A DNA stretch of 64,000 bases from Frankia alni (GTDB taxonomy: Bacteria > Actinomycetota > Actinomycetes > Frankiales > Frankiaceae), in NCBI GenBank assembly GCA_026225295.1, contig JAMFSN010000309.1, positions 62,001 through 126,000 on the forward strand, read 5' to 3'. Shown one piece after another: positions 1 through 64,000 of this stretch. The position numbers were made by a program, and so were the translations under genes. Below the pieces are notes generated by a model. The model had not been told where the DNA came from. It searched no databases and saw nothing but the letters and a program-made list of their open reading frames with translations. The stretch's first letter is position 1. Every line of letters starts with the position of its first letter.

Positions 1-1097
1 CCGGTGGCACCACCGGGCTACCCAAGGGCGTGCTGTGGCGTCACGGCGACGCCCACCGCACGGCGATGGGTGGGCGCAATCCCCTGACCCGGCAACCATG
101 GGAAACGCTACCGGAGCTCACCGCGTTCGCGGCGACGAACCCGGCACCGCACGTGGCGTTGGCGGCGTCTCCGTACATGCACGGCGCTGGTCACTGGACG
201 GCCTTTCTCGCCCTGAACCAGGGCGGGACGGTGGTGATCCAGGACAATGTCGAGCGCCTCGATCCGGCCGATCTGTGCTCCGTGATCGATCGGGAGCAGG
301 TGACCTACCTGCAGATAATCGGCGACGCGTTCGCCCGTCCGATCGCCGACGAAATGGAGCGGGCCGGCTATGACCTGTCGTCCCTGCGCACCATCCAGTC
401 CGGCGGCGCGGCCCTGACGTCAACGGTGACGGCCCGACTCCTCGCGCGCCTGCCCACGGCGAGGCTCGTCGAGAGCCTCGGCTCGTCGGAGGGCGGCGGT
501 CAGGCCCTGCAGGTGATCACGGCCGGCGGAACGAATACAGCCGGGGCCTTTTCTCCCACCGAGGGATCGGTGGTCGTGGCCGCCAACTTCGAGCGGGTGC
601 TCAGCCCGGGCGAAGACGAGATCGGGTGGCTGACCAAGCGCGGCGACATCCCGCTCGGGTATCTCGGTGATCCGGACCGGACGGCTCGCACCTTCCCCAC
701 CATCGCCGGCGAGCGGATGGTGGTCCCCGGCGACCGGGCCCAGTGGCTCGCCGACGGCACCATCAGACTCCTCGGCCGCGACTCGGCGACCGTCAACTCG
801 GGTGGGGAGAAGATCTTCACCGAGGAGGTGGCGGCCGCGATCATCGCGCATCCCGATGTCTCCGACGTCGTGGTCGCTTCACGGCCATCGGAGCGGTGGG
901 GCCAGGAGGTCGTGGCGATCGTGGCGCTGCGCGACGGCGCCCGCGCGTCGCGGGACGATCTCGCCGAGGAAGCCGCCCGGCACGTCGCCCGTTACAAGCT
1001 GCCGAAGGCCTGGGTGTTCGTCGATGCCATCCAGCACACGAGTATCGGGAAGGCTGACCACCGCTGGGCCGCGAAGGTGGCCGCGACCGCGAGCTGA
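1..1097 (+). CDS. Acyl-CoA ligase (AMP-binding), 5'-truncated by window edge
   Basis: This is the C-terminal part of an adenylate-forming acyl-CoA synthetase, which activates a carboxylic acid to acyl-AMP and then to the CoA thioester. The reading frame is already open at base 3 and begins inside the phosphate-binding loop (GGTTGLPKGV), so roughly the first third of the protein lies outside the window. The hinge/A8 region is clear (GDRAQWLADGTIRLLGRD, then NSGGEKIFTEEV), and the C-terminal catalytic lysine is probably the K in HTSIGKADH. Stop is TGA at 1095-1097. It converges on the next gene with a 27-bp gap and no obvious hairpin. The acid substrate cannot be told; the neighbours suggest lipid, steroid or terpenoid-type acids. 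Confidence 0.9.
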   Translation, partial: GGTTGLPKGVLWRHGDAHRTAMGGRNPLTRQPWETLPELTAFAATNPAPHVALAASPYMHGAGHWTAFLALNQGGTVVIQDNVERLDPADLCSVIDREQVTYLQIIGDAFARPIADEMERAGYDLSSLRTIQSGGAALTSTVTARLLARLPTARLVESLGSSEGGGQALQVITAGGTNTAGAFSPTEGSVVVAANFERVLSPGEDEIGWLTKRGDIPLGYLGDPDRTARTFPTIAGERMVVPGDRAQWLADGTIRLLGRDSATVNSGGEKIFTEEVAAAIIAHPDVSDVVVASRPSERWGQEVVAIVALRDGARASRDDLAEEAARHVARYKLPKAWVFVDAIQHTSIGKADHRWAAKVAATAS

Positions 1098-1124
1098 CGA
1101 ATCCCCGCCGGGCCCGAGCCGGTC

Positions 1125-2147
1125 CTAGGACAGCTGCTCGGCCGCTTCCCGGGCGATCGAGGCGAGTAGCCGCGTCTTGGCCTCGAGTTGGCGGGCCCGG
1201 TCGGGGTCGGTGCCGGCGACCCTGACCCGCGCCCCGGCCATGATCACCGCCATCTTGAGGGTGGCCAGGGCCACGTAGAAGCTGATGTCGTCGAGATCGC
1301 GCTTACTGGCCCGCGCGTAGCGCTCGAGCAGTTCGTCGGTGGTTCCGAAGCCGGGATTCGACCGGTGGGCCTGGGTGCCGGTCCAGATCGACTCGGCGAT
1401 CTCGCCCCAGTACAGGACGAGCAGACCGACATCGGCGAGCGGGTCGCCCAGCGTCGACAGTTCCCAGTCCAGGACGCCGGCCATGGTGGTCGCCGGGTCC
1501 CGGCGGAAGATCGTGTTGTTGAACGAATAGTCGCCGTGCACGATGGCCGGCGCGCTCTGAGCCGGGAGGGAGGATCCCAGCCGCCGGACCGTTTCGTCGA
1601 TGTCGGGGACCTCGGCGAACCGGGTCGCCTCCCACTGCCGGGTCCACCGGCGGACCTGCCGTTCGAGGAAACCCGCGGGGCGCCCGAACGTCTCCAGACC
1701 GACCGCGGCCGGGTCGACGGCGTGCAGCGCGGCCAGGACGTCGATGAGTTCGTCGGTGCAGGCCCGGGCCTGCACCGCGTCGAGATGGGTGACGTCGTCG
1801 GCCGACCGGAACACGATGCCGTCGAGCCGGTCCATCAGGTAGAACGGCGTCCCCAGCACGCTGGGGTCAGCACACGTGCGGATCACCCGCGGGACGGGAA
1901 CGTCGGTGGCGCCCAGCGCCTGCAGCACCGTCCATTCCCGCTCCATGTCATTCGACGTGGCGGTGACGAACGCCGGCGGGCGACGCAGGATCCAGTCGTC
2001 GTCCCCGGTCCGGACCCGGAACGTCAGGTTGGACGCGCCGCCGGCGATCTGGTCGATCCGCAGATCGTCCCGCCCCAGCCACCGGGCCAGATCCTCGGGC
2101 ATGCGGTCCCCGGGCATACGGTCCCCGGGCCGGTGGCCGTCACTCAT
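1125..2147 (-). CDS. APH-family phosphotransferase (ACAD10/11-type kinase-like)
   Basis: 340-residue protein with the aminoglycoside/choline kinase fold. The catalytic loop reads VHGDYSFNN (HGDxxxxN) and the metal-binding segment is VLDWELSTLGDP. Members of this family sit beside acyl-CoA dehydrogenases in actinobacteria and are fused to them in eukaryotic ACAD10/11, where they phosphorylate 4-hydroxyacyl-CoA to allow dehydration. The context here is the same: the start ATG lies inside the last codons of the upstream acyl-CoA dehydrogenase (8-nt overlap), so the two are translationally coupled. The N-terminus carries a short repeat, GDRMPGDRMP. A role in hydroxyacyl-CoA processing is inferred from family and position; antibiotic resistance is unlikely. 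Confidence 0.85.
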   Translation of the reverse strand: MSDGHRPGDRMPGDRMPEDLARWLGRDDLRIDQIAGGASNLTFRVRTGDDDWILRRPPAFVTATSNDMEREWTVLQALGATDVPVPRVIRTCADPSVLGTPFYLMDRLDGIVFRSADDVTHLDAVQARACTDELIDVLAALHAVDPAAVGLETFGRPAGFLERQVRRWTRQWEATRFAEVPDIDETVRRLGSSLPAQSAPAIVHGDYSFNNTIFRRDPATTMAGVLDWELSTLGDPLADVGLLVLYWGEIAESIWTGTQAHRSNPGFGTTDELLERYARASKRDLDDISFYVALATLKMAVIMAGARVRVAGTDPDRARQLEAKTRLLASIAREAAEQLS

Positions 2148-3444
2148 TCGCGGTGGCCAGATCGAGGTATTCGGCGAACTGCTGCTCGGCCGAGGCCCGC
2201 CGGGTCGGGACGTGCTCGGTCGGGTACCCCTCGACCGCCGCGTAGCCCTTCAACACGTTGCGCGCGATGAAGCTTTTGTGGACCTCGTCGGCCCCGTCGC
2301 TGATCCGGTAGTTACGGGCCAGCCGGTACATGGCCTCCAGCGGCAGGTCGGTTGAGAAGCCCATCGCTCCGTGGACCTGGATCGAGCGGTCGATGACGTT
2401 GTAGAGCACCCGGGCGCCCCAGTACTTGACCTGCGCGATCTGGACCCGGGTCTGCTCGGGGCCGTAGGTGTCCCAGTGCCAGGCGGTGTGCAGGGTCAGC
2501 AGCCGGGCGGCGTCGATCTCGGTCCGCGACTCGGCGATGAAGTCCTGGATGAACTGCTTGTTCCCCAGCGGACGGCCGTGCACCGTTCGGCTGACGGCCC
2601 GTTCGCACATCATGTCGAAGGCCCGCCGGCTCTGGCCGATCCAGCGCATCGCGTGGTGGATGCGGCCGCCGGACAAGCGCTTCTGAGCCAACGTGAACCC
2701 GGAGCCGGGTTCGCCGATGAGGTTCTCGCGCGGCACCCGGCAGTCGGTGAACTCCAGCTCGGCGTGGCCGCCGGCGTGCCGGTCGCCGGGTCCGGGCCAC
2801 GGGTGGTCCATCGTGCCGACGTCCCGCAGGATGCGCAGGCCCGGGGTATCGCGCTCGACGACGAGCATCGACGCCCGGTCGTACGGCCCCGCGTCGGGGT
2901 TCGTGACGACCATCGCGATGATGAAGTCCGCGTGCGCGGCGTTCGAGGCGAACCACTTCCGCCCGTTGATCACGTATGTGTCACCATCGAGGACCGCGGT
3001 CGTCGTGAGGGTGGTCGGGTCCGACCCGGACACCTCCGGTTCGGTCAGCGCGAAGCAGGACCGCAGCTTGCCGTCCAGCAGCGGCCACAGCCACCGCTGT
3101 TTCTGCTCATCGTTGGCGCCGACCGCGAGCAGCTCGCTGTTCCCGGAGTCGGGCGCCTGGTTACCGAACAGGATCGTCGCCGACCGGGTACGGCCCAGGA
3201 TCTCGTGCATCAGGGCCAGCCGAAGCTGTCCCATCCCCTGCCCGCCGAGGTCCCGGTCCAGATGCGCGGCCCACAGACCGCGGTCCTTGACCCGCTGCTT
3301 GATCGGCTCGGTGGCCCGCTGCCAGGCCTCCACGCTCAGCTGGCTCTGGACCAGATCGAGCGGCTCGATCTCGTTCACCACAACGTCGCGGATCCAGTCC
3401 AGATCCTCCTGGAACTCGGGCTCGGTGTGAAAGTCCCAGACCAT
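2140..3444 (-). CDS. Acyl-CoA dehydrogenase (ACAD10/11-like)
   Basis: 434-residue FAD-dependent acyl-CoA dehydrogenase that introduces an alpha,beta double bond into an acyl-CoA. Family marks are the FAD/substrate segment CFALTEPEVSGSDPTT (about residue 130), the arginine-rich helix after GGRIHHAMRWIGQ, and the C-terminal segment NYRISDGADEVHKSFIA, where the Glu of DEVH is the likely catalytic base as in ACAD10/11-type enzymes. The start chosen is ATG 3444, six bases after a perfect AGGAGG (3451-3456); an in-frame TTG three bases upstream sits too close to it. It is the middle gene of a ligase/dehydrogenase/kinase operon: 49 bp after the ligase and overlapping the kinase by 8 nt. Confidence 0.92.
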   Translation of the reverse strand: MVWDFHTEPEFQEDLDWIRDVVVNEIEPLDLVQSQLSVEAWQRATEPIKQRVKDRGLWAAHLDRDLGGQGMGQLRLALMHEILGRTRSATILFGNQAPDSGNSELLAVGANDEQKQRWLWPLLDGKLRSCFALTEPEVSGSDPTTLTTTAVLDGDTYVINGRKWFASNAAHADFIIAMVVTNPDAGPYDRASMLVVERDTPGLRILRDVGTMDHPWPGPGDRHAGGHAELEFTDCRVPRENLIGEPGSGFTLAQKRLSGGRIHHAMRWIGQSRRAFDMMCERAVSRTVHGRPLGNKQFIQDFIAESRTEIDAARLLTLHTAWHWDTYGPEQTRVQIAQVKYWGARVLYNVIDRSIQVHGAMGFSTDLPLEAMYRLARNYRISDGADEVHKSFIARNVLKGYAAVEGYPTEHVPTRRASAEQQFAEYLDLATANE

Positions 3445-3493
3445 CAAAGGCCTCCTGTCTGTGTCCGACCCCGGCGGCCGGGGGGAACCCGGC

Positions 3494-5104
3494 TCAGCCG
3501 AGCAGCGGTGCGAGGCGGGTGCGGTCGTCGTCGTCGAGCGGCCGCAGCGGTTCGCCCTTCGCCGGGCGCCACACCACCGGTTCCGGCCGCCAGGCCTCGC
3601 GGCGCAGCCGCCGCTTGTCGATCTTCATGCTGGCCAGCTTCGGGAGTTCCGCCGTCACCCGAACGAAAGCCGGCACCCATTTGGGCCCGAGATCCGGCTG
3701 CTCGGCCAGGAAAGCGTCAAACCCGGCGGGATCGAACCGGGCCCCGGAACGCAGTTCCAGAGCGGTCATGACCCGGTCCCCCACCGGGTCGTCCGGCACG
3801 GCGTACACCGCGACGGACCGGACCTCGGGATGGCGGGCCAGGATGGCCTCCACCGGTGCGGCGGCGAAGTTCTCACCGTCGACCCGTAGCCACTCGTTCG
3901 AACGCCCGGCGAAGTACAGCCACCCGTCGGCGTCGCGGTACGCAAGATCACCGGACCAGTAGAACCCGTCGCGGAACCGGTCGTGGGTCGCTTCCGCGTT
4001 GTTGTAGTAGCCCTCGAATCCCCCGGTCGGCGCGGTCTCGACAATCTCGCCGACCGCTTCCTCGAGGTTGGCCGGCCGCCCTTCGGGACCGAGGATCACC
4101 GCCGGGCATTCGTTGCCCGTGTCCGGGTCGAGCACCTTGACCGAGGCATCGGCCGTGCCGAGCGCGCCGTCCGGCATCGAGGGGTCACGCCGGATGATGA
4201 TGATGCCTTCGGTCGAACCGTAGCTGTCGCGCACGAGGCAGCCGAAGCGACGGGCGAAGTCGCGGATGTCCCGGGTCGACGCCTCGTTGCCGATCGCCAG
4301 CCGCAGCGGGCCGTCAGCATCGCCGGGCTGTTCGGGCGTGGCCACAATGTAGTTGAGGACCTTGCCGGTGTAGGTCAGCATCGACGCGCCGAACCGGCGG
4401 ATGTCCGACCGGGTGTTCGACGCGGAGAACCTCGGCCGGGTCGCGAGCGGGATACCGGCATTGAGGGCCGACGACCAGCCCGTGAACAGCGAACTGGAGT
4501 GGAAGAACGGCAGCGGTGAATAGACCACATCACCGGCGGCCAGCTGGGCGATGGTCGCCACGTGGGCGCCGGTCCGCGCGAAGCGTCCCTGGGTGCAGCG
4601 CACCGCCTTCGGGAGCCCGGTCGAGCCGGACGTGAAGATCAGCAGGAACAGGTCGTCATCGGTGACCGGCCGGCCGCTCGCCGTCGGCGGCGCCCCGGCC
4701 AGCCGCGCCGCGTACTCGTCGCTGTCGACGAGCAGCACCCGGTCGGCGGCCAGGCCGGTGTCCGTGCCCTCGAGCAGCGGCTCGTAGCCGGACGCGGTGA
4801 CCAGCAGCTGGCAGTCGGCGTGCCGCACCAGCTGCCCGAGCTGGTCGCCCCGGTAGGTCGCGTTGATGCCGACGACCACCGCTCCCGACAGCGCCGCCGC
4901 GGCCAGCCAGAACACGTAGTCGGGCACGTTGTCCAACAGCACACCGATGTGGGGCGGTCGTTCCGGGTCGTGGACCGCCTCGAACAACGCCGCCCGCCGG
5001 GCCGCCTCCTCGACCAGCTGCCGGTACGTCCACCGCCCATCGCCGATGAGCAGTGCCACGGCGTCGCTGTCGGCCCGCTGACGCAGGAGCTCCGCGGCGG
5101 TCAT
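3494..5104 (-). CDS. Acyl-CoA ligase (FadD-type)
   Basis: 536-residue AMP-dependent acyl-CoA synthetase of full family length. Visible motifs are the P-loop FTSGSTGLPKAVRCTQG (about residue 153), YGSTEG, the A7/A8 region YWSGDLAYRDADGWLYFAGR and the C-terminal lysine region KLASMKIDKRRL. It is the first gene of the operon running down to 1125, so it probably activates the acid that the next gene dehydrogenates. ATG 5104 follows GGAGGAG. About 50 bp upstream on the same strand is a TAAGAT -10-like box, abutted by tandem TCGA hexamers shared with seven other sites in this window. Confidence 0.92.
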   Translation of the reverse strand: MTAAELLRQRADSDAVALLIGDGRWTYRQLVEEAARRAALFEAVHDPERPPHIGVLLDNVPDYVFWLAAAALSGAVVVGINATYRGDQLGQLVRHADCQLLVTASGYEPLLEGTDTGLAADRVLLVDSDEYAARLAGAPPTASGRPVTDDDLFLLIFTSGSTGLPKAVRCTQGRFARTGAHVATIAQLAAGDVVYSPLPFFHSSSLFTGWSSALNAGIPLATRPRFSASNTRSDIRRFGASMLTYTGKVLNYIVATPEQPGDADGPLRLAIGNEASTRDIRDFARRFGCLVRDSYGSTEGIIIIRRDPSMPDGALGTADASVKVLDPDTGNECPAVILGPEGRPANLEEAVGEIVETAPTGGFEGYYNNAEATHDRFRDGFYWSGDLAYRDADGWLYFAGRSNEWLRVDGENFAAAPVEAILARHPEVRSVAVYAVPDDPVGDRVMTALELRSGARFDPAGFDAFLAEQPDLGPKWVPAFVRVTAELPKLASMKIDKRRLRREAWRPEPVVWRPAKGEPLRPLDDDDRTRLAPLLG

Positions 5105-5153
5105 TCGCCCTCCTCCATCGACAGACCCACCCGGCCGGGCAGTCAGGAAGCAA

Positions 5154-5180
5154 ATCTTAACATCGACGTCGATATAGACC
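5154..5180 (-). promoter_or_regulatory. Tandem TYGANN motif, site A (promoter of acyl-CoA ligase operon)
   Basis: On the minus strand three 6-bp units of TMKATN/TCGACG/TCGATG type run directly into TAAGAT (bases 5159-5154), which is placed as a -10 box 50 bp before ATG 5104. The core ATCGACGTCGAT is a perfect 12-bp palindrome. The AT-rich block stands out from the surrounding high-GC DNA and matches the seven other sites listed here. Confidence 0.6.
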
Positions 5181-5274
5181 TAGGGTCCGTTGCCGGGCGA
5201 TCGAACCACCGCTCGTGAGCGATGGGGGGCAGACCGGCGACATCGGCGGCCGCGCCCCCAGCTCGCCCAGCGGT

Positions 5275-5302
5275 ATATATCGACATCGATTTCGACTATA
5301 GT
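5275..5302 (+). promoter_or_regulatory. Tandem TYGANN motif, site B (promoter of SnoaL-like gene)
   Basis: Three units, TCGACA, TCGATT and TCGACT, are followed directly by TATAGT (5297-5302). The GTG start of the next gene lies at 5309, only 6 nt after this -10-like box and with no ribosome binding site, which implies a leaderless transcript. There is no good -35 box 17-18 bp upstream, so the repeats may stand in for it by binding an activator. Confidence 0.6.
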
Positions 5303-5308
5303 GCCACG

Positions 5309-5713
5309 GTGAGCGCACTCGCACCGTCTGACGACGCCGCCATCCGCAGCACCCTGGCGCTCTATTGCCACCGATGCGACGACGGTGACATCGCCGGGGT
5401 GGTTGATCTCTTCATCCCGGACGGGATCTTCACGTTCGGCCGAACGGTGGCTCGCGGTTCCTCGGCCCTCGCCGAGTTCTTCCACGCTTCCCAGGGCCGG
5501 CCCGAACAACGCGGCAAACACCTCACGGTCAACTCGGTGATGGAGCCGGGCACCGGCGTCGTCCGGGTGGTCTCCGACTTCCTGTTCCTGCGCCTGGACG
5601 AGAACCGCATCATCCCCGCGATGGCCGGCCGCTACGACGACACTCTGGTCAGGACGGCGGGCCGGTGGCAGATCGCTCGACGCGACGCGGTGCTCATGAA
5701 ACGACCCACCTGA
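5309..5713 (+). CDS. SnoaL/NTF2-like small protein (1)
   Basis: 134-residue single-domain protein of the SnoaL/NTF2-like alpha+beta cone fold. Family signs are the early helix AIRSTLALYCHRCDDGDI, the aspartate-rich loop VVDLFIPDGIFTFGRTVARG and the final strand GRWQIARRDAVLMKR. Relatives are cyclases, isomerases, dehydratases or ligand binders, and many have no known reaction, so the substrate is unknown. The start is GTG 5309 because it begins immediately after a promoter-like TATAGT with no Shine-Dalgarno, as in leaderless actinobacterial mRNAs. It is divergent from the acyl-CoA ligase operon, and both promoters carry the same tandem-hexamer motif. It converges on the P450 gene with a 19-bp gap. 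Confidence 0.8.
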   Translation: MSALAPSDDAAIRSTLALYCHRCDDGDIAGVVDLFIPDGIFTFGRTVARGSSALAEFFHASQGRPEQRGKHLTVNSVMEPGTGVVRVVSDFLFLRLDENRIIPAMAGRYDDTLVRTAGRWQIARRDAVLMKRPT

Positions 5714-5732
5714 CCGGTGCGCAGCCGGGTCC

Positions 5733-7130
5733 CTACGGGCGAGCGGTGACCGTCACCGGCATGCGCTTGACGCCGTTGACGAAGTTGCTCGTCAGGTATT
5801 CCGCTTCGCCCGTCTGGATCGTTGCCGCGCGCTCGGCCAGGCGGCCGAACAGCGCCCGGAGCTGGGCCCGCGCCAAGCTGGCCCCCAGGCAGAAATGGAC
5901 CCCACCCCCACCAAACCCGACGTGCGGGTTCGGGTCACGCGCGATGTCGAACCGTTCGGGTGCGTCGAAGGCTGCCTCATCCTGGTTGGCCGACTCGTAG
6001 AACATCACCACCGGGGCGCCCGCGGTGAGTGGCACGCCCGCCAGTTCCGTGTCACGCGTCGCCGTTCGGCGGAAGTGGATGACCGGGCTGGCGCACCGGA
6101 CAATCTCCTCGATCGTCGACGGGAGGAGGGACAGGTCGGCCTGGAGCCGCTCCCATTCACCGGGGTTCGCGGCAAACAGGCGCACGCCGTGACTCGTACT
6201 GGTCCGGGTCGTGTCGTTCGCCGCGGTGGCGAACAGGACGAAGATCCCACCGAGCATCTGGTCACTCAACGGCTCGCCGTCGATCGTCGAACTGACCAGC
6301 GTCGACAGGACGTCGTCGCCCGGGTGGGCGCGGCGGGCCGCGATGAGCTCGCCGGCGAGCCGATGCAGCGTCATGGCCGACTCGATCGCGACGGTGGTGC
6401 TGTCCTTGCCCTCCGTCGCGAACTCCGGGTCCTGGGCCGCGATCTGCCCTTCGGCGGCCCGATAGAACTCGGCGCGCATCGACTCGGGAATACCCATCAT
6501 GTTCGAGATCGTCCAGAGCGGCAGCTTCATGGCCAGGTCCCCGACCACATCTCCCCCGCCCCGCTCGACGAACGCGTCGACGATCCGGTTCGCTTCGGCG
6601 ACGATGCCGTCGTCGAGTCGCGCGATCCGCCGTGGGGTGAAAGCGCTGCTGACGATCCGCCGCATCTCGGTGTGCCGCGGTGGGTCCATGACCAGGAACG
6701 ACGCGTTGAGCTCCAGCAGGTCGACCGGAACGTCGCCCAGGCCCACCCCCTGGGCGGAGCAGAACAGGTCGGGGTGCCGGCTCACGTACTGCACGTCGGC
6801 GAGCCGGGTGACCGCCCAGAAGCCGCTTTTCTGGGGGGCGAGGCTGAAGACGCTGGGCTCCTGGTAGCTGACCGGCGCCGTGCGGCGCAGCTCCGCGAAG
6901 ACCGGCGCGCGTTCCGACGCGGGCTGGGCCCAGAAAGCACGCTGGGACAGTGACGGAGCGGTGAGCGCGGCGTTGGGCGCGGTGTTTTCCACGTCGGTGT
7001 CTTTCACGTCGGTGTCTTTCACGTCAATGCTCTCCCAATCGGCGCGCCCCACGGGAGGGTTTTCCCCGTCAGTCGCCATCGGACGGTGCCCATCGGCCTC
7101 GTCGCGCAGCTTGCGTTTCAGCGGCTCCAT
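5733..7130 (-). CDS. Cytochrome P450 (1)
   Basis: 465-residue bacterial P450 that should hydroxylate a small hydrophobic substrate using ferredoxin electrons. Motifs are the I-helix oxygen-binding segment FVLFATAANDTTRT (AxxDT), the K-helix EEIVR (ExxR) and the haem loop HVGFGGGGVHFCLGASLAR, whose Cys is the haem ligand. The protein is longer than the usual ~410 residues: the first ~60 residues are a low-complexity extension with the repeat DVKDTDVKDT, encoded by an 18-bp direct repeat near 6985-7025. A shorter start at the internal ATG (Met18, MATDGENPP) is possible; neither start has a strong ribosome binding site. No ferredoxin gene lies beside it. CYP125/CYP124-like sterol or terpenoid enzymes are plausible relatives, but the substrate is not determined. 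Confidence 0.92.
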   Translation of the reverse strand: MEPLKRKLRDEADGHRPMATDGENPPVGRADWESIDVKDTDVKDTDVENTAPNAALTAPSLSQRAFWAQPASERAPVFAELRRTAPVSYQEPSVFSLAPQKSGFWAVTRLADVQYVSRHPDLFCSAQGVGLGDVPVDLLELNASFLVMDPPRHTEMRRIVSSAFTPRRIARLDDGIVAEANRIVDAFVERGGGDVVGDLAMKLPLWTISNMMGIPESMRAEFYRAAEGQIAAQDPEFATEGKDSTTVAIESAMTLHRLAGELIAARRAHPGDDVLSTLVSSTIDGEPLSDQMLGGIFVLFATAANDTTRTSTSHGVRLFAANPGEWERLQADLSLLPSTIEEIVRCASPVIHFRRTATRDTELAGVPLTAGAPVVMFYESANQDEAAFDAPERFDIARDPNPHVGFGGGGVHFCLGASLARAQLRALFGRLAERAATIQTGEAEYLTSNFVNGVKRMPVTVTARP

Positions 7131-7467
7131 CGAGCTTCGCCTGCCGACCCGGGTACCACTGTGCGGCGCTGTCGTCCGTCATCCAGCTCCCCGTCCCATC
7201 CGATAGGACAATCGTGCAGTTTTGTCTCATCGGGCGTGCGGCACAGTACCCCGTGACGCCCTCCGAGGCCGCCCGTCCGTGGCGGTGGTCGAAGGATGGT
7301 TCGCCCACCGCCCAGACCGAGCCGGTAGGAGAGACCATCCTCATCAACCTCGGACTCGACGTCAACGTCGACACTAAGATACGGTCTGGCCCTGCCGGGG
7401 ACCGGCACGCCACTGATCGGCATGACTGGACGCTGGTCGCCGCCGGGCGCCCTCACGACGGAGGAAG
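7131..7467. other. Divergent intergenic region, P450 / SnoaL-like gene
   Basis: Non-coding on both strands apart from weak shadow frames. It holds site C of the tandem-hexamer motif (7356-7380) reading toward the SnoaL-like gene. Nearer the P450 there is a loose inverted repeat with GACAA/TTGTC arms around 7207-7227 that could serve the P450 promoter. Confidence 0.5.
7356..7380 (+). promoter_or_regulatory. Tandem TYGANN motif, site C
   Basis: Units TCGACG, TCAACG and TCGACA lead, after two bases, into TAAGAT (7375-7380), the same -10-like hexamer as at site A. The following gene starts 87 bp downstream at ATG 7468 with its own GGAGGAAG ribosome binding site. Confidence 0.6.
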
Positions 7468-7866
7468 ATGCTTCCCACCCCCGAGGATCACGTTGCCATC
7501 AGCGGTCTGCTCGCCCGCTATTGCCTGACCCTCGATCTCGATGACGTCGAGGGGTGGGTCGCGCTGTTCACCCCGGACGCCCGCTACGAGGTCTACGGGC
7601 GTACCTACAGCGGCCACGACGGATTGCGCGCCATGATGACCGCGGCGCCTGGTGGGCTGCACCTGGGCGGGCCGCCCGTGATCGAACTCCTCGATCCGGA
7701 TCACGCCCGTACGACCCGGAACCTGCAGTTCATCCCGTGCGAGGGCGTCGCCCGCAGCGCGGTTTATTCTGACGAACTCGTTCGGACGCCGGGCGGTTGG
7801 CGTATCGCCACGTGCCGGTGCCGGTTCCTCACCCCGAACGGTCTCGCTGACCGGCCGGCCCGCTAG
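7468..7866 (+). CDS. SnoaL/NTF2-like small protein (2)
   Basis: 132-residue NTF2-like protein similar in layout to the one at 5309: helix ISGLLARYCLTLDLDDVEGW, loop VALFTPDARYEVYGRTYSG and C-terminal GGWRIATCRCRF. The start ATG is preceded by GGAGGAAG. The first helices and the F-x-PDAxYxVYGRTxxG segment are shared with the 5309 protein, so the two are probably distant paralogues. The reaction is unknown; members of this fold act as ring isomerases, dehydratases or ligand carriers. It is transcribed away from the P450 gene under site C of the tandem-hexamer motif. Confidence 0.8.
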   Translation: MLPTPEDHVAISGLLARYCLTLDLDDVEGWVALFTPDARYEVYGRTYSGHDGLRAMMTAAPGGLHLGGPPVIELLDPDHARTTRNLQFIPCEGVARSAVYSDELVRTPGGWRIATCRCRFLTPNGLADRPAR

Positions 7867-8070
7867 CGGCGCCCTCGGGCCCCAGGTTCCCTTCGCTCCG
7901 GACCGGCACGCCGTGCACCTGGACGACGGAGCGCCCGGCACCGCCGACCTGTCGATCATCACCGTCCAGCGTCGCGTTCCGCTTCCGGTCCCGTCTCGAG
8001 CGGCACGGGCCGTACCGTCTCCACCCATCGGCGCCACCGGACGAGAATCGTGCCCCTGGATATCGGTTGC

Positions 8071-8778
8071 TCAGACGTCCGGTGTCGCTTTACCAGCCGC
8101 TGGACCCGGCCGTATCCCAAGGGCGTTGGTCCAGATCAAGGTGAGTTGATCAACGGCCGTCTCGAAGTCGAAAGTGGTGCTGGAGTTGAACAGGAAATCC
8201 GCGAAGTTCGCCACCATACCGCCCAGCGCCTGGGCGGCGTAAGCGGGGTCGATCGCCGGATCAGCGAGATTCTGCTCCTGCAGCAGGCGAGTACGACGAT
8301 CAATCACGCGCGCGAACTCTTCCTGCCGTTGCAGGCGTGTTGCGCGGACCTCCAGGTCGATCGTGGCAACCTGATTGATGACGTTTATGATCTTGTTGTT
8401 GGTCGCATAGGTCTGGAGATAGTGGCGGTTCGCCGCGCGGATACGCTCAACGGGATCGACATCAGCGGGCGCCGGATCGACCGTGAGCAAGTTGAGCTCG
8501 ACCGAATCCACGACCTCTCTGAAGATCTCCTCCTTGGATACAAAATATGTATAAAAGGAGCCGTGCGACATACCCGCAACATCGCAGATATCAGCGACCC
8601 GCGCATACAGGAAGCCGTCCCGCTCGAACACGATCCGGGCCGCTCGGACAAGTTGACCCCGGGATTCGCGGCCGCGGCTCGTACGGCCCGTACCGCGACG
8701 CTTCTCCGGGGGTTGACCGCCACGCCGAGTGCGACCGGCGCCAGGCCCCACAATTTGACGCTGGATGCGCTCAGACAT
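8071..8778 (-). CDS. TetR-family regulator (1)
   Basis: 235-residue TetR-type repressor. A basic tail of about 40 residues precedes the HTH domain, whose recognition segment is DVAGMSHGSFYTYFVSKEEI. The C-terminal ligand domain (about residues 90-230) is of normal length and has no recognisable effector signature. The start is ATG 8778 with AAAGGA upstream; an open frame continues 5' but has no family similarity. It is transcribed alone, away from the carboxyltransferase gene. Likely targets are its own promoter and neighbouring catabolic genes, but no clear palindrome was found next to its start. Confidence 0.88.
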   Translation of the reverse strand: MSERIQRQIVGPGAGRTRRGGQPPEKRRGTGRTSRGRESRGQLVRAARIVFERDGFLYARVADICDVAGMSHGSFYTYFVSKEEIFREVVDSVELNLLTVDPAPADVDPVERIRAANRHYLQTYATNNKIINVINQVATIDLEVRATRLQRQEEFARVIDRRTRLLQEQNLADPAIDPAYAAQALGGMVANFADFLFNSSTTFDFETAVDQLTLIWTNALGIRPGPAAGKATPDV

Positions 8779-9116
8779 ACGGATCCTTTCCGACTGACAG
8801 ATGGTAGCAAATAGGTGAGCCGATGCCGATACACGCACCCGGCACCGGGCCGTGCGGAGGCTCATGCGGCACGACCATCCCTCGAAGGGTCGCATTCCCA
8901 GTGTCAGGGGGCCCGTTTCGTTCCGGTCGGATCTGTACGGGGGTTGGACGCACCCACGCTCGTTGTCCCCCACCGCCCTACGCCCCACGATTCTTCGCGG
9001 TTACCCCTTGGCGTTGACCGTACGGAGGACCTCCGGGAAGGACTCACAGCGTTCTTCGAGCGACGGCCGCCCGGGTGGTCAGGCCGCTGAGCGCCGGCCG
9101 CCCGTTCCCAGCGCGG
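8779..9116. other. Intergenic stretch without recognised gene
   Basis: About 340 bp between the TetR start and the stop of the carboxyltransferase gene. Open frames on both strands lack family motifs and look like GC-driven shadows. It should contain the TetR promoter; no repeat or hairpin stood out. Confidence 0.4.
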
Positions 9117-10637
9117 CTACGGGACCACGACGCTGCGGCGGACGGGCTCCGGCGCAACCTGACGCGCCGACAAGCCACGGTGAAGTGCCGAGACCAGCGC
9201 ATCGCGCGTGTCGCTCGGCTCGACGAGCTCGTCGAAGCGCAGCTCCTGCGCCGACCGGAACGAGGCGGCCAGCTCCGCCTCGCGCAGAGCTTCAACCTGG
9301 TCGGCGCCCGCGCCCGTCGCGGAACTCTGCGCGAGGGCGCCCATGGCACCGAGGGTGGCGCCCGGATACGCGAGGGTCGCGACCTGACCGTCGAAGCTGG
9401 CCATCGCCATGACCATCGAGCCGAAGCCGTACGCCTTGCGCAGGGTGAGATGGACCTTGGGCGTTGTGGCCAGCGTCTGGGCGGCGAACATCCGGGCGCC
9501 GCTGCGCAGAACGCCGTCCCGCTCCGATCGGGAGCCGGGCAGCATGCCCGGGTTGTCGGCCAGAAACAGCAAGGGCACGTGGAAGGCGTCCGCGACCGAA
9601 ATGAAATGGGCGGCCTTGTCCGCGGCGTCCGCGTCGATCGCGCCGGCCAGGACCCGCGGCTGGTTGGCGACCACCGCGACCGGATCTCCACCCAGGTGGG
9701 CGAGCGCGCACACGACCGCCGAACCGAACGAGGGTTGAATCTCGAACCAGTCCGGCCGGTCGACGATGACGTCGATGACCCGGCGCATGTCGTAGGAGCG
9801 CCGAACGTCGCGCGGGACGAGGGCCATCAGTTCGGGCGTCGGTCGGGGCGCCGTCTCGGCTCCGTCGGCGGCCCGCGGCGGGTAGGCCCACGCGCTGGAC
9901 GGGAAGTACGCCAGGTACCGCCGGATCTCCTCGATCGCCGTGGTGTCGTCAACGGCCACGTTGTGGACCAGGCCGCTGCCGACGGCCACCTTCGGGCCAC
10001 CCAGACTCTCCTTGGAAACCTCCTCACCGGTTGACTGCTTGACGACCGGTGGACCAGCGGTGAAGATCGCGGCCTGCTCGGTCATCACGCAGAAGTCGGC
10101 CATCGGCGCGACCAGCGCCCCATGGCCGGCCGACGCCCCGAAAACGCCGCACACGACGGGAACTGTCCCCGAACATCGGGCCTGCGCGATCAGGTCCACC
10201 GGTGACCGCCCCCGGCCGCTTTCCAGAGGCCGGTGACCGGCCCCCTCGAGCAACATGATCAGCGGGATCTTGTTCCGCAGCGCGAGTTCGGCGATCCGGT
10301 ACCGTTTGGCGTTGCTCGCCGGTCCGATGCTGCCGGCCAGGGTGGTGAAGTCTTCCGCCCCGACCATCACGGGCCGGCCCGCCACGGCTCCCGATCCCGT
10401 GACAACCCCGTCGGCCGCGACCTCACCGCCGGCCAACGTGCCCAGCTCACGAAACGTACCGGCATCGAGCAACGCATCGATGCGGGCGCGCGCGTCCAGT
10501 TTCCCCGCCGCCCGGTGCCGGGCCAACCGGTCCGGCCCGCCCATGGCCCGACTCGCGGCCGCCCGCCGACGAAGGTCGACAACAGTCGTCTCCCACCCGC
10601 CCGGGTCCCCCGCCGTCACCACCCGAACCCCGAGCAC
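9117..10637 (-). CDS. Acyl-CoA carboxylase beta subunit (carboxyltransferase)
   Basis: 506-residue carboxyltransferase of the AccD/PccB type, which moves CO2 from carboxybiotin to an acyl-CoA. N-terminal signature is MGGPDRLARHRAAGKLDARA (about residues 32-51) followed by the RELGTLAG strand. The oxyanion-forming segment of the first crotonase-like half is GVFGASAGHGALVAPMAD, and the second half holds KAYGFGSMVMAMASF. Family length is normal. The GTG at 10637 is the longest start; the paired GTGs at 10622/10619, preceded by GGGG, are equally likely. No biotin carboxylase/carrier gene lies nearby, so it must share an alpha subunit encoded elsewhere. The substrate (acetyl-, propionyl- or longer acyl-CoA) is not resolved. 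Confidence 0.9.
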   Translation of the reverse strand: MLGVRVVTAGDPGGWETTVVDLRRRAAASRAMGGPDRLARHRAAGKLDARARIDALLDAGTFRELGTLAGGEVAADGVVTGSGAVAGRPVMVGAEDFTTLAGSIGPASNAKRYRIAELALRNKIPLIMLLEGAGHRPLESGRGRSPVDLIAQARCSGTVPVVCGVFGASAGHGALVAPMADFCVMTEQAAIFTAGPPVVKQSTGEEVSKESLGGPKVAVGSGLVHNVAVDDTTAIEEIRRYLAYFPSSAWAYPPRAADGAETAPRPTPELMALVPRDVRRSYDMRRVIDVIVDRPDWFEIQPSFGSAVVCALAHLGGDPVAVVANQPRVLAGAIDADAADKAAHFISVADAFHVPLLFLADNPGMLPGSRSERDGVLRSGARMFAAQTLATTPKVHLTLRKAYGFGSMVMAMASFDGQVATLAYPGATLGAMGALAQSSATGAGADQVEALREAELAASFRSAQELRFDELVEPSDTRDALVSALHRGLSARQVAPEPVRRSVVVP

Positions 10638-11181
10638 ACCCGACCCGTTCGCGACCGTCGCACAGGAAACCTCACTCCCTCAGACCCCGGTTCCGTCGCG
10701 AGGATCTCGACCGTGCCGCCAACGGTGACTCGGGTATCCCCGCGATCCGGCTCCGCCGGGGGCCGGATCGCGGGCCTGGAAAACTCCGCGGACGAGATCG
10801 ACACCCGGCAGCCGAGGGCCGCGAGCCGGTTACGGTGGTAGATGCCCTCGGCGTGGCCCCAGCCGATGGTCCACCATCGCCCCGGGAACACTCCTCCATA
10901 ACCTGATCCGATGGATCGGACCGGCCTGACCGGCCGCCGGTGGAGAGCCGCCGTGCCGCGCCACAGTAGAGCGGGACTCTCGTAAGAGGAACCCCCCAGT
11001 TTTCAAACTCGACGTTGAGGTTGACATTACCCTCACCCAGTGCCAGCGTTCGACCCCTCATGGAGGCCCGCCGTGCCCCCGCGGTCGGCCGTCCGCCTGA
11101 ACCCGCGGTGACCTGCATCGACCTCTGTTGAGACGGTCCGACCGACGGTCGACATCGGCAACCTGTGAGGGTGGGAGAAGA
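10638..11181. other. Divergent intergenic region upstream of solute-binding lipoprotein
   Basis: About 540 bp with no recognisable gene. It contains site D of the tandem-hexamer motif (11009-11033) and then a 148-bp leader to the lipoprotein start. That leader shares the word GTGCCAGCGTTCG (11040-11052) with the leader of the paralogous gene at 40240. A minus-strand open frame at 10616-10891 shows no family motif. Confidence 0.5.
11009..11033 (+). promoter_or_regulatory. Tandem TYGANN motif, site D
   Basis: Units TCGACG, TTGAGG and TTGACA are followed by TTACCCT. The same arrangement, in the same position about 149 bp before the start codon, occurs upstream of the paralogous lipoprotein gene (site H). 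The AT-rich flank immediately 5' (TTTTCAAAC) is also shared. Confidence 0.55.
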
Positions 11182-12423
11182 ATGCGCAGTACCACGTCAA
11201 AAATCGTTGTCGCGCTGGCGGTGATGGCCACGGCGGCCGCCTGCGGCAGCAGCGGTTCGTCCGGATCAAAAGGATCCGCGGGCGCCTCCGGCGCTCCGGC
11301 CTCCCACACGTACACCGTGGGCGTGCTGACCGATCTGACGGGTGTCGCCGCGTCCGGCAACAAGACCGCCGTCAACGGCATCAAGGCCGGCGTCAGCGTC
11401 GTCGCCAAGGACGGCTACACGATCAAGTACGTCGTCGCCGACACCGGCACGTCACCCGCCGGGGCCCTGTCCGGTGCGCAGAAGCTGGTGACCCAGAAGC
11501 ACGTGACGGCGGTGCTGGCGCACTCGGCGCTCACCTTCGCCGCTGCCGCCTATCTGACCGCGCATCACGTCCCGGTGATCGGCGCGGCCGAAGACGGACC
11601 GGAGTGGACCACGAGCAAGAACATGTTCTCGGTCTACGGTGCCCTGCACGTCGAGAAGGTCGCGACGACCGTGGGTAAGTTCTTCAAGGTCGCCGGTGCG
11701 ACGAACATCGGCTCCCTCGGCTACAGCATCGTCCCGTCATCGGCTGACTCCGCGAAAACGGCTGCCCTGTCAGCGGAGGCCGTCGGTCTTAAGACCGGGT
11801 ACCTCAACGCGCAGTTCGCGTTCGGCAGCACCGACGTCCAACCCATAGCACTCGCGATGAAGAAGGCCGGCGTGAACGGGGTCGCCCTCGAGGTCGACCC
11901 CAATACGTCCTACGCATTGATCAGCGCCCTGCGGCAGCAAGGCGTAAACCTGAAGGCGGCGGTGCTCCCGGTCGGCTACGGCGCGGATACCCTGCAGGCC
12001 GGCGCGGGTGCCCTCAACGCCGCGCAGAACGTGTATTACACCCTGCAGATGGAACCGGTCCAGATGAACACCCCGGCCACCAAGGCATTCCAGGCGGCCC
12101 TCGCCAACGTCGGGACAACCACCGTTCCCACCCTCGCCGAGTACGACGGGTACGCCGCTGTCCTGCTCCTCGTGCAAGGCCTGAAGGCCGCGGGCGCGCA
12201 CCCCACCCAAGCCACCCTGATCACCGCTCTGTCCGGTATCCACGCCTTCACCGCCGGGGGGCTGTTCGGCGACCACCCGCTGGACATCAACGACCGGGTC
12301 AGCCTCATCGGCGGAGCGGACAACTGCCTCTACTTCACCAAGCTAGTCGGCAAAGACTTCAAACTCGTCCCCGGCGCCGACCCGGTCTGCGGGGCCCCCA
12401 CCGGCAAAACCGTAGGCTCGTAA
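11182..12423 (+). CDS. ABC-type solute-binding lipoprotein (LivJ-like, type 1 fold) (1)
   Basis: 413-residue extracellular binding protein of the branched-chain-amino-acid (periplasmic-binding type 1) class. The lipoprotein signal ends in the lipobox TAAAC, with Cys21 as lipid anchor, followed by a GSSG-rich linker. The mature domain starts TYTVGVLTDLTGVAASGNK. Actinobacteria use such proteins for amino acids, aromatic acids, steroids and other hydrophobic compounds, so the ligand is open. ATG 11182 follows GGGAGAAG. No permease or ATPase genes are adjacent, so it must work with a transporter encoded elsewhere or act as a sensor. It is by eye about three-quarters identical to the protein at 40240, and both have the same motif and leader upstream. 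A strong hairpin follows the stop. Confidence 0.9.
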   Translation: MRSTTSKIVVALAVMATAAACGSSGSSGSKGSAGASGAPASHTYTVGVLTDLTGVAASGNKTAVNGIKAGVSVVAKDGYTIKYVVADTGTSPAGALSGAQKLVTQKHVTAVLAHSALTFAAAAYLTAHHVPVIGAAEDGPEWTTSKNMFSVYGALHVEKVATTVGKFFKVAGATNIGSLGYSIVPSSADSAKTAALSAEAVGLKTGYLNAQFAFGSTDVQPIALAMKKAGVNGVALEVDPNTSYALISALRQQGVNLKAAVLPVGYGADTLQAGAGALNAAQNVYYTLQMEPVQMNTPATKAFQAALANVGTTTVPTLAEYDGYAAVLLLVQGLKAAGAHPTQATLITALSGIHAFTAGGLFGDHPLDINDRVSLIGGADNCLYFTKLVGKDFKLVPGADPVCGAPTGKTVGS

Positions 12424-12440
12424 CGGCGGCCCAACCTCGC

Positions 12441-12481
12441 GGTCGGAGTGGGGCACCACGAAACCAGGCCCCACTCCGACC
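12441..12481 (+). terminator. Hairpin terminator after solute-binding lipoprotein (1)
   Basis: A perfect 14-bp stem (GGTCGGAGTGGGGC at 12441-12454 pairing with 12468-12481) with a 13-nt loop starts 18 bp after the stop codon. There is no T-run, as is common for actinobacterial terminators. It may serve the convergent hydrolase gene as well. Confidence 0.75.
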
Positions 12482-12526
12482 CGCCGGGCGGCGCGGCGAA
12501 GGCGGCGAACGGCTGGGCAGGACTTC

Positions 12527-13258
12527 TTACAGACGCGCGAGCAGGATCGCGGCCAGCTCGGCCGGCCTGCTCACCATTGCGTTGTGGCAGGTGTCGATTT
12601 CGACGACCTCCCCGACCCCGCCGAGTGCGTGGATTGCCCGGTGCTGCCCGGCAACCGGCTGCACCCGGTCATGCAATGTCATAATCCAGGTGCGGGGTAC
12701 GGCTGGGGCGAGCCCGGAGCGGTCGGCGGGCTCACCGAGGACCCGGAAAGAATCCTGGTAGAGCCGGGCGAGGGTGAAGGCGCGCTGCTCCGCCGTCATC
12801 CCGTTGCACAGCAGCCACCTGGCCAGCGGGCGTGGGAACGGCGGTGCGGGTTTGCCCGCGGCCGCTTTTCGGCGGGTGAACCAGCCGACGGCACCGGTCC
12901 GGGTGTCCGCGATCGATTGGCCCTGGGGCGGTACGGCCGCAGAGATGAGCACCATTCGGCGGACGCGGGCCGGCCCGAGCCGGGCCACGACGCCCGGGAC
13001 AGTGATGCCGGCCAGTGAGTGCCCAACGATGATGAACTGCTCGATGCCCGCCGAGTCGATCTGCGCGACCGTACTGTCAACCCAGTCGGCGACCGTAACC
13101 TTCGAGAGATCCGCCGGGACCGACCGGCGCCCTGGTAAATCGACCGCGAGTACCGGCGTGCCGCGGGACTGACGCTCGATCTCGGCCACCGTAAGTTCCC
13201 AACAGTCGCCAGCGTGTTGGCTACCGTGCACCAGCACAATGCCGGTACGTCCAGTCAT
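12527..13258 (-). CDS. Alpha/beta hydrolase (esterase-like)
   Basis: 243-residue alpha/beta hydrolase. The oxyanion-side motif is VLVHGSQHAG, the nucleophile elbow is VGHSLAG (Ser near residue 85), and the catalytic His is probably in EIDTCHNAMVSRP near the C-terminus. This compact form resembles methyl-ester, polyneuridine-esterase and salicylate-esterase type enzymes, which split small esters. ATG 13258 has GGAG 13 nt upstream, a slightly long spacing. About 190 bp upstream on the same strand is site E of the tandem-hexamer motif, set between a TTGACA -35 and a TAGGAT -10. It ends facing the lipoprotein gene with a shared hairpin. Confidence 0.88.
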   Translation of the reverse strand: MTGRTGIVLVHGSQHAGDCWELTVAEIERQSRGTPVLAVDLPGRRSVPADLSKVTVADWVDSTVAQIDSAGIEQFIIVGHSLAGITVPGVVARLGPARVRRMVLISAAVPPQGQSIADTRTGAVGWFTRRKAAAGKPAPPFPRPLARWLLCNGMTAEQRAFTLARLYQDSFRVLGEPADRSGLAPAVPRTWIMTLHDRVQPVAGQHRAIHALGGVGEVVEIDTCHNAMVSRPAELAAILLARL

Positions 13259-13451
13259 GACCGAGTCCGATCTCCGTGAGTTCGCGTCTTTTCCGGCAAC
13301 GCGTGATGAGGTCGTGGGCTTACCGTGATCCACCCCGGAGCCACGCGGTGACCGTCTCCGGCCCTGATGCGGCACGGACCCGTCTGTCGGCGGCCGGCCC
13401 CCGACCTTCCCGGCCCGTCCCGGGCACCGGAACGGTGCTCGCGGACCACGC

Positions 13452-13481
13452 ATCCTACATCGATATCGACATCGATGTCAA
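13452..13481 (-). promoter_or_regulatory. Tandem TYGANN motif, site E, with -35/-10 boxes
   Basis: Minus strand: TTGACA (13481-13476), an 18-bp spacer made of TCGATG, TCGATA and TCGATG units, then TAGGAT (13457-13452). The repeats fill the whole spacer of a near-consensus promoter reading toward the hydrolase at 12527-13258. This is the clearest view of where the motif sits relative to core promoter elements. Confidence 0.65.
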
Positions 13482-13482
13482 T

Positions 13483-14451
13483 CTATTGGGCGGTTGAGGC
13501 TCCCGGGCCGTACCCATCGAGCGGTGGCGCCGTGCGCACCTCGGGCAGGACCTCGTCGAGCAGGCGGTGTAGGACGGCGCCGGGGTCAGCGGTGCCGGTG
13601 GCCGGCATGAAAATGAAATGCCGTGCTCCGGCGGCGACGAAGTCCTGCAGCTTGCGGGTGACTTCGCTCGGGGTTCCGACTGCGGCGACCTTGTCGATCA
13701 TCGCCTGGAAGTCCTGGTTGTACGTACCACCGATGGTGCGGGCCGCGTTCTGGCGAGCCCGCACCCCGTCGCTGTCGATATTGACGAAGACAAAGGCGTA
13801 CCACCCGAAGCCGGTGAGGTTACGGCCGCTTTCCACGGCGGCGGCGCGGATCGTCCGGACGGACGCGGCATATCGACGCGGTGAGTACAGATACGGCATC
13901 CAGCCGTTGCCCAGGCGGGCCGCTCGCCGCATGGCCGGCTCCTGGCGGCCGGCAACGACGATCGGCGGACCGCCGGCCTGCGCGGGCGACGGGTGCACCG
14001 TCACGTCCCGCATCGGGTACAGCGGGCCGTCGTGGGAGATTTCCTTCGCCGTCCACAGCCGCCGTAGGAGCGGGATTGCCTCATCCAGGCGTCGACCGCG
14101 TTCCTGGATGGGCACCTGGCACGCACGGAACTCCTGCGGATACTCGCCGCCCACCCCCACGCCCAGGACCAGCCGGCCGCCCGTGGCCCGGTCGAGATCC
14201 GCGACCTGCTTGGCAATGATCGCCGGTGGGTACAGCGGAAGCAGCAGGATCGACGTGCCGATCCGGACCCGTTCGGTCACGGCGGACAGCCGGGCCAGGC
14301 TCATCATCGCCTCGGTCGACGGATTGTCCGACGCGATATGGCCGCCCACCCACAACGAGTCGACCCCGAGGTCTTCAAGCTGGGCCGCTCGCCTCAGATC
14401 GGCGCCCCCGACCACGAACCCGACTTCAAGCCGCCCGGCCGGATCCGTCAC
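13483..14451 (-). CDS. LLM-class (F420-type) oxidoreductase (1)
   Basis: 322-residue member of the luciferase-like family, a TIM barrel using reduced FMN or F420. Visible features are LEVGFVVGGADL at the N-terminus, TERVRIGTSILLLPLYPP, the GGRLVLGVGVGGEYPQEF segment (a hallmark of F420-dependent members), PIVVAGRQEPAMRRAARLGNGWMPYLYSP and a C-terminal GTPSEVTRKLQDFVAAGARHFIF. The start is GTG 14451, with GAGGTG just upstream; the open frame continues further 5' without similarity. Actinobacterial relatives oxidise or reduce hydroxyl, sugar or nitro compounds; the substrate is unknown. It is transcribed toward site E and the hydrolase gene, which has its own promoter. Confidence 0.88.
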   Translation of the reverse strand: MTDPAGRLEVGFVVGGADLRRAAQLEDLGVDSLWVGGHIASDNPSTEAMMSLARLSAVTERVRIGTSILLLPLYPPAIIAKQVADLDRATGGRLVLGVGVGGEYPQEFRACQVPIQERGRRLDEAIPLLRRLWTAKEISHDGPLYPMRDVTVHPSPAQAGGPPIVVAGRQEPAMRRAARLGNGWMPYLYSPRRYAASVRTIRAAAVESGRNLTGFGWYAFVFVNIDSDGVRARQNAARTIGGTYNQDFQAMIDKVAAVGTPSEVTRKLQDFVAAGARHFIFMPATGTADPGAVLHRLLDEVLPEVRTAPPLDGYGPGASTAQ

Positions 14452-14723
14452 CGGACACCTCGTTCCATCGCTTGTCCGCCGGGATCCGACGTCGCCGATC
14501 TTCGTGACGCGGTCCGCCGGTCCGCATCGCACACTGGTCCGGAGCGCCGGCCCTCGCAACCGATCACGGAGAGCAACTGCCGTGATCGCAACCCGCGCTG
14601 AAGGCGCGGGCTCGGGAAGCTCGACCGGCGAGCCGAGCAGACGTCCAGCGGCACCGACAGGCGGGTCGCGGGTAGGTCCGCGCGAGGACGACCGGGACGC
14701 TTCCCGGGCGCCGGGCCAACGGC

Positions 14724-15362
14724 TCAGGCGGGGGCCCGGACGAGCGCCCGAACGAGGTAGCGGTCGAGGAACTCGCGCTTGGCGCGCAGTGACAGCCCGA
14801 GCCACGGCGGCGTCATGAGCGTGATGGAAACGACGTTCAGCCACCGGGTGGTCTCGCGGAGGTCGAGGTCGGCGTGCAACTGCCCGTCGGCCCGCCACTG
14901 CTCGAGCAGCGGTGCGAGGTGGCGGTGCATCTGGTCGAGGACGGGTTCTGAGGCGTACTCCAACGCGGCCACCCAGGATCGGCTGCCGGGCGAAAACAGC
15001 GCCTCGTTGACCTCGTCGCCGGCCACCCGCCCGATCGCGTTGAGGATGAGTTCAGGGAGCGACCGAGCTGCGTCGCCGGGCGATCCCAGTGACCGTACGA
15101 CGGCCTCCAGGCCGGAATCGAGCCGGTCCAGCAGAACCGCGAGGATCACCTCCTCGCGGCTCCCGAAGTACCGGTACACCGTCATGCGCGAGACGCCGGC
15201 CTCGGCGGCGACCTCGTCGATGGGGACCTTCGCGGTGCCGCGACGGGCGATGCAGCGGGTGGCGGCGGCGAGGAGGCGCCGGCGGGCCTCGTCATCCTTC
15301 AGGGCACTGGCGGTGCCCCACCTGGTCAGCCGGGTCCTGTCGCCGGGCGGTGGTCCGGTCAC
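14724..15362 (-). CDS. TetR-family regulator (2)
   Basis: 212-residue TetR-type regulator with HTH segment VAAEAGVSRMTVYRYFGSREEV at about residues 48-69 and a ligand domain carrying the phrases NEALFSPGSRSWVAALEYASEPV and LHADLDLRETTRWLN. The same phrases appear in the regulator at 28504, so the two are paralogues, possibly with related ligands or operators. The start is GTG 15362: there is no ribosome binding site, but TAGCAT lies exactly 7 nt before it, consistent with a leaderless transcript. It lies 75 bp downstream of an LLM oxidoreductase gene pointing the other way round the same strand. Confidence 0.87.
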   Translation of the reverse strand: MTGPPPGDRTRLTRWGTASALKDDEARRRLLAAATRCIARRGTAKVPIDEVAAEAGVSRMTVYRYFGSREEVILAVLLDRLDSGLEAVVRSLGSPGDAARSLPELILNAIGRVAGDEVNEALFSPGSRSWVAALEYASEPVLDQMHRHLAPLLEQWRADGQLHADLDLRETTRWLNVVSITLMTPPWLGLSLRAKREFLDRYLVRALVRAPA

Positions 15363-15437
15363 CGTATCGATGCTAGAGACGGTCCCCGCGCCGGCGGCCG
15401 GGCCCGTCCGATGGACGCGGCGCTCGGCCGTGAGTGC

Positions 15438-16306
15438 TCACGCGGCGCGGATCGCGGCGTGCGCGGCGGCGAGGGCTTCGATGAAGTCGAGGTACTCGGC
15501 CAGCGTGTCGCAGGCCCTGGTCACGGACACGATGGTCGCGCCGGCGGCCGCGGTCGCCCCGAGCACGTCCTGCGTGTGGTTGGGTTCCTTGATCGGGTCG
15601 AGGCGACCCGCCGGCGGGAGCACCACGTCGAAGCCAGGTGGCCGCTCAACCTGACTCAGCCACTGTTCGGCCTGCGCGGGCGTCACGGCGAACGGGCACC
15701 AGCCGTCGCCGAGGGCGACGGCGCGACGCAGCGACCGCGGCGTGCGACCGCCCACCCAGAGCGGAAGGTGTTCCTGCACAGCGCACGGATCGACGACCAG
15801 GCCCTCGAAGTCGTAGAAGTCGCCGTGGTGCGAGGGCTCGGCCTGGGACAACGACGCCCGCAGGGCCCGCAGCGCGTCGTCGGCGCGGGCCCCCCGCTCG
15901 TCGTAGGGCGCGCCGATCAGGTCGAACTCCTCCTTCAGCGTGCCGACCCCGACCCCGAGGATCACCCGGCCGTTGCTCACGACATCGAGCGTCCCGTAGC
16001 GCTTGGCGAGCTCGAGCGGGTGGTGGTAGGCGAGCACGAGGACGTTGGTCGCCAACCGGATCTGGCTGGTGCGGGCGGCGAGGTAGCCGAAGGTGGCGAG
16101 CGGGTCCCAGTAGCGCGCCCCGCGCCGGGCGAGTTCGGCGGCCGGCAGGGCGACATGCTCGCTGCAGGTGAGGTGGTGGTAGCCGAGGCGGTCCGCGGTT
16201 TCGGCAACCCGGGCCAGGTCCTCGATCGAGCCGCGGCCTCCCAGGCCCCGTGGACCCCCGGGGTCATCGTCACAACCGGTGTACCCAACGCCAACCGCGC
16301 CGTCAT
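15438..16306 (-). pseudogene. LLM-class oxidoreductase (2), interrupted by a frameshift
   Basis: Two minus-strand frames together make one full-length luciferase-like oxidoreductase of about 290 residues. Frame one starts at ATG 16306 (MTARLALGTPVVTMTPG, ending near GAWE), and its ATG overlaps the stop of the upstream gene as ATGA. From about 16230 the family sequence continues in another frame (SIEDLARVAETADRLGYHHL, then NGRVILGVGVGTLKEEF and LPLWVGGRTPRSLRRAV) to the stop at 15438. One missing base between about 16228 and 16240 explains the break. The coupling, codon use and motifs are intact, so this may be a recent mutation or an assembly error rather than an old pseudogene. It would act as an F420- or FMN-linked oxidoreductase with an unknown substrate. 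Confidence 0.75.
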
Positions 16307-17034
16307 TGCCGCCACGCCTCCCACTGCACCATCGTCCGGAGCGGGCCGGCGAACAGCGGCCGGACCGCGCCGGACCGCCACCGCTCCTCGAGCATGGGGA
16401 CGAGCGTGGCCGTCACGGCCAGCGGGTCGTCGTCCAGGTAGATGACGGTCGTGTACTGCGGGTCGCCCTGCGCCGCCGGGTGCAGCTCCCAGGTGCCGGT
16501 CGAGCCGTACACCCACGCGCCGGCGACGCCCGGCGTCGCCAGTACCGCCGGGTAGTGATCGGTGTGCAGCCACGACCACCAGCCGGCGACCTCCTCCCCC
16601 GTCGGTTCCTCAACGACGACGAGGACCCCGCGGTGGGGCCGGAACGGCACGACCGCCGCGGAGATCAGTGCCTTCGGCGCGGCGTACCAGCGGAGCAGGG
16701 CCGGCATCCGCAGCTGCAACGATGGCCGCACCTGCGGGAAACGACCCTGTTCGGCCAGCCGCGTACCGAGTTCCATGAAGTCGTGGTGGGTCTGCTGGAC
16801 CGGGTCACCCACGAGATAATTGACCACGTTGCCGACGTTCGCGAGAGGCCCGTCCCCGGCCACCCGGCCGTCGAGGTAGGCGCCGTCCGCGATGTACCGC
16901 AGAGCGAGCTGGATGCCGGGCAGCTGGTACTGCTCAGGCAGGTGGTCCAGCAGGTGCCAGCGCAGGTAGCCGCGGTCGTCTTCGGGCGGCGCGGGTGGGG
17001 TGAGGCTGAAGAAAGCCGCCTTCACTCTGATCAT
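16303..17034 (-). CDS. EthD-like dimeric alpha/beta-barrel protein
   Basis: 243-residue protein that looks like two ferredoxin-like (EthD/DABB) halves. The first half carries YLRWHLLDHLPEQYQLPGIQLALRYIA, the second GWWSWLHTDHYPAVLATPGVAGAWVYGS. The repeated pattern is H-(3)-H-x-P or HTDHYP followed by a PG turn, typical of the domain. Single-domain relatives assist P450 alkyl-ether degradation or catalyse simple cyclisations and monooxygenations, but the function here is not established. ATG 17034 is the best start; an open frame runs further upstream without similarity. Its stop overlaps the start of the LLM gene (ATGA), so the pair is one transcription unit. A perfect 12-bp inverted repeat lies about 120 bp upstream. 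Confidence 0.75.
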   Translation of the reverse strand: MIRVKAAFFSLTPPAPPEDDRGYLRWHLLDHLPEQYQLPGIQLALRYIADGAYLDGRVAGDGPLANVGNVVNYLVGDPVQQTHHDFMELGTRLAEQGRFPQVRPSLQLRMPALLRWYAAPKALISAAVVPFRPHRGVLVVVEEPTGEEVAGWWSWLHTDHYPAVLATPGVAGAWVYGSTGTWELHPAAQGDPQYTTVIYLDDDPLAVTATLVPMLEERWRSGAVRPLFAGPLRTMVQWEAWRQ

Positions 17035-17155
17035 CGCGGCCGGCTTCCGTCGGCTCGGCGCCGGGCGGGCGGCGCGGCGCGCAGACCCGTATCCGGGACG
17101 CACGGTCCGTCGGCGGGGTCCAGCCGGCCGGCCGGGCGCGGCCCGACCTCGCTCC

Positions 17156-17193
17156 GCAACATGTGACGGGAAGCTATAACTGTCACATGTTGC
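17156..17193. promoter_or_regulatory. Perfect 12-bp inverted repeat (operator candidate)
   Basis: GCAACATGTGAC (17156-17167) and GTCACATGTTGC (17182-17193) are exact reverse complements separated by 14 bp that include CTATAA. The centre-to-centre distance of 26 bp is between two and three helical turns. It lies upstream of the EthD-like/LLM pair and not downstream of any gene, so an operator for a dimeric or tetrameric regulator is more likely than a terminator. Confidence 0.6.
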
Positions 17194-17251
17194 TTGGCAA
17201 GGGCGCTCGACGCGTCCCCCGGGGGCCCCGGGGATGACCCATCGGGTTATG

Positions 17252-17280
17252 TTGACGTCGAGCTCGACTTCGATAACGAT
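17252..17280. promoter_or_regulatory. Tandem TYGANN motif, site F
   Basis: TTGACG, TCGAGC, TCGACT and TCGATA run in tandem into AACGAT, with the perfect palindrome GTCGAGCTCGAC inside. Read on the plus strand it would place TTGACG as -35 and TAACGA as -10, about 50 bp before the SnoaL-like gene at 17332. The symmetry means it could also act on the minus-strand EthD-like/LLM unit. Confidence 0.55.
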
Positions 17281-17331
17281 GGCCGCCACGTCTCGCCCGG
17301 GCCGTGACCACACTGGGGAGCTGATGCGGCA

Positions 17332-17838
17332 GTGGTGATGACCACCGAGGAGTCACTGGAGGAGTTACGGGGACGCCTACGTCTCCTGGAGGACGAGCGG
17401 GCCGTCACGCGCGTCGTCCTGTCGTACGGACCGGCCGCGGACGCTGGTCAAGCGGAACGCGCCGGATCGTGGTGGCTGGCGGACGGCGAATACGACTGGG
17501 ACGCGGACGGTGATCCCCATCAGGGCAGCGCCGGAGTAGAGCGCATGCTGCGGACCGAAGGTCACCTGGGCCTGATCCGTAACGGTGCGGCCCACGTCGC
17601 CGGGCCACTGCTGATCAACGTCGAAGCTGACCACGCGACCGCCCTCAACTATTCGCTGATCATGCGCCGGGAACAGGATCGCTTTTACCTGTGGCGGGTG
17701 AGCGTCGCCCGCTGGGAGTTGGAGAGGCACAATTCCCGGTGGCGGGTCCGCCGCCGGACCAACCGCCTTCTCGACGATTCCGGAGTCGGCCGCGAGCTGC
17801 TGGGCGACACGTTGGCAAAAGTCTTCGACGACATTTAG
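17332..17838 (+). CDS. SnoaL/NTF2-like protein (3)
   Basis: 168-residue SnoaL-type protein. It opens with a helical segment LEELRGRLRLLEDERAVTRVVLSYG, then SWWLADGEYDWDADGDPHQG, a histidine in HVAGPLLINVE, and a C-terminal arginine-rich strand WELERHNSRWRVRRRTNRL. It is longer than the two SnoaL-like proteins at 5309 and 7468 and diverged from them, but has the same fold pattern. Candidate starts are GTG 17332, GTG 17335 and ATG 17338, all in frame; GGGGAG at 17315-17320 favours the first. The function is unknown. It leads a plus-strand group with an SDR enzyme (42 bp on) and an acyl-CoA ligase. Confidence 0.78.
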   Translation: MVMTTEESLEELRGRLRLLEDERAVTRVVLSYGPAADAGQAERAGSWWLADGEYDWDADGDPHQGSAGVERMLRTEGHLGLIRNGAAHVAGPLLINVEADHATALNYSLIMRREQDRFYLWRVSVARWELERHNSRWRVRRRTNRLLDDSGVGRELLGDTLAKVFDDI

Positions 17839-17879
17839 GGATATTCGACGGCAGTTGGGGATGATCGTGAGGCGGGACA

Positions 17880-18659
17880 GTGGGACGGCTGGACGGCAAG
17901 ACCGCCGTCATCACCGGCGCGAGCACGGGACTCGGCCCGGTGATGGCGCAACTGTTCGTGCGGGAGGGGGCCCGGGTCCTGCTCGCGGCCCGGCGTGCGG
18001 ACCTGGTCAAGGAAGCCGCGGCCGCCGCGGGCCCGGGGACGATCGCGATGCGGGTCGACGTCACCAACGAATCCGAGGTGACGGGGATGATCGCCCGCGC
18101 CGTCAAGGAATTCGGTCACGTCGACATCATGCTGAACAATGCTGCCGCCCCTGGGCAGGACATGTGGATCTGGGAACAGACCCTCGAGAACTGGAACGCC
18201 ACGATCGCGATCGATGTGACGGCCGCCATGCTGTGCACGCGCGAGGTACTGCGGCAGTCGATGCTCGAGCGGCGTTCCGGCGTGATTCTCAATTTCTCCT
18301 CCACCGCCAGCTTCGCGGGAATGCCGCGCAAGACCCACTACGTGACGGCGAAGACCGCCCTACGGGCCTTCACCCAGACCGTCGCCAACGAGGTCGGGCC
18401 GCACGGGATCCGCTGCAACTGCATCGTCCCCGGCAGCATCGACACCGAGCTGTGGCAGAATTGGGTGCAGCGCACCGCCGAGGAACAGAACGTCGACTAC
18501 GACGCCCACCGGTCAAAGCTCCTCGCGAACACCGCGCTGCGCGACATCTCAAGCACCCAGGACGTCGCCAATCTGGCGCTGTTCCTGGCCAGCGATGAAA
18601 GCCGCACGATCACCGGCCAGTCCATCATCGTGGACGCCGGCGGGCACATGCTCGGGTGA
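17880..18659 (+). CDS. Short-chain dehydrogenase/reductase (1)
   Basis: 259-residue classical SDR, an NAD(P)-dependent alcohol/ketone oxidoreductase. The nucleotide-binding motif is TGASTGLG (residues 12-19), the NNAA motif follows the fourth strand, and the catalytic residues are in NFSSTAS and HYVTAKTA (YxxxK). The C-terminal SIIVDAGGHMLG is typical. An Asp after the second strand is absent (AARRAD), so NADP preference is possible. GTG 17880 follows GTGAGG. It lies in series with the SnoaL-like gene and the acyl-CoA ligase 25 bp downstream, suggesting oxidation of a hydroxyl on a compound that is then activated with CoA. Confidence 0.92.
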   Translation: MGRLDGKTAVITGASTGLGPVMAQLFVREGARVLLAARRADLVKEAAAAAGPGTIAMRVDVTNESEVTGMIARAVKEFGHVDIMLNNAAAPGQDMWIWEQTLENWNATIAIDVTAAMLCTREVLRQSMLERRSGVILNFSSTASFAGMPRKTHYVTAKTALRAFTQTVANEVGPHGIRCNCIVPGSIDTELWQNWVQRTAEEQNVDYDAHRSKLLANTALRDISSTQDVANLALFLASDESRTITGQSIIVDAGGHMLG

Positions 18660-18684
18660 TCAGGGCCGACCGAAGGGAATCGTC

Positions 18685-20142
18685 GTGTCCGTCGAAATGA
18701 GTCACGCCGGCCGCGTCCGCCAGCTCGCCGATGAGCAGCCGGACGAGCTGGCCCTGCTGCACATCGGGTTGGACGGCGGCGAGTCGGCGTTCACCTGGGC
18801 CTGGCTGGACACTCGGTCGAGCCAGCTGGCCGGCGCGCTCATCGAGCGCGGCCTCGGGCCGGGCGACAACCTCGGCCTCGGGCTGCGCAACACCCCGCAG
18901 TTCGTGCTGGCTGCCCTGGCCGCCTGGAAGGTCGGGGCGGTACCGGTCCCGGTGCGCTGGGACGTGCCGGACTGGGAGCTGGCCCGGCTCCGGGAGGTCA
19001 TCGCGCCGCGGGTCTACCTGAGCGGCGCGGACCTCGACTGGATCGACGCGACCGCGCAGCTCGCCGTTCCCGACCTGCCCGACGCCGTCTCGCCCCAGTC
19101 CCACGGCATCTGCAGCAGCGGCTCGACCGGAACACCGAAGGTGATCCTGACCAGCCGGCCCTCGATCTACGACGCCCGGCTGGCCATTCCGTTCGCGCAG
19201 TCCTGGGCGCCGGTCCCGCTTCCGCAGACCATCCTCGTGCCCGCGCCGATGTACCACGCCAACGGTTTCACGACCCTGTACAACCTGCTCGGCGGAGACC
19301 GGCTGGTGGTGATGGAGAAGTTCGACGCGGCGCGCGTCGTCGACCTCATCGAACGCCACCGGATCACGACCTTCACGGCGACCCCCACCATGCTCCAACG
19401 CATCGCTGATCTGCCCGGCATCGACGAGCGCGATCTGAGCAGCATCGAGTGGTTCATACAGGGCGCGGCGCCGATGCCGCCGTCGCTCGTGCACCGGTGG
19501 GCGAAACTGATCGGGCCCGAGCGGATCGTCATGGCCTACGGAATGACCGAGGGCCTCGGCCTCACCGCGCTGCGCGGCGACGAATGGCTGGACCACCAGG
19601 GCAGCGTCGGTCGCGGCTACAACGGCACCGAGATACGCATCCTCGACACCGAGGGCACCGCGCTGCCGACCGGCGAGGTCGGCGAGATCTATCTGCGCTC
19701 CCCGTCCTCCGCCGGCTACCGGTACCTCGGCGACGCGCCCCGCATGAAATCGACCTCCGACGGCTTTCAGACCGCCGGCGACATGGGCTTCCTCGACCCC
19801 GAGGGCTACCTCCACCTCATCGACCGTCGCGTCGATATGATCATCACCGGCGGCGCCAACGTCTTCCCCGCCGAGGTCGAAACCGCCCTCATCGACCACC
19901 CCGACATCGCCGACATCGTCGTCATCGGGCTACGCGACCCGGAATGGGGCCGCCGGGTCCACGCGATCATCGAACCGGCCGACCCCACGGCGCCCCCGAC
20001 CGCGGCGGACGTGATCGGGTACGCCAAGAGTCGCCTCGCGCCCTACAAAGTGCCCAAAACCATCGAGATCGTCGACGCCGTCCCCCGGAGCGAAGCCACC
20101 AAGGTCAACCGCGGTGCCCTCGTGAAGGCCCGCGGCGGCTGA
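18685..20142 (+). CDS. Acyl-CoA ligase (AMP-binding)
   Basis: 485-residue adenylate-forming ligase, a little shorter than average. The P-loop is GICSSGSTGTPKVIL (about residue 140), then VMAYGMTEGLG, TAGDMGFLDPEGYLHLIDRR and the late lysine region PRSEATKVNRGAL. The start GTG 18685 is preceded by AAGGGA; ATG 18697 is an alternative. It follows the SDR gene by 25 bp and very likely shares its transcript. It would form a CoA thioester from the acid made upstream; the acid is not identified. It ends 45 bp from the convergent HTH/Clp-N gene. Confidence 0.9.
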   Translation: MSVEMSHAGRVRQLADEQPDELALLHIGLDGGESAFTWAWLDTRSSQLAGALIERGLGPGDNLGLGLRNTPQFVLAALAAWKVGAVPVPVRWDVPDWELARLREVIAPRVYLSGADLDWIDATAQLAVPDLPDAVSPQSHGICSSGSTGTPKVILTSRPSIYDARLAIPFAQSWAPVPLPQTILVPAPMYHANGFTTLYNLLGGDRLVVMEKFDAARVVDLIERHRITTFTATPTMLQRIADLPGIDERDLSSIEWFIQGAAPMPPSLVHRWAKLIGPERIVMAYGMTEGLGLTALRGDEWLDHQGSVGRGYNGTEIRILDTEGTALPTGEVGEIYLRSPSSAGYRYLGDAPRMKSTSDGFQTAGDMGFLDPEGYLHLIDRRVDMIITGGANVFPAEVETALIDHPDIADIVVIGLRDPEWGRRVHAIIEPADPTAPPTAADVIGYAKSRLAPYKVPKTIEIVDAVPRSEATKVNRGALVKARGG

Positions 20143-20187
20143 CCGCACGGCACCGTCGGTGAGCGCGGGCCCGGCTCGTGGACCGCT

Positions 20188-20895
20188 TCAGCCGCGGGTT
20201 GACGGCGGTTCGTCGGCGGCGTCCGCGACGAACCTCTCAGCCGCCGCCGCGTCAATACCCAGCGAGGACAGCGCCCCGGTGCCGTTCTCCTCCGCCAGCA
20301 ACCCCAGCAGAACATGGCCGGTGCTGACACCGTCGTCGCCGAGCCGCAGGGCCGCCCGGGACGTCAGTTCGATCACCTTCTTCGCGCGGGCACCGTACGG
20401 AATCAGCACCGGGTCGGCGTCGCCGCGCGCCGGCACGGTGTTCACCACCGTGTCCCTCGCCTGCCCGAGATCGACACCCTGCGCACGCAGGGCTTCGACC
20501 GCGGTGCCCTCGGTGCCGAGCAGGCCGAGGGCGAGATGCGCGGGGAGTATCTCGGCGTTGCCGGCCAGCTTGGTCTCGTTCATGGCGGCGACGATCGCCT
20601 TGTGGGCGGGCTTGGAAAACTTCCCGAAAGTGTGTGACGGGCTGGCGTCGGGCTTGCCGACGAACCGTTTCTGCGCGGCCTGCTTGGTGACGCCCATGCT
20701 GCGGCCGATGTCGGTCCAGGACGCGCCGGAGCGACGGGCCCGGTCGACGAAGTGACCGATGAGATGGTCTGCGACCTCGCCGATGTGGTCGGCCATCAGC
20801 ACCGCGTCGGTCAGCTGGTCGAGGGCGTAGTGGTGGTTCTTGGTGATCGCCAGGATCAGGTCGTCGAGCCTGACCGGCGAAGTGGTCTGCGTCAT
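20188..20895 (-). CDS. HTH protein with Clp N-terminal repeat domain
   Basis: 235-residue protein with two parts. The N-terminal ~80 residues are helical and include a helix-turn-helix, SWTDIGRSMGVTKQAAQKRF. The rest (about residues 88-235) is a double Clp-N repeat, as in the substrate-binding end of ClpA/ClpC, with the two repeats marked by ILPAHLALGLLGTEG and VSTGHVLLGLLAEENG. There is no AAA ATPase. Such proteins occur in actinobacteria without a firmly known role; a regulator that senses protein ligands through Clp-N is plausible. ATG 20895 is 7 nt after a -10 box, so the mRNA appears leaderless. Two 17-bp palindromes cover its promoter, which suggests autoregulation. Confidence 0.82.
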   Translation of the reverse strand: MTQTTSPVRLDDLILAITKNHHYALDQLTDAVLMADHIGEVADHLIGHFVDRARRSGASWTDIGRSMGVTKQAAQKRFVGKPDASPSHTFGKFSKPAHKAIVAAMNETKLAGNAEILPAHLALGLLGTEGTAVEALRAQGVDLGQARDTVVNTVPARGDADPVLIPYGARAKKVIELTSRAALRLGDDGVSTGHVLLGLLAEENGTGALSSLGIDAAAAERFVADAADEPPSTRG

Positions 20896-20945
20896 GCCGT
20901 CAACCTTAGGTTGACCATTCCCTCCCGTCAACCCAGAGTTGACCC
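20896..20945 (-). promoter_or_regulatory. Leaderless promoter with two 17-bp palindromic operators
   Basis: Minus strand: TTGACG, 17-bp spacer, TAAGGT, then 7 nt to ATG 20895. The perfect palindrome GTCAACCTTAGGTTGAC (20899-20915) covers the -10 box. A second, GTCAACCCAGAGTTGAC (20927-20943), with six-base matching arms, covers the -35 box. Centres are 28 bp apart. A protein binding here would block the polymerase; the HTH protein encoded next is the obvious candidate. Confidence 0.75.
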
Positions 20946-21082
20946 GCCGCGGCCACCGGTCTCTGCCTGGCCTGGCGGACGGCTGGGCGGCGTGGTTGGT
21001 CGACCCCCCTGGCCCCGCCAGAGGCGCCGACCATTGCCGCGATTCGCGCCGTACCGCTCCCAGTTCGAACGAAGCGGTACGA

Positions 21083-21709
21083 TCACCCGCAGCCGGAATT
21101 GTGCTGGATTTTACGCTCAAGGTTTGGCACACTCGCCCGCACACAGGTCGCGACGACCTCGTCGAAGCATTCCACCAGTGACGGCCGGCCCTCGATAAGA
21201 TAGATATGAGAAGCGGTCGTGAGCCAGCTTGTCGCCATGAGCGTGAGAGCGTGGATCTCCAGCGATGAGCACTGCCCGACGTGTCGACTCTGGAGAACCG
21301 CGACGAGTCTGTTCTCAAACGCCCGACTTCCCACCGAGAACTGGTCGCCAACATTCTGCGGCCCCGTCGAGAGCAGGGCGCGAAGGTGGGTGAGCAATCG
21401 GCGGTCGAAGCCCTGCTCACACAATTCCCGGAGGACAGCGTGCAGGCTTATGAGCGGCGGTTCTGAATCCGGTCGATCGCCCAACCGTTGGATCGTCACG
21501 TCCCGTCGAGCGACGAACTGGTCGAAGAGGATTTCCTCTTTTCCCGAAAAGTGGTTGAACACGGTCCGGCGGCCCACTTGCGCCGCCGACGCGATCTGAT
21601 CGATCGTCGTTTCCGCGTAGCCCTGGGCATGGAACAGGGCGAGCGCCGCCTCGGCAATCCGCGCGCGCTTCGCCGCCGGGTCACGCTCACGGGTCGGACT
21701 CTCCGGCAC
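21083..21709 (-). CDS. TetR-family regulator (3)
   Basis: 208-residue TetR-type regulator. The HTH reads IDQIASAAQVGRRTVFNHFSGKEEI (about residues 36-60), with the common GYAETTIDQIA lead-in. The ligand domain has no known effector signature. The start is GTG 21709, with TAGACT 7 nt before it and no ribosome binding site, so a leaderless transcript is possible. It is divergent from the hydrolase-like lipoprotein gene at 21897, and a 10-bp perfect palindrome, GCACTAGTGC, lies between them at 21800. That gene is the likely target. Confidence 0.88.
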   Translation of the reverse strand: MPESPTRERDPAAKRARIAEAALALFHAQGYAETTIDQIASAAQVGRRTVFNHFSGKEEILFDQFVARRDVTIQRLGDRPDSEPPLISLHAVLRELCEQGFDRRLLTHLRALLSTGPQNVGDQFSVGSRAFENRLVAVLQSRHVGQCSSLEIHALTLMATSWLTTASHIYLIEGRPSLVECFDEVVATCVRASVPNLERKIQHNSGCG

Positions 21710-21799
21710 ACCCCAGAGTCTACCGAGGAACCCCGGCGCCGAATCGCAGCCGGGTGCTCACACCCAGTCAGCGATCGATACTTTCGTCTCCTCATTATG

Positions 21800-21809
21800 G
21801 CACTAGTGC
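21800..21809. promoter_or_regulatory. GCACTAGTGC palindrome between TetR and lipoprotein gene
   Basis: A perfect 10-bp palindrome with AT-rich flanks (ATTATG before, TAATGT after) lies between the divergent genes. TAATGT at 21811 could be the -10 box of the plus-strand gene and CATAAT (21799-21794) that of the minus strand, so an occupied site would cover both. It is typical of a TetR operator but short. Confidence 0.45.
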
Positions 21810-21896
21810 TAATGTCGCCCCCGTTGTAGATCATTGGCCTCTGGCTCGACCTTCGTAGCTCGGGTCGCGGCCCTCCATGGATAGGGAGGAATGGAT

Positions 21897-23426
21897 GTGA
21901 GAAGACCCCGACGACTGGCGGCGCTCCTCCTGGTCACGGCAGTGCCGCTGGCGGGCTTGGTGGCCTGCGGTAGCACCAGCAACAGTGGCACGAACAACGG
22001 TGGCACGAGCGACAGTGGCACGAAAGCGGCACAGTCACAGTTACGCGGCGTCACCGTGACTGGTCCCACCGTCGACGGCACGCGCCACAACGCCTTCTCC
22101 GCCCCCGTCTTCGACGTCGGCACCTACGGCTACACCGAGCAGGAGTACTTCTATTCGGGTCAGGCCACCGCCTACGAGCCGGTGCCCGGCACCCAGCTCG
22201 GCGCCGATGGCCGTTGGAAGCTACAACCGTCGCGTACCGCGCCGTTCAAGACCCGGATGCTCGTCGTGCGGCCCAGTGACCCGAAGAAGTTCAGCGGCCG
22301 GGTCTGGCTGTCCTGGCTCAACGTGACCGCCGGCTTCGAGATCGGCGACATCACCCAATCGACCCTGCGCGACGGAGACGCCGTCGTCTACGTGTCAGCC
22401 CAGAAGATCGGCCTGTACGGTGTTCCCGGCGCCGAACAGAACGGCCTTCGCGAGTGGGATCCCACACGGTACGGCTCGCTGTTCCATCCCGGTGACGACT
22501 TCTCCTACGACATCTACACCAAGGCCGCGCTCCTGGTCGGCCGTAACCGCGGCCACCTGCCCGTCGACCCGATGGCCGGGTTCCACGTCACGAGCGTCTT
22601 CGGAACGGGAGCATCCCAGTCCGCCATCCGCCTGACCACCTACCTCGATGGCGTGCAACCCCTGAGCAAGGCGCTCGACGGCGCGCTCCTGGCCGGCAGC
22701 TTCGGATCGGGCGCCCGCGTCCAGACCCCCTCGGGCGCCAAGACCGACGTCGGGTCGAGCATTCAACGCCAGGTCCGCATCCGCGACGACCTCGGTATCC
22801 CCGCGATGCTCGTGACCACCGAGACCGAAGCGCCATCGCTCTACCCGGTACGCCAGCCCGACACGAAAACCTTCCGCACCTGGGAGATCGCCGGCGCCTC
22901 CCACGCGGGCGCCGCGAGCAGCATCGACGACGTCGTCAAAACATTCGTCCGCGACAGTCTCAAACTCCCAGCCGGCGCGCTGGGCTCAACCTCTGGAGCC
23001 ACCGGCGCGGTATCCCAGCCCGACGCCCTCAACTGGCTACCGGTCCTGTCCACGGCCCGTCACGACCTTGACCGGTGGGCCACCGACGGAACCGCGCCCC
23101 CGACCTTCCCGTTGATCACCTTCGGGGGAACTCCCCCAACCATCCAGCGTGACAGCCACGGCAACGCCCTCGGCGGCATCAGAATGCCCGAGCTGCAAGC
23201 ACCCGTCGCGACCTACAACGGCGGCAGCCAGTCATCTCTGTTCGGATCCATGAAACCCTTCACCGCCGCGCAACTGCGCGCGCTGTACCCCGACCGTCAG
23301 ACATACCTCGCCGCCTACGACAAAGCCCTCGACCAGGGAGTCAAAGCCGGATACTTCCTCACCCAGGACGCGGCCGGCATCAAGACCACCGAAGCGAAGA
23401 ACGCAGCCGTGCTCTTCCCCCGCTAG
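21897..23426 (+). CDS. Alpha/beta hydrolase-domain lipoprotein
   Basis: About 509 residues, exported and lipid-anchored: a basic N-terminus, a hydrophobic core and the lipobox LVAC, then a Ser/Asn/Gly/Thr linker. The mature part has the alpha/beta hydrolase-like order with the nucleophile elbow TGASQSA (about residue 243) and an acidic/His end, IAGASHAGA, matching a large secreted hydrolase family of mostly unknown substrates. ATG 21891 lies directly on the GGGAGGA ribosome binding site, so the in-frame GTG 21897, six bases away, is the more likely start. It is divergent from a TetR gene. An extracellular esterase or lactonase feeding the catabolic genes is a reasonable guess. Confidence 0.75.
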   Translation: MRRPRRLAALLLVTAVPLAGLVACGSTSNSGTNNGGTSDSGTKAAQSQLRGVTVTGPTVDGTRHNAFSAPVFDVGTYGYTEQEYFYSGQATAYEPVPGTQLGADGRWKLQPSRTAPFKTRMLVVRPSDPKKFSGRVWLSWLNVTAGFEIGDITQSTLRDGDAVVYVSAQKIGLYGVPGAEQNGLREWDPTRYGSLFHPGDDFSYDIYTKAALLVGRNRGHLPVDPMAGFHVTSVFGTGASQSAIRLTTYLDGVQPLSKALDGALLAGSFGSGARVQTPSGAKTDVGSSIQRQVRIRDDLGIPAMLVTTETEAPSLYPVRQPDTKTFRTWEIAGASHAGAASSIDDVVKTFVRDSLKLPAGALGSTSGATGAVSQPDALNWLPVLSTARHDLDRWATDGTAPPTFPLITFGGTPPTIQRDSHGNALGGIRMPELQAPVATYNGGSQSSLFGSMKPFTAAQLRALYPDRQTYLAAYDKALDQGVKAGYFLTQDAAGIKTTEAKNAAVLFPR

Positions 23427-23444
23427 ACGGGTAGGTCCGAAGTC

Positions 23445-24044
23445 TGGGCCGGTGATGGCCGGGCCTGGAGAGAGGGCATCCAAGGTCGTGTTGTGACGCA
23501 AGACCTGGATGCCCTCCGGACGGCACTGTAGGTGAAATCGAGGACCGGATCGGTTCGGAGACCCGTAGGGGTAGACCGCCGCGGTTGAGTGACTCCGAAC
23601 TGGTCTGTCTGGCGGTGGCCCAGGCGGTGCTGGGCCACCGTTCGGAGACCCGGTGGCTGCGCCAGGCCACGCGACGCCGGTGCCGGTGCCGGTGGGATGT
23701 CGAGGCCGACCGGGCCGCGGTCGGATCTGGCCGGGCGGGCGGGTTACGGCTACCGCGCGTCGACCAGGAACTCGCGGCGCGGGGCATTGCGTTACCGCGG
23801 GCATCGCGTTGCCGCGGGCATCGCGTTGCCGCGGCCATCGCGCAAGCGGGAGCAGGCCCGCTACGGCGAGCCGCCGCTCAAGAAGGCCCGCCCGCTGATC
23901 GGGTCGGTCAACGACGCCCTCAAAGGCGAGCTTGACCTGGAACAACACGGCGGGCGGACCGGCGATGGGTGCGGCGATCTGACCCAAACAACAAGATCGC
24001 CGCACCCATCACCCGATCACTGATCGCCTACGAACACTGAGCCC
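23445..24044 (+). mobile_element. Decayed IS982-like transposase fragment
   Basis: Pieces of one transposase are spread over all three plus-strand frames. In order: TQDLDALRTAL, GEIEDRIGSETRRGRPPRLS running into DSELVCLAVAQAVLGHRSE, then GRAGYGYRAS, then LIGSVNDALKGELDLEQHGG, and finally NNKIAAPITRSLIAYEH before a TGA near 24041. The order and phrases match IS982-type DDE transposases, but the middle (including most catalytic residues) is deleted and several frameshifts are present, so it is inactive. No convincing terminal inverted repeats or target duplication were seen. It separates the lipoprotein gene from the P450 gene. Confidence 0.65.
23782..23840. repeat. 17-bp tandem repeat, three copies
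   Basis: GGGCATCGCGTTGCCGC is repeated at 23782 (two mismatches), 23799 and 23816, with a partial fourth copy. A 17-bp unit shifts the reading frame at each copy, and it lies inside the transposase remnant, where it helps to destroy the coding frame. Confidence 0.8.
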
Positions 24045-24074
24045 ATAGGACCTACTCGCCCAGCACGAGGCGCC

Positions 24075-25301
24075 TCACACTTTGGCGGCCTCGAGCGGGT
24101 GGACCGGGACCCGTGAATAGCCAGCGACGTTGGTCATCGCGACCCGCTGGCAGCGCTCCTGATCGACCGTGAAACCCTGCGGCATCCGGCGGAGCAGTCC
24201 CTCGAAGGCAAGCCGGCACTCCATTCGGGCCAGCGATGCCCCCAGGCAGAAGTGGGGACCATAGCCGAAGCCGATGCGGATCGGGCTCGGGTTCACCCGC
24301 TCGATGTCGAAGCGGTCCGGCTCGGCGAACTGCCGCTCATCGCGACCGGCCGAACCGATGAGCAGGGCGACCGGTGCACCCTTGGGGATCGTCGTGCCGT
24401 GCAGGGTGACGTCGCGCGTGGCCTGGCGGTACACGTACTGCACCGGCGCCTGGTAACGCAGAACCTCCTCGACCGCGCCCGGAATCCTCGAGGGGTCCTT
24501 GACGAGGGCCTGCCATTGGTCGGGGTGCTCCGAGAACAGAACGGCGGCGTTACCCACCAGCTTGGTGACGGTCTCGGATCCGGCGCCCCCCAGGAGCGAC
24601 GCGAACCCGGCGATTTCCACATCATCGAGCTGGGTGATCGAGCCGTCATCACGCTTGTATTCGGCCTGGATGAGCCGGCTGATCATGTCGGCACCGAGGC
24701 GCTGCCGCTTCTCGACGACAAGGTTGTAGTAAATTGTGCCGATCTCGATCTGAGCCTGCATGCCCGCGTCGCTGACCGTACTCTGACCCGGCGCGCGGGT
24801 GAGCATGCTGTCGAGCTTGAGGCGGATCGTCTGGCGGAACTCCTCCGGAACGCCCAGCATCGTCATGATCACTTCGACCGGGAAGAGCGCGGCGAACTCG
24901 GCTACGGCGTCGAACTCGTCCTTTCCATCGCTGGCCGAGAGAAAGCCGTCGATGGTCTTTTTCAGCATCGGCTCGAGCGCGGTGATCGCCCGGGCCGTGA
25001 AGACCTTGCTGACGAGACTCCGGACCCGGTCGTGATCAGGCGGGTCCATGGTCACGAGCACCGGTGGGATCTGATTTTCGCTCAGTACATGTTCCAGCAG
25101 AATGCCGGACGCCGACGAGAACGTCGCGACGTCGCGGTAGGCCTCGGCCACATCCTCATAGCGGCTGAGCGCGTAGAAGCCACCGTAGGCGTCGGTCTGG
25201 AATACCGGCGCATCGTCGCGGAGCCGACGATAGGTATCGTAGGGGTCGCGAAAGTAATCGTCAGAGTACGGGTCGAAATCAATCCGCGCCGCAGTCGTCA
25301 T
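24075..25301 (-). CDS. Cytochrome P450 (2)
   Basis: 408-residue P450. I-helix LLGGAGSETVTKL has Glu in place of the usual Asp of AGxDT, K-helix is EEVLR, and the haem loop is IGFGYGPHFCLGASLARME with Cys as the iron ligand. ATG 25301 follows AAGGAAACG; the frame is open further upstream but without similarity. It is the last gene of a 13-kb minus-strand run, 94 bp after an amidohydrolase gene. It likely hydroxylates the substrate or an intermediate of this cluster. No ferredoxin or reductase gene is nearby. Confidence 0.93.
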   Translation of the reverse strand: MTTAARIDFDPYSDDYFRDPYDTYRRLRDDAPVFQTDAYGGFYALSRYEDVAEAYRDVATFSSASGILLEHVLSENQIPPVLVTMDPPDHDRVRSLVSKVFTARAITALEPMLKKTIDGFLSASDGKDEFDAVAEFAALFPVEVIMTMLGVPEEFRQTIRLKLDSMLTRAPGQSTVSDAGMQAQIEIGTIYYNLVVEKRQRLGADMISRLIQAEYKRDDGSITQLDDVEIAGFASLLGGAGSETVTKLVGNAAVLFSEHPDQWQALVKDPSRIPGAVEEVLRYQAPVQYVYRQATRDVTLHGTTIPKGAPVALLIGSAGRDERQFAEPDRFDIERVNPSPIRIGFGYGPHFCLGASLARMECRLAFEGLLRRMPQGFTVDQERCQRVAMTNVAGYSRVPVHPLEAAKV

Positions 25302-25395
25302 AGGGACGTTTCCTTCGTTGTCGGAGGGCGTCGGGTTTCTCTCGGCCCGGCCGGGTCGAGAGGAACGGGTGGGGGCCGGGCGGGCGAGCCGTCGG

Positions 25396-26628
25396 TCAGC
25401 TGAAGGTGAGTTCGCGAGCGTTGTCGACCATGATCCGTCGCTGATCTTCAAGCGAGAACGAGGTCAACTTCTGCAGGAAGTCCCGCGGCTCGGCGATTCC
25501 TTCCGCGTGCGGCCAGTCGGAGCCGAACAGAATGCGCTCGGCGGGCAGGTGGTGGGCGAGGTCCTCGACGCTGTCCTCGACGAACGGCGCGACCCAGCAG
25601 TTGCGGGTGAACTGCTCAACCGGCGAACTGGTGAAGATCTCCGGATTCTGGTTGGCCAGGACCTCGAGGCTGTGCAGCAACGGTCCCACCCAGGTGGCAC
25701 CGTTCTCGATGAAGGCCACCCGTACGCCGGGAAAGCGCTCGTACAGCCCGTGGCACACCAGCGCGGCCGCGAAGTCGTGGACCAGGCGGTGCTTCATGAG
25801 CATCTTGACGAACGGCTCCGTGTAGGTCAGGGCGTTCGTGTCTCCGGACAGCTCGGCGGTTCGGTAGCCCCACGCGCTCGCGACCGCGTCGTCAACCGTC
25901 CGGTAACCGTCCTCGAAGCCGGCGTGCGGCGCCACGACGAGCCCCGCCTCCTGCACCCGGGCCCAGAACGGGTCAAAGGCCTTATCAGCCGGTGAACGTA
26001 GACCGTCGGGCGTGAAAACCGGTCCATTGCGAATGCTGACGATGCGGGCGCCGCGCCCGATCGCCCATTCCAGTTCGGTCACCGCGCGGTCGACGTCGGA
26101 CAGGCTCAGAAAGGGCACGCCGAAGATGCGGTCCTGGTAGGAGAAACCCCAGTCCTCGTCGAGCCACCGGTTGAAAGCCCGCAGGAGCTCGAGCGCCCCT
26201 TCGATATCCGGCTGGATCGGGCCTTCCATGCAGACCGCGTGGGACGGGAACAGCCAGGCGGCCTCGAGGCCCTGCTCGTCCATGACCTTCAGCCGCGCGT
26301 CGCGGTTGAACCATTCCGGATGGGCGGCGGGATCCTCGGAGGTCAGCTCCGTACCGAATGTCTCCTTCGTCGACTTGCCGGCGAAGTAATCATAGAGCGC
26401 GCCGGGCTTCGGGCGCCCGTACTGGTCGCCGGGGCCCGGAAGAATGGGGTGTTTCCGCTCGCCGATGTAGTAGGCCAGCTTGCCGGCCTCTTCCACCAGA
26501 CGCAGGCCGCGGTCGGCGAACTTCGGATCGCGGAAACGGGTGAAGGCGTCGCTCGGCTCCCAGTAGTGGTTATCAGCGTCGAAGGCGGTCGTGATCGCGC
26601 TCTCGGTCGAGATCGCACTTTCGGTCAT
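25396..26628 (-). CDS. Amidohydrolase-2 family protein
   Basis: 410-residue metal-dependent hydrolase/decarboxylase of the amidohydrolase-2 (ACMSD-like) group. The N-terminal motif is DADNHYWEP, a variant of the usual DxHxH; inner motifs are VVAPHAGFED and, near the C-terminus, RILFGSDWPHAEG, where Asp is a likely metal or catalytic residue. Family members decarboxylate or hydrolyse ring-derived acids. ATG 26628 follows GAGGGC and lies 11 bp after the stop of the upstream N-acyl-amino-acid deacylase-like gene, so the two share an mRNA. The substrate is unknown. Confidence 0.88.
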   Translation of the reverse strand: MTESAISTESAITTAFDADNHYWEPSDAFTRFRDPKFADRGLRLVEEAGKLAYYIGERKHPILPGPGDQYGRPKPGALYDYFAGKSTKETFGTELTSEDPAAHPEWFNRDARLKVMDEQGLEAAWLFPSHAVCMEGPIQPDIEGALELLRAFNRWLDEDWGFSYQDRIFGVPFLSLSDVDRAVTELEWAIGRGARIVSIRNGPVFTPDGLRSPADKAFDPFWARVQEAGLVVAPHAGFEDGYRTVDDAVASAWGYRTAELSGDTNALTYTEPFVKMLMKHRLVHDFAAALVCHGLYERFPGVRVAFIENGATWVGPLLHSLEVLANQNPEIFTSSPVEQFTRNCWVAPFVEDSVEDLAHHLPAERILFGSDWPHAEGIAEPRDFLQKLTSFSLEDQRRIMVDNARELTFS

Positions 26629-26639
26629 GGTGTGTGCCC

Positions 26640-28364
26640 TCACTCCGTGCCGTGGCGTAGCAGCCGGCCGGGTGTGGCCATGGTGCACTCGCCGTCAATG
26701 AACGTGGTCTGGCCGTTGACGATGATCCGGTCGTAACCCGTCGCTTTCTGGATGAGCCGCCACTCCCCCGCCGGGTAGTCCCAGGCGCGCTCAGCCGGCA
26801 GGCTGTCGACGGTTTCGGGATCGTAGATGATGACGTCGGCCGGTACACCCTCGGCGAGGTAGCCCCGACCCTTCAGCCCGGCCGCCTGCGCGGGGTAGGC
26901 CGACAGCCGCCAGTGGGCCTGCTCCAGCGACATGATCTTGTGCTCGCGCACCCACAGGGCCAGCATCTCGGTCGCGTAGCGCGCCGTGGTCACGAACTTC
27001 GTGTGCGCGCCACCGTCGCTGACCCCGGGGAGCGACACCATGCCGTTCGCGATCTCCTTCATGGAGTCGGCCGGGGTGATGAGCAGCGGGGTGGCGAACC
27101 CGACCCGCAGCTCACCGGCCACGGCGACGTCGAGGAAGGCATCGATCTCGTGCTTGCCCTCGCGCTGCGCGATCTCTCCGATCGTGAAGCCCTCGTAGGT
27201 GTCCTTGAGCTCGCGGGCCCGCCCCACGTCGCTGGAGATCCAGTGGACCTTGATCTCACCCAGCGGATACCCGGCGCCGAACAGGCCGCCCCGAGCTTCG
27301 TGGATCTCCTTCATCTCGGCCCGCCGCACCGGGTCGGCCAGCTTGACCTGCTTCTCCGCGACCGTCCCGATCAGCGCCTCCCGCCAGACCGGGATGGCGT
27401 CCGCGAGGTTGTACTCCTCGAGCGTGAACTCGGAGGCGAAGTTCGTGGTCAGCGCCTGCGCGAAGACCCGGAGACCCTCGTCCTGGTTGAGTTCCTCGAG
27501 TCGCCGCAGGGCGGTCTTGTGGGTCAGCTGCTGGCCGCCGTGCTGGTTGAGCGCCCCGTCAGCCAGCAACGCGTTCCAGATGATCGGGCGACCGCTCTCC
27601 GCGGCCATGTAGGCCGCGGTCTCGAGCGGCCCGGTCATCTGGGCCACACCACGCCCGAGCGACCCCATGGCGCGGCAGAACGCCTGCACCTCGCGCTCGG
27701 TCATCATGTCGGTGACCATCGGCGTGCCGTCGTGGTCGAGCTGGACGTTGCCGATCTCGCCGATGATCTGCGCGCTGAAGCCACAGCCGCCGACGCGCAT
27801 ACCCTCGATCAGAAGATCACACATGCGGGCCAGCTGCTCGTCCGTGACGCGGTTCTTCTTGGCCTCATCGATACCGACGACGTAGCCGTACAGCGGCGCG
27901 AGCGGCACGAAGGACATGACGTTGACGCCCTTGGGGACCCGGTCGACGCTCGCGAGGTACTCCTCGAACGTCACCCAGTCCCACGGCATGCCCGCGCGCA
28001 TCGTGGCCAGCGGGACCGCCTCGTTGCGGGCCAGGCTCAGCATCGCGCGGTCGCGGTCCTCCGGCTTGCACGGGGCGAAACCGAAGCCACAGTTACCGAT
28101 GACCACGCTGGTGACCCCGTGCCAGCCCGACATCGTGCACCAGGGGTCCCAGAACAACTGGCTGTCGTAGTGCGTGTGGAGGTCGACGAAACCCGGGGCC
28201 ACGATCCGCCCGGTCGCATCGACGACCTCGGCGCCTTCGGACGCGTCGACCGCGCCGATGCGCACGACCTTGCCGTCCGCGATGGCGACGTCCGCGCGGT
28301 AGCGCGGCGTCTGCAGACCGTCGATGACGGTTCCACCTTTGATCACCAGGTCGTATGTAGCCAA
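26640..28364 (-). CDS. N-acyl-D-amino-acid deacylase-like amidohydrolase
   Basis: 574-residue amidohydrolase with a beta-sandwich plus TIM barrel. It opens YDLVIKGGTVIDGLQTPRYR, has the metal motif VDLHTHYDSQLFWDP, the NCGFGFAPC segment (Cys is a metal ligand in D-aminoacylases) and SDGGAHTKF with the catalytic Asp. The C-terminal strands ADVIIYDPETV and ATGYDRIIVNGQTTF complete the sandwich. The first convincing codon is TTG 28364; no ATG or GTG is available nearby and GGAGG is rather far away, so the start is uncertain. This class cleaves N-acyl-D-amino acids and other cyclic or amide bonds. It leads the pair with the amidohydrolase-2 gene. Confidence 0.88.
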   Translation of the reverse strand: MATYDLVIKGGTVIDGLQTPRYRADVAIADGKVVRIGAVDASEGAEVVDATGRIVAPGFVDLHTHYDSQLFWDPWCTMSGWHGVTSVVIGNCGFGFAPCKPEDRDRAMLSLARNEAVPLATMRAGMPWDWVTFEEYLASVDRVPKGVNVMSFVPLAPLYGYVVGIDEAKKNRVTDEQLARMCDLLIEGMRVGGCGFSAQIIGEIGNVQLDHDGTPMVTDMMTEREVQAFCRAMGSLGRGVAQMTGPLETAAYMAAESGRPIIWNALLADGALNQHGGQQLTHKTALRRLEELNQDEGLRVFAQALTTNFASEFTLEEYNLADAIPVWREALIGTVAEKQVKLADPVRRAEMKEIHEARGGLFGAGYPLGEIKVHWISSDVGRARELKDTYEGFTIGEIAQREGKHEIDAFLDVAVAGELRVGFATPLLITPADSMKEIANGMVSLPGVSDGGAHTKFVTTARYATEMLALWVREHKIMSLEQAHWRLSAYPAQAAGLKGRGYLAEGVPADVIIYDPETVDSLPAERAWDYPAGEWRLIQKATGYDRIIVNGQTTFIDGECTMATPGRLLRHGTE

Positions 28365-28458
28365 GGCGACTCGCCGTCCCTCCGGGTGGAGCCGACCGGG
28401 GTCGGCTCGTTGAGTGCGCTCTATCACTAGACACAACAAAATTTACACCCGTGTCCCA

Positions 28459-28491
28459 CCGTCGGACAAGGGGAGCGATTTTGTCCGACGG
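28459..28491. repeat. Perfect 11-bp inverted repeat between TetR and deacylase genes
   Basis: CCGTCGGACAA (28459-28469) and TTGTCCGACGG (28481-28491) are exact reverse complements around an 11-nt loop. On the minus strand it sits 12 bp after the TetR stop codon, where a terminator would be expected, but no T-run follows. It is also about 95 bp upstream of the deacylase start, so it could instead be an operator. Confidence 0.6.
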
Positions 28492-28503
28492 AACGGCGGG
28501 CCG

Positions 28504-29145
28504 TCAGGCCGCCACGAGCGCGCGGACGAGGTAGCGCTCCAGGAACTGGCGCTTCTCCTCCGTTGTCCGACGACGCCACGGCGGGGCGAGCAGGATCAGC
28601 GAGATGGCGTTCATCCAGCGGACCGTGTCACGGAGGTCGAGGTCGGCGTGCAGCAGGGCCGCCGCCTGCCAGCGCTCGAGCAGCGGCCCGAAGATGCGCA
28701 GGGCGGCATCGACCACCGGTTCGGACTCCAGTTCCAGTTCGGTGACGAAGCTCCGGCTGTCGGGGGAGAACAACGCCTCGTTGACGGGATTCCCGTCGAC
28801 GAGCGAGATCGGGCCGAGCACCAGCTGGGGTAGGGAAAGGCTCGGGTCCGCAGGGTGTTCCAGAGACTCCACCACGGCCGTCAGCGCGGCCGCGGTCCTG
28901 CTCAGCAACAGGGCGGTGATGAGATCGTCCCGGGAGGGGAAGTACCGGTACAGGGTCGACCGGGCGACCGAAGCCTCGTAGGCGACCTCGCTCATGCTGA
29001 CGTGGGCATCGCCGCGACGGGCAATGCAGCGCATGACCGCGTCAAGCAGTCGCTGCCGCGCTTCGTCGTCATCGAGCAGGGCCCTGTTCTTTCCCCAGTG
29101 CCGCGCTTCTGGACCGCGCTGTGGCTGTGCCGTCGACCGCTCCAT
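28504..29145 (-). CDS. TetR-family regulator (4), paralogue of the one at 14724
   Basis: 213-residue TetR-type regulator. HTH segment VAYEASVARSTLYRYFPSRDDL follows ALLDDDEARQRLLDAVMRCIARRG. The ligand domain repeats phrases of the regulator at 14724: NPVNEALFSPDSRSFV, LLHADLDLRDTVRWMN and FLERYLVRALV. The start is ATG 29145 (GTG 29166 is possible); neither has a clear ribosome binding site. It sits inside the minus-strand catabolic run, between the NDMA-type alcohol dehydrogenase and the deacylase gene, with 145 and 139 bp on either side, so it likely controls one or both flanking units. Confidence 0.87.
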   Translation of the reverse strand: MERSTAQPQRGPEARHWGKNRALLDDDEARQRLLDAVMRCIARRGDAHVSMSEVAYEASVARSTLYRYFPSRDDLITALLLSRTAAALTAVVESLEHPADPSLSLPQLVLGPISLVDGNPVNEALFSPDSRSFVTELELESEPVVDAALRIFGPLLERWQAAALLHADLDLRDTVRWMNAISLILLAPPWRRRTTEEKRQFLERYLVRALVAA

Positions 29146-29290
29146 CAGATTGTGATGGTACGGCACGGGGGAACTGGGCCGCGTCCAACCGCCGGCCCCC
29201 GGCCCCGGCCACCGTCACCAGGTGGCGGCCGTGGCTGGGACCGCGCCGGCGGGCCGGGGTACGCCTGCGGCCGACCTGGGTCACCGATTG

Positions 29291-30436
29291 TCAGAAGACA
29301 ATCACGCCGCGGATGTTTTTGCCGTCCCGCATGTCCTGGTAACCCTGATTGACCTCGTCGAGGGAATAGGTCTTCGTGATCATCTCGTCGAGCTTGAGCT
29401 TGCCGTCCCGGTACAACGACAGCAACCGCGGGATGTCATAGCGCGGGTTGGCGTTACCGAAAATGCAGCCGACCAGCTCCTTGCGTTGCATGGCGAACTC
29501 GAACAGGTTGAGCTTCACATTGTCATCGGTCATGGCGGCGATGGAGGTGATCACGGCCCGGCCCGCCTTCTTGACCAGACTCATCATCTGCCCCACCTGG
29601 GCACCCTCGGCGAGCCCGACCGTGAGGACGACCTTGTCGGCCATGGCGCCGCGGGTGATTTCGCGCACGAGCGGACCGGCCTCCTCCATGGAGGACGCGG
29701 TGTGGGTCGCCCCGAACGTGAGCGCCGCCTCGAGTTTCCACGCGACCGGATCTACGGCGACGACCTGCCGCGCCCCGGCCAGCGCCGCTCCCTGCACGGC
29801 GCTCATGCCCAGTCCCCCGACGCCGACCACGACGACGGTCTCACCCGGCCGCACGTCGGCCGCATAGGTCGCAGACCCCCAGCCGGTCGTCACGCCGCAG
29901 CCGACCAGGGCCGCCGTGGCGAGCGGGATGTCCTTGTCGATCTTTATGCAGGAGTCCTGTGAGGCGACGGTGTACGGGGCGAAGGTGCCGAGCGCACACA
30001 TGGCGCCGAGGTCCCGACCGTCCTTGCTGTGGTGCCGGGTCGTGAGATCCGTCAGCTGCTTTCCGCTCAACAGGAACGCGCCGAGATCACACAGGTGCTG
30101 CTGGCCGGTCGAGCAGGACGGGCACCGGCCGCAGGACGGGATGAAGCTGAACACGACGTGGTCGCCAGGCTCGAGTCCCTTTACCTCCGGCCCCACCTCG
30201 ACCACCACGCCGGAGCCTTCATGGCCCCCGATGGCCGGGAACTGGGACAGACCGAAGGCCTCGGCCGTCGCCGGGTCGAAGACCATGTCGCCGGTGACCA
30301 GGTGCTCGTCGGAGTGACAGAGCCCGGAGGCGGCCAGCTTGACCAGAACCTCGCCGGCCTTGGGCGGGTCGAGTTCGATGTCCTCGACACTCCATTCGGT
30401 GTGCGGTTCCCACAAGATGGCGGCGCGTGTCCTCAT
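29291..30436 (-). CDS. NDMA-dependent (mycofactocin-type) zinc alcohol dehydrogenase
   Basis: 381-residue zinc-dependent MDR alcohol dehydrogenase. Catalytic zinc site: GLCHSDEHLVTGD and IGGHEGSG; structural zinc lobe: CGRCPSCSTGQQHLC; Rossmann motif VGVGGLG. The long insert around DLTTRHHSKDGRDLGAM and the overall sequence match the actinobacterial class that holds NAD tightly and is re-oxidised through mycofactocin or, in the test tube, NDMA. No mycofactocin genes are in the window. ATG 30436 follows AAGGGACC. It oxidises an alcohol to an aldehyde or ketone, fitting between the hydrolase (58 bp upstream) and the aldehyde dehydrogenase of the same run. Confidence 0.9.
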   Translation of the reverse strand: MRTRAAILWEPHTEWSVEDIELDPPKAGEVLVKLAASGLCHSDEHLVTGDMVFDPATAEAFGLSQFPAIGGHEGSGVVVEVGPEVKGLEPGDHVVFSFIPSCGRCPSCSTGQQHLCDLGAFLLSGKQLTDLTTRHHSKDGRDLGAMCALGTFAPYTVASQDSCIKIDKDIPLATAALVGCGVTTGWGSATYAADVRPGETVVVVGVGGLGMSAVQGAALAGARQVVAVDPVAWKLEAALTFGATHTASSMEEAGPLVREITRGAMADKVVLTVGLAEGAQVGQMMSLVKKAGRAVITSIAAMTDDNVKLNLFEFAMQRKELVGCIFGNANPRYDIPRLLSLYRDGKLKLDEMITKTYSLDEVNQGYQDMRDGKNIRGVIVF

Positions 30437-30494
30437 CGCTGGTCCCTTCGGTCGGAATACTGGGCGTCGGTGGATAAATTCGTGGCCATCATGG

Positions 30495-31496
30495 TCAGCT
30501 CGGCACTGGCCGGTCCAGCGCCCGCTTCAGCGCCGCCGAGCGTTCGGCGTTCGCGCGCGCGGCGATGCCGGCCCCGGTGTACAGGTCGAAACCGTGGATG
30601 GCGCCCGGGTGGACGTGCAACTCGGTCGGGACGCCCGCCCGGACCAGCCGGGAGGCGTAGGCGATGTCTTCGTCGACGAAGAGGTCCAACGCTCCGGTCA
30701 GGACGAAGGCGGGCGGCAGGTCCGACAGGTCCGCGGCCCGGGCCGCGGCCGCGTAGGGCGAGACGTCATCGCCGCCGGGCTCGCGACCCAGCAGGCTGCG
30801 CCAGCCGAAGTGGTTGCTGGCGCGGTTCCAGATGAACTCGCCGGTGGCCGGATTCGGGTCCCGGACACAGGTCCGGTCGTCGAGCATCGGATAGGTGAGG
30901 TGCTGGAAGGCCAACTGGTAGACCCCCCGGTCGCGGACCAGCAGAGCAAGCGCCGCGGCCAGCCCACCACCGGCGCTCTCCCCCATCACCCCGATGCGCC
31001 GCGGATCGATACCGAGTTCGGCGGCATGCTCGAAGGTCCAGCGCAGGGCCGCGTAGCAGTCCTCGAGCGCGCCCGGGAAGATCGTCTCCGGGGCCAGCCG
31101 GTAGTCGACCGAGATCAGGACACAACGCAACCCGGCGACGAGGCGGCGGTGGACCGGTTCGAAGTCCGCCGCCGAACGGAGGACATAGCCGCCGCCGTGC
31201 AGGTGGAGAATGCCGGGGAGGGATTCTGTCGCGGCACCGTCCCCCGCCGCACCGTCCCCCGCCGCACCGGCCGGGCGGTAGACGTGAAGCGGCACCGCGG
31301 GCGCACCGGGCGGCCCGGGCACGCTTCGACGGCTGAGCACCGACCCGGTGGTCGGCGCGGGATCGAGAACCAGGCGTCCGGCCCGCGCCGTCGGCAGGTT
31401 CTCCTCGGTCAGCGAGAGCGTGGGCATCACCTCGACCATGGGCCGCAGCTCGCGATCGACGAGGTGCAGCGTCCTCATCCGGGTCCGGCCGGCCAC
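30495..31496 (-). CDS. HSL-type alpha/beta hydrolase (esterase/lipase)
   Basis: 333-residue hydrolase of the hormone-sensitive-lipase group. Oxyanion motif LHLHGGGYVL, nucleophile motif VMGESAGGG, acidic residue in TGALDLFVDE and catalytic His in VHPGAIHGFDLY. A short repeat, GAAGDGAAGDGAA, precedes the oxyanion motif. GTG 31496 has GAGGGGG about 11 nt upstream; an internal ATG (MRTLHL) at 31478 is an alternative start. Downstream of a Baeyer-Villiger monooxygenase in the same run, it is the natural candidate to open the ester or lactone formed by that enzyme. Confidence 0.9.
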   Translation of the reverse strand: MAGRTRMRTLHLVDRELRPMVEVMPTLSLTEENLPTARAGRLVLDPAPTTGSVLSRRSVPGPPGAPAVPLHVYRPAGAAGDGAAGDGAATESLPGILHLHGGGYVLRSAADFEPVHRRLVAGLRCVLISVDYRLAPETIFPGALEDCYAALRWTFEHAAELGIDPRRIGVMGESAGGGLAAALALLVRDRGVYQLAFQHLTYPMLDDRTCVRDPNPATGEFIWNRASNHFGWRSLLGREPGGDDVSPYAAAARAADLSDLPPAFVLTGALDLFVDEDIAYASRLVRAGVPTELHVHPGAIHGFDLYTGAGIAARANAERSAALKRALDRPVPS

Positions 31497-31512
31497 GTCC
31501 GAGGCCGCCCCC

Positions 31513-31896
31513 TCACGCTACGCTGCCGTCGTAGGTGAAAACGTCTGACGATCCCTCCTGCATGCGATAGGAGATGGACCCCCGGAGATCCTTGATCTCA
31601 CCGGAGCCATCGAAAATCTCCATGTCCCCGCCGCCCGGGATGCCCTTGAACTTCCACAGCAGCGTGCCCGGCCGACCCTTGGCCGTACCGGTGAACGTGC
31701 CGAAGCCATAGTGCGTCTGCGAACCGTCGGCGTGCTCGACCGCCACAAAGGTTTCCCCGGCGGGACCGTCGAAGTCACCACTGTACGTGGCCGCCGCATA
31801 CAGGTACGTCACCTTCTCCGGCCCCGAGGTGAATGTGAACAGGACGGTCCGGCTGTGGACGGTGATGCCGCCGCTGACTTTCTGCTCCTCGGCCAT
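31513..31896 (-). CDS. DUF3224-like small beta-barrel protein
   Basis: 127-residue protein rich in beta strands: VTYLYAAATYSGDFDGPAG, GFGTFTGTAKGRPGTLLWKF, a Gly-rich turn and GSGEIKDLRGSISYRMQEG. The pattern agrees with DUF3224, a family related to allene-oxide-cyclase-like barrels, with no assigned reaction. The identification is from strand pattern and length, not a catalytic motif. It lies 16 bp before the HSL hydrolase and 45 bp after the second alcohol dehydrogenase, so it is certainly co-transcribed. A role in ligand binding or ring chemistry in the pathway is possible. Confidence 0.65.
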   Translation of the reverse strand: MAEEQKVSGGITVHSRTVLFTFTSGPEKVTYLYAAATYSGDFDGPAGETFVAVEHADGSQTHYGFGTFTGTAKGRPGTLLWKFKGIPGGGDMEIFDGSGEIKDLRGSISYRMQEGSSDVFTYDGSVA

Positions 31897-31941
31897 GTTT
31901 TCCTTCCGCGCTTGGTTCCTCGCCCCGTCGCTCGCGGGGCC

Positions 31942-32994
31942 TCAGGTCTCGATCACGATCCGCCCGTCGACGCTGCCGTCCCGCAGCCGCTCCATCGCCG
32001 CGTTCGCCTCGTCCCAGTGCATCGTCACCATCGGCAGCGGCTTCAGGCGACCGGTCTGGGCGAGGGCGATGACGTCGCGCAGGTCTCCCAGGCTGCCGGT
32101 CACCGAGCCGATAATAGAACGTGGTTTCAGAATCATGCTCACGAGCGACACCTCAAGTGCGCCCCTCCCCACGCCCACGAGGACCAGCTTTCCGCCCTTA
32201 CTGAGGGCCTCCAGCGCCATACCCGCCGTGGACGGGTGGTTCACGACGTCGATGGCCGCGAGCAGCGGGCCGCCGGCCGCCTCTTTGACCGCCTCGACAA
32301 TGGCGGGATCCGCGCCGTCGAGGGCGTGGGTGGCTCCGGCCGCCAACGCGGCCGCGCGCTTGCCCGGGCTCAGGTCGACGACGATGATCCTGCGGTGGCC
32401 CAGCGCGTGGAGCATCCGCAGCGCCGTCGAGCCCACGCCACCGGCCCCGATAAGGAGGACCGGCCGGTCGTGGTCCAGCGGGTACAGCTTCGAGATCGCC
32501 GAGAACGCGGTGGTACCGGCGCAGGCCAGCGTGGCCGCGAAGGCCGGCTCGACCGAGCCGTAGTCGAACAGGTACCGGGGGTCCGGGACCACCACCTGGG
32601 AGCTGAAGCCGCCGTGGCGCATGATGCCGAGGATCGTCTGCTGGTCGCAGAGGTTCTCCTCCCCGGCCCGGCAGCGGTCGCAGCGGCCGCAGCCGATGAA
32701 CGGGTAGACGACGCGGCTGTCGCCGATCCGCACGCCCTCGGCGTCCGGGCCGACCGCCACCACCGTGCCCACCACTTCGTGACCGGGCGCGCGCGGGAAC
32801 TCCACCCCGCGGTCGGCGACCCTCATCGTCTGCCCGCCGCCCAGGTCGTACTCGCCCTTCCACAGGTTGAGGTCCGAGCGGCACACACCGCAGTGCGTCA
32901 CCGCCAGGACGACCTCCGTGCCCATCGGCTCGGGGTCGGGCAGAGTGAGGCACTCGAGCGGCTTGTCGTGCTCCACGACGGCCCAGAGCCTCAT
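31942..32994 (-). CDS. Zinc-dependent MDR alcohol dehydrogenase
   Basis: 350-residue zinc alcohol dehydrogenase. Catalytic zinc ligands: THCGVCRSDLNLW and APGHEVVG; structural zinc lobe: CGRCDRCRAGEENLC; nucleotide motif LLIGAGGVGSTALR. It differs clearly from the NDMA-type enzyme at 29291 and should use free NAD(P). Within the run it follows the aldehyde dehydrogenase by 83 bp and would oxidise the alcohol released by ester cleavage, or the first hydroxylation product. Exact substrate unknown. Confidence 0.92.
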   Translation of the reverse strand: MRLWAVVEHDKPLECLTLPDPEPMGTEVVLAVTHCGVCRSDLNLWKGEYDLGGGQTMRVADRGVEFPRAPGHEVVGTVVAVGPDAEGVRIGDSRVVYPFIGCGRCDRCRAGEENLCDQQTILGIMRHGGFSSQVVVPDPRYLFDYGSVEPAFAATLACAGTTAFSAISKLYPLDHDRPVLLIGAGGVGSTALRMLHALGHRRIIVVDLSPGKRAAALAAGATHALDGADPAIVEAVKEAAGGPLLAAIDVVNHPSTAGMALEALSKGGKLVLVGVGRGALEVSLVSMILKPRSIIGSVTGSLGDLRDVIALAQTGRLKPLPMVTMHWDEANAAMERLRDGSVDGRIVIET

Positions 32995-33077
32995 GGATAC
33001 ACCCCCGTGAGAGTCGTTTCGGAACGGTCAAGGGGCGCGGTCCGTCGCGGGCCGGCACCCCCTCGGTCGGTGTCGTC

Positions 33078-34565
33078 TCAGTCGGTGTTGATGGTGACGC
33101 TCTTGGTGTAGAGGTAGGCGTCGACGTGCTCCGGGCCGCCCTTCGACCCGTAGCCACTCGCCTTGTAGCCGCCGAAGCCGACCGCTGGATCGATGGCGCC
33201 GTAGCAGTTCACCCAGAGCGTTCCGGCCTTGATGCCGTGCGTCATCTTCAGCGCGGTGCCGAGATCCCGGGTCCACACCGCGCCACCGAGCCCGTAGGGC
33301 GTCTCGTTCGCGAGCCGCAGCGCTTCGTCGGCCTCGTCGAACGGGATCACCGACACGACCGGGCCGAAGATTTCCTCACGGGCGATGGTCATGGTGTTGG
33401 AGACGTCGGCGAAGACGGTCGGCGCGACGTAGTAGCCCTCGGCGAGGTCACCGCCGAGCCGCGCACCGCCGCTGGCCACCACCGCCCCCTCCTCCTGACC
33501 GATGGACACATAGCCCAGCACCCGGTCCAGCTGCTTCTGGGAAATGAGGGGCCCCAGATTCGTCCCCGGGTCCAGCGGATCGCCGACCGTGAGGCTTTTG
33601 CTGAAGGCCGCCAGCCGCTCGACGAACTCGTCCTGGATCGAGCGCTGCACGAACAGCCGGGTGCCGGCGTAGCAGATCTGGCCGGTGTTGTTGAAGACCG
33701 CCATGGCCGCCCCGGGGACGGCCCGGTCCAGGTCGGCGTCGGCGAACACGATGTCCGGCGACTTGCCGCCCAGTTCGAGCTGGAGGCGCTTGATATTGAC
33801 GGCGGAGGCCCGAATGATCGAACGGCCGGTTTCCGTTGATCCGGTGAAGGACAACCGGTCGACGTCCGGATGTTCGGCGAGCGCGGCGCCGGCGGTCTGG
33901 CCGTAGCCGGTCACGACGTTCACCACGCCGTCGGGCACACCGGCTTCCTGAAGCAGCTGCGCCATCCGCAGCAGGCTCAGGGAAGCGTCTTCGGCCGGCT
34001 TCAGGACGACGGTGCACCCGGTGGCCAGTACCGGGCCCAGCACGAACCACTGGCTGATGAGCGGGCCGTTCCAGGGGATGATGCTGCCGACCACGCCGAC
34101 CGGCGCCTTGAGGGTCATGGTGGTGAACTGGCCGGGCAGCGAGTTCTCGATCGTCTGGCCGTTGGTGTTGACCACCTGCGAGGCGTAGAACTGGATGGCC
34201 TCGAGGATGAAGCTGCGAAAGCCCAGCGTGCGTGACAGCGGCGCCCCCATGTCGAGGGTCTCCAGGAGCGCCAGTTCGTCGTAGTTCGCGGCCACGAGAT
34301 CATGAATGCGGTGCAGGAGCCGCTGGCGCTCGTAGGGCGTGAACCGCGACCACGGGCCTTCGAAGGCGGCGCGCGCGGCCCGGACGGCGGCATCGACATC
34401 GGCCTTCCCGCCCTCGGCGAGCGAGGCGAGCCGGTGGCCCGTCGCGGGGTTGACCGTCTCGAAGGTCCCGCCCGAGGCCGCCGGTTGCCAGCGTCCGTCG
34501 ACGAAGTGGTCCTTGATGTCCTGCCCCAGGAACGGGTGCACGGAAGGAAGGTCGATAGTTGTCAC
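33078..34565 (-). CDS. Aldehyde dehydrogenase (1)
   Basis: 495-residue NAD(P)-dependent aldehyde dehydrogenase. Motifs: IIPWNGPLISQW, the general base in LELGGKSPDIVF, FTGSTETGR for NAD binding, the nucleophile in NNTGQICYAGTR, and EEIFGPVVSV. GTG 34565 overlaps the stop of the monooxygenase gene as GTGA, showing translational coupling. The frame stays open more than 800 bp upstream, but that part is only an antisense shadow of the monooxygenase gene. It turns the pathway aldehyde into an acid ready for CoA activation. Confidence 0.94.
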   Translation of the reverse strand: MTTIDLPSVHPFLGQDIKDHFVDGRWQPAASGGTFETVNPATGHRLASLAEGGKADVDAAVRAARAAFEGPWSRFTPYERQRLLHRIHDLVAANYDELALLETLDMGAPLSRTLGFRSFILEAIQFYASQVVNTNGQTIENSLPGQFTTMTLKAPVGVVGSIIPWNGPLISQWFVLGPVLATGCTVVLKPAEDASLSLLRMAQLLQEAGVPDGVVNVVTGYGQTAGAALAEHPDVDRLSFTGSTETGRSIIRASAVNIKRLQLELGGKSPDIVFADADLDRAVPGAAMAVFNNTGQICYAGTRLFVQRSIQDEFVERLAAFSKSLTVGDPLDPGTNLGPLISQKQLDRVLGYVSIGQEEGAVVASGGARLGGDLAEGYYVAPTVFADVSNTMTIAREEIFGPVVSVIPFDEADEALRLANETPYGLGGAVWTRDLGTALKMTHGIKAGTLWVNCYGAIDPAVGFGGYKASGYGSKGGPEHVDAYLYTKSVTINTD

Positions 34566-36232
34566 GCTGGCTGCCTCGGGCTCGGTGGGGCCTCGCCCGA
34601 CGGCGCGCCCGGGACGGTGATCGCAAAGCCCGGGTACCCGGTGCCGGCGATCTCGCGGCACCGGCGGCGGTAGTCGGCGGCACCGATATAAGGCATGAAG
34701 ACCCGGGGTTTCCCAGGGATGTTCGCGCCCATGTACCAGCTCGCCGCGCGGACGAAGAGGGTGGCACTGGCCAAGGCGTTGACGTGCGCGACCCATGCGT
34801 CCTCGGCCGGAACGGTGGGTTCGAGACGTTGCGCGCCGACCGACCGCAGGTGCAGGAGACAGTCCGCGATCCAATCGACGTGCTGCTCGATCGCCACCAC
34901 GACGTTGCTCAGCACGGAGGGGCTGCCCGGCCCGGTGATCATAAAAAAGTTCGGGAAGCCGGCGGACATGAGTCCCAGGTACGTGCGCGGCCCGCCGGCC
35001 CACTTCTCCTTCAGGCGCAGACCGCCCACCCCGCGGATGTCGATGCGGCCCAGGGCACCGGTGATGGCGTCGAAGCCGGTTGCCAAGACCAGCACGTCGA
35101 GGGCGTACTCCTGTGCTGACGTGCGCAACCCCGCTTCGGTGACCCTTTCGAGGGGCTCCTGGCGGAGGTCGACCAACAGGACGTTCGGACGGTTGTAGGT
35201 GTCGTAGTACTCGCTGTCGACGCAGATCCGCTTGGTGAAGATCGGATAGTCCACCGGGCACAGCCGCTCGGCCACCGCGGAGTCCTTCACGATCTCCCGG
35301 ATCTTGCGCCGCACGAACTCGGCGGCGTAGTCGTTCGAGACTTCGTCGACCGTCAGATCCTTGAAGGCATAGGCGAAGTTGGCGCCCCCCTTGTCCCACC
35401 GGGCCTCGAACTCCACGTCCCGGGCGCGGTCATCGACGGCCTGCGCGGAGAAGGTGGCGAAGTCGTAGAGCACTCCCGTGGGAGTGTCTTCGCGGGCGAG
35501 GCTGCGTAGCTCCTGGTAGTGGTCTTTCCAGTACCTCGTCTTCTCCGGCGTGAGGGGCGTGTTGCGCGCGGGCACGCTGAAGTGCGGGGTTCGCTGAAAG
35601 ACCACGAGCTCGCCGGCCTGCTCGGCCAGCTCGGGGATCGCCTGGATGCCGGAAGACCCGGTACCGATCACGCCGACGCGCCGGCCGGCCAGGTCGACGC
35701 CGCCGCGCGGCCAGTCGGCGGTGTGGTGGACCTCGCCCGCGAATGCCTCGAGCCCGGGGATCCGCGGTGTCTGGGGCGCGGAGAGGCACCCCGTCGCCAT
35801 CACCACATAGGTGGCCACCATCTCCCGGCCCGACGCTGTGGTGACGGTCCAGGTCCCGGCCGCCTCGTCGAAGGCAACCGCCACGACCCGCGTCCCCAAC
35901 GAGATGTCGCGTCGAAGATCGAAACGATCGGCGACGTGGTGGAGGTAACGCAGGATCTCGGGCTGCGTGGCGAACCGTTCGGACCAGTTCCACTCCTGCT
36001 CGAGCTCCGCGTCGAAGGAGTAGGAGTACTGCAGGCTCTCGATGTCGCAGCGCGCGCCCGGGTAGCGGTTGTGGAACCAGGTGCCACCGATGTCCCCGGC
36101 GGCCTCCATGACCTGGACCCGCAGGCCGAGGCCCCGCAGCCGGTGCAGCGCGTAGAGACCCGCGAAGCCGGCCCCGACCACCGCGACGTCAACCGATTCG
36201 GGCTCCACAGCGGCCTCCTGTGCCGTCGTCAT
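34562..36232 (-). CDS. Baeyer-Villiger flavin monooxygenase
   Basis: 556-residue FAD/NADPH monooxygenase with the Baeyer-Villiger fingerprint FAGEVHHTADWP (FxGxxxHxxxWP). Two dinucleotide motifs are present, VVGAGFAGLYA near the N-terminus and VIGTGSSGIQA after the fingerprint, with GTWFHNRYPGARCDIES between. Length matches cyclohexanone- and steroid-type enzymes. ATG 36232 has only a weak ribosome binding site. It inserts oxygen next to a carbonyl, giving an ester or lactone. Being coupled to the aldehyde dehydrogenase and followed by two alcohol dehydrogenases and an HSL hydrolase, it is the best marker that this block degrades a ketone. The ketone is not identified. Confidence 0.93.
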   Translation of the reverse strand: MTTAQEAAVEPESVDVAVVGAGFAGLYALHRLRGLGLRVQVMEAAGDIGGTWFHNRYPGARCDIESLQYSYSFDAELEQEWNWSERFATQPEILRYLHHVADRFDLRRDISLGTRVVAVAFDEAAGTWTVTTASGREMVATYVVMATGCLSAPQTPRIPGLEAFAGEVHHTADWPRGGVDLAGRRVGVIGTGSSGIQAIPELAEQAGELVVFQRTPHFSVPARNTPLTPEKTRYWKDHYQELRSLAREDTPTGVLYDFATFSAQAVDDRARDVEFEARWDKGGANFAYAFKDLTVDEVSNDYAAEFVRRKIREIVKDSAVAERLCPVDYPIFTKRICVDSEYYDTYNRPNVLLVDLRQEPLERVTEAGLRTSAQEYALDVLVLATGFDAITGALGRIDIRGVGGLRLKEKWAGGPRTYLGLMSAGFPNFFMITGPGSPSVLSNVVVAIEQHVDWIADCLLHLRSVGAQRLEPTVPAEDAWVAHVNALASATLFVRAASWYMGANIPGKPRVFMPYIGAADYRRRCREIAGTGYPGFAITVPGAPSGEAPPSPRQPA

Positions 36233-36263
36233 GCCAGGGCCCGGCTGACCCGCGTCGGCGGCC

Positions 36264-37478
36264 TCACGTGACGCCTGATCGCTGCAGCTGGTCGAGCGTC
36301 TCCGCGTCCATTCCCAGCCACTCCCGGTACACCAGATCGTTGTCCGCGCCGAGTTGCGCACCGGTCCGCCAGACCCGGCCCCGGTCCCGGTGGAGACGGG
36401 GTACGACGTCCTGCATACGGACGGGCCCCAACTCTTCGTCCATCACGGTGACGATGCTTTCTCGCTCTCGGTACACCTCGTCCGCACAGATGTCGGCGAC
36501 GTCGAGCACCTTGGCCGCCACGATCTGGGCCGCCGTCATGGTCTTGAGTACCACCGCGGTGGTCCGGGCGGCCACCCAGTCGCGCAGGCCGTCATCGAGC
36601 TCGTCCTTGCGGGCGATCTGTTCGGCCGTGGTCGCGAACTCCTCCTCCGGCAGACCGAGCAGACCCGCGATGCCGCGGACCGACCGGGTGGTGGCGGACG
36701 TCACCGTGATCCAGTCGCCGTCCGCGCTGCGGTAGGTGTTGATGACCGCCGCGGGTGCCACCGCGAGCCTGTTCCCCGCGCGTCCGGGCACTTCGCCGAG
36801 CTGGTCGTGGAGGATGACCTGCCATTCGATCAACCGGAACAGGGTGTCGGACAGGGCCAGGTCGATCCACTCCCCGCGGCGATCGGGATCGGTCTCCCGC
36901 CGTCGCAGCGCGGCCGCGACGGCGAATGCGCCCATCAGGCCGGTCGTCGCGTCCCCGTGGCTGAAACCGGTGTGAACGGGCGGACCGTCAGCGAAGCCGG
37001 TGAGGTGCACAACGCCGCTGCGGGCCTCGCCCATCTTGCCGAACCCGGGATCGTCCCGGCGGGACGTGGTCGCGCCGTAGCCGGTGATCTGCAGGAGGAC
37101 GGCGGACGGGTTGACGGCCCGGACGGAGTCCCAGTCCAGGCCGAAGCGCTCGGCCGTGGCGGCCCGGAAGGTCACGATCACGACGTCGGCCCAGGCGATC
37201 AGCCGCCCCACCACGGCCGCGGCGTCCGCTCGGCGCAGGTCCAGGGTCACGCTGCGCTTGTTGCGCCCGAGGACCTTCCACCACAACGGGACCCCGTCCT
37301 TGGCCGGACCCATGCGGCGCGCGTCATCGCCGGTCACCGGTGACTCGACGTGCACAACATCGGCTCCGAGGTCGGCCATCAAAGTGCCGGCGAGCGGGCC
37401 GGCGATGACCTGGGCAAACTCGACGACCCGCACACCGGCCAACGGTCCGGCCCCGGACTCCGCCTCGGAACTGTCCAC
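36264..37478 (-). CDS. CaiB/BaiF-type (family III) CoA transferase
   Basis: 404-residue family III CoA transferase, which moves CoA between acids. Marks are GVRVVEFAQVIAGPLAGTLMADLGADV at the N-terminus, GRNKRSVTLDLR, and the catalytic Asp in FSHGDATTGLMGA (about residue 170). GTG 37478 is the start; no ribosome binding site, with an AT-rich TTCATAAA just before it, so a leaderless mRNA is possible. It is the first gene of the minus-strand run, 31 bp before the monooxygenase, and divergent from an IclR regulator. A 13-bp palindrome lies 16 bp upstream. It likely activates a pathway acid using an internal CoA donor. Confidence 0.9.
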   Translation of the reverse strand: MDSSEAESGAGPLAGVRVVEFAQVIAGPLAGTLMADLGADVVHVESPVTGDDARRMGPAKDGVPLWWKVLGRNKRSVTLDLRRADAAAVVGRLIAWADVVIVTFRAATAERFGLDWDSVRAVNPSAVLLQITGYGATTSRRDDPGFGKMGEARSGVVHLTGFADGPPVHTGFSHGDATTGLMGAFAVAAALRRRETDPDRRGEWIDLALSDTLFRLIEWQVILHDQLGEVPGRAGNRLAVAPAAVINTYRSADGDWITVTSATTRSVRGIAGLLGLPEEEFATTAEQIARKDELDDGLRDWVAARTTAVVLKTMTAAQIVAAKVLDVADICADEVYRERESIVTVMDEELGPVRMQDVVPRLHRDRGRVWRTGAQLGADNDLVYREWLGMDAETLDQLQRSGVT

Positions 37479-37493
37479 TTTATGAACGTAGTT

Positions 37494-37506
37494 GCCACCT
37501 GGTGGC
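37494..37506. promoter_or_regulatory. GCCACCTGGTGGC palindrome upstream of CoA transferase
   Basis: Six-base perfect arms around one central base, 16 bp before the CoA-transferase start and about 260 bp before the divergent IclR gene. Its place over the presumed promoter of a 13-kb catabolic run makes it a candidate operator for that regulator. Confidence 0.45.
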
Positions 37507-37767
37507 GCGGCAAGCTGCTCGGGCCAAAACCCCTCGCGCCGGTGCGCGGCAGCGCTCCGTCCCGGGCCGGAACCGCGCGGGATACGCTGCGCCCGTGCAA
37601 CCGTTGCGCTGGGCCCACCGTGGGGACGGCGGCGCCGGGTCGAGAAATCCGTTCCCGGTCGCGCTGCCGCCCCGTCACCAACTGGGCCTGATCGGGCCCC
37701 TACCACGGGCCTGGTTTCACCGGCGGGCGGACGCGGGCAGCTGTCCGGCCGGCCCGCTCCAGGCCCC

Positions 37768-38586
37768 GTGAGGGGGGAGCAGGGCTTCGTCGACCGGGCG
37801 TTGGACGACACGAACGACCACGACGACTCGTTCACGCGGGTCCGCGTGCTCGGCAAGATGCGGGACATCCTCGACGTGTTCAGCCTCGCCGAACCGGAGC
37901 TCGACCTGCGCCGCATCCGCGAAGGCGCCGGATTACCGCACAGCACGGCGGTGCGGCTCGTCCGCAACATGGTCAGCGACGGCCTTCTCACCCAGACCCC
38001 GGGCGGGTACCGGATCGGCATGACCGTCGTCCGCTGGGCCGCGGTCGCCCAACAGGGCCTGGGGCTGCTGGAAACGGCGACGCCCGGCTTGAATGCCCTG
38101 CGGGACCGCACCAGCGAGTCCGCCGGGCTCTTCGTGCGGCACGGTGTCATGCGCGTGTGCGTAGCCCTGGCCGAGAGTAACCGCGCTGTCGGTCGCCGAC
38201 TCGCACTCGGGCACGTCCTGCCGGTCCACGCCGGAGCGCCCGGGAAGACACTGCTGGCCTTCGACCCGGACGCGGCGGATCTGCTCCCGTCACTCGAGCT
38301 GCGGGCCCTGACCGGGCGCACGCTCACCGATCCCACGGCACTCGGGCGGGAGCTCGACCGGATACGCACCGCGGGATATGCGGTGAGCCGGGGCGAGTGG
38401 GACCTGGAAGTCGTCGGTGTGGCCGCACCGGTCTTCGGCGCCGACGGCCGGCTGGTCGCCGCCCTGGGGGTGTCCGGCCCCGCCAGCCGGCTCACGGATC
38501 CGCTGCTGCCCGGGGTCATCGACGATGTCGTAGGAGGCGCGGCGAACCTGTCGGCCGAACAGGGCTTCACCATCGGCCGGCGGTGA
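37768..38586 (+). CDS. IclR-family regulator (1)
   Basis: About 272 residues: an N-terminal winged helix (VLGKMRDILDVFSLAEPELDLRRIREGAGLPHSTAVRLVRNMVSDGLL, residues about 28-76) and a C-terminal IclR effector domain with PVHAGAPGKTLLAF and GYAVSRGEWDLEVVGVAAPVF. Members repress or activate catabolic operons in response to small carboxylic acids. GTG 37768 is the longest reasonable start but has no ribosome binding site, so the first ~30 residues are uncertain. It is divergent from the CoA-transferase-led run and convergent with the second aldehyde dehydrogenase gene. Confidence 0.85.
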   Translation: MRGEQGFVDRALDDTNDHDDSFTRVRVLGKMRDILDVFSLAEPELDLRRIREGAGLPHSTAVRLVRNMVSDGLLTQTPGGYRIGMTVVRWAAVAQQGLGLLETATPGLNALRDRTSESAGLFVRHGVMRVCVALAESNRAVGRRLALGHVLPVHAGAPGKTLLAFDPDAADLLPSLELRALTGRTLTDPTALGRELDRIRTAGYAVSRGEWDLEVVGVAAPVFGADGRLVAALGVSGPASRLTDPLLPGVIDDVVGGAANLSAEQGFTIGRR

Positions 38587-38609
38587 TGGTGGATCCGCGC
38601 GACCTCACG

Positions 38610-40064
38610 TCACGCTGAGGGCTCTGTCGCGGCCGGAAGGAAGATCGTCTTCGTGTCCAGGTAGGCATCCAGCCCCTCCGGTCCACACTCCCGTCCCAGG
38701 CCCGAGGATTTAACCCCGCCAAAGGGCAGCCCGGCATCGAGCGTCATTCCGTTGACGCCGAACGTGCCGGTCCGGATCTCGCGACCGACGGCCAGGCCCC
38801 GCTCAAGGTCGGACGTCCAAACCGTTCCGTGGAGCCCGAAGGGCGAGTCGTTGGCGACGGACACCGCCTCGGTGACGTCGGTGTAGGGAATGAAGACCAC
38901 GACCGGACCGAAGATCTCCTCCTGGGCTATCGACATGTCATTGCTCACGTCGCGAAAGACGGTGGGCTCCACGTACCAGCCCCGCTCGAGATGGGAGGGA
39001 ACGCCGCCACCGACAACGGGGACGGCGCCCGCCTCCCGGCCGGCCGCGATGTACCCGAGAACCCGCTCGCGCTGCCGCCGCGAGATCAACGGCCCGATGA
39101 ACGTCCCCTCCTCGAGCGGGTCGCCGACCGGAAGGACGCCCGCCACCGCGGCGAAGCGCTCCACCGCCTCGTCATACCGTTCGCGCGAGACGAGGATGCG
39201 CGACTGGGCGATGCACATCTGACCGCTCAGCGACATCGTCGAGCCGATGAGCTGCAGCATGGCCGCGTCGAGGTCGGCATCGTCGAGCACGATCGCCGCG
39301 GACTTCCCGCCCAGCTCCAGCGTCACGTGCTTGAGCTGCTCCCCGGCCAGGCCGGCGATACGACGACCGGCCGCCGTGCTGCCGGTAAAGGCGATCTTGT
39401 CAATACCGGGATGGGTCACGAGGCGCTCGCCCGACGCGGGACCGGTGGCGAGCACGTTGAGCACCCCGGGGGGCACACCGGCAGCATCAGCGGCTTCGGC
39501 GAGCAGGTAGGCGTTGACCGGGGTCTCGGGTGCCGCTTTGAGGACCACCGTGCACCCGGCCGCCATGGCGGGCGCCACCTTCATCATGGACAGGAAGAGC
39601 GGCGCATTCCACGGAATGATCGCCGCGACGGTTCCGACCGGTTCCCTGCGCACCACGGCCGCTGCGTTGACACCCGTACGAGGGGCCTCGACCACGAGTC
39701 CGCCGGCGAGGCCGGCGTAGTAGCGAAGGACGTCGAGAGCATTGTCGATCTGGGCGGGACGCAGGAGCATCCGTGGAGTCCCGGTCTCCGCCGCGATGAC
39801 CGTCTCGAGCTGCGCGAGGCGGGCACTGAGCTGGTCGAGCAGGGCCAGCATGACCTCCGCCCGCTCGACCGGCGACATCCGCGGCCAGGGGCCCGAGTCG
39901 AACGCCGACCGTGCGGCCCCGACCGCGGCGTCGATGTCGGCCGGGCTCGCGTCCGGGACCTCCCCGACGACTTCCTCGGTGCTGGGTGACCGCACCACGA
40001 GCGTGCGGTCGGATGCCGAAGCGACCCATTGACCGCCGACGTAGATGTCCTTGCTCAGGTACAC
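38610..40064 (-). CDS. Aldehyde dehydrogenase (2)
   Basis: 484-residue aldehyde dehydrogenase. Motifs: IIPWNAPLFLSMMKV, FTGSTAAGRR, general base in LELGGKSAAIVL, nucleophile in MSLSGQMCIAQSR, and EEIFGPVVVF. GTG 40064 is preceded by GGGAG at good spacing; upstream open frame lacks similarity. It is only distantly like the enzyme at 33078. It stands alone between the IclR gene and the second solute-binding lipoprotein and likely oxidises another aldehyde in the same metabolism. Confidence 0.93.
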   Translation of the reverse strand: MYLSKDIYVGGQWVASASDRTLVVRSPSTEEVVGEVPDASPADIDAAVGAARSAFDSGPWPRMSPVERAEVMLALLDQLSARLAQLETVIAAETGTPRMLLRPAQIDNALDVLRYYAGLAGGLVVEAPRTGVNAAAVVRREPVGTVAAIIPWNAPLFLSMMKVAPAMAAGCTVVLKAAPETPVNAYLLAEAADAAGVPPGVLNVLATGPASGERLVTHPGIDKIAFTGSTAAGRRIAGLAGEQLKHVTLELGGKSAAIVLDDADLDAAMLQLIGSTMSLSGQMCIAQSRILVSRERYDEAVERFAAVAGVLPVGDPLEEGTFIGPLISRRQRERVLGYIAAGREAGAVPVVGGGVPSHLERGWYVEPTVFRDVSNDMSIAQEEIFGPVVVFIPYTDVTEAVSVANDSPFGLHGTVWTSDLERGLAVGREIRTGTFGVNGMTLDAGLPFGGVKSSGLGRECGPEGLDAYLDTKTIFLPAATEPSA

Positions 40065-40201
40065 GGTGACTCCCGGGCCGACCTGCCGATGGTTGCGCTC
40101 GCCTCTGGTCCACCTCGCCACGGGGCGGAGGCGGTCCACGTCCCGACGCGGGCCGCACTGGCCACAAAGCGAACCTAGCGTTCACATTATGGGGAAGCAA
40201 C

Positions 40202-40233
40202 CCAGAGCGGGCCGCCCCGCCGGCCCGCTCTGG
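40202..40233 (-). terminator. Hairpin terminator after solute-binding lipoprotein (2)
   Basis: A perfect 12-bp stem, CCAGAGCGGGCC (40202-40213) with 40222-40233, and an 8-nt loop, lies six bases after the stop of the lipoprotein gene on the minus strand. No T-run, as at the paralogous gene's hairpin (12441). Confidence 0.75.
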
Positions 40234-40239
40234 TTCGGA

Positions 40240-41472
40240 TTACTGGCTCACGGTCTTGCCGGGGATCGGGGCGCCACAGATCGGATCGGCACCGGGGACG
40301 AGCTTGAAGTCCGAACCGACCAGCTTGGTGAAGTAGAGGCAGTTGTCCGATCCGCCGATGAGGCTCACCCGGTCGTTGATGTCCAGCGGGTGGTCACCGA
40401 ACAGTCCCCCGGCCGTGAAGGCGTGGATGCCGGACAGGGCCGTGATCAGGGATGCCTGGGTGACGTTCGAGCCCGCCGCCTTCAGGCCCTGCGCCAGAAG
40501 CAGGATGGAGGCGTACCCGTCATACTCCGCGAGCGTGGGCACGGTGGTAACCCCGACCTGATGGAGGGCCGCCTCAAATGCCTTGGTACCCGGGGTGTTC
40601 ATCTCGACCGGCTCCATCTGCAGCGCGTAATACACGTTCTGCGCCGCGTTGAGTGCGCCCTGTCCGGCCTGCAGGATGTCCGCGCCGAATCCGATCGGAA
40701 GCACCGCGGCCTTCAGATCGACCCCCTGCTGCCGCAGAGAGCTGATCAACGCGTACGACGTGTTGGGGTCGACATCCAGCGCGATCCCATCGACACCGGC
40801 GCTCTTCATCGCCAGTGCCACAGGCTGCACGTCGGTGCTACCGAACGGGAACTTCGCGTTGATGTACCCGGACTTCAGACCGACCGCCTGCGCCGACACG
40901 CCAGCGGCTCGCGCGGACTCGGCCGACGACGGCGCGATGTCGTAGCCGAGTGACCCGACGGTCGTCGCCCCGACCAGCTTGTAGAACTTGCCCAGCGTCG
41001 TCGCGACCTTCTCGGTGTGCAACGCGCCGTAAACCGGGAACATGTTCTTGCTCGTGGCCCACTCCGGCCCGTCCTCGGCCGCGCCGATCACCGGGACGTG
41101 ATGCGCGGTCAGATAGGCGGAAGCGGCGAAGGTAAGCGCCGAGTGCGCAAGGACGACCGTGACGTGCTTCTGCGTCACCAGCTTCTGCGCACCGGACAGC
41201 GCCCCGGCGGGCGACGAACCGGTGTCAACGGCAACGTACTTGACCGTGTACCCGTCCTTCGCCACCGCGGCGATGCCGGCCTTGATGCCGGTCACCGCCG
41301 TCTTGTTGCCGGACGCGGCCACACCCGTCAGATCGGTCAGCACGCCCACCGTGATCGTGCGACCGCCGGACACGGACCCCTTCGCCGCCGACGAGCCGCT
41401 GCTACCGCAGGCGGCGGCGACCGTGGCCAGCACCGCCAGCACGACCAGGAGCCTCGATCTGCTACCACGCAT
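40240..41472 (-). CDS. ABC-type solute-binding lipoprotein (LivJ-like, type 1 fold) (2)
   Basis: 410-residue paralogue of the protein at 11182, aligned without large gaps from TVGVLTDLTGVAASGNKTAV to the C-terminal FTKLVGSDFKLVPGADPICG. The signal peptide ends in a lipobox (VAAAC), followed by GSSGSS. ATG 41472 has GGTAGGAAG upstream. No permease or ATPase genes adjoin it either. The leader, site H of the tandem-hexamer motif and the terminal hairpin all have counterparts at the other copy, so the whole transcription unit was duplicated or acquired twice. The ligand is unknown; a hydrophobic acid or ring compound is a guess from the neighbourhood. Confidence 0.9.
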   Translation of the reverse strand: MRGSRSRLLVVLAVLATVAAACGSSGSSAAKGSVSGGRTITVGVLTDLTGVAASGNKTAVTGIKAGIAAVAKDGYTVKYVAVDTGSSPAGALSGAQKLVTQKHVTVVLAHSALTFAASAYLTAHHVPVIGAAEDGPEWATSKNMFPVYGALHTEKVATTLGKFYKLVGATTVGSLGYDIAPSSAESARAAGVSAQAVGLKSGYINAKFPFGSTDVQPVALAMKSAGVDGIALDVDPNTSYALISSLRQQGVDLKAAVLPIGFGADILQAGQGALNAAQNVYYALQMEPVEMNTPGTKAFEAALHQVGVTTVPTLAEYDGYASILLLAQGLKAAGSNVTQASLITALSGIHAFTAGGLFGDHPLDINDRVSLIGGSDNCLYFTKLVGSDFKLVPGADPICGAPIPGKTVSQ

Positions 41473-41862
41473 GGTCTTCCTACCCTTACTGATTGCCGAC
41501 GGACCGTCGGTCAGAGCGTCTACGGGAGCTGGTGCGAATCGCCGCAGGTCGGGCGGCCGGCCCCCGGTAAGGCGAGGCACCGCGGACCCTCACGACGGCC
41601 CGAACGCTGGCACCGGCCCGCAGCAATGTCAAATTCTACGTCGAGTTCGAAAACGGGCGGGTTCCCAACGCGGGAGCCACGTTCTCCTACGACCCGGCCT
41701 GGCGATCTTTCGCCGGCGCCGCCGGAAAGAAGGCCGTACCTGGTCGGGGTGGGGTGCGTCGAACGGCTCGTGCGCCGCTCCGCGAAAATCTGCGACAGCC
41801 GGCCGCGCGAGCGGTACGCCGGGCCGGCCGACTGAAGGTCCACCCGGACGTGGTCTTGACAA
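41473..41862. other. Intergenic region upstream of solute-binding lipoprotein (2)
   Basis: No gene seen. It holds a 149-bp leader, with GTGCCAGCGTTCG on the minus strand (41613-41601) shared with the leader at 11040, and site H of the tandem-hexamer motif. The remaining 200 bp up to the TetR stop codon show nothing recognisable. Confidence 0.5.
41622..41644 (-). promoter_or_regulatory. Tandem TYGANN motif, site H
   Basis: Minus strand: TCGACG, TAGAAT, TTGACA followed by TTGCT, with the AT-rich CGTTTTCGAAC just upstream. It matches site D base for base at most positions and lies at the same distance from the paralogous gene's start codon. It is slightly more decayed, the middle unit having TAGA for TYGA. 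Confidence 0.55.
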
Positions 41863-42561
41863 TCACTCTTCAAGCGAATCGGCCCCTGGAGGACTCGGGA
41901 TGACCGAGGGCGGCCCCTGCGCCCCGAGCTGTGGCTGACGAATGGTCGCGACGACCGCCGCGATGGCTCTCTTGATCGCCGCGATCGCCTGCTCGTCGGT
42001 CAGGCGCCACTCCGCGACCAGGTGCTGGTAGGCGACCGGGCTCCACAGCACGTCGAGCGCCCCGGCCGCGCTCTCCACCTCGACCGGTGACAGGTGGGGG
42101 GCGGCCGCCGCGACCGCCGCGTGCAGCGCCTCCCGCCGTTCCCGGCCGACCGTGACGAGCGTCGGGTCGTCGACCTGCGGACCGATCGGACCGGCGGCGA
42201 ACGAGGACAGCGTCGCGAAGACCCGTTCGGCGACGTCCGCGACCTCCTCCAGCCGGATGCCTTCGTAGGTCACGCCGGCGTCGGCCTGCAGACGCTCCAG
42301 GACGGCGCCGTGCAGCTCGCGCTCGTTCGCGAAGTGCCGGAAGACCGTGCTCTCGCTGACACCGGAGTTCTTGGCGACGGCGCGGAAGGTCAGCTCCCGC
42401 CAGTCCCAGGACGGATACCCGTGGGTGAGCCGCGCGCCCGCGGCCACGATCCGCTCGCGCGTTTCGGCGGCCCGCTGACGCCGCACCGGACTGTCATACC
42501 GACGTCGATCGGCCCGGTCCCGCGTAGCGGCCGTCAACGCGGGGGTTGACTCAGCTCCCAT
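41863..42561 (-). CDS. TetR-family regulator (5)
   Basis: 232-residue TetR-type regulator with a basic N-terminal arm and the HTH segment AVAKNSGVSESTVFRHFANEREL (about residues 61-83). The insertion GYPSWDWRELTF just before it is unusual. Starts ATG 42561 or GTG 42567 are both possible; GGGGG lies 10 nt before the latter. It is divergent from the sulfotransferase gene with 96 bp between them, so that pair is the likely target. Confidence 0.86.
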   Translation of the reverse strand: MGAESTPALTAATRDRADRRRYDSPVRRQRAAETRERIVAAGARLTHGYPSWDWRELTFRAVAKNSGVSESTVFRHFANERELHGAVLERLQADAGVTYEGIRLEEVADVAERVFATLSSFAAGPIGPQVDDPTLVTVGRERREALHAAVAAAAPHLSPVEVESAAGALDVLWSPVAYQHLVAEWRLTDEQAIAAIKRAIAAVVATIRQPQLGAQGPPSVIPSPPGADSLEE

Positions 42562-42657
42562 ATTCACGGAAGTTTACCCCCGCGATTCCGGGTCGATCGA
42601 CGCCAGGACCTTCGCGAGCCGGTCCGACCCCGGAGGTCACCACGGCAGGGAGGCACG

Positions 42658-43881
42658 ATGGACGACCCTGATGATCTACTGAAAGCCGCCGGTGCCGAAA
42701 CAGGCCTTTCCGACTTCGGGGAGGACACGTTCCGGGACGGCCTCTCGCGCCTGATCGGCGCGGTCCAGCGCGAGGCGGGGCTGAACAAGGTCGGCGACGC
42801 GACGCTGCGCGCCCTGCTCCTGCGCCTACTGAAGAACCGATTACAGATCGAGGCCTGGTACCGCCGCCACCCGGAGACCGACGACGAGCCGATCGAACGC
42901 CCGCTGTTCGGGTTGGGGCTGCCCCGCACCGGCTCGACGGCGCTGGCCGCGCTTCTGGGCCAGGACCCCGGCGCTCGTTCGCTGCTCGTGTACGAGTCGG
43001 GCGAGCCCTGCCCGCCGCCGTCGACGGTGACGGGTCCCGACCCGCGCATTGCCCGCTCGCGGGCCGGAATGGAGATGCAGCAGGCCGCGGCGCCCCGACT
43101 GAAATCCCTCCTTCCCTCCTCCCCGACCGGCCCGCACGAGTGCCAGGATCTGATGGCGCTCGACTTCAAGTCGCACTACTTCCAGGCCTTCGCGCACGTG
43201 CCGTCGTATTCGGCGTGGCTGATCGATGCCGACCTGACGTCCACCTACCGGTACGAACGCCGCGCCCTGAAGCTGCTGCAGTGGGGAGGCGAGCGGCGGC
43301 CCTGGCGGCTGAAGTGCCCGACCCACCTGCTGTTCCTCGACCACCTGGACCGGGTGTTCCCCGACGCCCGCTTCGTCATGACCCACCGCGACCCGACGGA
43401 GGTCATGGTCTCGGTCGCCGACGTGTACGCGGAGGTCGGCCGCCTCTTCGCCGATGAGGTCGACCAGCCCTATCTGGGCCGTCTCAACGTCGAGCAGTGG
43501 TCGGAGGGGATGCGGCGGGCGCTCGCGTTTCGGGACGCGGGTAACGACGACCGCTTCTTCGACCTGGACTTCCGCGCGATGCAACGCGATCCGCTGGGCC
43601 AGGTCCGGCGCTTGTACGACTGGCTCGGCGAACCGGTGTCGCCCGGTTTTGAGGCCGGGATGCGGCGCTGGTGGCACGAGAACGCCGAGACACGCGCCCA
43701 GAACGTCCACCCCGATCCGGCCGCGTTCGGCATCGACCTGGAGCGTGTTCGGCCGTTGTTCGCCGACTACGCCGCGCGGTTCACCGCCCCGGCCGGGGTG
43801 GCTGGACCGGTTGGAGCGCTCCCCCCCGGGGGCGTACCCGAACCGACGAACGACCTGCCACCCGACGAAGGGACGACCTGA
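42658..43881 (+). CDS. PAPS-dependent sulfotransferase family protein
   Basis: 407-residue sulfotransferase. The 5'-phosphosulfate loop is FGLGLPRTGSTALAALLG (about residues 84-101), and the 3'-phosphate region is FPDARFVMTHRDPTEVMVS; a conserved WRLKCPTHLLFLDHL precedes it. This family (often called sulfotransferase_3 or STF2-like) occurs in mycobacteria and Frankia, where the acceptor is frequently unknown; steroids and lipids are common guesses. ATG 42658 follows GGGAGG. It overlaps the next gene by one base (TGATG), so the two proteins should work together. A proline-rich tail follows the catalytic domain. Confidence 0.88.
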   Translation: MDDPDDLLKAAGAETGLSDFGEDTFRDGLSRLIGAVQREAGLNKVGDATLRALLLRLLKNRLQIEAWYRRHPETDDEPIERPLFGLGLPRTGSTALAALLGQDPGARSLLVYESGEPCPPPSTVTGPDPRIARSRAGMEMQQAAAPRLKSLLPSSPTGPHECQDLMALDFKSHYFQAFAHVPSYSAWLIDADLTSTYRYERRALKLLQWGGERRPWRLKCPTHLLFLDHLDRVFPDARFVMTHRDPTEVMVSVADVYAEVGRLFADEVDQPYLGRLNVEQWSEGMRRALAFRDAGNDDRFFDLDFRAMQRDPLGQVRRLYDWLGEPVSPGFEAGMRRWWHENAETRAQNVHPDPAAFGIDLERVRPLFADYAARFTAPAGVAGPVGALPPGGVPEPTNDLPPDEGTT

Positions 43882-44915
43882 TGGCCATCGACGTGACCGG
43901 CGGTTTCGACGAAGAGCGCGAGTTCGTCTTCGCCACCCAACCCACCGACCCCGAGGCCCGCGAGTCGGTGAACGCCTGGATCTGGGATGACAGTGGCGCC
44001 TTCGGTATCGCGCGGACCGGGGTCGAGGCCGTCGCCGACCAGTGGCAGACGCACAACGTCCAGTTCAACCTGGCGTTCGCGGACGGGCGGGTCTACACCC
44101 TGGCCGGTCCCGGACCGACGCACGACCCCCTCGGCAAGGACGGGCGGGCGCGCATCCTCGGCTCGGGGCCGCTGCGGTTCGAGCTCGTCGAGCCGTTCCG
44201 GCACCTGCGCATGACCTACGACGGCCCGGCCCTGACGACGACGGCCGAGGCACAGATCAAAGGCTGGATGCCCGCGCCCGGCTCGGCCCAGGTCCACGTG
44301 ACCGCCGACATCGACATCTTCCCGGCGGCGCCCCCGTGGGAGAACGGCTCGACCAGCGACGAGGCCCGGCACATCCTGGCGACGCAGGAGGAGGGTTTTC
44401 TCATCGGCTACCCGTGGCGCTTCGAGCAGCTGGGCCGGGCCCGCGGCACGATCGTCGTCGGCGGCGAGACCCACCACCTTGACGGCGGCGCGAACCGCAT
44501 CCGCCGGCAGGGCGTCCGTCGCCTCGCGTCCTTCTGGGGTCACGTGTGGCAGGCCGCGCTCTTCCCCAGCGGGCGCGGTTTCGGCTTCCAGGTCTACCCC
44601 CCGCGCAAGGACGGCAAGACGACCTACAACGAGGGCTACGTCGTCGACGACGGCCAGCAGCTGCCGGCCCGGGTGGTGCGCGCCCCGTTCCTGCATTCAC
44701 TCGAGGCCAGCGGCGAGGACGTCACGTGTGTCCTGGAAACACCGCACGGGACGATCGAGATCGGCGGTGAGACGCTGATGTCGACTTTCATGATCATGCC
44801 GCCGGAGGTCGGTGGTGGCATGCAGCTGCAGCAGGCGCTCGCGCGCTACCGCTGGGACGGTGAGTCGGCCGTCGGCATGCTCGAGCGGTCCAGCACGCCC
44901 GACCGAATGGACTGA
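43881..44915 (+). CDS. Conserved hypothetical protein coupled to sulfotransferase
   Basis: 344-residue protein of two beta-rich halves with no membrane segment or signal peptide. Notable stretches are ESVNAWIWDDSGAFGIART, FELVEPFRHLRMTYDGPAL, GARGTIVVGGE-type strands and ASFWGHVWQAALFPSGRGFGF. The pattern of Trp- and Gly-rich strands recalls the lipocalin-like two-domain fold of CrtC/Diels-Alderase relatives (DUF7064/7065 type), but this is a low-confidence resemblance and no catalytic site is assigned. Its ATG shares a base with the upstream stop, so it is made with the sulfotransferase. It may bind or modify the same acceptor. Confidence 0.75.
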   Translation: MAIDVTGGFDEEREFVFATQPTDPEARESVNAWIWDDSGAFGIARTGVEAVADQWQTHNVQFNLAFADGRVYTLAGPGPTHDPLGKDGRARILGSGPLRFELVEPFRHLRMTYDGPALTTTAEAQIKGWMPAPGSAQVHVTADIDIFPAAPPWENGSTSDEARHILATQEEGFLIGYPWRFEQLGRARGTIVVGGETHHLDGGANRIRRQGVRRLASFWGHVWQAALFPSGRGFGFQVYPPRKDGKTTYNEGYVVDDGQQLPARVVRAPFLHSLEASGEDVTCVLETPHGTIEIGGETLMSTFMIMPPEVGGGMQLQQALARYRWDGESAVGMLERSSTPDRMD

Positions 44916-45082
44916 CCTGGCAATCGTGGGCGCAGGCTCCGGGGCGAAGGACGGCCCGGGGAAACGGATCGGGGGCAGTCCCGACACCGCGCCCCGGTCC
45001 GTGCCCAGTAGCCGTGGGTCGGCCTTCCGGCGCCGGCCCACGGCCCGCCGGCGGGGCCGCTCATTGACCATTTCGAGATCAG

Positions 45083-46009
45083 TCAGACCGTGTCGTCTGG
45101 ATGTGACCGGCCTGCCGGCCCGGGTGCGGCCGGGCCCGCAATTTCGCGCTGCCAGGCGACGGCCAGTTGGGTGCGGTTCGCAGAGCCGGTCGCTTCCATC
45201 GCGTGCCCAACGTGATGCTTGACAGTCTCGACGCTGATGCACAGGGTGACGGCGATCTCCCGATTTGAGCGGCCCTGGGCGACCAGGCCGACAACGTCGC
45301 GTTCGCGGGCCGACAGCTTGGCGGCGACCGCCGGGACCGGCTCCGACCGGAGGTGGAAATGCAGCAGGTTGCCCAGGTGCCGCCCGACCGCGCCGAACAC
45401 CATCTGGTCACGCGGTCCGAAAGCGTACGGCCGCGGGTCGGAGACAGATATCAGCCCCGCGACCCCGTGCGCCGTCGTGAGTCGGGCAAGGACTATCGCT
45501 TGAAGCCCGCGGGCCTTGAGTAATCGCCGCAGATACCGGCGGATCTCCGGACGGCCCGGCGGCCCAAACTCTTCCAATGTCCACAAACCGCGCACCCCCA
45601 TCGCATTCGGCTCGTCGGGCTCGATGAACGCCTCAAACCTCTGGTGGTACTCCTGTAACGCGGCCGCCATCTCGAATCCGAGCCCGTGACCGACCGGCGC
45701 ACGGTCCTGGAGTGCCCGCTCGAACGACGAGCCCACGAAAAAGGCGCTATGGCGGTAGCCGAGATAGCGGGCCAATCCCTCGAGTGCGGTTCGCTGGAAC
45801 ACCGGCAGGGTCGACGCCCGCTCACAATCCTCTACGGTCCGCAGGATTCCCCGCAGCTCGCTTGAACCAAGGCTGATCCCAGGCCGGTCCGGTAACGGAC
45901 GCGGTCCCGCAGAAGGCTTCGGGAGGTGACCGGGCCCGGCACCGGCGTCCCGGCCGGCGGACGTGTCACTCCCCGCGTCGCGATAGCCATGGGACGGAAA
46001 TGCTGTCAC
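45083..46009 (-). CDS. GAF-LuxR type regulator
   Basis: 308-residue regulator. Residues about 50-220 look like a GAF-type sensor domain (FQRTALEGLARYLGYRHSAF, then GLWTLEEFGPP and HGVAGLISVSDPRPYAF). The C-terminus is a LuxR HTH: LSARERDVVGLVAQGRSNREIAVTLCISVETVKHHV. The N-terminal ~45 residues are Gly/Pro-rich and probably disordered. GTG 46009 is preceded by GGAGG at five-base spacing. It stands alone. Similar proteins in mycobacteria and related genera control sets of lipid or sterol catabolic genes, so it is one candidate owner of the tandem-hexamer motif. Confidence 0.86.
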   Translation of the reverse strand: MTAFPSHGYRDAGSDTSAGRDAGAGPGHLPKPSAGPRPLPDRPGISLGSSELRGILRTVEDCERASTLPVFQRTALEGLARYLGYRHSAFFVGSSFERALQDRAPVGHGLGFEMAAALQEYHQRFEAFIEPDEPNAMGVRGLWTLEEFGPPGRPEIRRYLRRLLKARGLQAIVLARLTTAHGVAGLISVSDPRPYAFGPRDQMVFGAVGRHLGNLLHFHLRSEPVPAVAAKLSARERDVVGLVAQGRSNREIAVTLCISVETVKHHVGHAMEATGSANRTQLAVAWQREIAGPAAPGPAGRSHPDDTV

Positions 46010-46091
46010 GGACGCCTCCGCAATCGTTGACCGCCTTCAGGCCCGCGGCGGGAGTGAGCTGTCCTCGCGTAGAAGGGGGATTCAGGCACGT

Positions 46092-46434
46092 TTACTTGCC
46101 GACCGTCGGTAGGTTGGCCAGGTTGTCGAAGTGCGCGCGAATCCGAGCCGCTGACTTTCGGGTGCCCGGCTGGTCCACCGCACGGCCGTTGGCCTGCTCA
46201 AACGCGTCCACGCGGCTCAGGCCGCCCCCGTCGTGTCATACCCGTCGTCCACGAACCGCCCGCCGCCGATACAGCCACGCCCGCCACGTCGAGATTGACC
46301 AGGACGGGCCCGACCAGGCCGGCGAACCGCGCGCCGACCGCGTCCTCCCTCCCCGACCTCGGCCCGATCCGCACGGTCGGCGGTTCGCGCACCTCTGACC
46401 GGACCGCTCGGCCGCCGTCCCCTGGACCGGTCAC
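46092..46434 (-). pseudogene. Possible decayed gene under site G
   Basis: Downstream of site G, minus-strand phrases in shifting frames read ARFAGLVGPVLVNLDVAGV, then RFVDDGYDTTGAA, then SRVDAFEQANGRAVDQPG and RIRAHFDNLANLPTVGK before TAA. Two frameshifts would join them into one protein end. I do not recognise the family and the assignment rests on compositional feel and the promoter in front. Confidence 0.25.
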
Positions 46435-46438
46435 CCGG

Positions 46439-46470
46439 ATCCTAACATCAATATCGACCTCAATATCGAT
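46439..46470 (-). promoter_or_regulatory. Tandem TYGANN motif, site G
   Basis: Minus strand: TCGATA, TTGAGG, TCGATA, TTGATG, then TAGGAT (46444-46439). On the plus strand a 12-bp unit, TCAATATCGAYM, is repeated twice. It has four to five hexamers, the longest array of the eight sites, yet no intact gene follows. Confidence 0.55.
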
Positions 46471-46803
46471 ATTTGGTCTGAACGGGTGGGGTGCCCTGGG
46501 TGCCAAAGCATCCATTGGCGACACCGCGGGCCAGCAACGTCCCGCTGATCTGTCCCGCGCGGCCCCGGCCGAGGTCCGACCGCAACACCCCGGGGATCCG
46601 GACGTGACTCAGAGCGCCCGGTACCGACCCGACCCGAGCGGGTTGAGATGGGCCCAGCGGACCGGCTCGATCGGGGCCCGGGTCGGCCATCGACCGGCGC
46701 GATGGCCGGCCGCCACGGGGAGCGGTGGTGGGCGGCGGTGACGTGCCCGGCCATCCGCGCGGGCCGGCCTGTCCACCCTGGGAAGTCTCGAGCGCCCAGG
46801 TGA

Positions 46804-47670
46804 TCAGGGACCGAACGGTTCAGCGGCGTCGACCGGGCCGGCGCGGCCAGACGGCGTCGCCGTCGAGGGGGCGCCGACCCCCAGGTAGGCGAAGCGGGCG
46901 GTGGCGCCCCCGTCGACGACCAGGGTGTGGCCGGTTACGTGCCGGGACAGATCGGAGCACAGGAACAGCGCGGCGGAGGCGATGTCGCGGGGCTCACCAG
47001 AATGTCCCAACGGCTCCACGGGCGGGGACAGGTCGCCCGGACCCCGTCCGCCCAGGGCGCGTAGGAGACGCGGGGTCCGGATGGCCCCGGGAGCGATGGC
47101 GTTGACCCGGACGTTCGACGGGCCCAGTTCGACCGCCGCCGTCCGCACCAGGGACAGGAGCCCGGCCTTGGCCGCGCCGTAGGCGGCGTGATTGGGTGCG
47201 CTGGTCAGGCCGCTGACCGAGGCGATGAAGACCATCGTTCCGCCGCCGGCGGCCACCATGTGCCGGCCGGCGATCTGCGTGATGAGTTGGGCGTGCCGCA
47301 GCACCAGGCCGAAGGCCTCGTCCCAGTCCTCATCCGTCACGTCGAGCAGCCCGGCCCACAGCGCCACCCCGACGATGTCGACCACGGCGTCGAGCCGCCC
47401 GTAGGCCGCGCGGGTTTCGGCCAGGACCCGTTCGACGTCCGCGCGCTGGCGGGCGTCGGCGACGCAGGCCAGCCCGCCGACCTCGGCGGCGATCTCGCGG
47501 GCGAGGTCGGGATCCACATCGACGCACGCCACCGTGGCCCCGGCCGAGGCCAGCGCGTGCGCGGTGTGCCGCCCGTTACCTTGCCCGGCCCCGACGACCA
47601 TCGCCACCCGTCCATCGAGCCGCAACAGTCCGGGGTAGTCGGGGATCGCCGAATCGTCCAACCGCGTCAT
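46804..47670 (-). CDS. Short-chain dehydrogenase/reductase (2)
   Basis: 288-residue classical SDR. Nucleotide motif VVGAGQGNGRHTA (GxxxGxG), Asp in CVDVDPD after the second strand pointing to NAD use, catalytic FIASVSG and AYGAAKAG (YxxxK), and a C-terminal TLVVDGGATARF followed by a 30-residue Ala/Pro tail. ATG 47670 has GGAGG eight bases upstream; the frame is open further 5' without similarity. It is followed on the same strand by nothing and preceded by the LLM gene 73 bp upstream, so the two may share a transcript. Confidence 0.91.
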   Translation of the reverse strand: MTRLDDSAIPDYPGLLRLDGRVAMVVGAGQGNGRHTAHALASAGATVACVDVDPDLAREIAAEVGGLACVADARQRADVERVLAETRAAYGRLDAVVDIVGVALWAGLLDVTDEDWDEAFGLVLRHAQLITQIAGRHMVAAGGGTMVFIASVSGLTSAPNHAAYGAAKAGLLSLVRTAAVELGPSNVRVNAIAPGAIRTPRLLRALGGRGPGDLSPPVEPLGHSGEPRDIASAALFLCSDLSRHVTGHTLVVDGGATARFAYLGVGAPSTATPSGRAGPVDAAEPFGP

Positions 47671-47743
47671 CGTGAATACCTCCGTGGCTCCGGGTGATGG
47701 TCGGGCGCCACGCACCCCGCGGCGGCGCCGCGGTGGTCAGGCT

Positions 47744-48901
47744 TCACGCGGTGGTCACTGTGGTCGAGACCTGGATCTCGCGGCGCTCGAGCTCGGGTAT
47801 CACATAGCGGCCGAGCAATTCGATGGTCCGCATCACGGCCTCGTGCGGCAGCCGCCCGAACTGTACGTAGCAGAGCAGCTGGTCGACGCCGAGATCGGCG
47901 TAGCGCAGCATCTTGCGCAGGCACTCGTCGGGGTCACCGACAATGATCATGTCGGCTTCGCTGAACTGCCGCGGGTCCGGCGGTGAGTTCCGACGCTCCT
48001 CCAGGAGGGGGAACATTTTCTGCCGATCCTCCGCCGAGGCCTGCGGGAATTCCCACGCCAACGTGAACTCGGCCAGGTTCTTGTACCACCACCACGTGGC
48101 GTCCCAGATCCCGTTCGCCTCGGCCTGCGCCATGGTGTCAGCGCAATGGACCAACGTGTACACCGCGACCCGGTTGTTGACGACGCTGGTGATCGGCCGC
48201 GGATCGGCCGCGGCCTTCCGATAGCGCTGGATGGTCGCCGCCATCTGCTCCAGAGGCCGCATGATCGACAGCGAGAGCACCCCGAGCCCCATGGCCCCGG
48301 CCGCCTCGGCGCTGCCGTCGCTCGCCGCCGCCATCCAGCAGGGCGGGTGCGGGTCCTGCACCGGCCTGGGCGTGATCATCCGAGTGGGAAGGTTTCCCGC
48401 CGCCGGGAACGTCCAGTGCTGTCCCTCGAACGAGAAGTACTCCGACTCCCAGGCCGCGACAATGGCCTGGATCGCTTCCCGGACCTGGTCCTTGCTGTGC
48501 GGGATGTCCACCCCGAACGCGGTCTGCTCCATCGGGGTGGAACGACCGGTCCCCCATTCCACCCGTCCGTTGCTCAGCACGTCGGCCGTGGCGACCTTCT
48601 CGGCCACCCGCACCGGGGGCGTGAAGGCGTGCGGCAGCAGCGTCACGCCGAAACCTAACCGGATCCGTTCGGTGACCTGCGAAAGTGCCCCGATGAGAAC
48701 CTCGGGCGCCGAGCAGTGCGACCGCCCCTCGCGAAAATGGTGCTCCACATGCCAGCTGGTGTGGAAACCCATCTCGTCGGCGAGGCGGATTTGGGCAATG
48801 GCCTCCCGGTAGGCGGCCTGCTCCGCCTCGCGCTGCCCGTAGGGATGCGGTTTCCCCCACGGCTTGGGCACGTCCACCTCGTACAGCAGATCCAGTTTCA
48901 C
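47744..48901 (-). CDS. LLM-class flavin oxidoreductase (3, bacterial-luciferase-like)
   Basis: 385-residue luciferase-like monooxygenase. It begins VKLDLLYEVDVPKPWGKPHP and has FHTSWHVEHHFREGRSH (a hallmark of the FMN-type luciferase branch), RIRLGFGVTLLPHAFTPPV, RVEWGTGRSTPMEQTAFG and MAAASDGSAEAAGAMGLG. This branch usually uses FMNH2 and oxygen, unlike the F420 type at 13483. GTG 48901 follows GAGG at five bases. A 16-bp imperfect palindrome (GTTTGTTATAGCAAAC) sits only 10 bp upstream of the start, inside the leader or promoter. It is divergent from an SGNH hydrolase gene. Confidence 0.9.
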   Translation of the reverse strand: MKLDLLYEVDVPKPWGKPHPYGQREAEQAAYREAIAQIRLADEMGFHTSWHVEHHFREGRSHCSAPEVLIGALSQVTERIRLGFGVTLLPHAFTPPVRVAEKVATADVLSNGRVEWGTGRSTPMEQTAFGVDIPHSKDQVREAIQAIVAAWESEYFSFEGQHWTFPAAGNLPTRMITPRPVQDPHPPCWMAAASDGSAEAAGAMGLGVLSLSIMRPLEQMAATIQRYRKAAADPRPITSVVNNRVAVYTLVHCADTMAQAEANGIWDATWWWYKNLAEFTLAWEFPQASAEDRQKMFPLLEERRNSPPDPRQFSEADMIIVGDPDECLRKMLRYADLGVDQLLCYVQFGRLPHEAVMRTIELLGRYVIPELERREIQVSTTVTTA

Positions 48902-48910
48902 AGCGGCCTC

Positions 48911-48926
48911 GTTTGTTATAGCAAAC
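48911..48926. promoter_or_regulatory. GTTTGTTATAGCAAAC operator candidate
   Basis: 14 of 16 bases are palindromic, with GTTTG/CAAAC arms and a TATA centre. It lies 10 bp before the LLM gene start, where bound protein would block transcription or translation. Its layout (5-bp arms, 6-bp centre) equals that of the second palindrome at 49051. Confidence 0.55.
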
Positions 48927-49050
48927 AGAGCGGTTGGTGTGGCGACCACCATAAGCACCGCTCGGCCGATGTCAACGGGCCTCGGCGCGGCTGGGCAAGG
49001 CCGTTGACACTCTCGATCCGCCGTCGTTATGTTCCCTGGGCAAGACGACC

Positions 49051-49066
49051 GTTCCATATACGGAAC
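49051..49066. promoter_or_regulatory. GTTCCATATACGGAAC IclR-type operator candidate
   Basis: 14 of 16 bases are palindromic, with GTTCC/GGAAC arms and a TATA centre. TTCC-N6-GGAA is the common layout of IclR-family operators, and two IclR genes follow within 3 kb. It is about 60-70 bp before the SGNH hydrolase start and so overlaps its promoter region. Confidence 0.6.
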
Positions 49067-49123
49067 AATCTCGTGGCTTTCGGGAACTGGCATCCGGGCC
49101 GCGAACGGCGAATGCGAGGTCGG

Positions 49124-50128
49124 ATGCTGATGCTCGATCCAAGGCCCTTCGTCCGCGGCAGTCCGTTCGCGGGCACGCCGGAGGTGCCGTACCCGCGGGC
49201 GGTCGCCTCGGATGAGGCACGCCTACCGGGCGGGACGTGGCGGGCGGCCTCGATTCCGGCCGGTGTGCGACTCGAGCTCCGAGGCGACGCTGACGCCGTG
49301 GTGATCACGTACCGAACCGCGTGCGAGGACCCCGGCCCGCGCGGAAATGGCGCCTTCGAGGTGTGGGCGGGTGACTCCCGGCTGGCCACCGCGCCGGCGG
49401 TGCTGGGCGAGGGCTCCGTCGAGTTGCCGTTGCCCGCCGGCGCCGAGGCGACCGTGTACCTGCCCGAACGAATGCGTCCGGCCGTGCTCTCACTCACGCC
49501 GGTGGGCGGGTCCCTCGAGCCGGCCCCACCGCGTCCACGCTGGTTGGCCTACGGTGACTCGATCGTCGAGGGCTGGGTGGCCGGTTCGGCCGGCTCGTGC
49601 TGGCCGGCGCGGCTGGGGCGCCGGCTGGAACTCGACGTCTGCAATCTTGGCTATGCCGGCGCCGCGCGGGGCGAGCTTCCCTCGGCCGAACACCTGGCCG
49701 GCGTCGCGGCGACGGTGATCAGCATCAGCTACGGCACGAACTGCTGGACGACGATTCCCCACACCGCCGATCTGCTGCGCGCCGGCTTGGAGGTGTTTCT
49801 CACCGTGGTGCGCCAGGGGCACCCGCACACCTCGATCGTGGTCACCACGCCCATCCGGCGGCCGGCTGCCGAAGCCACCCCCAACCGCGTCGGCGCGACC
49901 CTCGGCGATCTGCGGGCCGCGATGGCATCGGTCGTCCAGGCCCGCATCGACGGCGGCGACGCGTCGCTCGTCCTGGTCGACGGCGAGACCCTGCTCGACG
50001 AGAAGCTCCTGGCCGACGGCATTCACCCCGGCGACGACGGGCACGCGGTCATGGCCGACCGCCTGGAACCCGTCATGCGGCGGGCGTGCCGCCCGGGCGG
50101 CGAGGAAACGGGAGACCACGGAGGGTGA
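49124..50128 (+). CDS. SGNH/GDSL-family hydrolase
   Basis: 334-residue protein: an N-terminal beta-sandwich of about 130 residues (GVRLELRGDADAVVITYRT, TVYLPERMRPAVLSL) and an SGNH hydrolase domain with WLAYGDSIVEGW (block I Ser), GYAGAARGE (block II Gly), ISYGTNCW (block III Asn) and DGIHPGDDGH (block V Asp/His). No signal peptide, so it is probably cytoplasmic. This matches two-domain esterases that remove acyl groups. Three in-frame ATGs (49112, 49124, 49130) exist; GAGG at 49116-49119 supports 49124. It precedes the IclR gene by 69 bp and may be controlled by it. Confidence 0.86.
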   Translation: MLMLDPRPFVRGSPFAGTPEVPYPRAVASDEARLPGGTWRAASIPAGVRLELRGDADAVVITYRTACEDPGPRGNGAFEVWAGDSRLATAPAVLGEGSVELPLPAGAEATVYLPERMRPAVLSLTPVGGSLEPAPPRPRWLAYGDSIVEGWVAGSAGSCWPARLGRRLELDVCNLGYAGAARGELPSAEHLAGVAATVISISYGTNCWTTIPHTADLLRAGLEVFLTVVRQGHPHTSIVVTTPIRRPAAEATPNRVGATLGDLRAAMASVVQARIDGGDASLVLVDGETLLDEKLLADGIHPGDDGHAVMADRLEPVMRRACRPGGEETGDHGG

Positions 50129-50197
50129 CCCGGCGGTACGGGCCGTCGGCCCGGCCGGTGAACCCCCCGAGACAACGATCGAGCTGAGGGAGCGCGA

Positions 50198-51103
50198 ATG
50201 GGACGACCGGTTCCCGCGGTCGAACGAGCCATCGACGTGCTGGAGTTGCTGGCCGACCGGCCCGGGCAGACGCTCGGGCTCTCGGAGATCGCGCATCAGC
50301 TGGGCGTGAACAAGGCCAGCTGCCACGCCATCGTTACGCTGCTCTACGACCGGGGCTACCTGCTTCGACAGGCCGGGAAGACCTACACCCTCGGGCCGTC
50401 GATCCTGCCGCTGGCCACGACGTTCCTCACCGAGCACGACGCCCTGTCCAGCGCGCGCGTCCAGATGAACGCGTTGAGTCGCGACCTGGGGTTGGTCTGC
50501 GTGGCCAGCACCGTCATCGACGATGAGATCGTCATCCTGGCCTGCACCAACCCACCCGCTTCGTTGGGAGTACAGGTCCGCGTCGGCAGCCGCTTCGCCC
50601 TGGTCCCGCCGCTCGGCACCGCGTTCCTGGCGTGGGCCGGCCCGGAGCGCATCCGCGACTGGCTGGCCACCGTCGCCGCATCAGCCGACGCTCGGGATCA
50701 TGAGCGTTACACCGCGGCGCTGGCCCGGGTCCGCGACCGCGGCTACGCGGTCGGCTTCGACCGGCCGCGAGACAGCGAACGTGCCGGCCCGGACCGTTCG
50801 GTGGACTTCGAGGACGACGCGCTGGTCGAGATGGCCGCGGCGCAGAGTTACCCGATGATGAACATCGCCGCACCGATCATCGATCCGGAAGGAACCGTCC
50901 AACTGAACCTGACGTTGGTCGGGTTCCACGAGCAGATGCGGGCCGTCGAGATTCCCCGGCTCGGGCACCGCCTGCTCGAGGCGACGGCGGCCGTCGCCCA
51001 GGCAACCTGGGGGCCGTCCGAACCACCGGCGTCGCGGCCGAGGTCCGCCACAGCTCCACCACCTCGCCCGCACCGCGCCTCCCGGGCGACGACGGTCCCC
51101 TGA
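50198..51103 (+). CDS. IclR-family regulator (2)
   Basis: 301-residue IclR-type regulator. The winged helix is AVERAIDVLELLADRPGQTLGLSEIAHQLGVNKASCHAIVTLLYDRGYL (residues 6-54), followed by the effector domain with LVPPLGTAFLAWAGPERIRDWL and RDRGYAVGFDRPRD. The last 30 residues are a basic, proline-rich tail. ATG 50198 has GAGGGAG upstream. It lies 69 bp after the SGNH hydrolase gene and converges on another IclR gene with 17 bp between stops. The palindrome at 49051 fits an IclR operator, so it likely controls the SGNH hydrolase and perhaps the divergent LLM/SDR genes. Confidence 0.92.
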   Translation: MGRPVPAVERAIDVLELLADRPGQTLGLSEIAHQLGVNKASCHAIVTLLYDRGYLLRQAGKTYTLGPSILPLATTFLTEHDALSSARVQMNALSRDLGLVCVASTVIDDEIVILACTNPPASLGVQVRVGSRFALVPPLGTAFLAWAGPERIRDWLATVAASADARDHERYTAALARVRDRGYAVGFDRPRDSERAGPDRSVDFEDDALVEMAAAQSYPMMNIAAPIIDPEGTVQLNLTLVGFHEQMRAVEIPRLGHRLLEATAAVAQATWGPSEPPASRPRSATAPPPRPHRASRATTVP

Positions 51104-51120
51104 GCCCGTCGCCCCGCGGG

Positions 51121-52035
51121 TCAGCTCGTGGCCTCGTCAGGCGGGCGGCCGTCGATGCCGTGGGTGATCGTGGTGGTAACCCTGGTGAGTCGTCGGCCAT
51201 AGGGATCCACCTGCCCGGAACTCAGGGGATCGGGAAACCCGGTCAGGGTGATGGCCAGGCAGACCCGACCGGCGCGGTCGAAGACAGGGGCGCTGATCAG
51301 ACTGAGCTGGTGGGACTCGATGCCGCCCAGATCCAGAAGGAGGTAGTCATCGGCGGCGCTCATGGCCTGCATGATCCGCTCGACCGCGGCTCGAAGACCC
51401 GGGTCGCCATCGTTGTCGGCAAGGGCGTTGAGGGCCCGGCTCAGGTCGTAGCGCCGGTCGTCATCGAGCGCGACGCTGTACCCGCGGCGGCGGATCATCG
51501 TGACGGCATCGCGGTAGAGGCCGAGCCGGTGGTCGTCAGGACGAGTGCTCGACCGGCGGGCCCACCGCTCGACGGTGCCGGCGTCGGACCAGGCGATGAA
51601 CACGGTGCCGAGCGGCGGCGCCAGAGGGACCCGGGAGCCGGGCCGGGACCCGAACGCCACGGAGCTCGGGGCGCGTCCCTCGACGGCCAGGACGACGATG
51701 TCGTCGCCCCTGACGGTGCTGGCCACGACCTGGACGCCGAGTTCCTTGGAGAGCCGGCGCAGGTGCGGTCGGGCGAGCGCGAGAGCCTGGCGTTCGGAGC
51801 CGGCGGCCGCCTCACCCACGGCCACCAGAGCCGGGCCGAGCCGGTAGGTCCGATCGGCCGGATCCCTCAGGAGCCACCCGGCGTCGGTCAGCTGGACCAA
51901 CGTCGCATGGGCGGTGGCCTTGTTCATGTCCAGCCGCCGGGCCAGATCCGACAACCCGAACCACTGGCCCGGATGCCTGCTCAGGAAGGTGATGAGAGCG
52001 ACAGTCCGGGCGACGCCCGGAGCCGGCCGTGACAT
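51121..52035 (-). CDS. IclR-family regulator (3)
   Basis: 304-residue IclR-type regulator similar to its neighbour at 50198: VARTVALITFLSRHPGQWFGLSDLARRLDMNKATAHATLVQLTDAGWLL forms the winged helix and VPLAPPLGTVFIAWSDAG starts the effector domain. ATG 52035 shares a base with the stop of the truncated TetR frame upstream (TGATG), so it depends on translation of that frame or on its own weak initiation; no separate ribosome binding site is obvious. The two IclR genes converge and probably arose by duplication. Confidence 0.9.
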   Translation of the reverse strand: MSRPAPGVARTVALITFLSRHPGQWFGLSDLARRLDMNKATAHATLVQLTDAGWLLRDPADRTYRLGPALVAVGEAAAGSERQALALARPHLRRLSKELGVQVVASTVRGDDIVVLAVEGRAPSSVAFGSRPGSRVPLAPPLGTVFIAWSDAGTVERWARRSSTRPDDHRLGLYRDAVTMIRRRGYSVALDDDRRYDLSRALNALADNDGDPGLRAAVERIMQAMSAADDYLLLDLGGIESHQLSLISAPVFDRAGRVCLAITLTGFPDPLSSGQVDPYGRRLTRVTTTITHGIDGRPPDEATS

Positions 52036-52349
52036 CAGAGCGACGGCCAGCGCGACCCGCGGCTCACGCTGGCTGAGCAAGAGCGGGAACCCGGTCGGCA
52101 GTGCCGCGTCAACTCGCCGACGAACGACTCACCGGCCGCCGGTCCGACAACGGAGAGCAGGTCGTCGCTCCTGGGGTAACAGCGGTAGACAGTCCGCCGG
52201 ATGACGCCCAGGTCAGCGGCGACGTCGGACCGGGTGAACCGCGCGGGGTCCTCCCGACCGACGCACCGCCTCGCGGCCTCGATGATCCGTCTGCGTGCTT
52301 CGTGCTCGTCGGCCGGCGGCGCGCCCGCCCATCCGTGCCTTCCCGCCAT
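52035..52349 (-). pseudogene. Truncated TetR regulator (HTH domain only)
   Basis: A 104-codon frame starting at ATG 52349, with GGGGGACCGGAG before it, encodes a complete TetR HTH domain (RRIIEAARRCVGREDPARFTRSDVAADLGVIRRTVYRCYPRSDDL), then leaves the family after GELTRH and stops where the IclR gene begins. The usual 120-residue ligand domain is missing. A second frame in the same DNA continues as RVDAALPTGFPLLLSQREPR, so a frameshift plus deletion joined a TetR start to the IclR gene. It could still be translated as a DNA-binding-only peptide. Confidence 0.65.
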
Positions 52350-52669
52350 CTCCGGTCCCCCAGTTCCGCTGCTCGGCATCTTGCCAGGCGTCGGCCGGGG
52401 ATGACCATGGTCTGCCGGTGCATCAGCTGGGTGACCGCCTCGTTCGGCGAACGAGGAGTGCGGCCGGCGAAGAGGCACGAGCGCTCGGCCGCCGCCGCCC
52501 GACCCCCGGTCCTTGAGCGCGCGGCCCTACCGCTGCCAGCCGGCCCAGCATCCTCCCAGGAAACGTCCAGACCCGACGCTGTCGCCCGGAGGTGCAGCCC
52601 AACCATTCGAGTGACAGCGGATCGGCAGAACAGCGTCACGGCACCGCCGAACACGCGGGCACTCACCTG
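52350..52669. other. Intergenic stretch without recognised gene
   Basis: About 320 bp between the GH15 gene stop and the truncated TetR start. No family motif, hairpin or repeat was recognised; it should hold the promoter of the TetR/IclR unit. Confidence 0.4.
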
Positions 52670-54508
52670 TCACCTGCCGGGCAGTGGCCCGGGCTGGCTG
52701 GCTGGCTGGATCATCTGGGAGCTGCGTCCGGGTCGGCCGGCGGCGAGTTGGAAGGCGCTGACGACCAGAGCGAAGTGGCTGAAGGCCTGCGGGGTGTTGC
52801 CCAGTTGCCGCCGGGTGTGGGGATCCCATTCCTCGGACAGCAACCCGACGTCATTGCGCAGCGTCAGGAGCCGTTCGAACAGGGCGACCGCGTCGTGGTG
52901 GCGGCCGGCCGCATGGAGGGCGTCGACCAGCCAGAACGAGCAGGCCAGGAAGACACCCTCGCCGGCGGGCAGCCCGTCGTCACCGGACTCGGTCCGGTAG
53001 CGCAGGACGAGGCCGTCCTCGGTGAGTTCCCGCTCAATCGCTTCGACGGTCGCCACGACCCGCGGGTCGTCGCCGGGCAGGAACCCGACCCGCCCGATGA
53101 GCAGGAGGCTCGCGTCGAGGTCGCTGCTCCCGTAGGACTGCACAAACGTGCCGCGTCGGCTGTTGAATCCCTGGGCGAGGATGTCGGCCCGGATGGTGTC
53201 GGCGAGCGCCTCCCACCGGTCGGCCGGACCGGGCAGGCCGTGGTGGCGTACGGCGTCGACCATGCGGTCCGCGGCCACCCAGGCCATCACCTTCGAGTGG
53301 GTGAAGTGGCGGCGGGGGCCGCGCATCTCCCACAGGCCGTTGTCGGGGTCGTTCCACCGCCCCTCCAGATGTTCCATCAGCGCGACCTGGAGGTCCCAGG
53401 CATCGTCCTTGGCACTGATCCCGGCGTCGCGGGCCAGGTGCAGCCCGTCGAGGACCTCGCCCCACACGTCGAGCTGGAGCTGGTCGGCGGCGGCGTTCCC
53501 GACCCGCACCGGGATCGAACCCTCGTAGCCACCCAGCCACGGCAGGGTCTGCTCGGGCAGCCGGCGGGTGCCGTCCAGGCCATACATGATCTGCAACGTG
53601 GACGGGTCGCCGGCGACGGCCCGCAGGAGCCATTCGCGCCAGGCATTGGCCTCCTCGATGTAGCCGGCGGCCAGCAGCGCCTGCAGGGTGAAGGTCGAGT
53701 CGCGCAGCCAGCAGTACCGGTAGTCCCAGTTACGGGGGCCGCCGACCTGCTCGGGCAGCGAGGTCGTGGCGGCGGCGACAATCCCGCCGGTGGGCCGGAA
53801 CGTCAGCGCCTTCAGCACGATGAGGGACGAGCGGACGTCCTCGGCGTAGCGGCCCTGGACCTTCGCGCCCGACGACCACACCTTCCAGAACGCGACCGTG
53901 TCGGTCAGCGCGTCCTCGGGACTGACCGGGGCCGGGGCCCGGTAGTGGCTCGGTGACCAGGTGAGCACGAACGGGACCCGGTCGCCCGGGCGCACCGTGA
54001 AGTCCCCGACCGTCGTCCATTCCTGGCCGGTCATCTCCACCGGCGTCCGTAGCCAGGCCGAATCGGGTCCGGCCACGGCCTCCACGACCCCCGTACGGTG
54101 GCGCACCCACGGGGTGATGTTGCCGTAGTCGAACCGCAGCCGCAGGTCCGAGTGCATCGGCACCGCGCCGGTCACGCCCTCGACGATGCGCACGATGTCG
54201 GGTGCGTTCCCCCGCGGGGGCATGAAGTCGACGACCCGCACCCGGCCGTCCGGGGTGTCCCACTCGGTCTCCAGGACCAGTGTGCCCGGGCGGTACCGCC
54301 GTCTCGTACACCCACCGCTGACGCCGGCCGCGGTCGGCGCGATCCGCCACCGACCGGCCTCGGGGCCACCCAGCAGCGCCGCGAAACAGGCCGGCGAGTC
54401 GAAATGCGGCAGGCACAGCCAGTCGACGGAGCCGTCCCGGCCGACGAGCGCGGCGGTGTGCAGGTCGCCGAGCAGCGCGTAGTCCTCGATCGGGGTCGGG
54501 GTCGTCAC
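52670..54508 (-). CDS. GH15-family glucan/trehalose hydrolase
   Basis: 612-residue glycoside hydrolase family 15 protein: an N-terminal beta-sandwich starting PIEDYALLGDLHTAALVG with GSVDWLCLPHFDSPACFAALL, then an (alpha/alpha)6 barrel with WDYRYCWLRDSTFTLQALL. The paired catalytic glutamates are probably those in GEGVFLACSFWL and LSEEWDPHT. Actinobacterial members of this layout are trehalases or glucoamylases; it releases glucose in either case. GTG 54508 overlaps the intended stop of the glucose-dehydrogenase frame as GTGA. No signal peptide, so it acts in the cytoplasm. Confidence 0.9.
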   Translation of the reverse strand: MTTPTPIEDYALLGDLHTAALVGRDGSVDWLCLPHFDSPACFAALLGGPEAGRWRIAPTAAGVSGGCTRRRYRPGTLVLETEWDTPDGRVRVVDFMPPRGNAPDIVRIVEGVTGAVPMHSDLRLRFDYGNITPWVRHRTGVVEAVAGPDSAWLRTPVEMTGQEWTTVGDFTVRPGDRVPFVLTWSPSHYRAPAPVSPEDALTDTVAFWKVWSSGAKVQGRYAEDVRSSLIVLKALTFRPTGGIVAAATTSLPEQVGGPRNWDYRYCWLRDSTFTLQALLAAGYIEEANAWREWLLRAVAGDPSTLQIMYGLDGTRRLPEQTLPWLGGYEGSIPVRVGNAAADQLQLDVWGEVLDGLHLARDAGISAKDDAWDLQVALMEHLEGRWNDPDNGLWEMRGPRRHFTHSKVMAWVAADRMVDAVRHHGLPGPADRWEALADTIRADILAQGFNSRRGTFVQSYGSSDLDASLLLIGRVGFLPGDDPRVVATVEAIERELTEDGLVLRYRTESGDDGLPAGEGVFLACSFWLVDALHAAGRHHDAVALFERLLTLRNDVGLLSEEWDPHTRRQLGNTPQAFSHFALVVSAFQLAAGRPGRSSQMIQPASQPGPLPGR

Positions 54509-55642
54509 CGCGACGCGCTCCGCGGCGTCGCGGCCGGTCCGGCCGCCGCCGGGACGGAGGCGTGGCTCGGCGCAGGAGGCGGTGGGGCGCTCGACAGGGC
54601 AGCGGTCACCTCCAGGACGACCTTGACGTCGCCCGGCCGGCGGGCGAAGCCGTCCGCGAACTCCTCGAGCGGGACCCGACGGGTGATCAGGCGACCCAGC
54701 CAGGCCGGATCCGCCGCCGCGAGCGACCGCCGCGGCGTCGTAGTGGCGCCGATTCGCGTTGACGCTGCCGAAGATCACATCATTGCTGAGGACGAGTTGA
54801 CGATTGAGACCACCCATGTCCAACGGGATCTGGGTGCCGGTGCTCGAGACGCCGGTCAGACAGACGATCGCGTCCAACCCGCTGTGCGTCGCCACGTCGA
54901 CGATCGCTGAGGGAACGCCGGTGCATTCGACCGTCACATCCGCGTGGATGCCCGAGTCCGGCAACGATTCCGGGTGGTACGTCGCGCCGAGGGCCCGAAC
55001 GAGGTCCGGTTTGAGCCCGGTCGCCACCCGGTCGAAAACGTGGACCTCCAGCCCACGCTGGCGTCCGAGCAGCGCGGCGAGCAGTCCGACCGGGCCGGCG
55101 CCCGTCACCGCCGCGACCTTCGGTGCCGAGAAGGCGCGGGACCCGATCCGGTCGATCTGCTCCCACGCCTTGGCCACGATCGTGGTCGGCTCAAGCAGAA
55201 CACCCAGGTCACCCAGCGCCGGATCAATACGGACCACGGCGTCGGGGTCGGCCCGCCAGCGCTCCCGGGCGAATCCGGGCAAGCCCTTGATCCCGTGCTC
55301 CACGTATCCACCGTTGCGGCACATGTCCCACTCGCCGGCCGCGCAGGCCGCGCACGGCACCGGATCGGGGCGACGCACGATACCGACGACCAGGTCGCCG
55401 ACCGCCAACCCGCAGCCGGCCGGGGCGGACCGGACCCGGCCGAGGTTCTCATGCCCGAGAACCAGGAAATCCACCCCCGGCGGAGCCTCGCCGTATTCGG
55501 CATTGACGATTTCCGTATCGGTACCGCACAGGCCGATCGCCAACCCCTCAACCTCAACGGATCCGTCCGACTCCGGCGGTTCAGCAATATCGGCGAGCTT
55601 CAGCGAATCCTTGGTGCCCGGCGTAACCGTCAACGCACGCAT
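54505..55642 (-). pseudogene. Glucose 1-dehydrogenase-like MDR, frameshifted near its 3' end
   Basis: A zinc MDR dehydrogenase of the archaeal glucose dehydrogenase type: AIGLCGTDTEIVNAEYGEA, VLGHENLGRV, CAACAAGEWDMCRNGGY and Rossmann motif VTGAGPVGLLAA, with FGSVNANRRHYDAA in the C-terminal domain. At about 54725 the frame breaks. In the neighbouring frame the family end continues (AAADPAWLGRLITRRVPLEE, FADGFARRPGDVKVVLEV) to a TGA at 54505-54507 that overlaps the GH15 start. One base gained or lost in the G/C-rich run GCGGCGGCGG explains it. As it stands the sequence reads through into the GH15 frame. It would oxidise the glucose released by GH15. Recent mutation or assembly error. Confidence 0.75.
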
Positions 55643-55861
55643 AACAACTCCGTCCCGTCACGGCACGCAACGCGCCGTCGACCTATTACATCTCCGGAGT
55701 GCTCAACACCAATCGCCGGCCCAGCCGGTACCACGACAACCGACCCCGAATCGATACCCAGGAATATCGACACTCCCGAATATCCACCGGAGTCCGACAC
55801 CGCCTTGTCCCGGCGCCGAGGTACGCTCGAAGAGCACGGCGGGGGCCCGAGAGGATCTGCT

Positions 55862-56068
55862 ATGACGAAGGCGATAAAGGTCGAGGACGTTTGCGCCGGG
55901 GACCGGGTATGCATAGGCGGCATCTGGCGTACCTGCGACCGGCGGATTATTTCCGACTCCCGCGCCGAGGTGACATTGACGTTCGGAGCCATCAGGCGTC
56001 ACTACCACCACGGCCTGTCCATCGACGTGGAGCGCGGCCAAGCCGAAACGCACGGCCGCCAGGCGTAG
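55862..56068 (+). CDS. Small hypothetical protein (68 aa)
   Basis: A 68-residue basic protein starting MTKAIKVEDVCAGDRVCIGG with a possible GAGAGG ribosome binding site. The phrase VxAGDRVxIGGxWR resembles small SH3-like actinobacterial proteins of unknown role; two cysteines (C11, C17) and one in RTCDRR could bind metal but are not a known motif. It is divergent from the glucose dehydrogenase gene. It could be a real short gene because frame and ribosome site agree, but there is no family proof. Confidence 0.5.
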   Translation: MTKAIKVEDVCAGDRVCIGGIWRTCDRRIISDSRAEVTLTFGAIRRHYHHGLSIDVERGQAETHGRQA

Positions 56069-56198
56069 CCCGCGCCGCCGCTTTGGCCGGGGACCTCGGC
56101 CGGCCGGCCCGGGTTACGGCGCCTCACCGGTTCTCACGCCGGGCCGCGTGCCTTTAGCTGGCGTTCACGGTGGTCTCAGGAAGTTCTTAGGTGGGGCC

Positions 56199-58340
56199 GT
56201 GAGCGTGACAATCGTGATTTTCGCAGTCGCGGGGACGCCGCGGGCCGCATCCTTTGGTCCGGGCGCACCTCCGGATGGTCCAGACGACCCGGCCGCGCCG
56301 CCGGCCGGCCGGCGGCGCGGCCGGGTCGGCGAACATGTCGCGCTGGCCGTCGTGTTGGCCGTGGCCGCCGTCGGGTATCTGTGGCGGCTCGACCGCAACG
56401 GCTACGCGAATGGTTTCTACGCGGCGGCGGTCCGGTCGATGACCGACAGCTGGCACAACTTCTTTTTCGGGGCGTTCGACCCGGGTGGGTTCATCACGGT
56501 GGACAAGCCGCCGCTGGCGTTCTGGATCCAGGCCGCGAGCGCGAAGATCTTCGGGTTCTCGTCGTGGAGTCTGCTGGTCCCCCAGGCGGCGGCCGGCGTG
56601 GCCGCGGTCTACGTGCTGTACCGGATCGTGCGCGCGCAGGCCGGCCCCCTGGCCGGTCTGGTGGCCGCGCTCGCGCTGACCGTCACCCCGATCACGGTCG
56701 CGGTGAACCGGGACAACAACCCCGACGCGACGCTGGTGCTGCTCCTGCTGCTGGCCGCGTGGGCGGTGCAGGCGGCGATCCGTACCGGGAGCTTCCGCCG
56801 GCTGGCGCTGGGCGGGCTGTTCATCGGCCTCGCGTTCACCACGAAGATGCTGGCCGCCTACCTCGTGGTGCCCGGTCTGGCGCTGGCGTTCGCGCTGGCC
56901 GCCGCGGTCGGCTGGCGGCGACGCCTGGGCTGTCTGCTGGGTGGGGGCGCGGTGATGGTGGCCGCGTCGGCGGCGTGGCTGGTCACCGTCGACCTGATCC
57001 CGAAGGCCGACCGGCCCTACGTCGGGGGGTCGACCAACGACACGGTCAGCAACCTCGTCTTCGGCTACAACGGCTTGGGCCGGGTGAACGGCAACGAGGG
57101 CGACAACCGGGGCGGCATCGGGAGGGCCTTCGGGGGCCAGACCGGATTCGGGCGGATGTTCGACGCCACGGTCGGCGGGCAGGTCGCCTGGTTGATCCCC
57201 TGCGCCGTCCTCTCGCTGGTGGTCGGGCTGGTGGCCACCGCGCGGCGCCCCCGCCCGGACCTCGAGCGCGGCGGGCTGGTGATGTGGGGCGGCTGGGCGA
57301 TCGCCTGCTGGGGCGTCTTCAGCTTCTCCAAAGGGATCTTCCACAGCTACTACACGGCCGAATTGGCGCCCGCCCTGGCCGCGCTGACCGGCATCGGCGC
57401 CGCGACGCTGGTGGGGTTCGCGCGGCAGCGCAGCCGATGGGCCGGGCTGCTGGCGGTCGGCGTCGCCGCGAGCGCGGCCCTCGAGGTGGTGCTGCTCCGG
57501 CGGACACCGAGCTGGAACGCCTGGCTGCGGCCCACCGTCGTCGGGTTCGCGATCGTGGTGGTCCTCGGGCTCGCCGTCCTGCTCGCGCTGCGGTCGGGAC
57601 GGCCCCGGGCCGTCCGCGGCACGGTGGTCGCGGTCGGGTTGACCGCCCTGGTCGCGGTGTTCGCCGGACCGGCCGCCTACGCCGTGACCCCGATCCAGCG
57701 AGCGGTCGGCGGGAGCGACCCGCAGGCCGGCCCGCCCACCGCCGCCGGCCGGAACGGATTCGCCGCCGCCCGGCGGACGCAACCAGCGGGCCGAACCGCC
57801 GGGCGCGCCCCCGGCCGAGGGGGCGCGGCCCAGGGGCTCGCCTTCGGTGGGGGCGCCGGCAACGGGGCGGGCGGGGCCGGGTTCGCGGACCTGTCGGCGT
57901 CGCAGCTCGCGGCGCTCCGCGCACGCTTCACGGGCGGCCGGGGCGCCGGCGGCGGGTTCACCGGGCGCGGAGGCGGGCAGCTCAGCACCGCCCTGCTCGC
58001 CTACCTCGAGAAGGGCGCGGGCCCGGACCGGTACCTCGTCGCGGTCAGCGGCGACCAGGTCGCCGAACAACCGATCATCCGCACCAACGCGCGGATCCTG
58101 CCGATGGGCGGCTTCAGCGGGACCGACCCGGCCCCCACCGCCGGGCAGCTCCAGACCCTGGTCCGCTCGGGTGAACTCCGGTACGTCATCGCGGGCGGGT
58201 TCAGCGGCCGGGGTGGGACCGGGGTGACCGCCGTCCGCACGACCTGGATCGACGCGCACTGCACCGCCGTCCCGGCCTCGGCCTACCACGCGACCGTCTC
58301 CGCCGGCCTCTACGACTGCGCCCCCGCCCGCACCCCCTGA
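56199..58340 (+). CDS. GT39/ArnT-like membrane glycosyltransferase
   Basis: 713-residue integral membrane protein with around ten to twelve hydrophobic segments between residues 45 and 510. The first outer loop carries WRLDRNGYANGFYAAAVRSM and FITVDKPPLAFWIQ, the conserved acceptor/donor site of GT39 and ArnT-type enzymes that use polyprenyl-phosphate sugars; VNRDNNPDATL follows. The last 200 residues are a Gly/Arg-rich linker and an external domain of about 120 residues. The first start used is GTG 56199 behind AGGTGGGG; GTG 56205 is close. It would transfer mannose, arabinose or similar to cell-wall or secreted products. A hairpin follows the gene. Confidence 0.88.
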   Translation: MSVTIVIFAVAGTPRAASFGPGAPPDGPDDPAAPPAGRRRGRVGEHVALAVVLAVAAVGYLWRLDRNGYANGFYAAAVRSMTDSWHNFFFGAFDPGGFITVDKPPLAFWIQAASAKIFGFSSWSLLVPQAAAGVAAVYVLYRIVRAQAGPLAGLVAALALTVTPITVAVNRDNNPDATLVLLLLLAAWAVQAAIRTGSFRRLALGGLFIGLAFTTKMLAAYLVVPGLALAFALAAAVGWRRRLGCLLGGGAVMVAASAAWLVTVDLIPKADRPYVGGSTNDTVSNLVFGYNGLGRVNGNEGDNRGGIGRAFGGQTGFGRMFDATVGGQVAWLIPCAVLSLVVGLVATARRPRPDLERGGLVMWGGWAIACWGVFSFSKGIFHSYYTAELAPALAALTGIGAATLVGFARQRSRWAGLLAVGVAASAALEVVLLRRTPSWNAWLRPTVVGFAIVVVLGLAVLLALRSGRPRAVRGTVVAVGLTALVAVFAGPAAYAVTPIQRAVGGSDPQAGPPTAAGRNGFAAARRTQPAGRTAGRAPGRGGAAQGLAFGGGAGNGAGGAGFADLSASQLAALRARFTGGRGAGGGFTGRGGGQLSTALLAYLEKGAGPDRYLVAVSGDQVAEQPIIRTNARILPMGGFSGTDPAPTAGQLQTLVRSGELRYVIAGGFSGRGGTGVTAVRTTWIDAHCTAVPASAYHATVSAGLYDCAPARTP

Positions 58341-58356
58341 CCCCCGCCCAGCCGCG

Positions 58357-58387
58357 TGTACCGGCCGATCGGCGTCAGGCCGGTACA
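58357..58387. terminator. Bidirectional hairpin between GT39 and StyA-like genes
   Basis: TGTACCGGCC (58357-58366) pairs perfectly with GGCCGGTACA (58378-58387) around an 11-nt loop. It lies 17 bp after the GT39 stop; the convergent monooxygenase gene stops 80 bp further on. Confidence 0.65.
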
Positions 58388-58466
58388 GCTCAGACGCGCC
58401 TGCTCGCGCCGCCCGGCGCCGGCCGAGGTCAGGCCCGCCCGCGATGCCCGGTGTTCGCGGTGGCGA

Positions 58467-59693
58467 TCAGATGGTCGCCAGGTAGTCGATCGCCTTCTGT
58501 GGGTCGAGGAACCACTGTTGAAAGTCGGACGGGTCGTTGAACCCGTTGACGAACCGTCGGGCGACGGTCTCGTTACCCTGGGCGGCGCCGAGGATCTGTA
58601 GGACGTGCGGAGGCGGGGGCTGGAGGAGCGCGTTCGTCCATACCGTGACGTCCTCGGCCGTCTCCCAGTATCGGTCAAAGGTCGCCTGCATCCACGTGTG
58701 ATCGAACGGCTGATCGCCGTGGGCGAGGATGCTTTCGAGGTAGGACGCCGCGCACCGGGCGGCATTGTTGGACCCCTGGCCGGTGATCGGGTCGTTGGCG
58801 ACCACGACGTCCGCCATTCCCAGCACCGGCCGGCCGGCCGGCAACTCCCCCACCGGCTTGCGGACCACCGGCGTATACCCGCCACTGAGGGTCGCTTTCC
58901 CGTCGGTCAACTCGACCTGTCCACACCGCTCGTACTCCCACGGGACGTACTGGCGGGCAAGATCGAGAATACGCCCCAGGTGCTCCTCCGGCGCGGGCCG
59001 GTCGTCCCAGCAGTCGAGCGGACCTCCCGGGATTCCCTCGAAAAAGAGGATGTCGCAATTCCCGCTGAGCGTGTACGCCGGGATGACGAACAGCTCCCCG
59101 ACCCCCGGGACGATGTTGAAGCGGACCCCGGGAACGTCCGGATGCTCGGGTCGCGGGGCCAGGCCATGCACATACGCCAGCGACAGCGCACGCTGCGGAC
59201 TGGTGTACGGCGACCGCGCGGGGTCGCGGTCGAACAGCCCGACGAGTTCCCCTTTGCCCGCGGCGACGACGACGAGGTCGAAATGCTCGGTGAGCGAGTC
59301 CAGATCGGCGGTGGTGACCCCGTGGATGACCAGTTTCCCACCGCGTTCCTCAAACAGGTCCAACCAACCGGCCATCTTCACCCGCTGATCGACGCTCTGG
59401 CCATAGTGATCGAGCGGCGCGAACCAGTCCAGGACCCGGTCACCACCCGGCCCCGCGACTGACAAACCGAGGCCGTTGAAGGGCCTGGTTTCCTTCTCCC
59501 ACAGATTCAACCCGTGATCCCGCTCGATCTGCAGCGCGGTGTGAAACATGGCCTGCGTCGACATCACGCGGCCACCGCGAATTTCCTCCGCCGTATGGGC
59601 GGACATAACGGTTACGTCATAGTCGTGCTCGCGCAGTGTCAGGGCCAGCTGCAGGCCCGACTGGCCCGCCCCCACCAGCAGTACTTTCCGCAT
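58467..59693 (-). CDS. StyA-like FAD monooxygenase
   Basis: 408-residue flavoprotein of the styrene monooxygenase (StyA) type, close to the usual ~415 residues. It begins MRKVLLVGAGQSGLQLALTL (FAD-binding GxGxxG), has AHTAEEIRGGRVMSTQAMF and the DVVVANDPITGQGSNNAARC segment near the C-terminus. StyA enzymes epoxidise styrene or indole with FADH2 from a separate reductase (StyB); none is nearby. It starts 4 bp after the stop of the GTPase gene, so it forms the last gene of the conservon. The usual fifth member is a P450, so this is an exchanged oxygenase. Confidence 0.86.
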   Translation of the reverse strand: MRKVLLVGAGQSGLQLALTLREHDYDVTVMSAHTAEEIRGGRVMSTQAMFHTALQIERDHGLNLWEKETRPFNGLGLSVAGPGGDRVLDWFAPLDHYGQSVDQRVKMAGWLDLFEERGGKLVIHGVTTADLDSLTEHFDLVVVAAGKGELVGLFDRDPARSPYTSPQRALSLAYVHGLAPRPEHPDVPGVRFNIVPGVGELFVIPAYTLSGNCDILFFEGIPGGPLDCWDDRPAPEEHLGRILDLARQYVPWEYERCGQVELTDGKATLSGGYTPVVRKPVGELPAGRPVLGMADVVVANDPITGQGSNNAARCAASYLESILAHGDQPFDHTWMQATFDRYWETAEDVTVWTNALLQPPPPHVLQILGAAQGNETVARRFVNGFNDPSDFQQWFLDPQKAIDYLATI

Positions 59694-59696
59694 CCG

Positions 59697-60347
59697 CTAT
59701 ACCCTTCGAGATTCAGGACCATCGGCCAGTGACATGGTGTGCACGACAAGCTCCCGCAGCGCGGCGACGGTGGACGCGGGATCGCGGGCGTCGACGGTGA
59801 TCAGTGGAATCTCCGATCCGAGAGCGAGCGCGTCGCGCACCTCGCCCAAGTCGTGCCACAGCTGGCCGCCGAACAGGTTGACCGCCACGATGAAGGGAAT
59901 ATCGGAGTCGTTTTCGAAGTAGTTAACCGCCGCGAAGGACTGGTCCAGGCGGCGGGTGTCCACCAGCACGATCGCTCCGAGCGCGCCGCGCGTCAGATCG
60001 TCCCACATGAACCAGAACCTGGCCTGCCCGGGCGTGCCGAACAGGTACAGCACCAGGTCCGGGAAAAGGGTGATCCGCCCGAAGTCCATCGCGACGGTCG
60101 TGGTGATCTTCGCCTCGCTCCCGGACAGGTCGTCGATGCCGCGGCTGGCTTCGGTCATCCACGCCTCGGTATTGAGTGGAGGGACTTCGGAGACTGATCC
60201 CACGAACGTGGTCTTGCCGACCCCGAACCCGCCCGCAATGACAATCTTAGCGGAGATCGTCACCGATTCTGGTGTGATCCGGCCGCCCCCGGCCGAGCCG
60301 CCCGTCAACGTTTCCACCGGCGCGAACCGGAGCTGGGGGGCTTTCAT
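59697..60347 (-). CDS. cvnD: Conservon GTP-binding protein (CvnD-like)
   Basis: 216-residue small GTPase-like protein. Walker A is GGFGVGKTTFVGSVSE (residues 39-54), switch/G3 is YLFGTPGQARFW (TPG replacing the usual DTAG), and a VAVNLFGG segment stands where NKxD would be. It is the bacterial Rab/MglA-like type found in conservons, which relays the histidine kinase signal. An N-terminal Gly-rich leader of ~30 residues is variable in the family. It overlaps the DUF742 gene by 4 bp (ATGA). Confidence 0.93.
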   Translation of the reverse strand: MKAPQLRFAPVETLTGGSAGGGRITPESVTISAKIVIAGGFGVGKTTFVGSVSEVPPLNTEAWMTEASRGIDDLSGSEAKITTTVAMDFGRITLFPDLVLYLFGTPGQARFWFMWDDLTRGALGAIVLVDTRRLDQSFAAVNYFENDSDIPFIVAVNLFGGQLWHDLGEVRDALALGSEIPLITVDARDPASTVAALRELVVHTMSLADGPESRRV

Positions 60348-60730
60348 ACCGGCAGCCTCCCCAGCCCGCTCAGAACCCGCGCGAGCACATCGTTGCTGTG
60401 CTGCAGGGCGGCGGCCGTCGGGTGGATGAAAACGGCCTCCTGCATGGCGAGATCGCTGATGAGAACGCGGACCACGCCGAGCGGAATCGTCAACAACGCG
60501 GACAGTTCAGCGATAGATACCTGGCCGCGGGCCTGCTCATACAACGTCCTGGACTCGGGCATGAGCGCGGCACTGAGGACGGGGTCGTAGTGCGGCACCG
60601 AGATCAGCGTCTCGAGCAGCAGCTGGTACCGCGTACGGGTGCGACCGCCCGTGAGCGCGTACGGTCGGATGCGCTTGCTCCGGCGACCAGTGGTCGGCGC
60701 TCTCCCGGCGGTGATCTCGGACCTCGTCAT
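60344..60730 (-). CDS. cvnC: DUF742 conservon protein (CvnC-like)
   Basis: 128-residue DUF742 protein with RIRPYALTGGRTRTR and the winged-helix-like part LLTIPLGVVRVLISDLAMQEAVFIH. Members bind the conservon GTPase or act as adaptors. The start ATG 60730 lies 8 bp after the roadblock stop, and its stop overlaps the GTPase start, giving strong coupling. No ribosome binding site of its own is clear. Confidence 0.92.
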   Translation of the reverse strand: MTRSEITAGRAPTTGRRSKRIRPYALTGGRTRTRYQLLLETLISVPHYDPVLSAALMPESRTLYEQARGQVSIAELSALLTIPLGVVRVLISDLAMQEAVFIHPTAAALQHSNDVLARVLSGLGRLPV

Positions 60731-60738
60731 CCGGAGGC

Positions 60739-61188
60739 CTACCCTTGCCGATCCGGAGCCCGGTGTCCCACGAGCAGCTGCCGCATCCCCGACCGGGCCT
60801 CGGGCGTCAGCGCGTGCCCCGCATGCAGCACGAACTGCGTCATCTCGTAGGCGACGACCTTCATATCGCAGTCCGGACCAGTGAGCACGGCCAGGCCGGC
60901 GCCGGTGTCAATGCTCATGAACAGGAAATAGCCGCGGCTGAGCCGGACGATGATCTGCTCGCAGGTCCCGGCCCCGAACAGCATCGCGCTGTTACTGGCC
61001 AGGCTCAGCATGCCGCTCGCGATCGCCGCGAGCTGCTCGGCCTTGTCGCCGTCCACCGTGTCCGATGCGGTCAACAGCAGGCCGTCGGACGACAGGATCA
61101 GAGCATGCGCGACGCCGTGAACCTTGTGCACGAAATCGTTGATCAACCAGGCGAAGTCCTGGTCGGGGCGGTGGGTGTCGTCGTCCAT
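60739..61188 (-). CDS. cvnB: Roadblock/LC7 conservon protein (CvnB-like)
   Basis: 149-residue roadblock/LC7 domain protein with WLINDFVHKVHGVAHALILSSDGLLLTAS, an ASGMLSLASNSAMLFG helix and a C-terminal acidic-basic tail. In conservons it is thought to act as the GTPase activator or regulator alongside the histidine kinase. It lies 13 bp after the kinase gene and 8 bp before DUF742. ATG 61188 is the obvious start. Confidence 0.93.
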   Translation of the reverse strand: MDDDTHRPDQDFAWLINDFVHKVHGVAHALILSSDGLLLTASDTVDGDKAEQLAAIASGMLSLASNSAMLFGAGTCEQIIVRLSRGYFLFMSIDTGAGLAVLTGPDCDMKVVAYEMTQFVLHAGHALTPEARSGMRQLLVGHRAPDRQG

Positions 61189-61201
61189 CGCTACCGTTTC
61201 C

Positions 61202-62443
61202 TCACACCTCTCGCGGTTCTTGGCGGGCGGCGCGTTCCCCTTCAGAGAAGGCGTCCAGATCGGCGAGCAGTTGCTCTCGCCGGGCAGCGCTACCCGGCGA
61301 AGGTGGCGGCGCCGGGCCCCGGTCCGATCCGCCCCTCAAGCTGCCCGGCACCCGTCGCGGCAACGCACCGGGGGCCAGCTGGCCCCGGGCCGCTTCGGGA
61401 CCGGGCTGGAGGTTGGCGGTCACGCCAGCGGGGACGGGGGGACGCCAGCGGGTGGGGATGGCGCCGCCCCGGCCCGCGCCCTCCGTCGGATCGCCCGCCG
61501 CACGGTGCGCGGCCACCGGAAGCGGGGCCCCGGCCGGCGCCGAGGCGACCGTCCGGGTGCCGGACCACCCCGCCTTGGGCAGCTCGCAGACGAGAGCGGC
61601 GGGCAGCAGAATTGACGCGGTCGTGCCGTGCGGGTGCCGCTCCTCGAGCCACACGCGGATCTCGTGGCGCTCAGCAAGCCGGCGCACGACCGCCAGACCC
61701 ATATGCCGGACGGCGTCGTCATCGAGCGCCGGCGGATCGGTCAGGCGCCGGTTAAGGTCGCTCAGCCGATCCGGCGGCAGGCCGATGCCGTCGTCCTCCA
61801 CCCGCACCAGTGTCCGGCCGCGTTCGGTCAGATGGACCCCGACCCGAACCGGCATGCTCGGTGGCGACGACTTCGTGGCGTTGTCCAGGAGCTCGCTCAG
61901 CAGCCGGCCGACGTCTTCGGCGGCGAAGCCGACCACCCCCAGCGAGACGACGCTGCCGATCGTGACCCGGTCGTAGTGGTCGATGGGTGACATCGCAGCG
62001 CGGATCACGTCCACCAACGGCTGGTTCCCCGACGCCGTCAGGCTCGCGTCGTGACCGGCCAGCACCCGCAGATTCTCCGCGTTCCGGCGTAGGCGGGCGG
62101 CCAGATGGTCGAGGTGGTAAAGCTCGGCCAGCCGCTCACTGTCCTCCTCCCGCGCCTCGAGATCCTCCAGCCGACCGAGCAACCGGTCGACCAGATTGAG
62201 GTCCCGCAGCGCCAGATCCGCACAGATCGCGGACAGTGCCTGTTCAGTGTCACGTAAAGCGGGACGGCCCGGCACAGCGACCCCGGTCAACCGCCCCCGA
62301 AAGGACGCCCCCGAAAGGACGCCGGCGGGAAGGGTCGGAACGGGTCCAGACTGCCAGGCGCGACGCAGCCGTTGAGCGGCGATGCGCGAGACAGTCAGCA
62401 ACTCGCGTGAGCGGTCACGTCGCTCATGACCCCGCTTTGTCAT
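61202..62443 (-). CDS. cvnA: Soluble histidine kinase-like protein (CvnA-like, short)
   Basis: 413-residue kinase. The H-box is HLDHLAARLRRNAENL with His113 as the probable phosphoacceptor, the N-box is SELLDNATKSSPP, and ATP-lid motifs are VEDDGIGLPP and GLAVVRRLAERHEIRVWL. Conserved kinase parts fill residues 65-280; the last ~130 residues are Pro/Gly-rich and probably disordered. No membrane segment or extracellular sensor domain is present, unlike typical CvnA proteins (often 700 residues or more), so input must come from inside the cell or another protein. ATG 62443 has GAGG 11 nt upstream. It leads the roadblock, DUF742, GTPase and monooxygenase genes. Confidence 0.9.
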   Translation of the reverse strand: MTKRGHERRDRSRELLTVSRIAAQRLRRAWQSGPVPTLPAGVLSGASFRGRLTGVAVPGRPALRDTEQALSAICADLALRDLNLVDRLLGRLEDLEAREEDSERLAELYHLDHLAARLRRNAENLRVLAGHDASLTASGNQPLVDVIRAAMSPIDHYDRVTIGSVVSLGVVGFAAEDVGRLLSELLDNATKSSPPSMPVRVGVHLTERGRTLVRVEDDGIGLPPDRLSDLNRRLTDPPALDDDAVRHMGLAVVRRLAERHEIRVWLEERHPHGTTASILLPAALVCELPKAGWSGTRTVASAPAGAPLPVAAHRAAGDPTEGAGRGGAIPTRWRPPVPAGVTANLQPGPEAARGQLAPGALPRRVPGSLRGGSDRGPAPPPSPGSAARREQLLADLDAFSEGERAARQEPREV

Positions 62444-63892
62444 CCGTCGGGAACCTCTTCCTCCACCCGGGCGCGCGGGCCCACCCGGTGACTGAACCCT
62501 GGCCGCTCATATAACCAGGTGGCCGACCTGGCCACATCAGTCGGGTACGCCCGTTTTTGGCCCTTATCCTGGACAGTCGCCGTTCAACCCCCGGCCGCGG
62601 CGGTGTAATAAACCTCACCCGGTGCCCTTTAGTGCCAGGGCTCCGGTCGTTAGCGTGATGCGGTATAGCGGCGGAGGGGATCCACTCGTCACGTACCGGC
62701 GGATCGCGGACCGGGCCCCGCTGAGGGCACCACAGCTGCGGCCGGGCCGAACCGCCGCGGCATCACGACCCGAGATCGACCGGTCAGCAGGGCAATCGAC
62801 GGGTCATCGCCCCCAGCGAAGTCTGGGTCCGCGGGGCCTGGCCGTCTCGGCGCTCGGTCCGGGGACGATGGGGATGACCGTTGCCTACGGACCTGGCCGG
62901 GAACGTGCCGCCCACATCGCGACGACCCGTCATGCTCACGAGCTGGGCGTCACGTTCCTGTGCTTTCGGATACTGCTGGGATCGGCACCAGCAGGAATCT
63001 TCTCTGTCATTTCTGACCCCGCGTTGCAGGCCCTGCGGGTATCTTTTGCCAGACGGTGAGATAGACGAGCGGCGACTTACACCAGCTGCGCGATCATTTT
63101 AGGGCAGACCGGCGGCGCCAGAAAAACGCAACGGCACCATCGGGTAGCCGGTCGAGGATTCCCGAACTACGTCGTAACGCCATCTGAGCTGGGCCGGTCT
63201 AAACCGCGCCCGCCGGTTCACAGCCGGTCAAATCTGACCGCCTGGGCGCCTTCACCTGCGTACACCGGTCGTCTACAACTAGCGAGCCCACCGGCTGGAG
63301 TGCCACCCACGGTCGCCATGGCCCCTTGGTGCAGCGGCGTTGACGCACGGGGGCGCGGCGGTGGACTGTCACCATCGTCCGCTCAGTGAAAGTGCCGCGT
63401 TCACACGCAGTGGCCCGCGAAGGCGACCGCGCCGGTCAGATCGGAGGTTGATTTAACAATGTCCGGAGGTCAGGGCGGCGTCGTGGCGAGCCGCACCGCA
63501 CCCGGTGCCTGCTGCTCAAACCGCACCGACGCGGCCGGCCGCGACCGCGACGCGGAGCGTCGGATCCGTTCACGAAGCGGAGGAGCGGGTCCACGCGGGA
63601 CGTCGCGGCGGCCGGGTGCCCCAACCTTGGACGAGGACCCGGTGGGTCAGTTCCTGAAGACGCCCGGGCGGCGACCACGCGTCACGCACGGCCGGTCATT
63701 CGCCGGTGGGCGCCCGCTGTCCGACCCGCTTCCGATGACCGGGTCTGCGACAGTGCCGAGTGATCCGCTCCGGCGGGAAAATGCCGCCGACGATATCGAT
63801 TCCTTCGGAGGAAGTCGTGCCCCGAGCACCCTGACACCGTTGGGTAGTGAGAGTTGTTCTGCCACTCAGGGGTGCTTCCAGGAGATACATCA
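62444..63892. other. 1.45-kb stretch without intact genes
   Basis: Apart from the aldo-keto reductase remnant (62817-62970), no family sequence was recognised. It includes the promoter of the conservon kinase (minus strand) and, at its right end, the ribosome binding site for a lipoprotein gene starting at 63893. Base composition is lower in GC at 62500-63250 than in the coding regions. Confidence 0.45.
62817..62970 (+). pseudogene. Aldo-keto reductase N-terminal remnant
   Basis: The frame from 62622 contains LGPRGLAVSALGPGTMGMT, then YGPGRERAAHIATTRHAHELGVTFL, which is the standard start of an aldo-keto reductase (LGxxGLxVSALGLGTMGM...YG). After VTFL the sequence loses similarity and no later parts (the catalytic Tyr and Lys) are seen. 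The frame ends at 63059. It is a short, decayed fragment. Confidence 0.55.
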
Positions 63893-64000
63893 GTGATCGC
63901 ACATGCGCTTTCCGCCAGGCGGAAACAGCTTATCCTTGTGGTCTTTGTCGGCGCCGTACTGGCTGGGTGTGGATCGTCGAGTTCCGGAGCTCGCGGCGTG
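63893..64000 (+). CDS. Lipoprotein N-terminus, 3'-truncated by window edge
   Basis: Thirty-six codons from GTG 63893, with AGGAGA about nine bases upstream. The peptide has a basic start (SARRKQ), a hydrophobic core (LILVVFVGAVLAG) and the lipobox LAGC followed by GSSSSG: a clear lipoprotein signal. The mature part lies beyond the window. It may be another solute-binding protein, given the other two lipoproteins' linkers, but that cannot be known here. Confidence 0.75.
   Translation, partial: MIAHALSARRKQLILVVFVGAVLAGCGSSSSGARGV

Follow-up and report, generated by a model that had tools for sequence, protein, structure and literature searches.

Tandem TYGANN arrays in register with Frankia promoters as probable operators of an uncharacterized TetR clade

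INTRODUCTION

Eight intergenic sites in a 64,000-nucleotide stretch of a Frankia alni contig (hereafter, the window) carry short runs of the unit TYGANN in exact 6-bp steps, and the question that they raise is which protein reads this repeat and what it does at the promoters that lie beside it. A search of the literature, covering open-licence papers, returned no description of the motif. The first-pass annotation of the window, made from the sequence alone, had proposed a common regulatory site shared by the promoters of SnoaL-like, LivJ-like, FadD and hydrolase genes, and had named a GAF-LuxR protein and several TetR proteins as candidate regulators. Here, we describe the arrays on the whole contig and in related genomes, and we argue that they are probably the operators of one TetR clade. 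If this clade is the binder, as seems probable, the arrays would reveal a large unstudied gene control circuit, the members of which can be predicted from sequence.

RESULTS

Distribution of the arrays. The window is part of a contig of 148,844 bases (C403), over the full length of which we ran a strict regular expression requiring three units of TCGA, TTGA, or TCAA in exact 6-bp steps. Genes were called with a codon-score caller made for this analysis, and gene starts are accordingly approximate. The comparison genomes were taken as Frankiaceae; the family name is our reading, the named relative being Frankia sp. AgB1.9.

The strict expression gave 16 matches forming 10 distinct arrays, where dinucleotide shuffles of the intergenic DNA led us to expect 0.02 matches (maximum, 1), so that the recurrent motif that had been read by eye is real. 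All 16 matches are intergenic, although intergenic DNA makes up only 15.4% of the contig (0.154^10 = 8e-9 for the 10 arrays). The earlier claim that the arrays are confined to intergenic DNA thus extends to the four arrays that lie on the contig outside the window, and placement at random, in genes as often as upstream of them, is not what the contig displays. Three of these four arrays (G000:C403:1214, 19192, and 29531) are each upstream of a Peripla_BP_6 (LivJ-like) solute-binding gene, while the last (G000:C403:38197) is flanked by a CoA-transferase gene and a TetR gene. Arrays of the same type were found across Frankiaceae. Other contigs of this genome carry the 16-mer within genes as well, at what appears to be the background coding frequency, and genome-wide matches therefore need an intergenic filter; the four-unit pattern alone picks up coding repeats, and the genome scan needed gene calls or the addition of a -10 box.

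The window sites and the genes that adjoin them are as follows.

5154-5172, minus strand: site A, two perfect TYGANN units and -10 TAAGAT, upstream of an operon of FadD-like ligase, acyl-CoA dehydrogenase, and APH genes
5280-5302, plus strand: site B, three units and -10 TATAGT, 7 bp before the GTG of a SnoaL_4 gene
7356-7380, plus strand: site C, three units, the middle one inverted, and TAAGAT, upstream of a SnoaL_4 gene
11003-11033, plus strand: site D, four units and TACCCT, upstream of a Peripla_BP_6 (LivJ-like) gene
13452-13481, minus strand: site E, TTGACA and three units, 18-bp spacer, TAGGAT, upstream of an alpha/beta hydrolase gene
17252-17273, plus strand: site F, four units, no clear -10, upstream of SnoaL_4, SDR, and acyl-CoA ligase genes
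41627-41650, minus strand: site H, four units, one imperfect, no clear -10, upstream of a Peripla_BP_6 gene
46439-46469, minus strand: site G, four units and TAGGAT; the next minus-strand gene is GAF-LuxR 45083-46009
3494-5104, minus strand: acyl-CoA ligase, target of site A, FadD17/steroid-22-oyl-CoA synthetase-like, below model cut-offs
5309-5713, plus strand: SnoaL_4 protein, target of site B
7468-7866, plus strand: SnoaL_4 protein, target of site C
11182-12423, plus strand: Peripla_BP_6 solute-binding protein, target of site D
12527-13189, minus strand: alpha/beta hydrolase, target of site E, start uncertain, with an ATG at 13453 within the -10 box
17332-17838, plus strand: SnoaL_4 protein, first gene downstream of site F
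40240-41472, minus strand: Peripla_BP_6 solute-binding protein, target of site H
45083-46009, minus strand: GAF-LuxR protein, perhaps controlled from site G and discarded as a candidate regulator
8071-8778, minus strand (ATG at 8778): TetR family regulator, candidate array binder

All eight sites that had been listed by eye are present, but the three to five units ascribed to each hold only in part, since site A has two perfect units and site H contains an imperfect one. The same applies to the -10 hexamer said to adjoin every array: a TANNNT box is found at sites A, B, C, D (there only as TACCCT), E, and G, but not at F and H. Site E is exactly as it had been described, with three units, TCGATGTCGATATCGATG, filling the 18-bp spacer between TTGACA and TAGGAT; TTGACA is itself a fourth unit in the same register. 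At site B, the 7 bp that separate the -10 box from the GTG (window 5297-5309) suggest a leaderless SnoaL message. A paralogous promoter with the same layout as that of site B is present on another contig of this genome (G000:C341).

Array anatomy and promoter register. Between intergenic TYGA words, on the contig and at other Frankiaceae loci, the distances peak only at 6, 12, and 18 bp, while within genes the word pairs follow the codon period only. From Frankiaceae, we assembled a set of 67 different intergenic arrays with three to six units each, and within about 17 bp of their ends there are 36 to 37 TANNNT boxes, compared with about 3 expected; 17 of 36 such boxes share one of the six possible phases, in the register of the array (p=2e-5). 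The commonest exact form across the genomes is TYGANN-TYGACM-TCGANN-N12-TANNGT (24 genomic matches), in which, as read from the sequence, the second unit is the predicted -35 hexamer (TYGACA) at an 18-bp spacer. Three units make up a 16-bp palindrome, TYGANNTCGANNTCRA, which is perfect at locus L244 (TTGACGTCGATGTCAA), and because the half-site is self-complementary and the spacer measures three units, operator and promoter can share one 6-bp register. Asymmetric units occur in mixed orientation, as with the inverted TCAA of site C, and show no clear excess of convergent pairs; pointing both ways, they indicate that the repeat does not run strictly in one direction.

Variants of this layout were seen at individual loci. 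Upstream of genes of the TetR_38275 type (L163, L165, L166, L167, and L168), there is a near-invariant palindrome, TTTCRACGTCGACGTYGAAA, with conserved flanks, which is perhaps the preferred site of that sub-clade. At L139, about 220 bp upstream of a TetR gene, the array is nested inside longer inverted arms (CCTCTATGTTGACGTCAACTTCGACATAGAGG).

Genes downstream of the arrays. The families found downstream of arrays include SnoaL_4 proteins, acyl-CoA ligases, acyl-CoA dehydrogenases, SDRs, LLM oxidoreductases, amidohydrolase_2, thioesterase, and LivJ-like binding proteins; with three of the four new contig arrays and the other Frankiaceae in agreement, the proposal of a common regulatory site on this set of promoters is upheld. 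The ligase of site A scores best, below cut-off, against the models for steroid-22-oyl-CoA synthetase and FadD17, which makes a steroid- or fatty-acid-like substrate of the regulon plausible. In two related genomes (G005 and G041), the LivJ-like binding protein family has grown to 26 to 27 copies, and arrays precede only some of them.

Association with a TetR clade. The TetR protein encoded at 8071-8778 and its paralogue at contig positions 38275-39033 (41 to 46% identical) define an uncharacterized clade, hereafter 8071/38275. Both have the N-terminal TetR helix-turn-helix (PF00440; E=1.5e-8 for 8071-8778, the call of which was truncated at the 5' end, and 3.1e-11 for its paralogue), and the AlphaFold model of 8071-8778 (pLDDT 83) is all-helical, with nine helices, its top Foldseek matches being TetR regulators. 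Of the 35 Frankiaceae genomes, 20 carry the clade. Matches to the array-plus-promoter pattern number 67 in these, spread over 19 of the 20 genomes, compared with 8 in the 15 others and 1 in the reversed controls (p=7e-6); four-unit matches are intergenic in 23 of 38 cases where the TetR is present, as opposed to 2 of 22 where it is absent and nearly all of them are coding (p=1e-4). These genomes are related and their counts not independent, and the presence of the clade and that of the catabolic regulon are phylogenetically correlated.

The position of the arrays points in the same direction. Where a clade gene has an array nearby, it lies directly upstream of that gene in 17 of 21 cases, compared with 1 of 10 cases for a different TetR encoded in the cluster; about two-thirds of clade loci had no strict array within 1.5 kb, and a search upstream of the window's own TetR gene, 8071-8778, found none. 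In actinobacterial families other than Frankiaceae, 9 of 20 clade homologues (38 to 53% identity) show words of two or three units ahead of their own start, such as TTGACGTCGATGTCAA and TTGAGGTCAACGTCAA, where about 0.3 would be expected. The suggestion that TetR proteins are candidate regulators is well supported and can be narrowed to clade 8071/38275. Two genomes of genus g3 that lack the clade share an identical array-like site, TCGAGATTGACATTGACATACCCT (L022/L023; G008:C59 and G002:C140), in a gene-poor island of 47% GC, which counts against the clade as the binder.

DISCUSSION

The reading that we favor, to which we assign a probability of roughly 0.78, is that the arrays are operators of TetR clade 8071/38275, locked to the promoter, at which bound dimers would block RNA polymerase until a ligand releases them. 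The most serious competitor, though an unlikely one, is that another regulator of the cluster, be it TetR 14724-15362 or several unrelated TetR proteins, binds the arrays and that clade 8071/38275 is merely a member of the regulon. The window encodes at least five TetR proteins, and arrays lie near TetR 14724 at 10 of 24 loci, so that a second regulator may be at work; but these nearby arrays are not in its own promoter, its recognition helix is unlike that of clade 8071/38275, and it is absent from the array-bearing genomes G032, G007, G011, and G034. As the sole regulator, TetR 14724 is ruled out by that absence together with the own-promoter test. The GAF-LuxR protein fares far worse, even though site G lies upstream of its gene in this genome: orthologues (about 50% identity or more) are present in Frankia genomes without arrays, and only 1 of 30 such loci, its own, has an array nearby, so that we consider this candidate of the first-pass annotation very improbable.

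That one unit does act as a -35 hexamer at an 18-bp spacer could also mean that the arrays are nothing but reiterated -35 elements, i.e., tandem TTGAC-like hexamers for a single sigma factor. This is improbable, since the units reach past the -35 position on both sides, most of them are TCGANN rather than TTGACA, many arrays include an inverted TCAA, and the arrays track a TetR clade rather than all Frankiaceae. Simple repeats arising by chance or from codon usage in GC-rich DNA do account for most four-unit matches in genomes without the clade, which are coding repeats such as TCGAGGTCGAGG; as an explanation of the contig arrays, this origin has a negligible probability, since the tests of intergenic placement and promoter register contradict it, with the 16 strict matches far above expectation and the 9- and 15-bp coding periods absent.

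Binding by clade 8071/38275 could operate as follows: (i) one TetR dimer would recognize three units, i.e., the 16-bp palindrome TYGAC-N6-GTCRA, with half-sites 12 bp apart; (ii) since TCGA reads identically on both strands, an array of four or five units would present further palindromes at 6-bp shifts, on which a second or third dimer may sit on the other face of the DNA, much like a QacR-type dimer of dimers; (iii) since the array keeps a fixed register with the promoter, one of its units being the -35 hexamer, dimers sitting on it would shut out RNA polymerase, occlusion being the simplest mode for an array that covers the -35 element and the spacer; and (iv) a ligand would free the promoter, most likely a CoA thioester or metabolite derived from the steroid- or fatty-acid-like compound that the products of the controlled genes would take up and break down. 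A bolder and rather doubtful extension is that the self-complementary TCGA half-site makes the operator an extendable lattice, along which three or more dimers can stack helically at 6-bp intervals, with repression graded by unit number and several paralogous TetR proteins sharing one code. If true, this would be a polymerizing mode beyond the dimer of dimers, spread across a large Frankia catabolic regulon.

These associations connect a TetR clade that is unstudied and widespread in actinobacteria with a readable DNA code and with a dispersed catabolic regulon of the Frankia family, plausibly for steroid- or fatty-acid-like compounds. The arrays also offer a clean system for asking how TetR proteins bind overlapping operators.

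Comparison with known systems. The sites of SARP regulators (heptamers) and of BldC are direct repeats that end just upstream of the -10 element, and SARP sites contain TCGAG-like words; their steps are about 11 bp for SARP and 9 to 10 bp for BldC. In the Frankia arrays, in contrast, word distances show no peaks other than those at 6, 12, and 18 bp, and the protein associated with these arrays is a TetR. SARP, BldC, and MerR site types were excluded by step size or by the palindrome. The TetR proteins of the KstR/KstR2 and FadR type control target genes of the same kind (ligases, acyl-CoA dehydrogenases, and transport), and a CoA-thioester ligand, as for these proteins, is probable for the Frankia clade. 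Similarity to them is limited to the helix-turn-helix, with scores far under the NCBIfam KstR and FadR cut-offs, and their operators differ from the Frankia arrays.

Among PDB structures, EthR is the one that the model of TetR 8071-8778 most resembles, and its operator, like the arrays, is built of TYGA words. EthR is reported to octamerize on a 55-bp operator. We read the spacing directly from a mycobacterial locus (L349), where the ethR-ethA intergenic region has the words TCGA, TCGA, TTGA, TCGA, and TTGA at steps of 9, 11, 9, and 11 bp (L349:1500-1560), unlike the 6-bp steps of Frankia. The clade protein is only 20% identical to EthR and not an orthologue, and whereas EthR has a divergently transcribed monooxygenase gene as its target, the Frankia arrays lie on a dispersed catabolic regulon. 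Shared words on another lattice, together with the low identity, indicate that the Frankia system is not EthR itself.

The 6-bp step had been taken at first as unlike TetR operators, a view that is not borne out: a run of three units is palindromic over 16 bp, and TetR proteins of the QacR, CprB, and Rv0078 type occupy overlapping palindromes with dimers staggered relative to each other (PMC6018408, PMC4150764, PMC6016246). In QacR and CprB, two dimers share overlapping palindromes, one bound to each face of the DNA (PMC6018408, PMC4150764), and in Rv0078 (LoaR/EthR2), two dimers, likewise on opposite faces, are staggered by 7 bp (PMC6016246). The 12-bp spacing of half-sites in the arrays is compatible with the 37 to 38 Angstrom that separate the recognition helices in QacR and CprB (PMC4150764). 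The Frankia arrays resemble all three in consisting of overlapping palindromes, offset by 6 bp where the stagger of Rv0078 is 7 bp. They differ in their sequence words and in running to five or six units, at which length they could hold more than two dimers.

Follow-up and report, generated by a model that had tools for sequence, protein, structure and literature searches.

A group E flavin monooxygenase encoded by the fifth gene of an actinobacterial conservon

A conservon with a group E flavin monooxygenase (FMO) gene directly behind it was detected in a 64-kb stretch of the Frankia alni genome, referred to as the window. Comparison with related loci showed that FMO and conservon share one line of descent across several actinobacterial orders; the association of the five genes is old and occurs widely among actinobacteria, in which conservons are abundant. 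The FMO very probably functions as a component of the conservon system, and it is best read as a further type of conservon accessory, the third after the P450 and GAF types.

The operon and its five proteins

The five genes were located on the minus strand of the window. As in the original prediction, their order was kinase, roadblock, DUF742, GTPase and FMO, and this was confirmed by five open reading frames with the corresponding Pfam domains, all of which scored above the cut-off. Gene cvnA (61202..62443) encodes a soluble sensor-kinase-like protein of 413 amino acids (HATPase_c, 1e-17), cvnB (60739..61188) a roadblock/LC7 protein of the MglB type with 149 amino acids (Robl_LC7, 1.9e-18), cvnC (60344..60730) a DUF742 protein of 128 amino acids (DUF742, 3e-26), and cvnD (59697..60347) a small Ras-like GTPase of 216 amino acids (ATP_bind_1, 3e-26). 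The fifth gene (58467..59693) encodes the FMO, which has 408 amino acids (Smoa_sbd, 3e-45). The order cvnA-B-C-D on a single strand is the one that defines a conservon (AGPS), and the motifs of CvnD were intact (P-loop GGFGVGKT, TTVAMDFG and FGTPGQ). The source genome contained five Robl_LC7 matches including cvnB, three DUF742 matches including cvnC, and CvnD paralogues at C280 and C150 with a weak partial match at C252. Two further full conservons were present at C280 and C150; the kinase of each is membrane-bound and carries a NIT domain. Judged by its nearest relatives, the genome belongs to the family of Frankia, Parafrankia and Pseudofrankia.

The distances at the four junctions from cvnA to the FMO gene were +13, +8, -4 and +3 bp, so that the last gap is 3 bp and not 4 bp as stated before. 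A Shine-Dalgarno-like GAAGGG was read from the sequence inside the 3' end of cvnD (59702..59707, minus strand). With this element in cvnD and a gap of 3 bp, a separate FMO promoter, which had been named as a possible objection to the unit, would not fit into this gap, and translation of the FMO is probably coupled to that of cvnD. No sigma-70-like promoter was found in a promoter and terminator scan of the region, a type of scan that is uninformative for an actinobacterium.

The kinase had been described as short and lacking membrane segments, and this description held: no membrane segment was predicted for CvnA, and no NIT domain was detected with Pfam. H113, N188 of the N-box and the C-terminal LPRR at positions 361-364 were invariant across 17 relatives, and LPRR agrees with LPxR, a motif described in conservon kinases (PMC4316618). 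The structure model consisted of two long helices (DHp-like), followed by an ATPase fold and a tail of low confidence. A NIT-type sensor and a membrane-bound CvnA occur in most conservons, but this trait varies within the family (PMC13343842), so its absence does not disqualify the protein as a conservon kinase.

The FMO belongs to the indole monooxygenase branch of group E and is not StyA proper. The solved structures closest by sequence were VpIndA1 and the indole monooxygenase chains of Acinetobacter baumannii (about 478 bits), while StyA reached 154 bits. The AlphaFold model (pLDDT 94.8) matched VpIndA1 with a TM-score of 0.97 at 54% identity and StyA with a TM-score of 0.90 at 30% identity. 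The enzyme had been called StyA-like, which was right for the family fold (Smoa_sbd); membership in StyA itself was rejected, as the protein scored 226 against the cut-off of 550 of the NCBIfam StyA equivalog and lacked the SMO fingerprint N46-V48-H50-Y73-H76-S96. At the positions of the indole monooxygenase (IMO) fingerprint S46-Q48-M50-V/I73-I76-A96 (PMC13101512) the FMO has S, Q, M, F, L and G and thus matches at three of six, and the majority of its conservon-linked relatives have S, Q, M, I, L and A. The FAD-motif residues G8, G10 and G13 (GxGxxG), D295, P302, Q306 and N309 were invariant in all 74 linked FMOs, whereas Smoa_sbd positions were altered across the linked clade, for example 217 (F, not V) and 204 (I or M, not F). 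This suggests that the FAD site was held while the probable ligand site drifted, and the ligand may be a compound other than indole. R380 was considered as a partner mark specific to linked FMOs and discarded, as it is common in unlinked relatives too.

Linkage to cvnD and common descent

A search of genome contigs yielded 33 FMO loci. At the actinobacterial loci among them a conservon, in some cases cut by the contig end, was located directly upstream of the FMO gene; the three proteobacterial loci (Acinetobacter, Burkholderia) had no upstream conservon. FMOs were sampled from 397 genomes of the phylum, 25 of which gave a match, and from 395 genomes of the class, 89 of which gave a match, with different E-value limits. 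Among the 122 distinct FMOs, 74 were linked, i.e. encoded immediately after cvnD or after a tandem FMO gene in this position, a proportion that is not the natural frequency since the sample was skewed to close relatives. The linked FMOs came from Frankiaceae, Pseudonocardiales, Actinopolysporaceae, Streptomycetaceae and others; with 74 cases in several orders, the original prediction passes the test of linkage to cvnD in relatives that had been named with it. At identities of less than about 60%, copies with and without this linkage were present. Tandem FMO genes occurred in Amycolatopsis, Actinoalloteichus and others, with three copies at one locus (L154). The genes past the FMO varied between genera, so that the five-gene block is the conserved part. 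One Streptomyces conservon (L175) had initially been counted among the FMO-linked ones; the enzyme it carries is unrelated (FAD_binding_3), and the locus was set aside.

A flavin reductase ORF was present at a distance of up to 1.5 kb from 15 of 18 indole monooxygenases of the sister clade, and one example had an AraC-type regulator beside it as well. None of the 74 linked FMOs had an adjacent flavin reductase gene, although for some loci only 1.5 kb of flank was available, and the same was true of 20 unlinked FMOs of the same clade. The search for a paired StyB gene suggested with the original prediction was likewise negative, as no StyB-type or other flavin reductase gene for the FMO was found in the 64-kb window.

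In the FMO tree every linked FMO fell into one clade of 94 rows (SH-aLRT 93, quick search), which also contained 20 unlinked FMOs. This clade adjoins the unlinked, reductase-coupled indole monooxygenases, including proteobacterial ones; the linked FMOs are their sister clade and are not nested within them. The linkage label changed 7 times on this tree, compared with 38 times in shuffles. A concatenated tree of CvnB, CvnC and CvnD was calculated for 88 conservons, among them background conservons taken from ten genomes. Here 52 FMO-conservons and one conservon without an FMO (L192) formed one clade with a support of 100/99. Lower CvnD scores had hinted at a separate recruitment of the FMO by a Streptomyces conservon, which this tree rules out. 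FMO distances and CvnB-C-D distances were correlated with r = 0.90 over 38 loci, while the best of 2000 shuffles gave 0.44, and dN/dS of the FMO was 0.08-0.22.

The P450 (CvnE) conservons were separate from the FMO-conservons, which were placed among conservons with a NIT sensor, and a third group consisted of conservons with a LuxR-type HTH protein encoded behind them. Two genomes of the Frankia family (G004 and G011) carried both an FMO-conservon and a P450-conservon. With separate clades and both kinds in the same genomes, the FMO is not a P450 substitute, and the proposal that it replaces the usual P450 had to be abandoned; moreover, most conservons sampled had no P450. Each conservon lineage rather tends to have its own accessory.

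Loss of the kinase sensor and the role of the FMO

Transmembrane segments (TMs) were called by hydropathy only, and some loci were near-duplicates, so that the following counts are not independent: among conservons with a complete cvnA, no TM was predicted for the kinase in 37 of 37 FMO-conservons outside the Streptomycetaceae, and TMs were present in 28 of 29 conservons without an FMO. The single exception was L192, which has a TM-less kinase and no FMO, yet falls within the FMO-conservon clade. The kinases of the P450 conservons sampled had at least two predicted TMs, separated in 6 of 8 by a loop of 10-20 amino acids. The ten FMO-conservons of Streptomyces kept two TMs about 300 amino acids apart, and a NIT domain was found in both of those tested. 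The kinase of the Yinghuangia FMO-conservon had TMs with an 11-amino-acid loop and no NIT domain. Since the FMO-conservons of the Streptomycetaceae form the sister group of all others and long-loop sensors occur in the closest outgroups, the simplest order of events is that the FMO was acquired first and the kinase sensor was lost later.

This order, a gain of the FMO with no dedicated reductase followed by loss of the sensor, predicts where the FMO acts. Loss of the kinase sensor after the FMO gain favours a role of the FMO as input, and the same position is expected from CvnE and CvnF, which accompany NIT-less kinases (PMC13343842). For action as input rather than output we estimate an even chance. 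The best explanation of the data, held with moderate confidence, is a five-component G-protein system in which CvnA-B-C-D are joined by a dedicated flavoprotein accessory feeding the soluble kinase. In such a system the FMO would bind FAD as well as a small ligand that is aromatic or resembles indole, or would report the redox state of the flavin or the oxygen state. It would contact the soluble CvnA and set its activity, CvnA would set the nucleotide state of CvnD via CvnB and CvnC, and CvnD would act on an effector. By analogy, the FMO may have the role in its clade that the GAF protein CvnF8 has for Cvn8. More tentatively, a group E monooxygenase uncoupled from its reductase may have become the receptor of a G-protein system, its flavin site signalling redox state, oxygen or an aromatic ligand directly to the soluble kinase and thereby permitting loss of the membrane sensor. 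With its soluble kinase and a partner that is fixed, foldable and cofactor-bearing, the clade offers a five-protein system which should be suited to in vitro work.

Some observations speak against the input role. The NIT sensor is retained in the FMO-conservons of Streptomyces, so the FMO is no simple stand-in for it there, and the residues of the FAD site look intact, which would be compatible with an ordinary enzyme. At two loci (L120 and L131) cvnD was still beside the FMO gene, and cvnA, cvnB and cvnC were missing from the neighbourhood. This fits a bond between GTPase and FMO better, although distance from the FMO gene alone predicts the same order of loss.

The FMO might instead be the output, as in the signalling-to-oxygenation module of the original prediction, with CvnD-GTP binding and controlling an enzyme that, once the system is switched on, oxygenates a substrate such as an aromatic metabolite. 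We regard this as a possibility with about one chance in three. The intact FAD motifs, the position next to cvnD and its retention at the two loci agree with it, and there is a precedent in MfpA, which binds the GTP form of a conservon GTPase (PMC4316618). Downstream of the FMO a modular polyketide synthase was present in one subclade, and a prenylated-indole pathway of Streptomyces, which includes a different FMO, has a conservon in front of it (PMC3617294). However, no metabolic neighbour was common to the FMO loci of Frankia, Actinopolyspora and Streptomyces, the enzyme would have to work without an accompanying reductase gene, and the loss of the kinase sensor within the FMO-conservon clade is left unexplained.

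It is unlikely that the FMO is a housekeeping or detoxifying enzyme independent of the conservon that is co-transcribed for a common condition and served by a reductase encoded elsewhere. Five PF01613 flavin reductases scored above the cut-off elsewhere in the source genome, and the 20 FMOs of the same clade without a conservon would fit such an enzyme. An independent enzyme does not account for co-inheritance across several orders while the other neighbours changed or for the correlated loss of the kinase sensor, and the reductase and AraC-type regulator that accompany copies of the indole monooxygenase type are not encoded beside it. Chance neighbours or an annotation artefact are practically excluded by 74 FMO genes in the same order, purifying selection and congruent trees.

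Comparison with known systems

A literature search combining conservon or roadblock with styrene monooxygenase, which covered the main text of openly available papers, found no description of this accessory. A 2026 survey of conservon accessories names the P450 and GAF types and does not mention a flavin protein or oxidoreductase in its main text (PMC13343842). The S. coelicolor conservons with CvnE (P450) or CvnF (GAF) have the same four core genes in the same order and a fifth gene right after cvnD. CvnE and CvnF pair with CvnA proteins lacking the NIT domain, and CvnF8 stimulates CvnA8 of Cvn8 (PMC13343842). As in those systems, the kinase of the FMO-conservons, except in Streptomyces, has no extracytoplasmic sensor; the accessory, however, is a Smoa_sbd group E flavoprotein with neither a P450 nor a GAF domain. 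Compared with the P450 conservons sampled, whose kinases have two TMs and mostly a short loop, the kinase of the FMO-conservons is fully soluble.

With the indole monooxygenases VpIndA1 and Acinetobacter baumannii IMO (9lrq) the FMO shares the fold, the FAD motifs, the residues S, Q and M at positions 46, 48 and 50, and 52-54% identity, but it is encoded beside a conservon, whereas those enzymes are encoded beside a reductase and an AraC-type regulator. With StyA of the StyA/StyB system only the family fold is common, as StyB and the SMO fingerprint are absent. The Streptomyces prenyl-indole clusters with SCO7467 and SCO7468 likewise have a conservon, located upstream, beside a flavin monooxygenase gene whose product acts on indolic compounds (PMC3617294). 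SCO7468 is, however, a dimethylaniline monooxygenase-like protein from a different class of FMOs, and its gene lies in a biosynthetic cluster together with that of a prenyltransferase (PMC3617294). In the mfp conservon of mycobacteria a partner protein, MfpA, is also encoded directly after the conservon; MfpA is not an oxygenase, and its interaction is with DNA gyrase (PMC4316618).

Flavoprotein genes beside altered, absent or unrelated conservons

At the collected loci L120, L131 and L157 a cvnD-like gene lay immediately 5' of the genes for the flavin monooxygenase (FMO), and cvnA, cvnB and cvnC were not found within about 7 kb. The GTPase motifs were intact in L120 (cvnD-like and FMO genes at 6549-8473) and L131 (6470-9597), and degenerate in L157 (7024-8698). 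At locus L017 two GTPase genes in tandem (5522-6732) were located upstream of the FMO gene, the second of which lacked parts of the GTPase domain.

In one FMO subclade, comprising loci L146 to L151, the FMO gene was followed by a gene for a modular polyketide synthase of about 2150 aa, which in L148 (8802-15200) had the domain order KS-AT-ACP-KS-AT-DH. At L147 both genes were present without a conservon. Another flavoprotein adjoining a conservon was observed in the Streptomyces-like genome G643, where a FAD_binding_3 flavoprotein gene (L175, 2792-4564) came after the cvnD of an unrelated conservon.

Further loci in the window and its genome

The window also contained a 990-aa ORF (52670-55642, minus strand), in which a low-complexity stretch connected a glucose dehydrogenase-like part with a glycoside hydrolase 15 part; this is possibly a frameshift or a misjoined reading frame. 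On contig C252 of the same genome (L100), a GTPase gene and two roadblock-like ORFs were arranged divergently. DUF742 was absent from this locus, which is not a standard conservon.

Conservons with a LuxR-type HTH protein

A separate conservon lineage in the Frankiaceae carried a gene for a protein of about 390 aa directly 3' of cvnD. The C-terminal end of this protein contained a LuxR-type HTH (a sub-cutoff match to Pfam GerE). The gene was present in the window's own genome on contig C150 (L099, 7108-8304) and at loci L178, L179, L184 and L201, and these conservons formed one clade with a support of 97/93. Through this HTH protein the conservon may act directly on transcription as its output. 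In Frankia EAN1pec the LuxR regulator gene fkmR5 comes after fkmR1-R4 (PMC4383371), which looks like the same arrangement.
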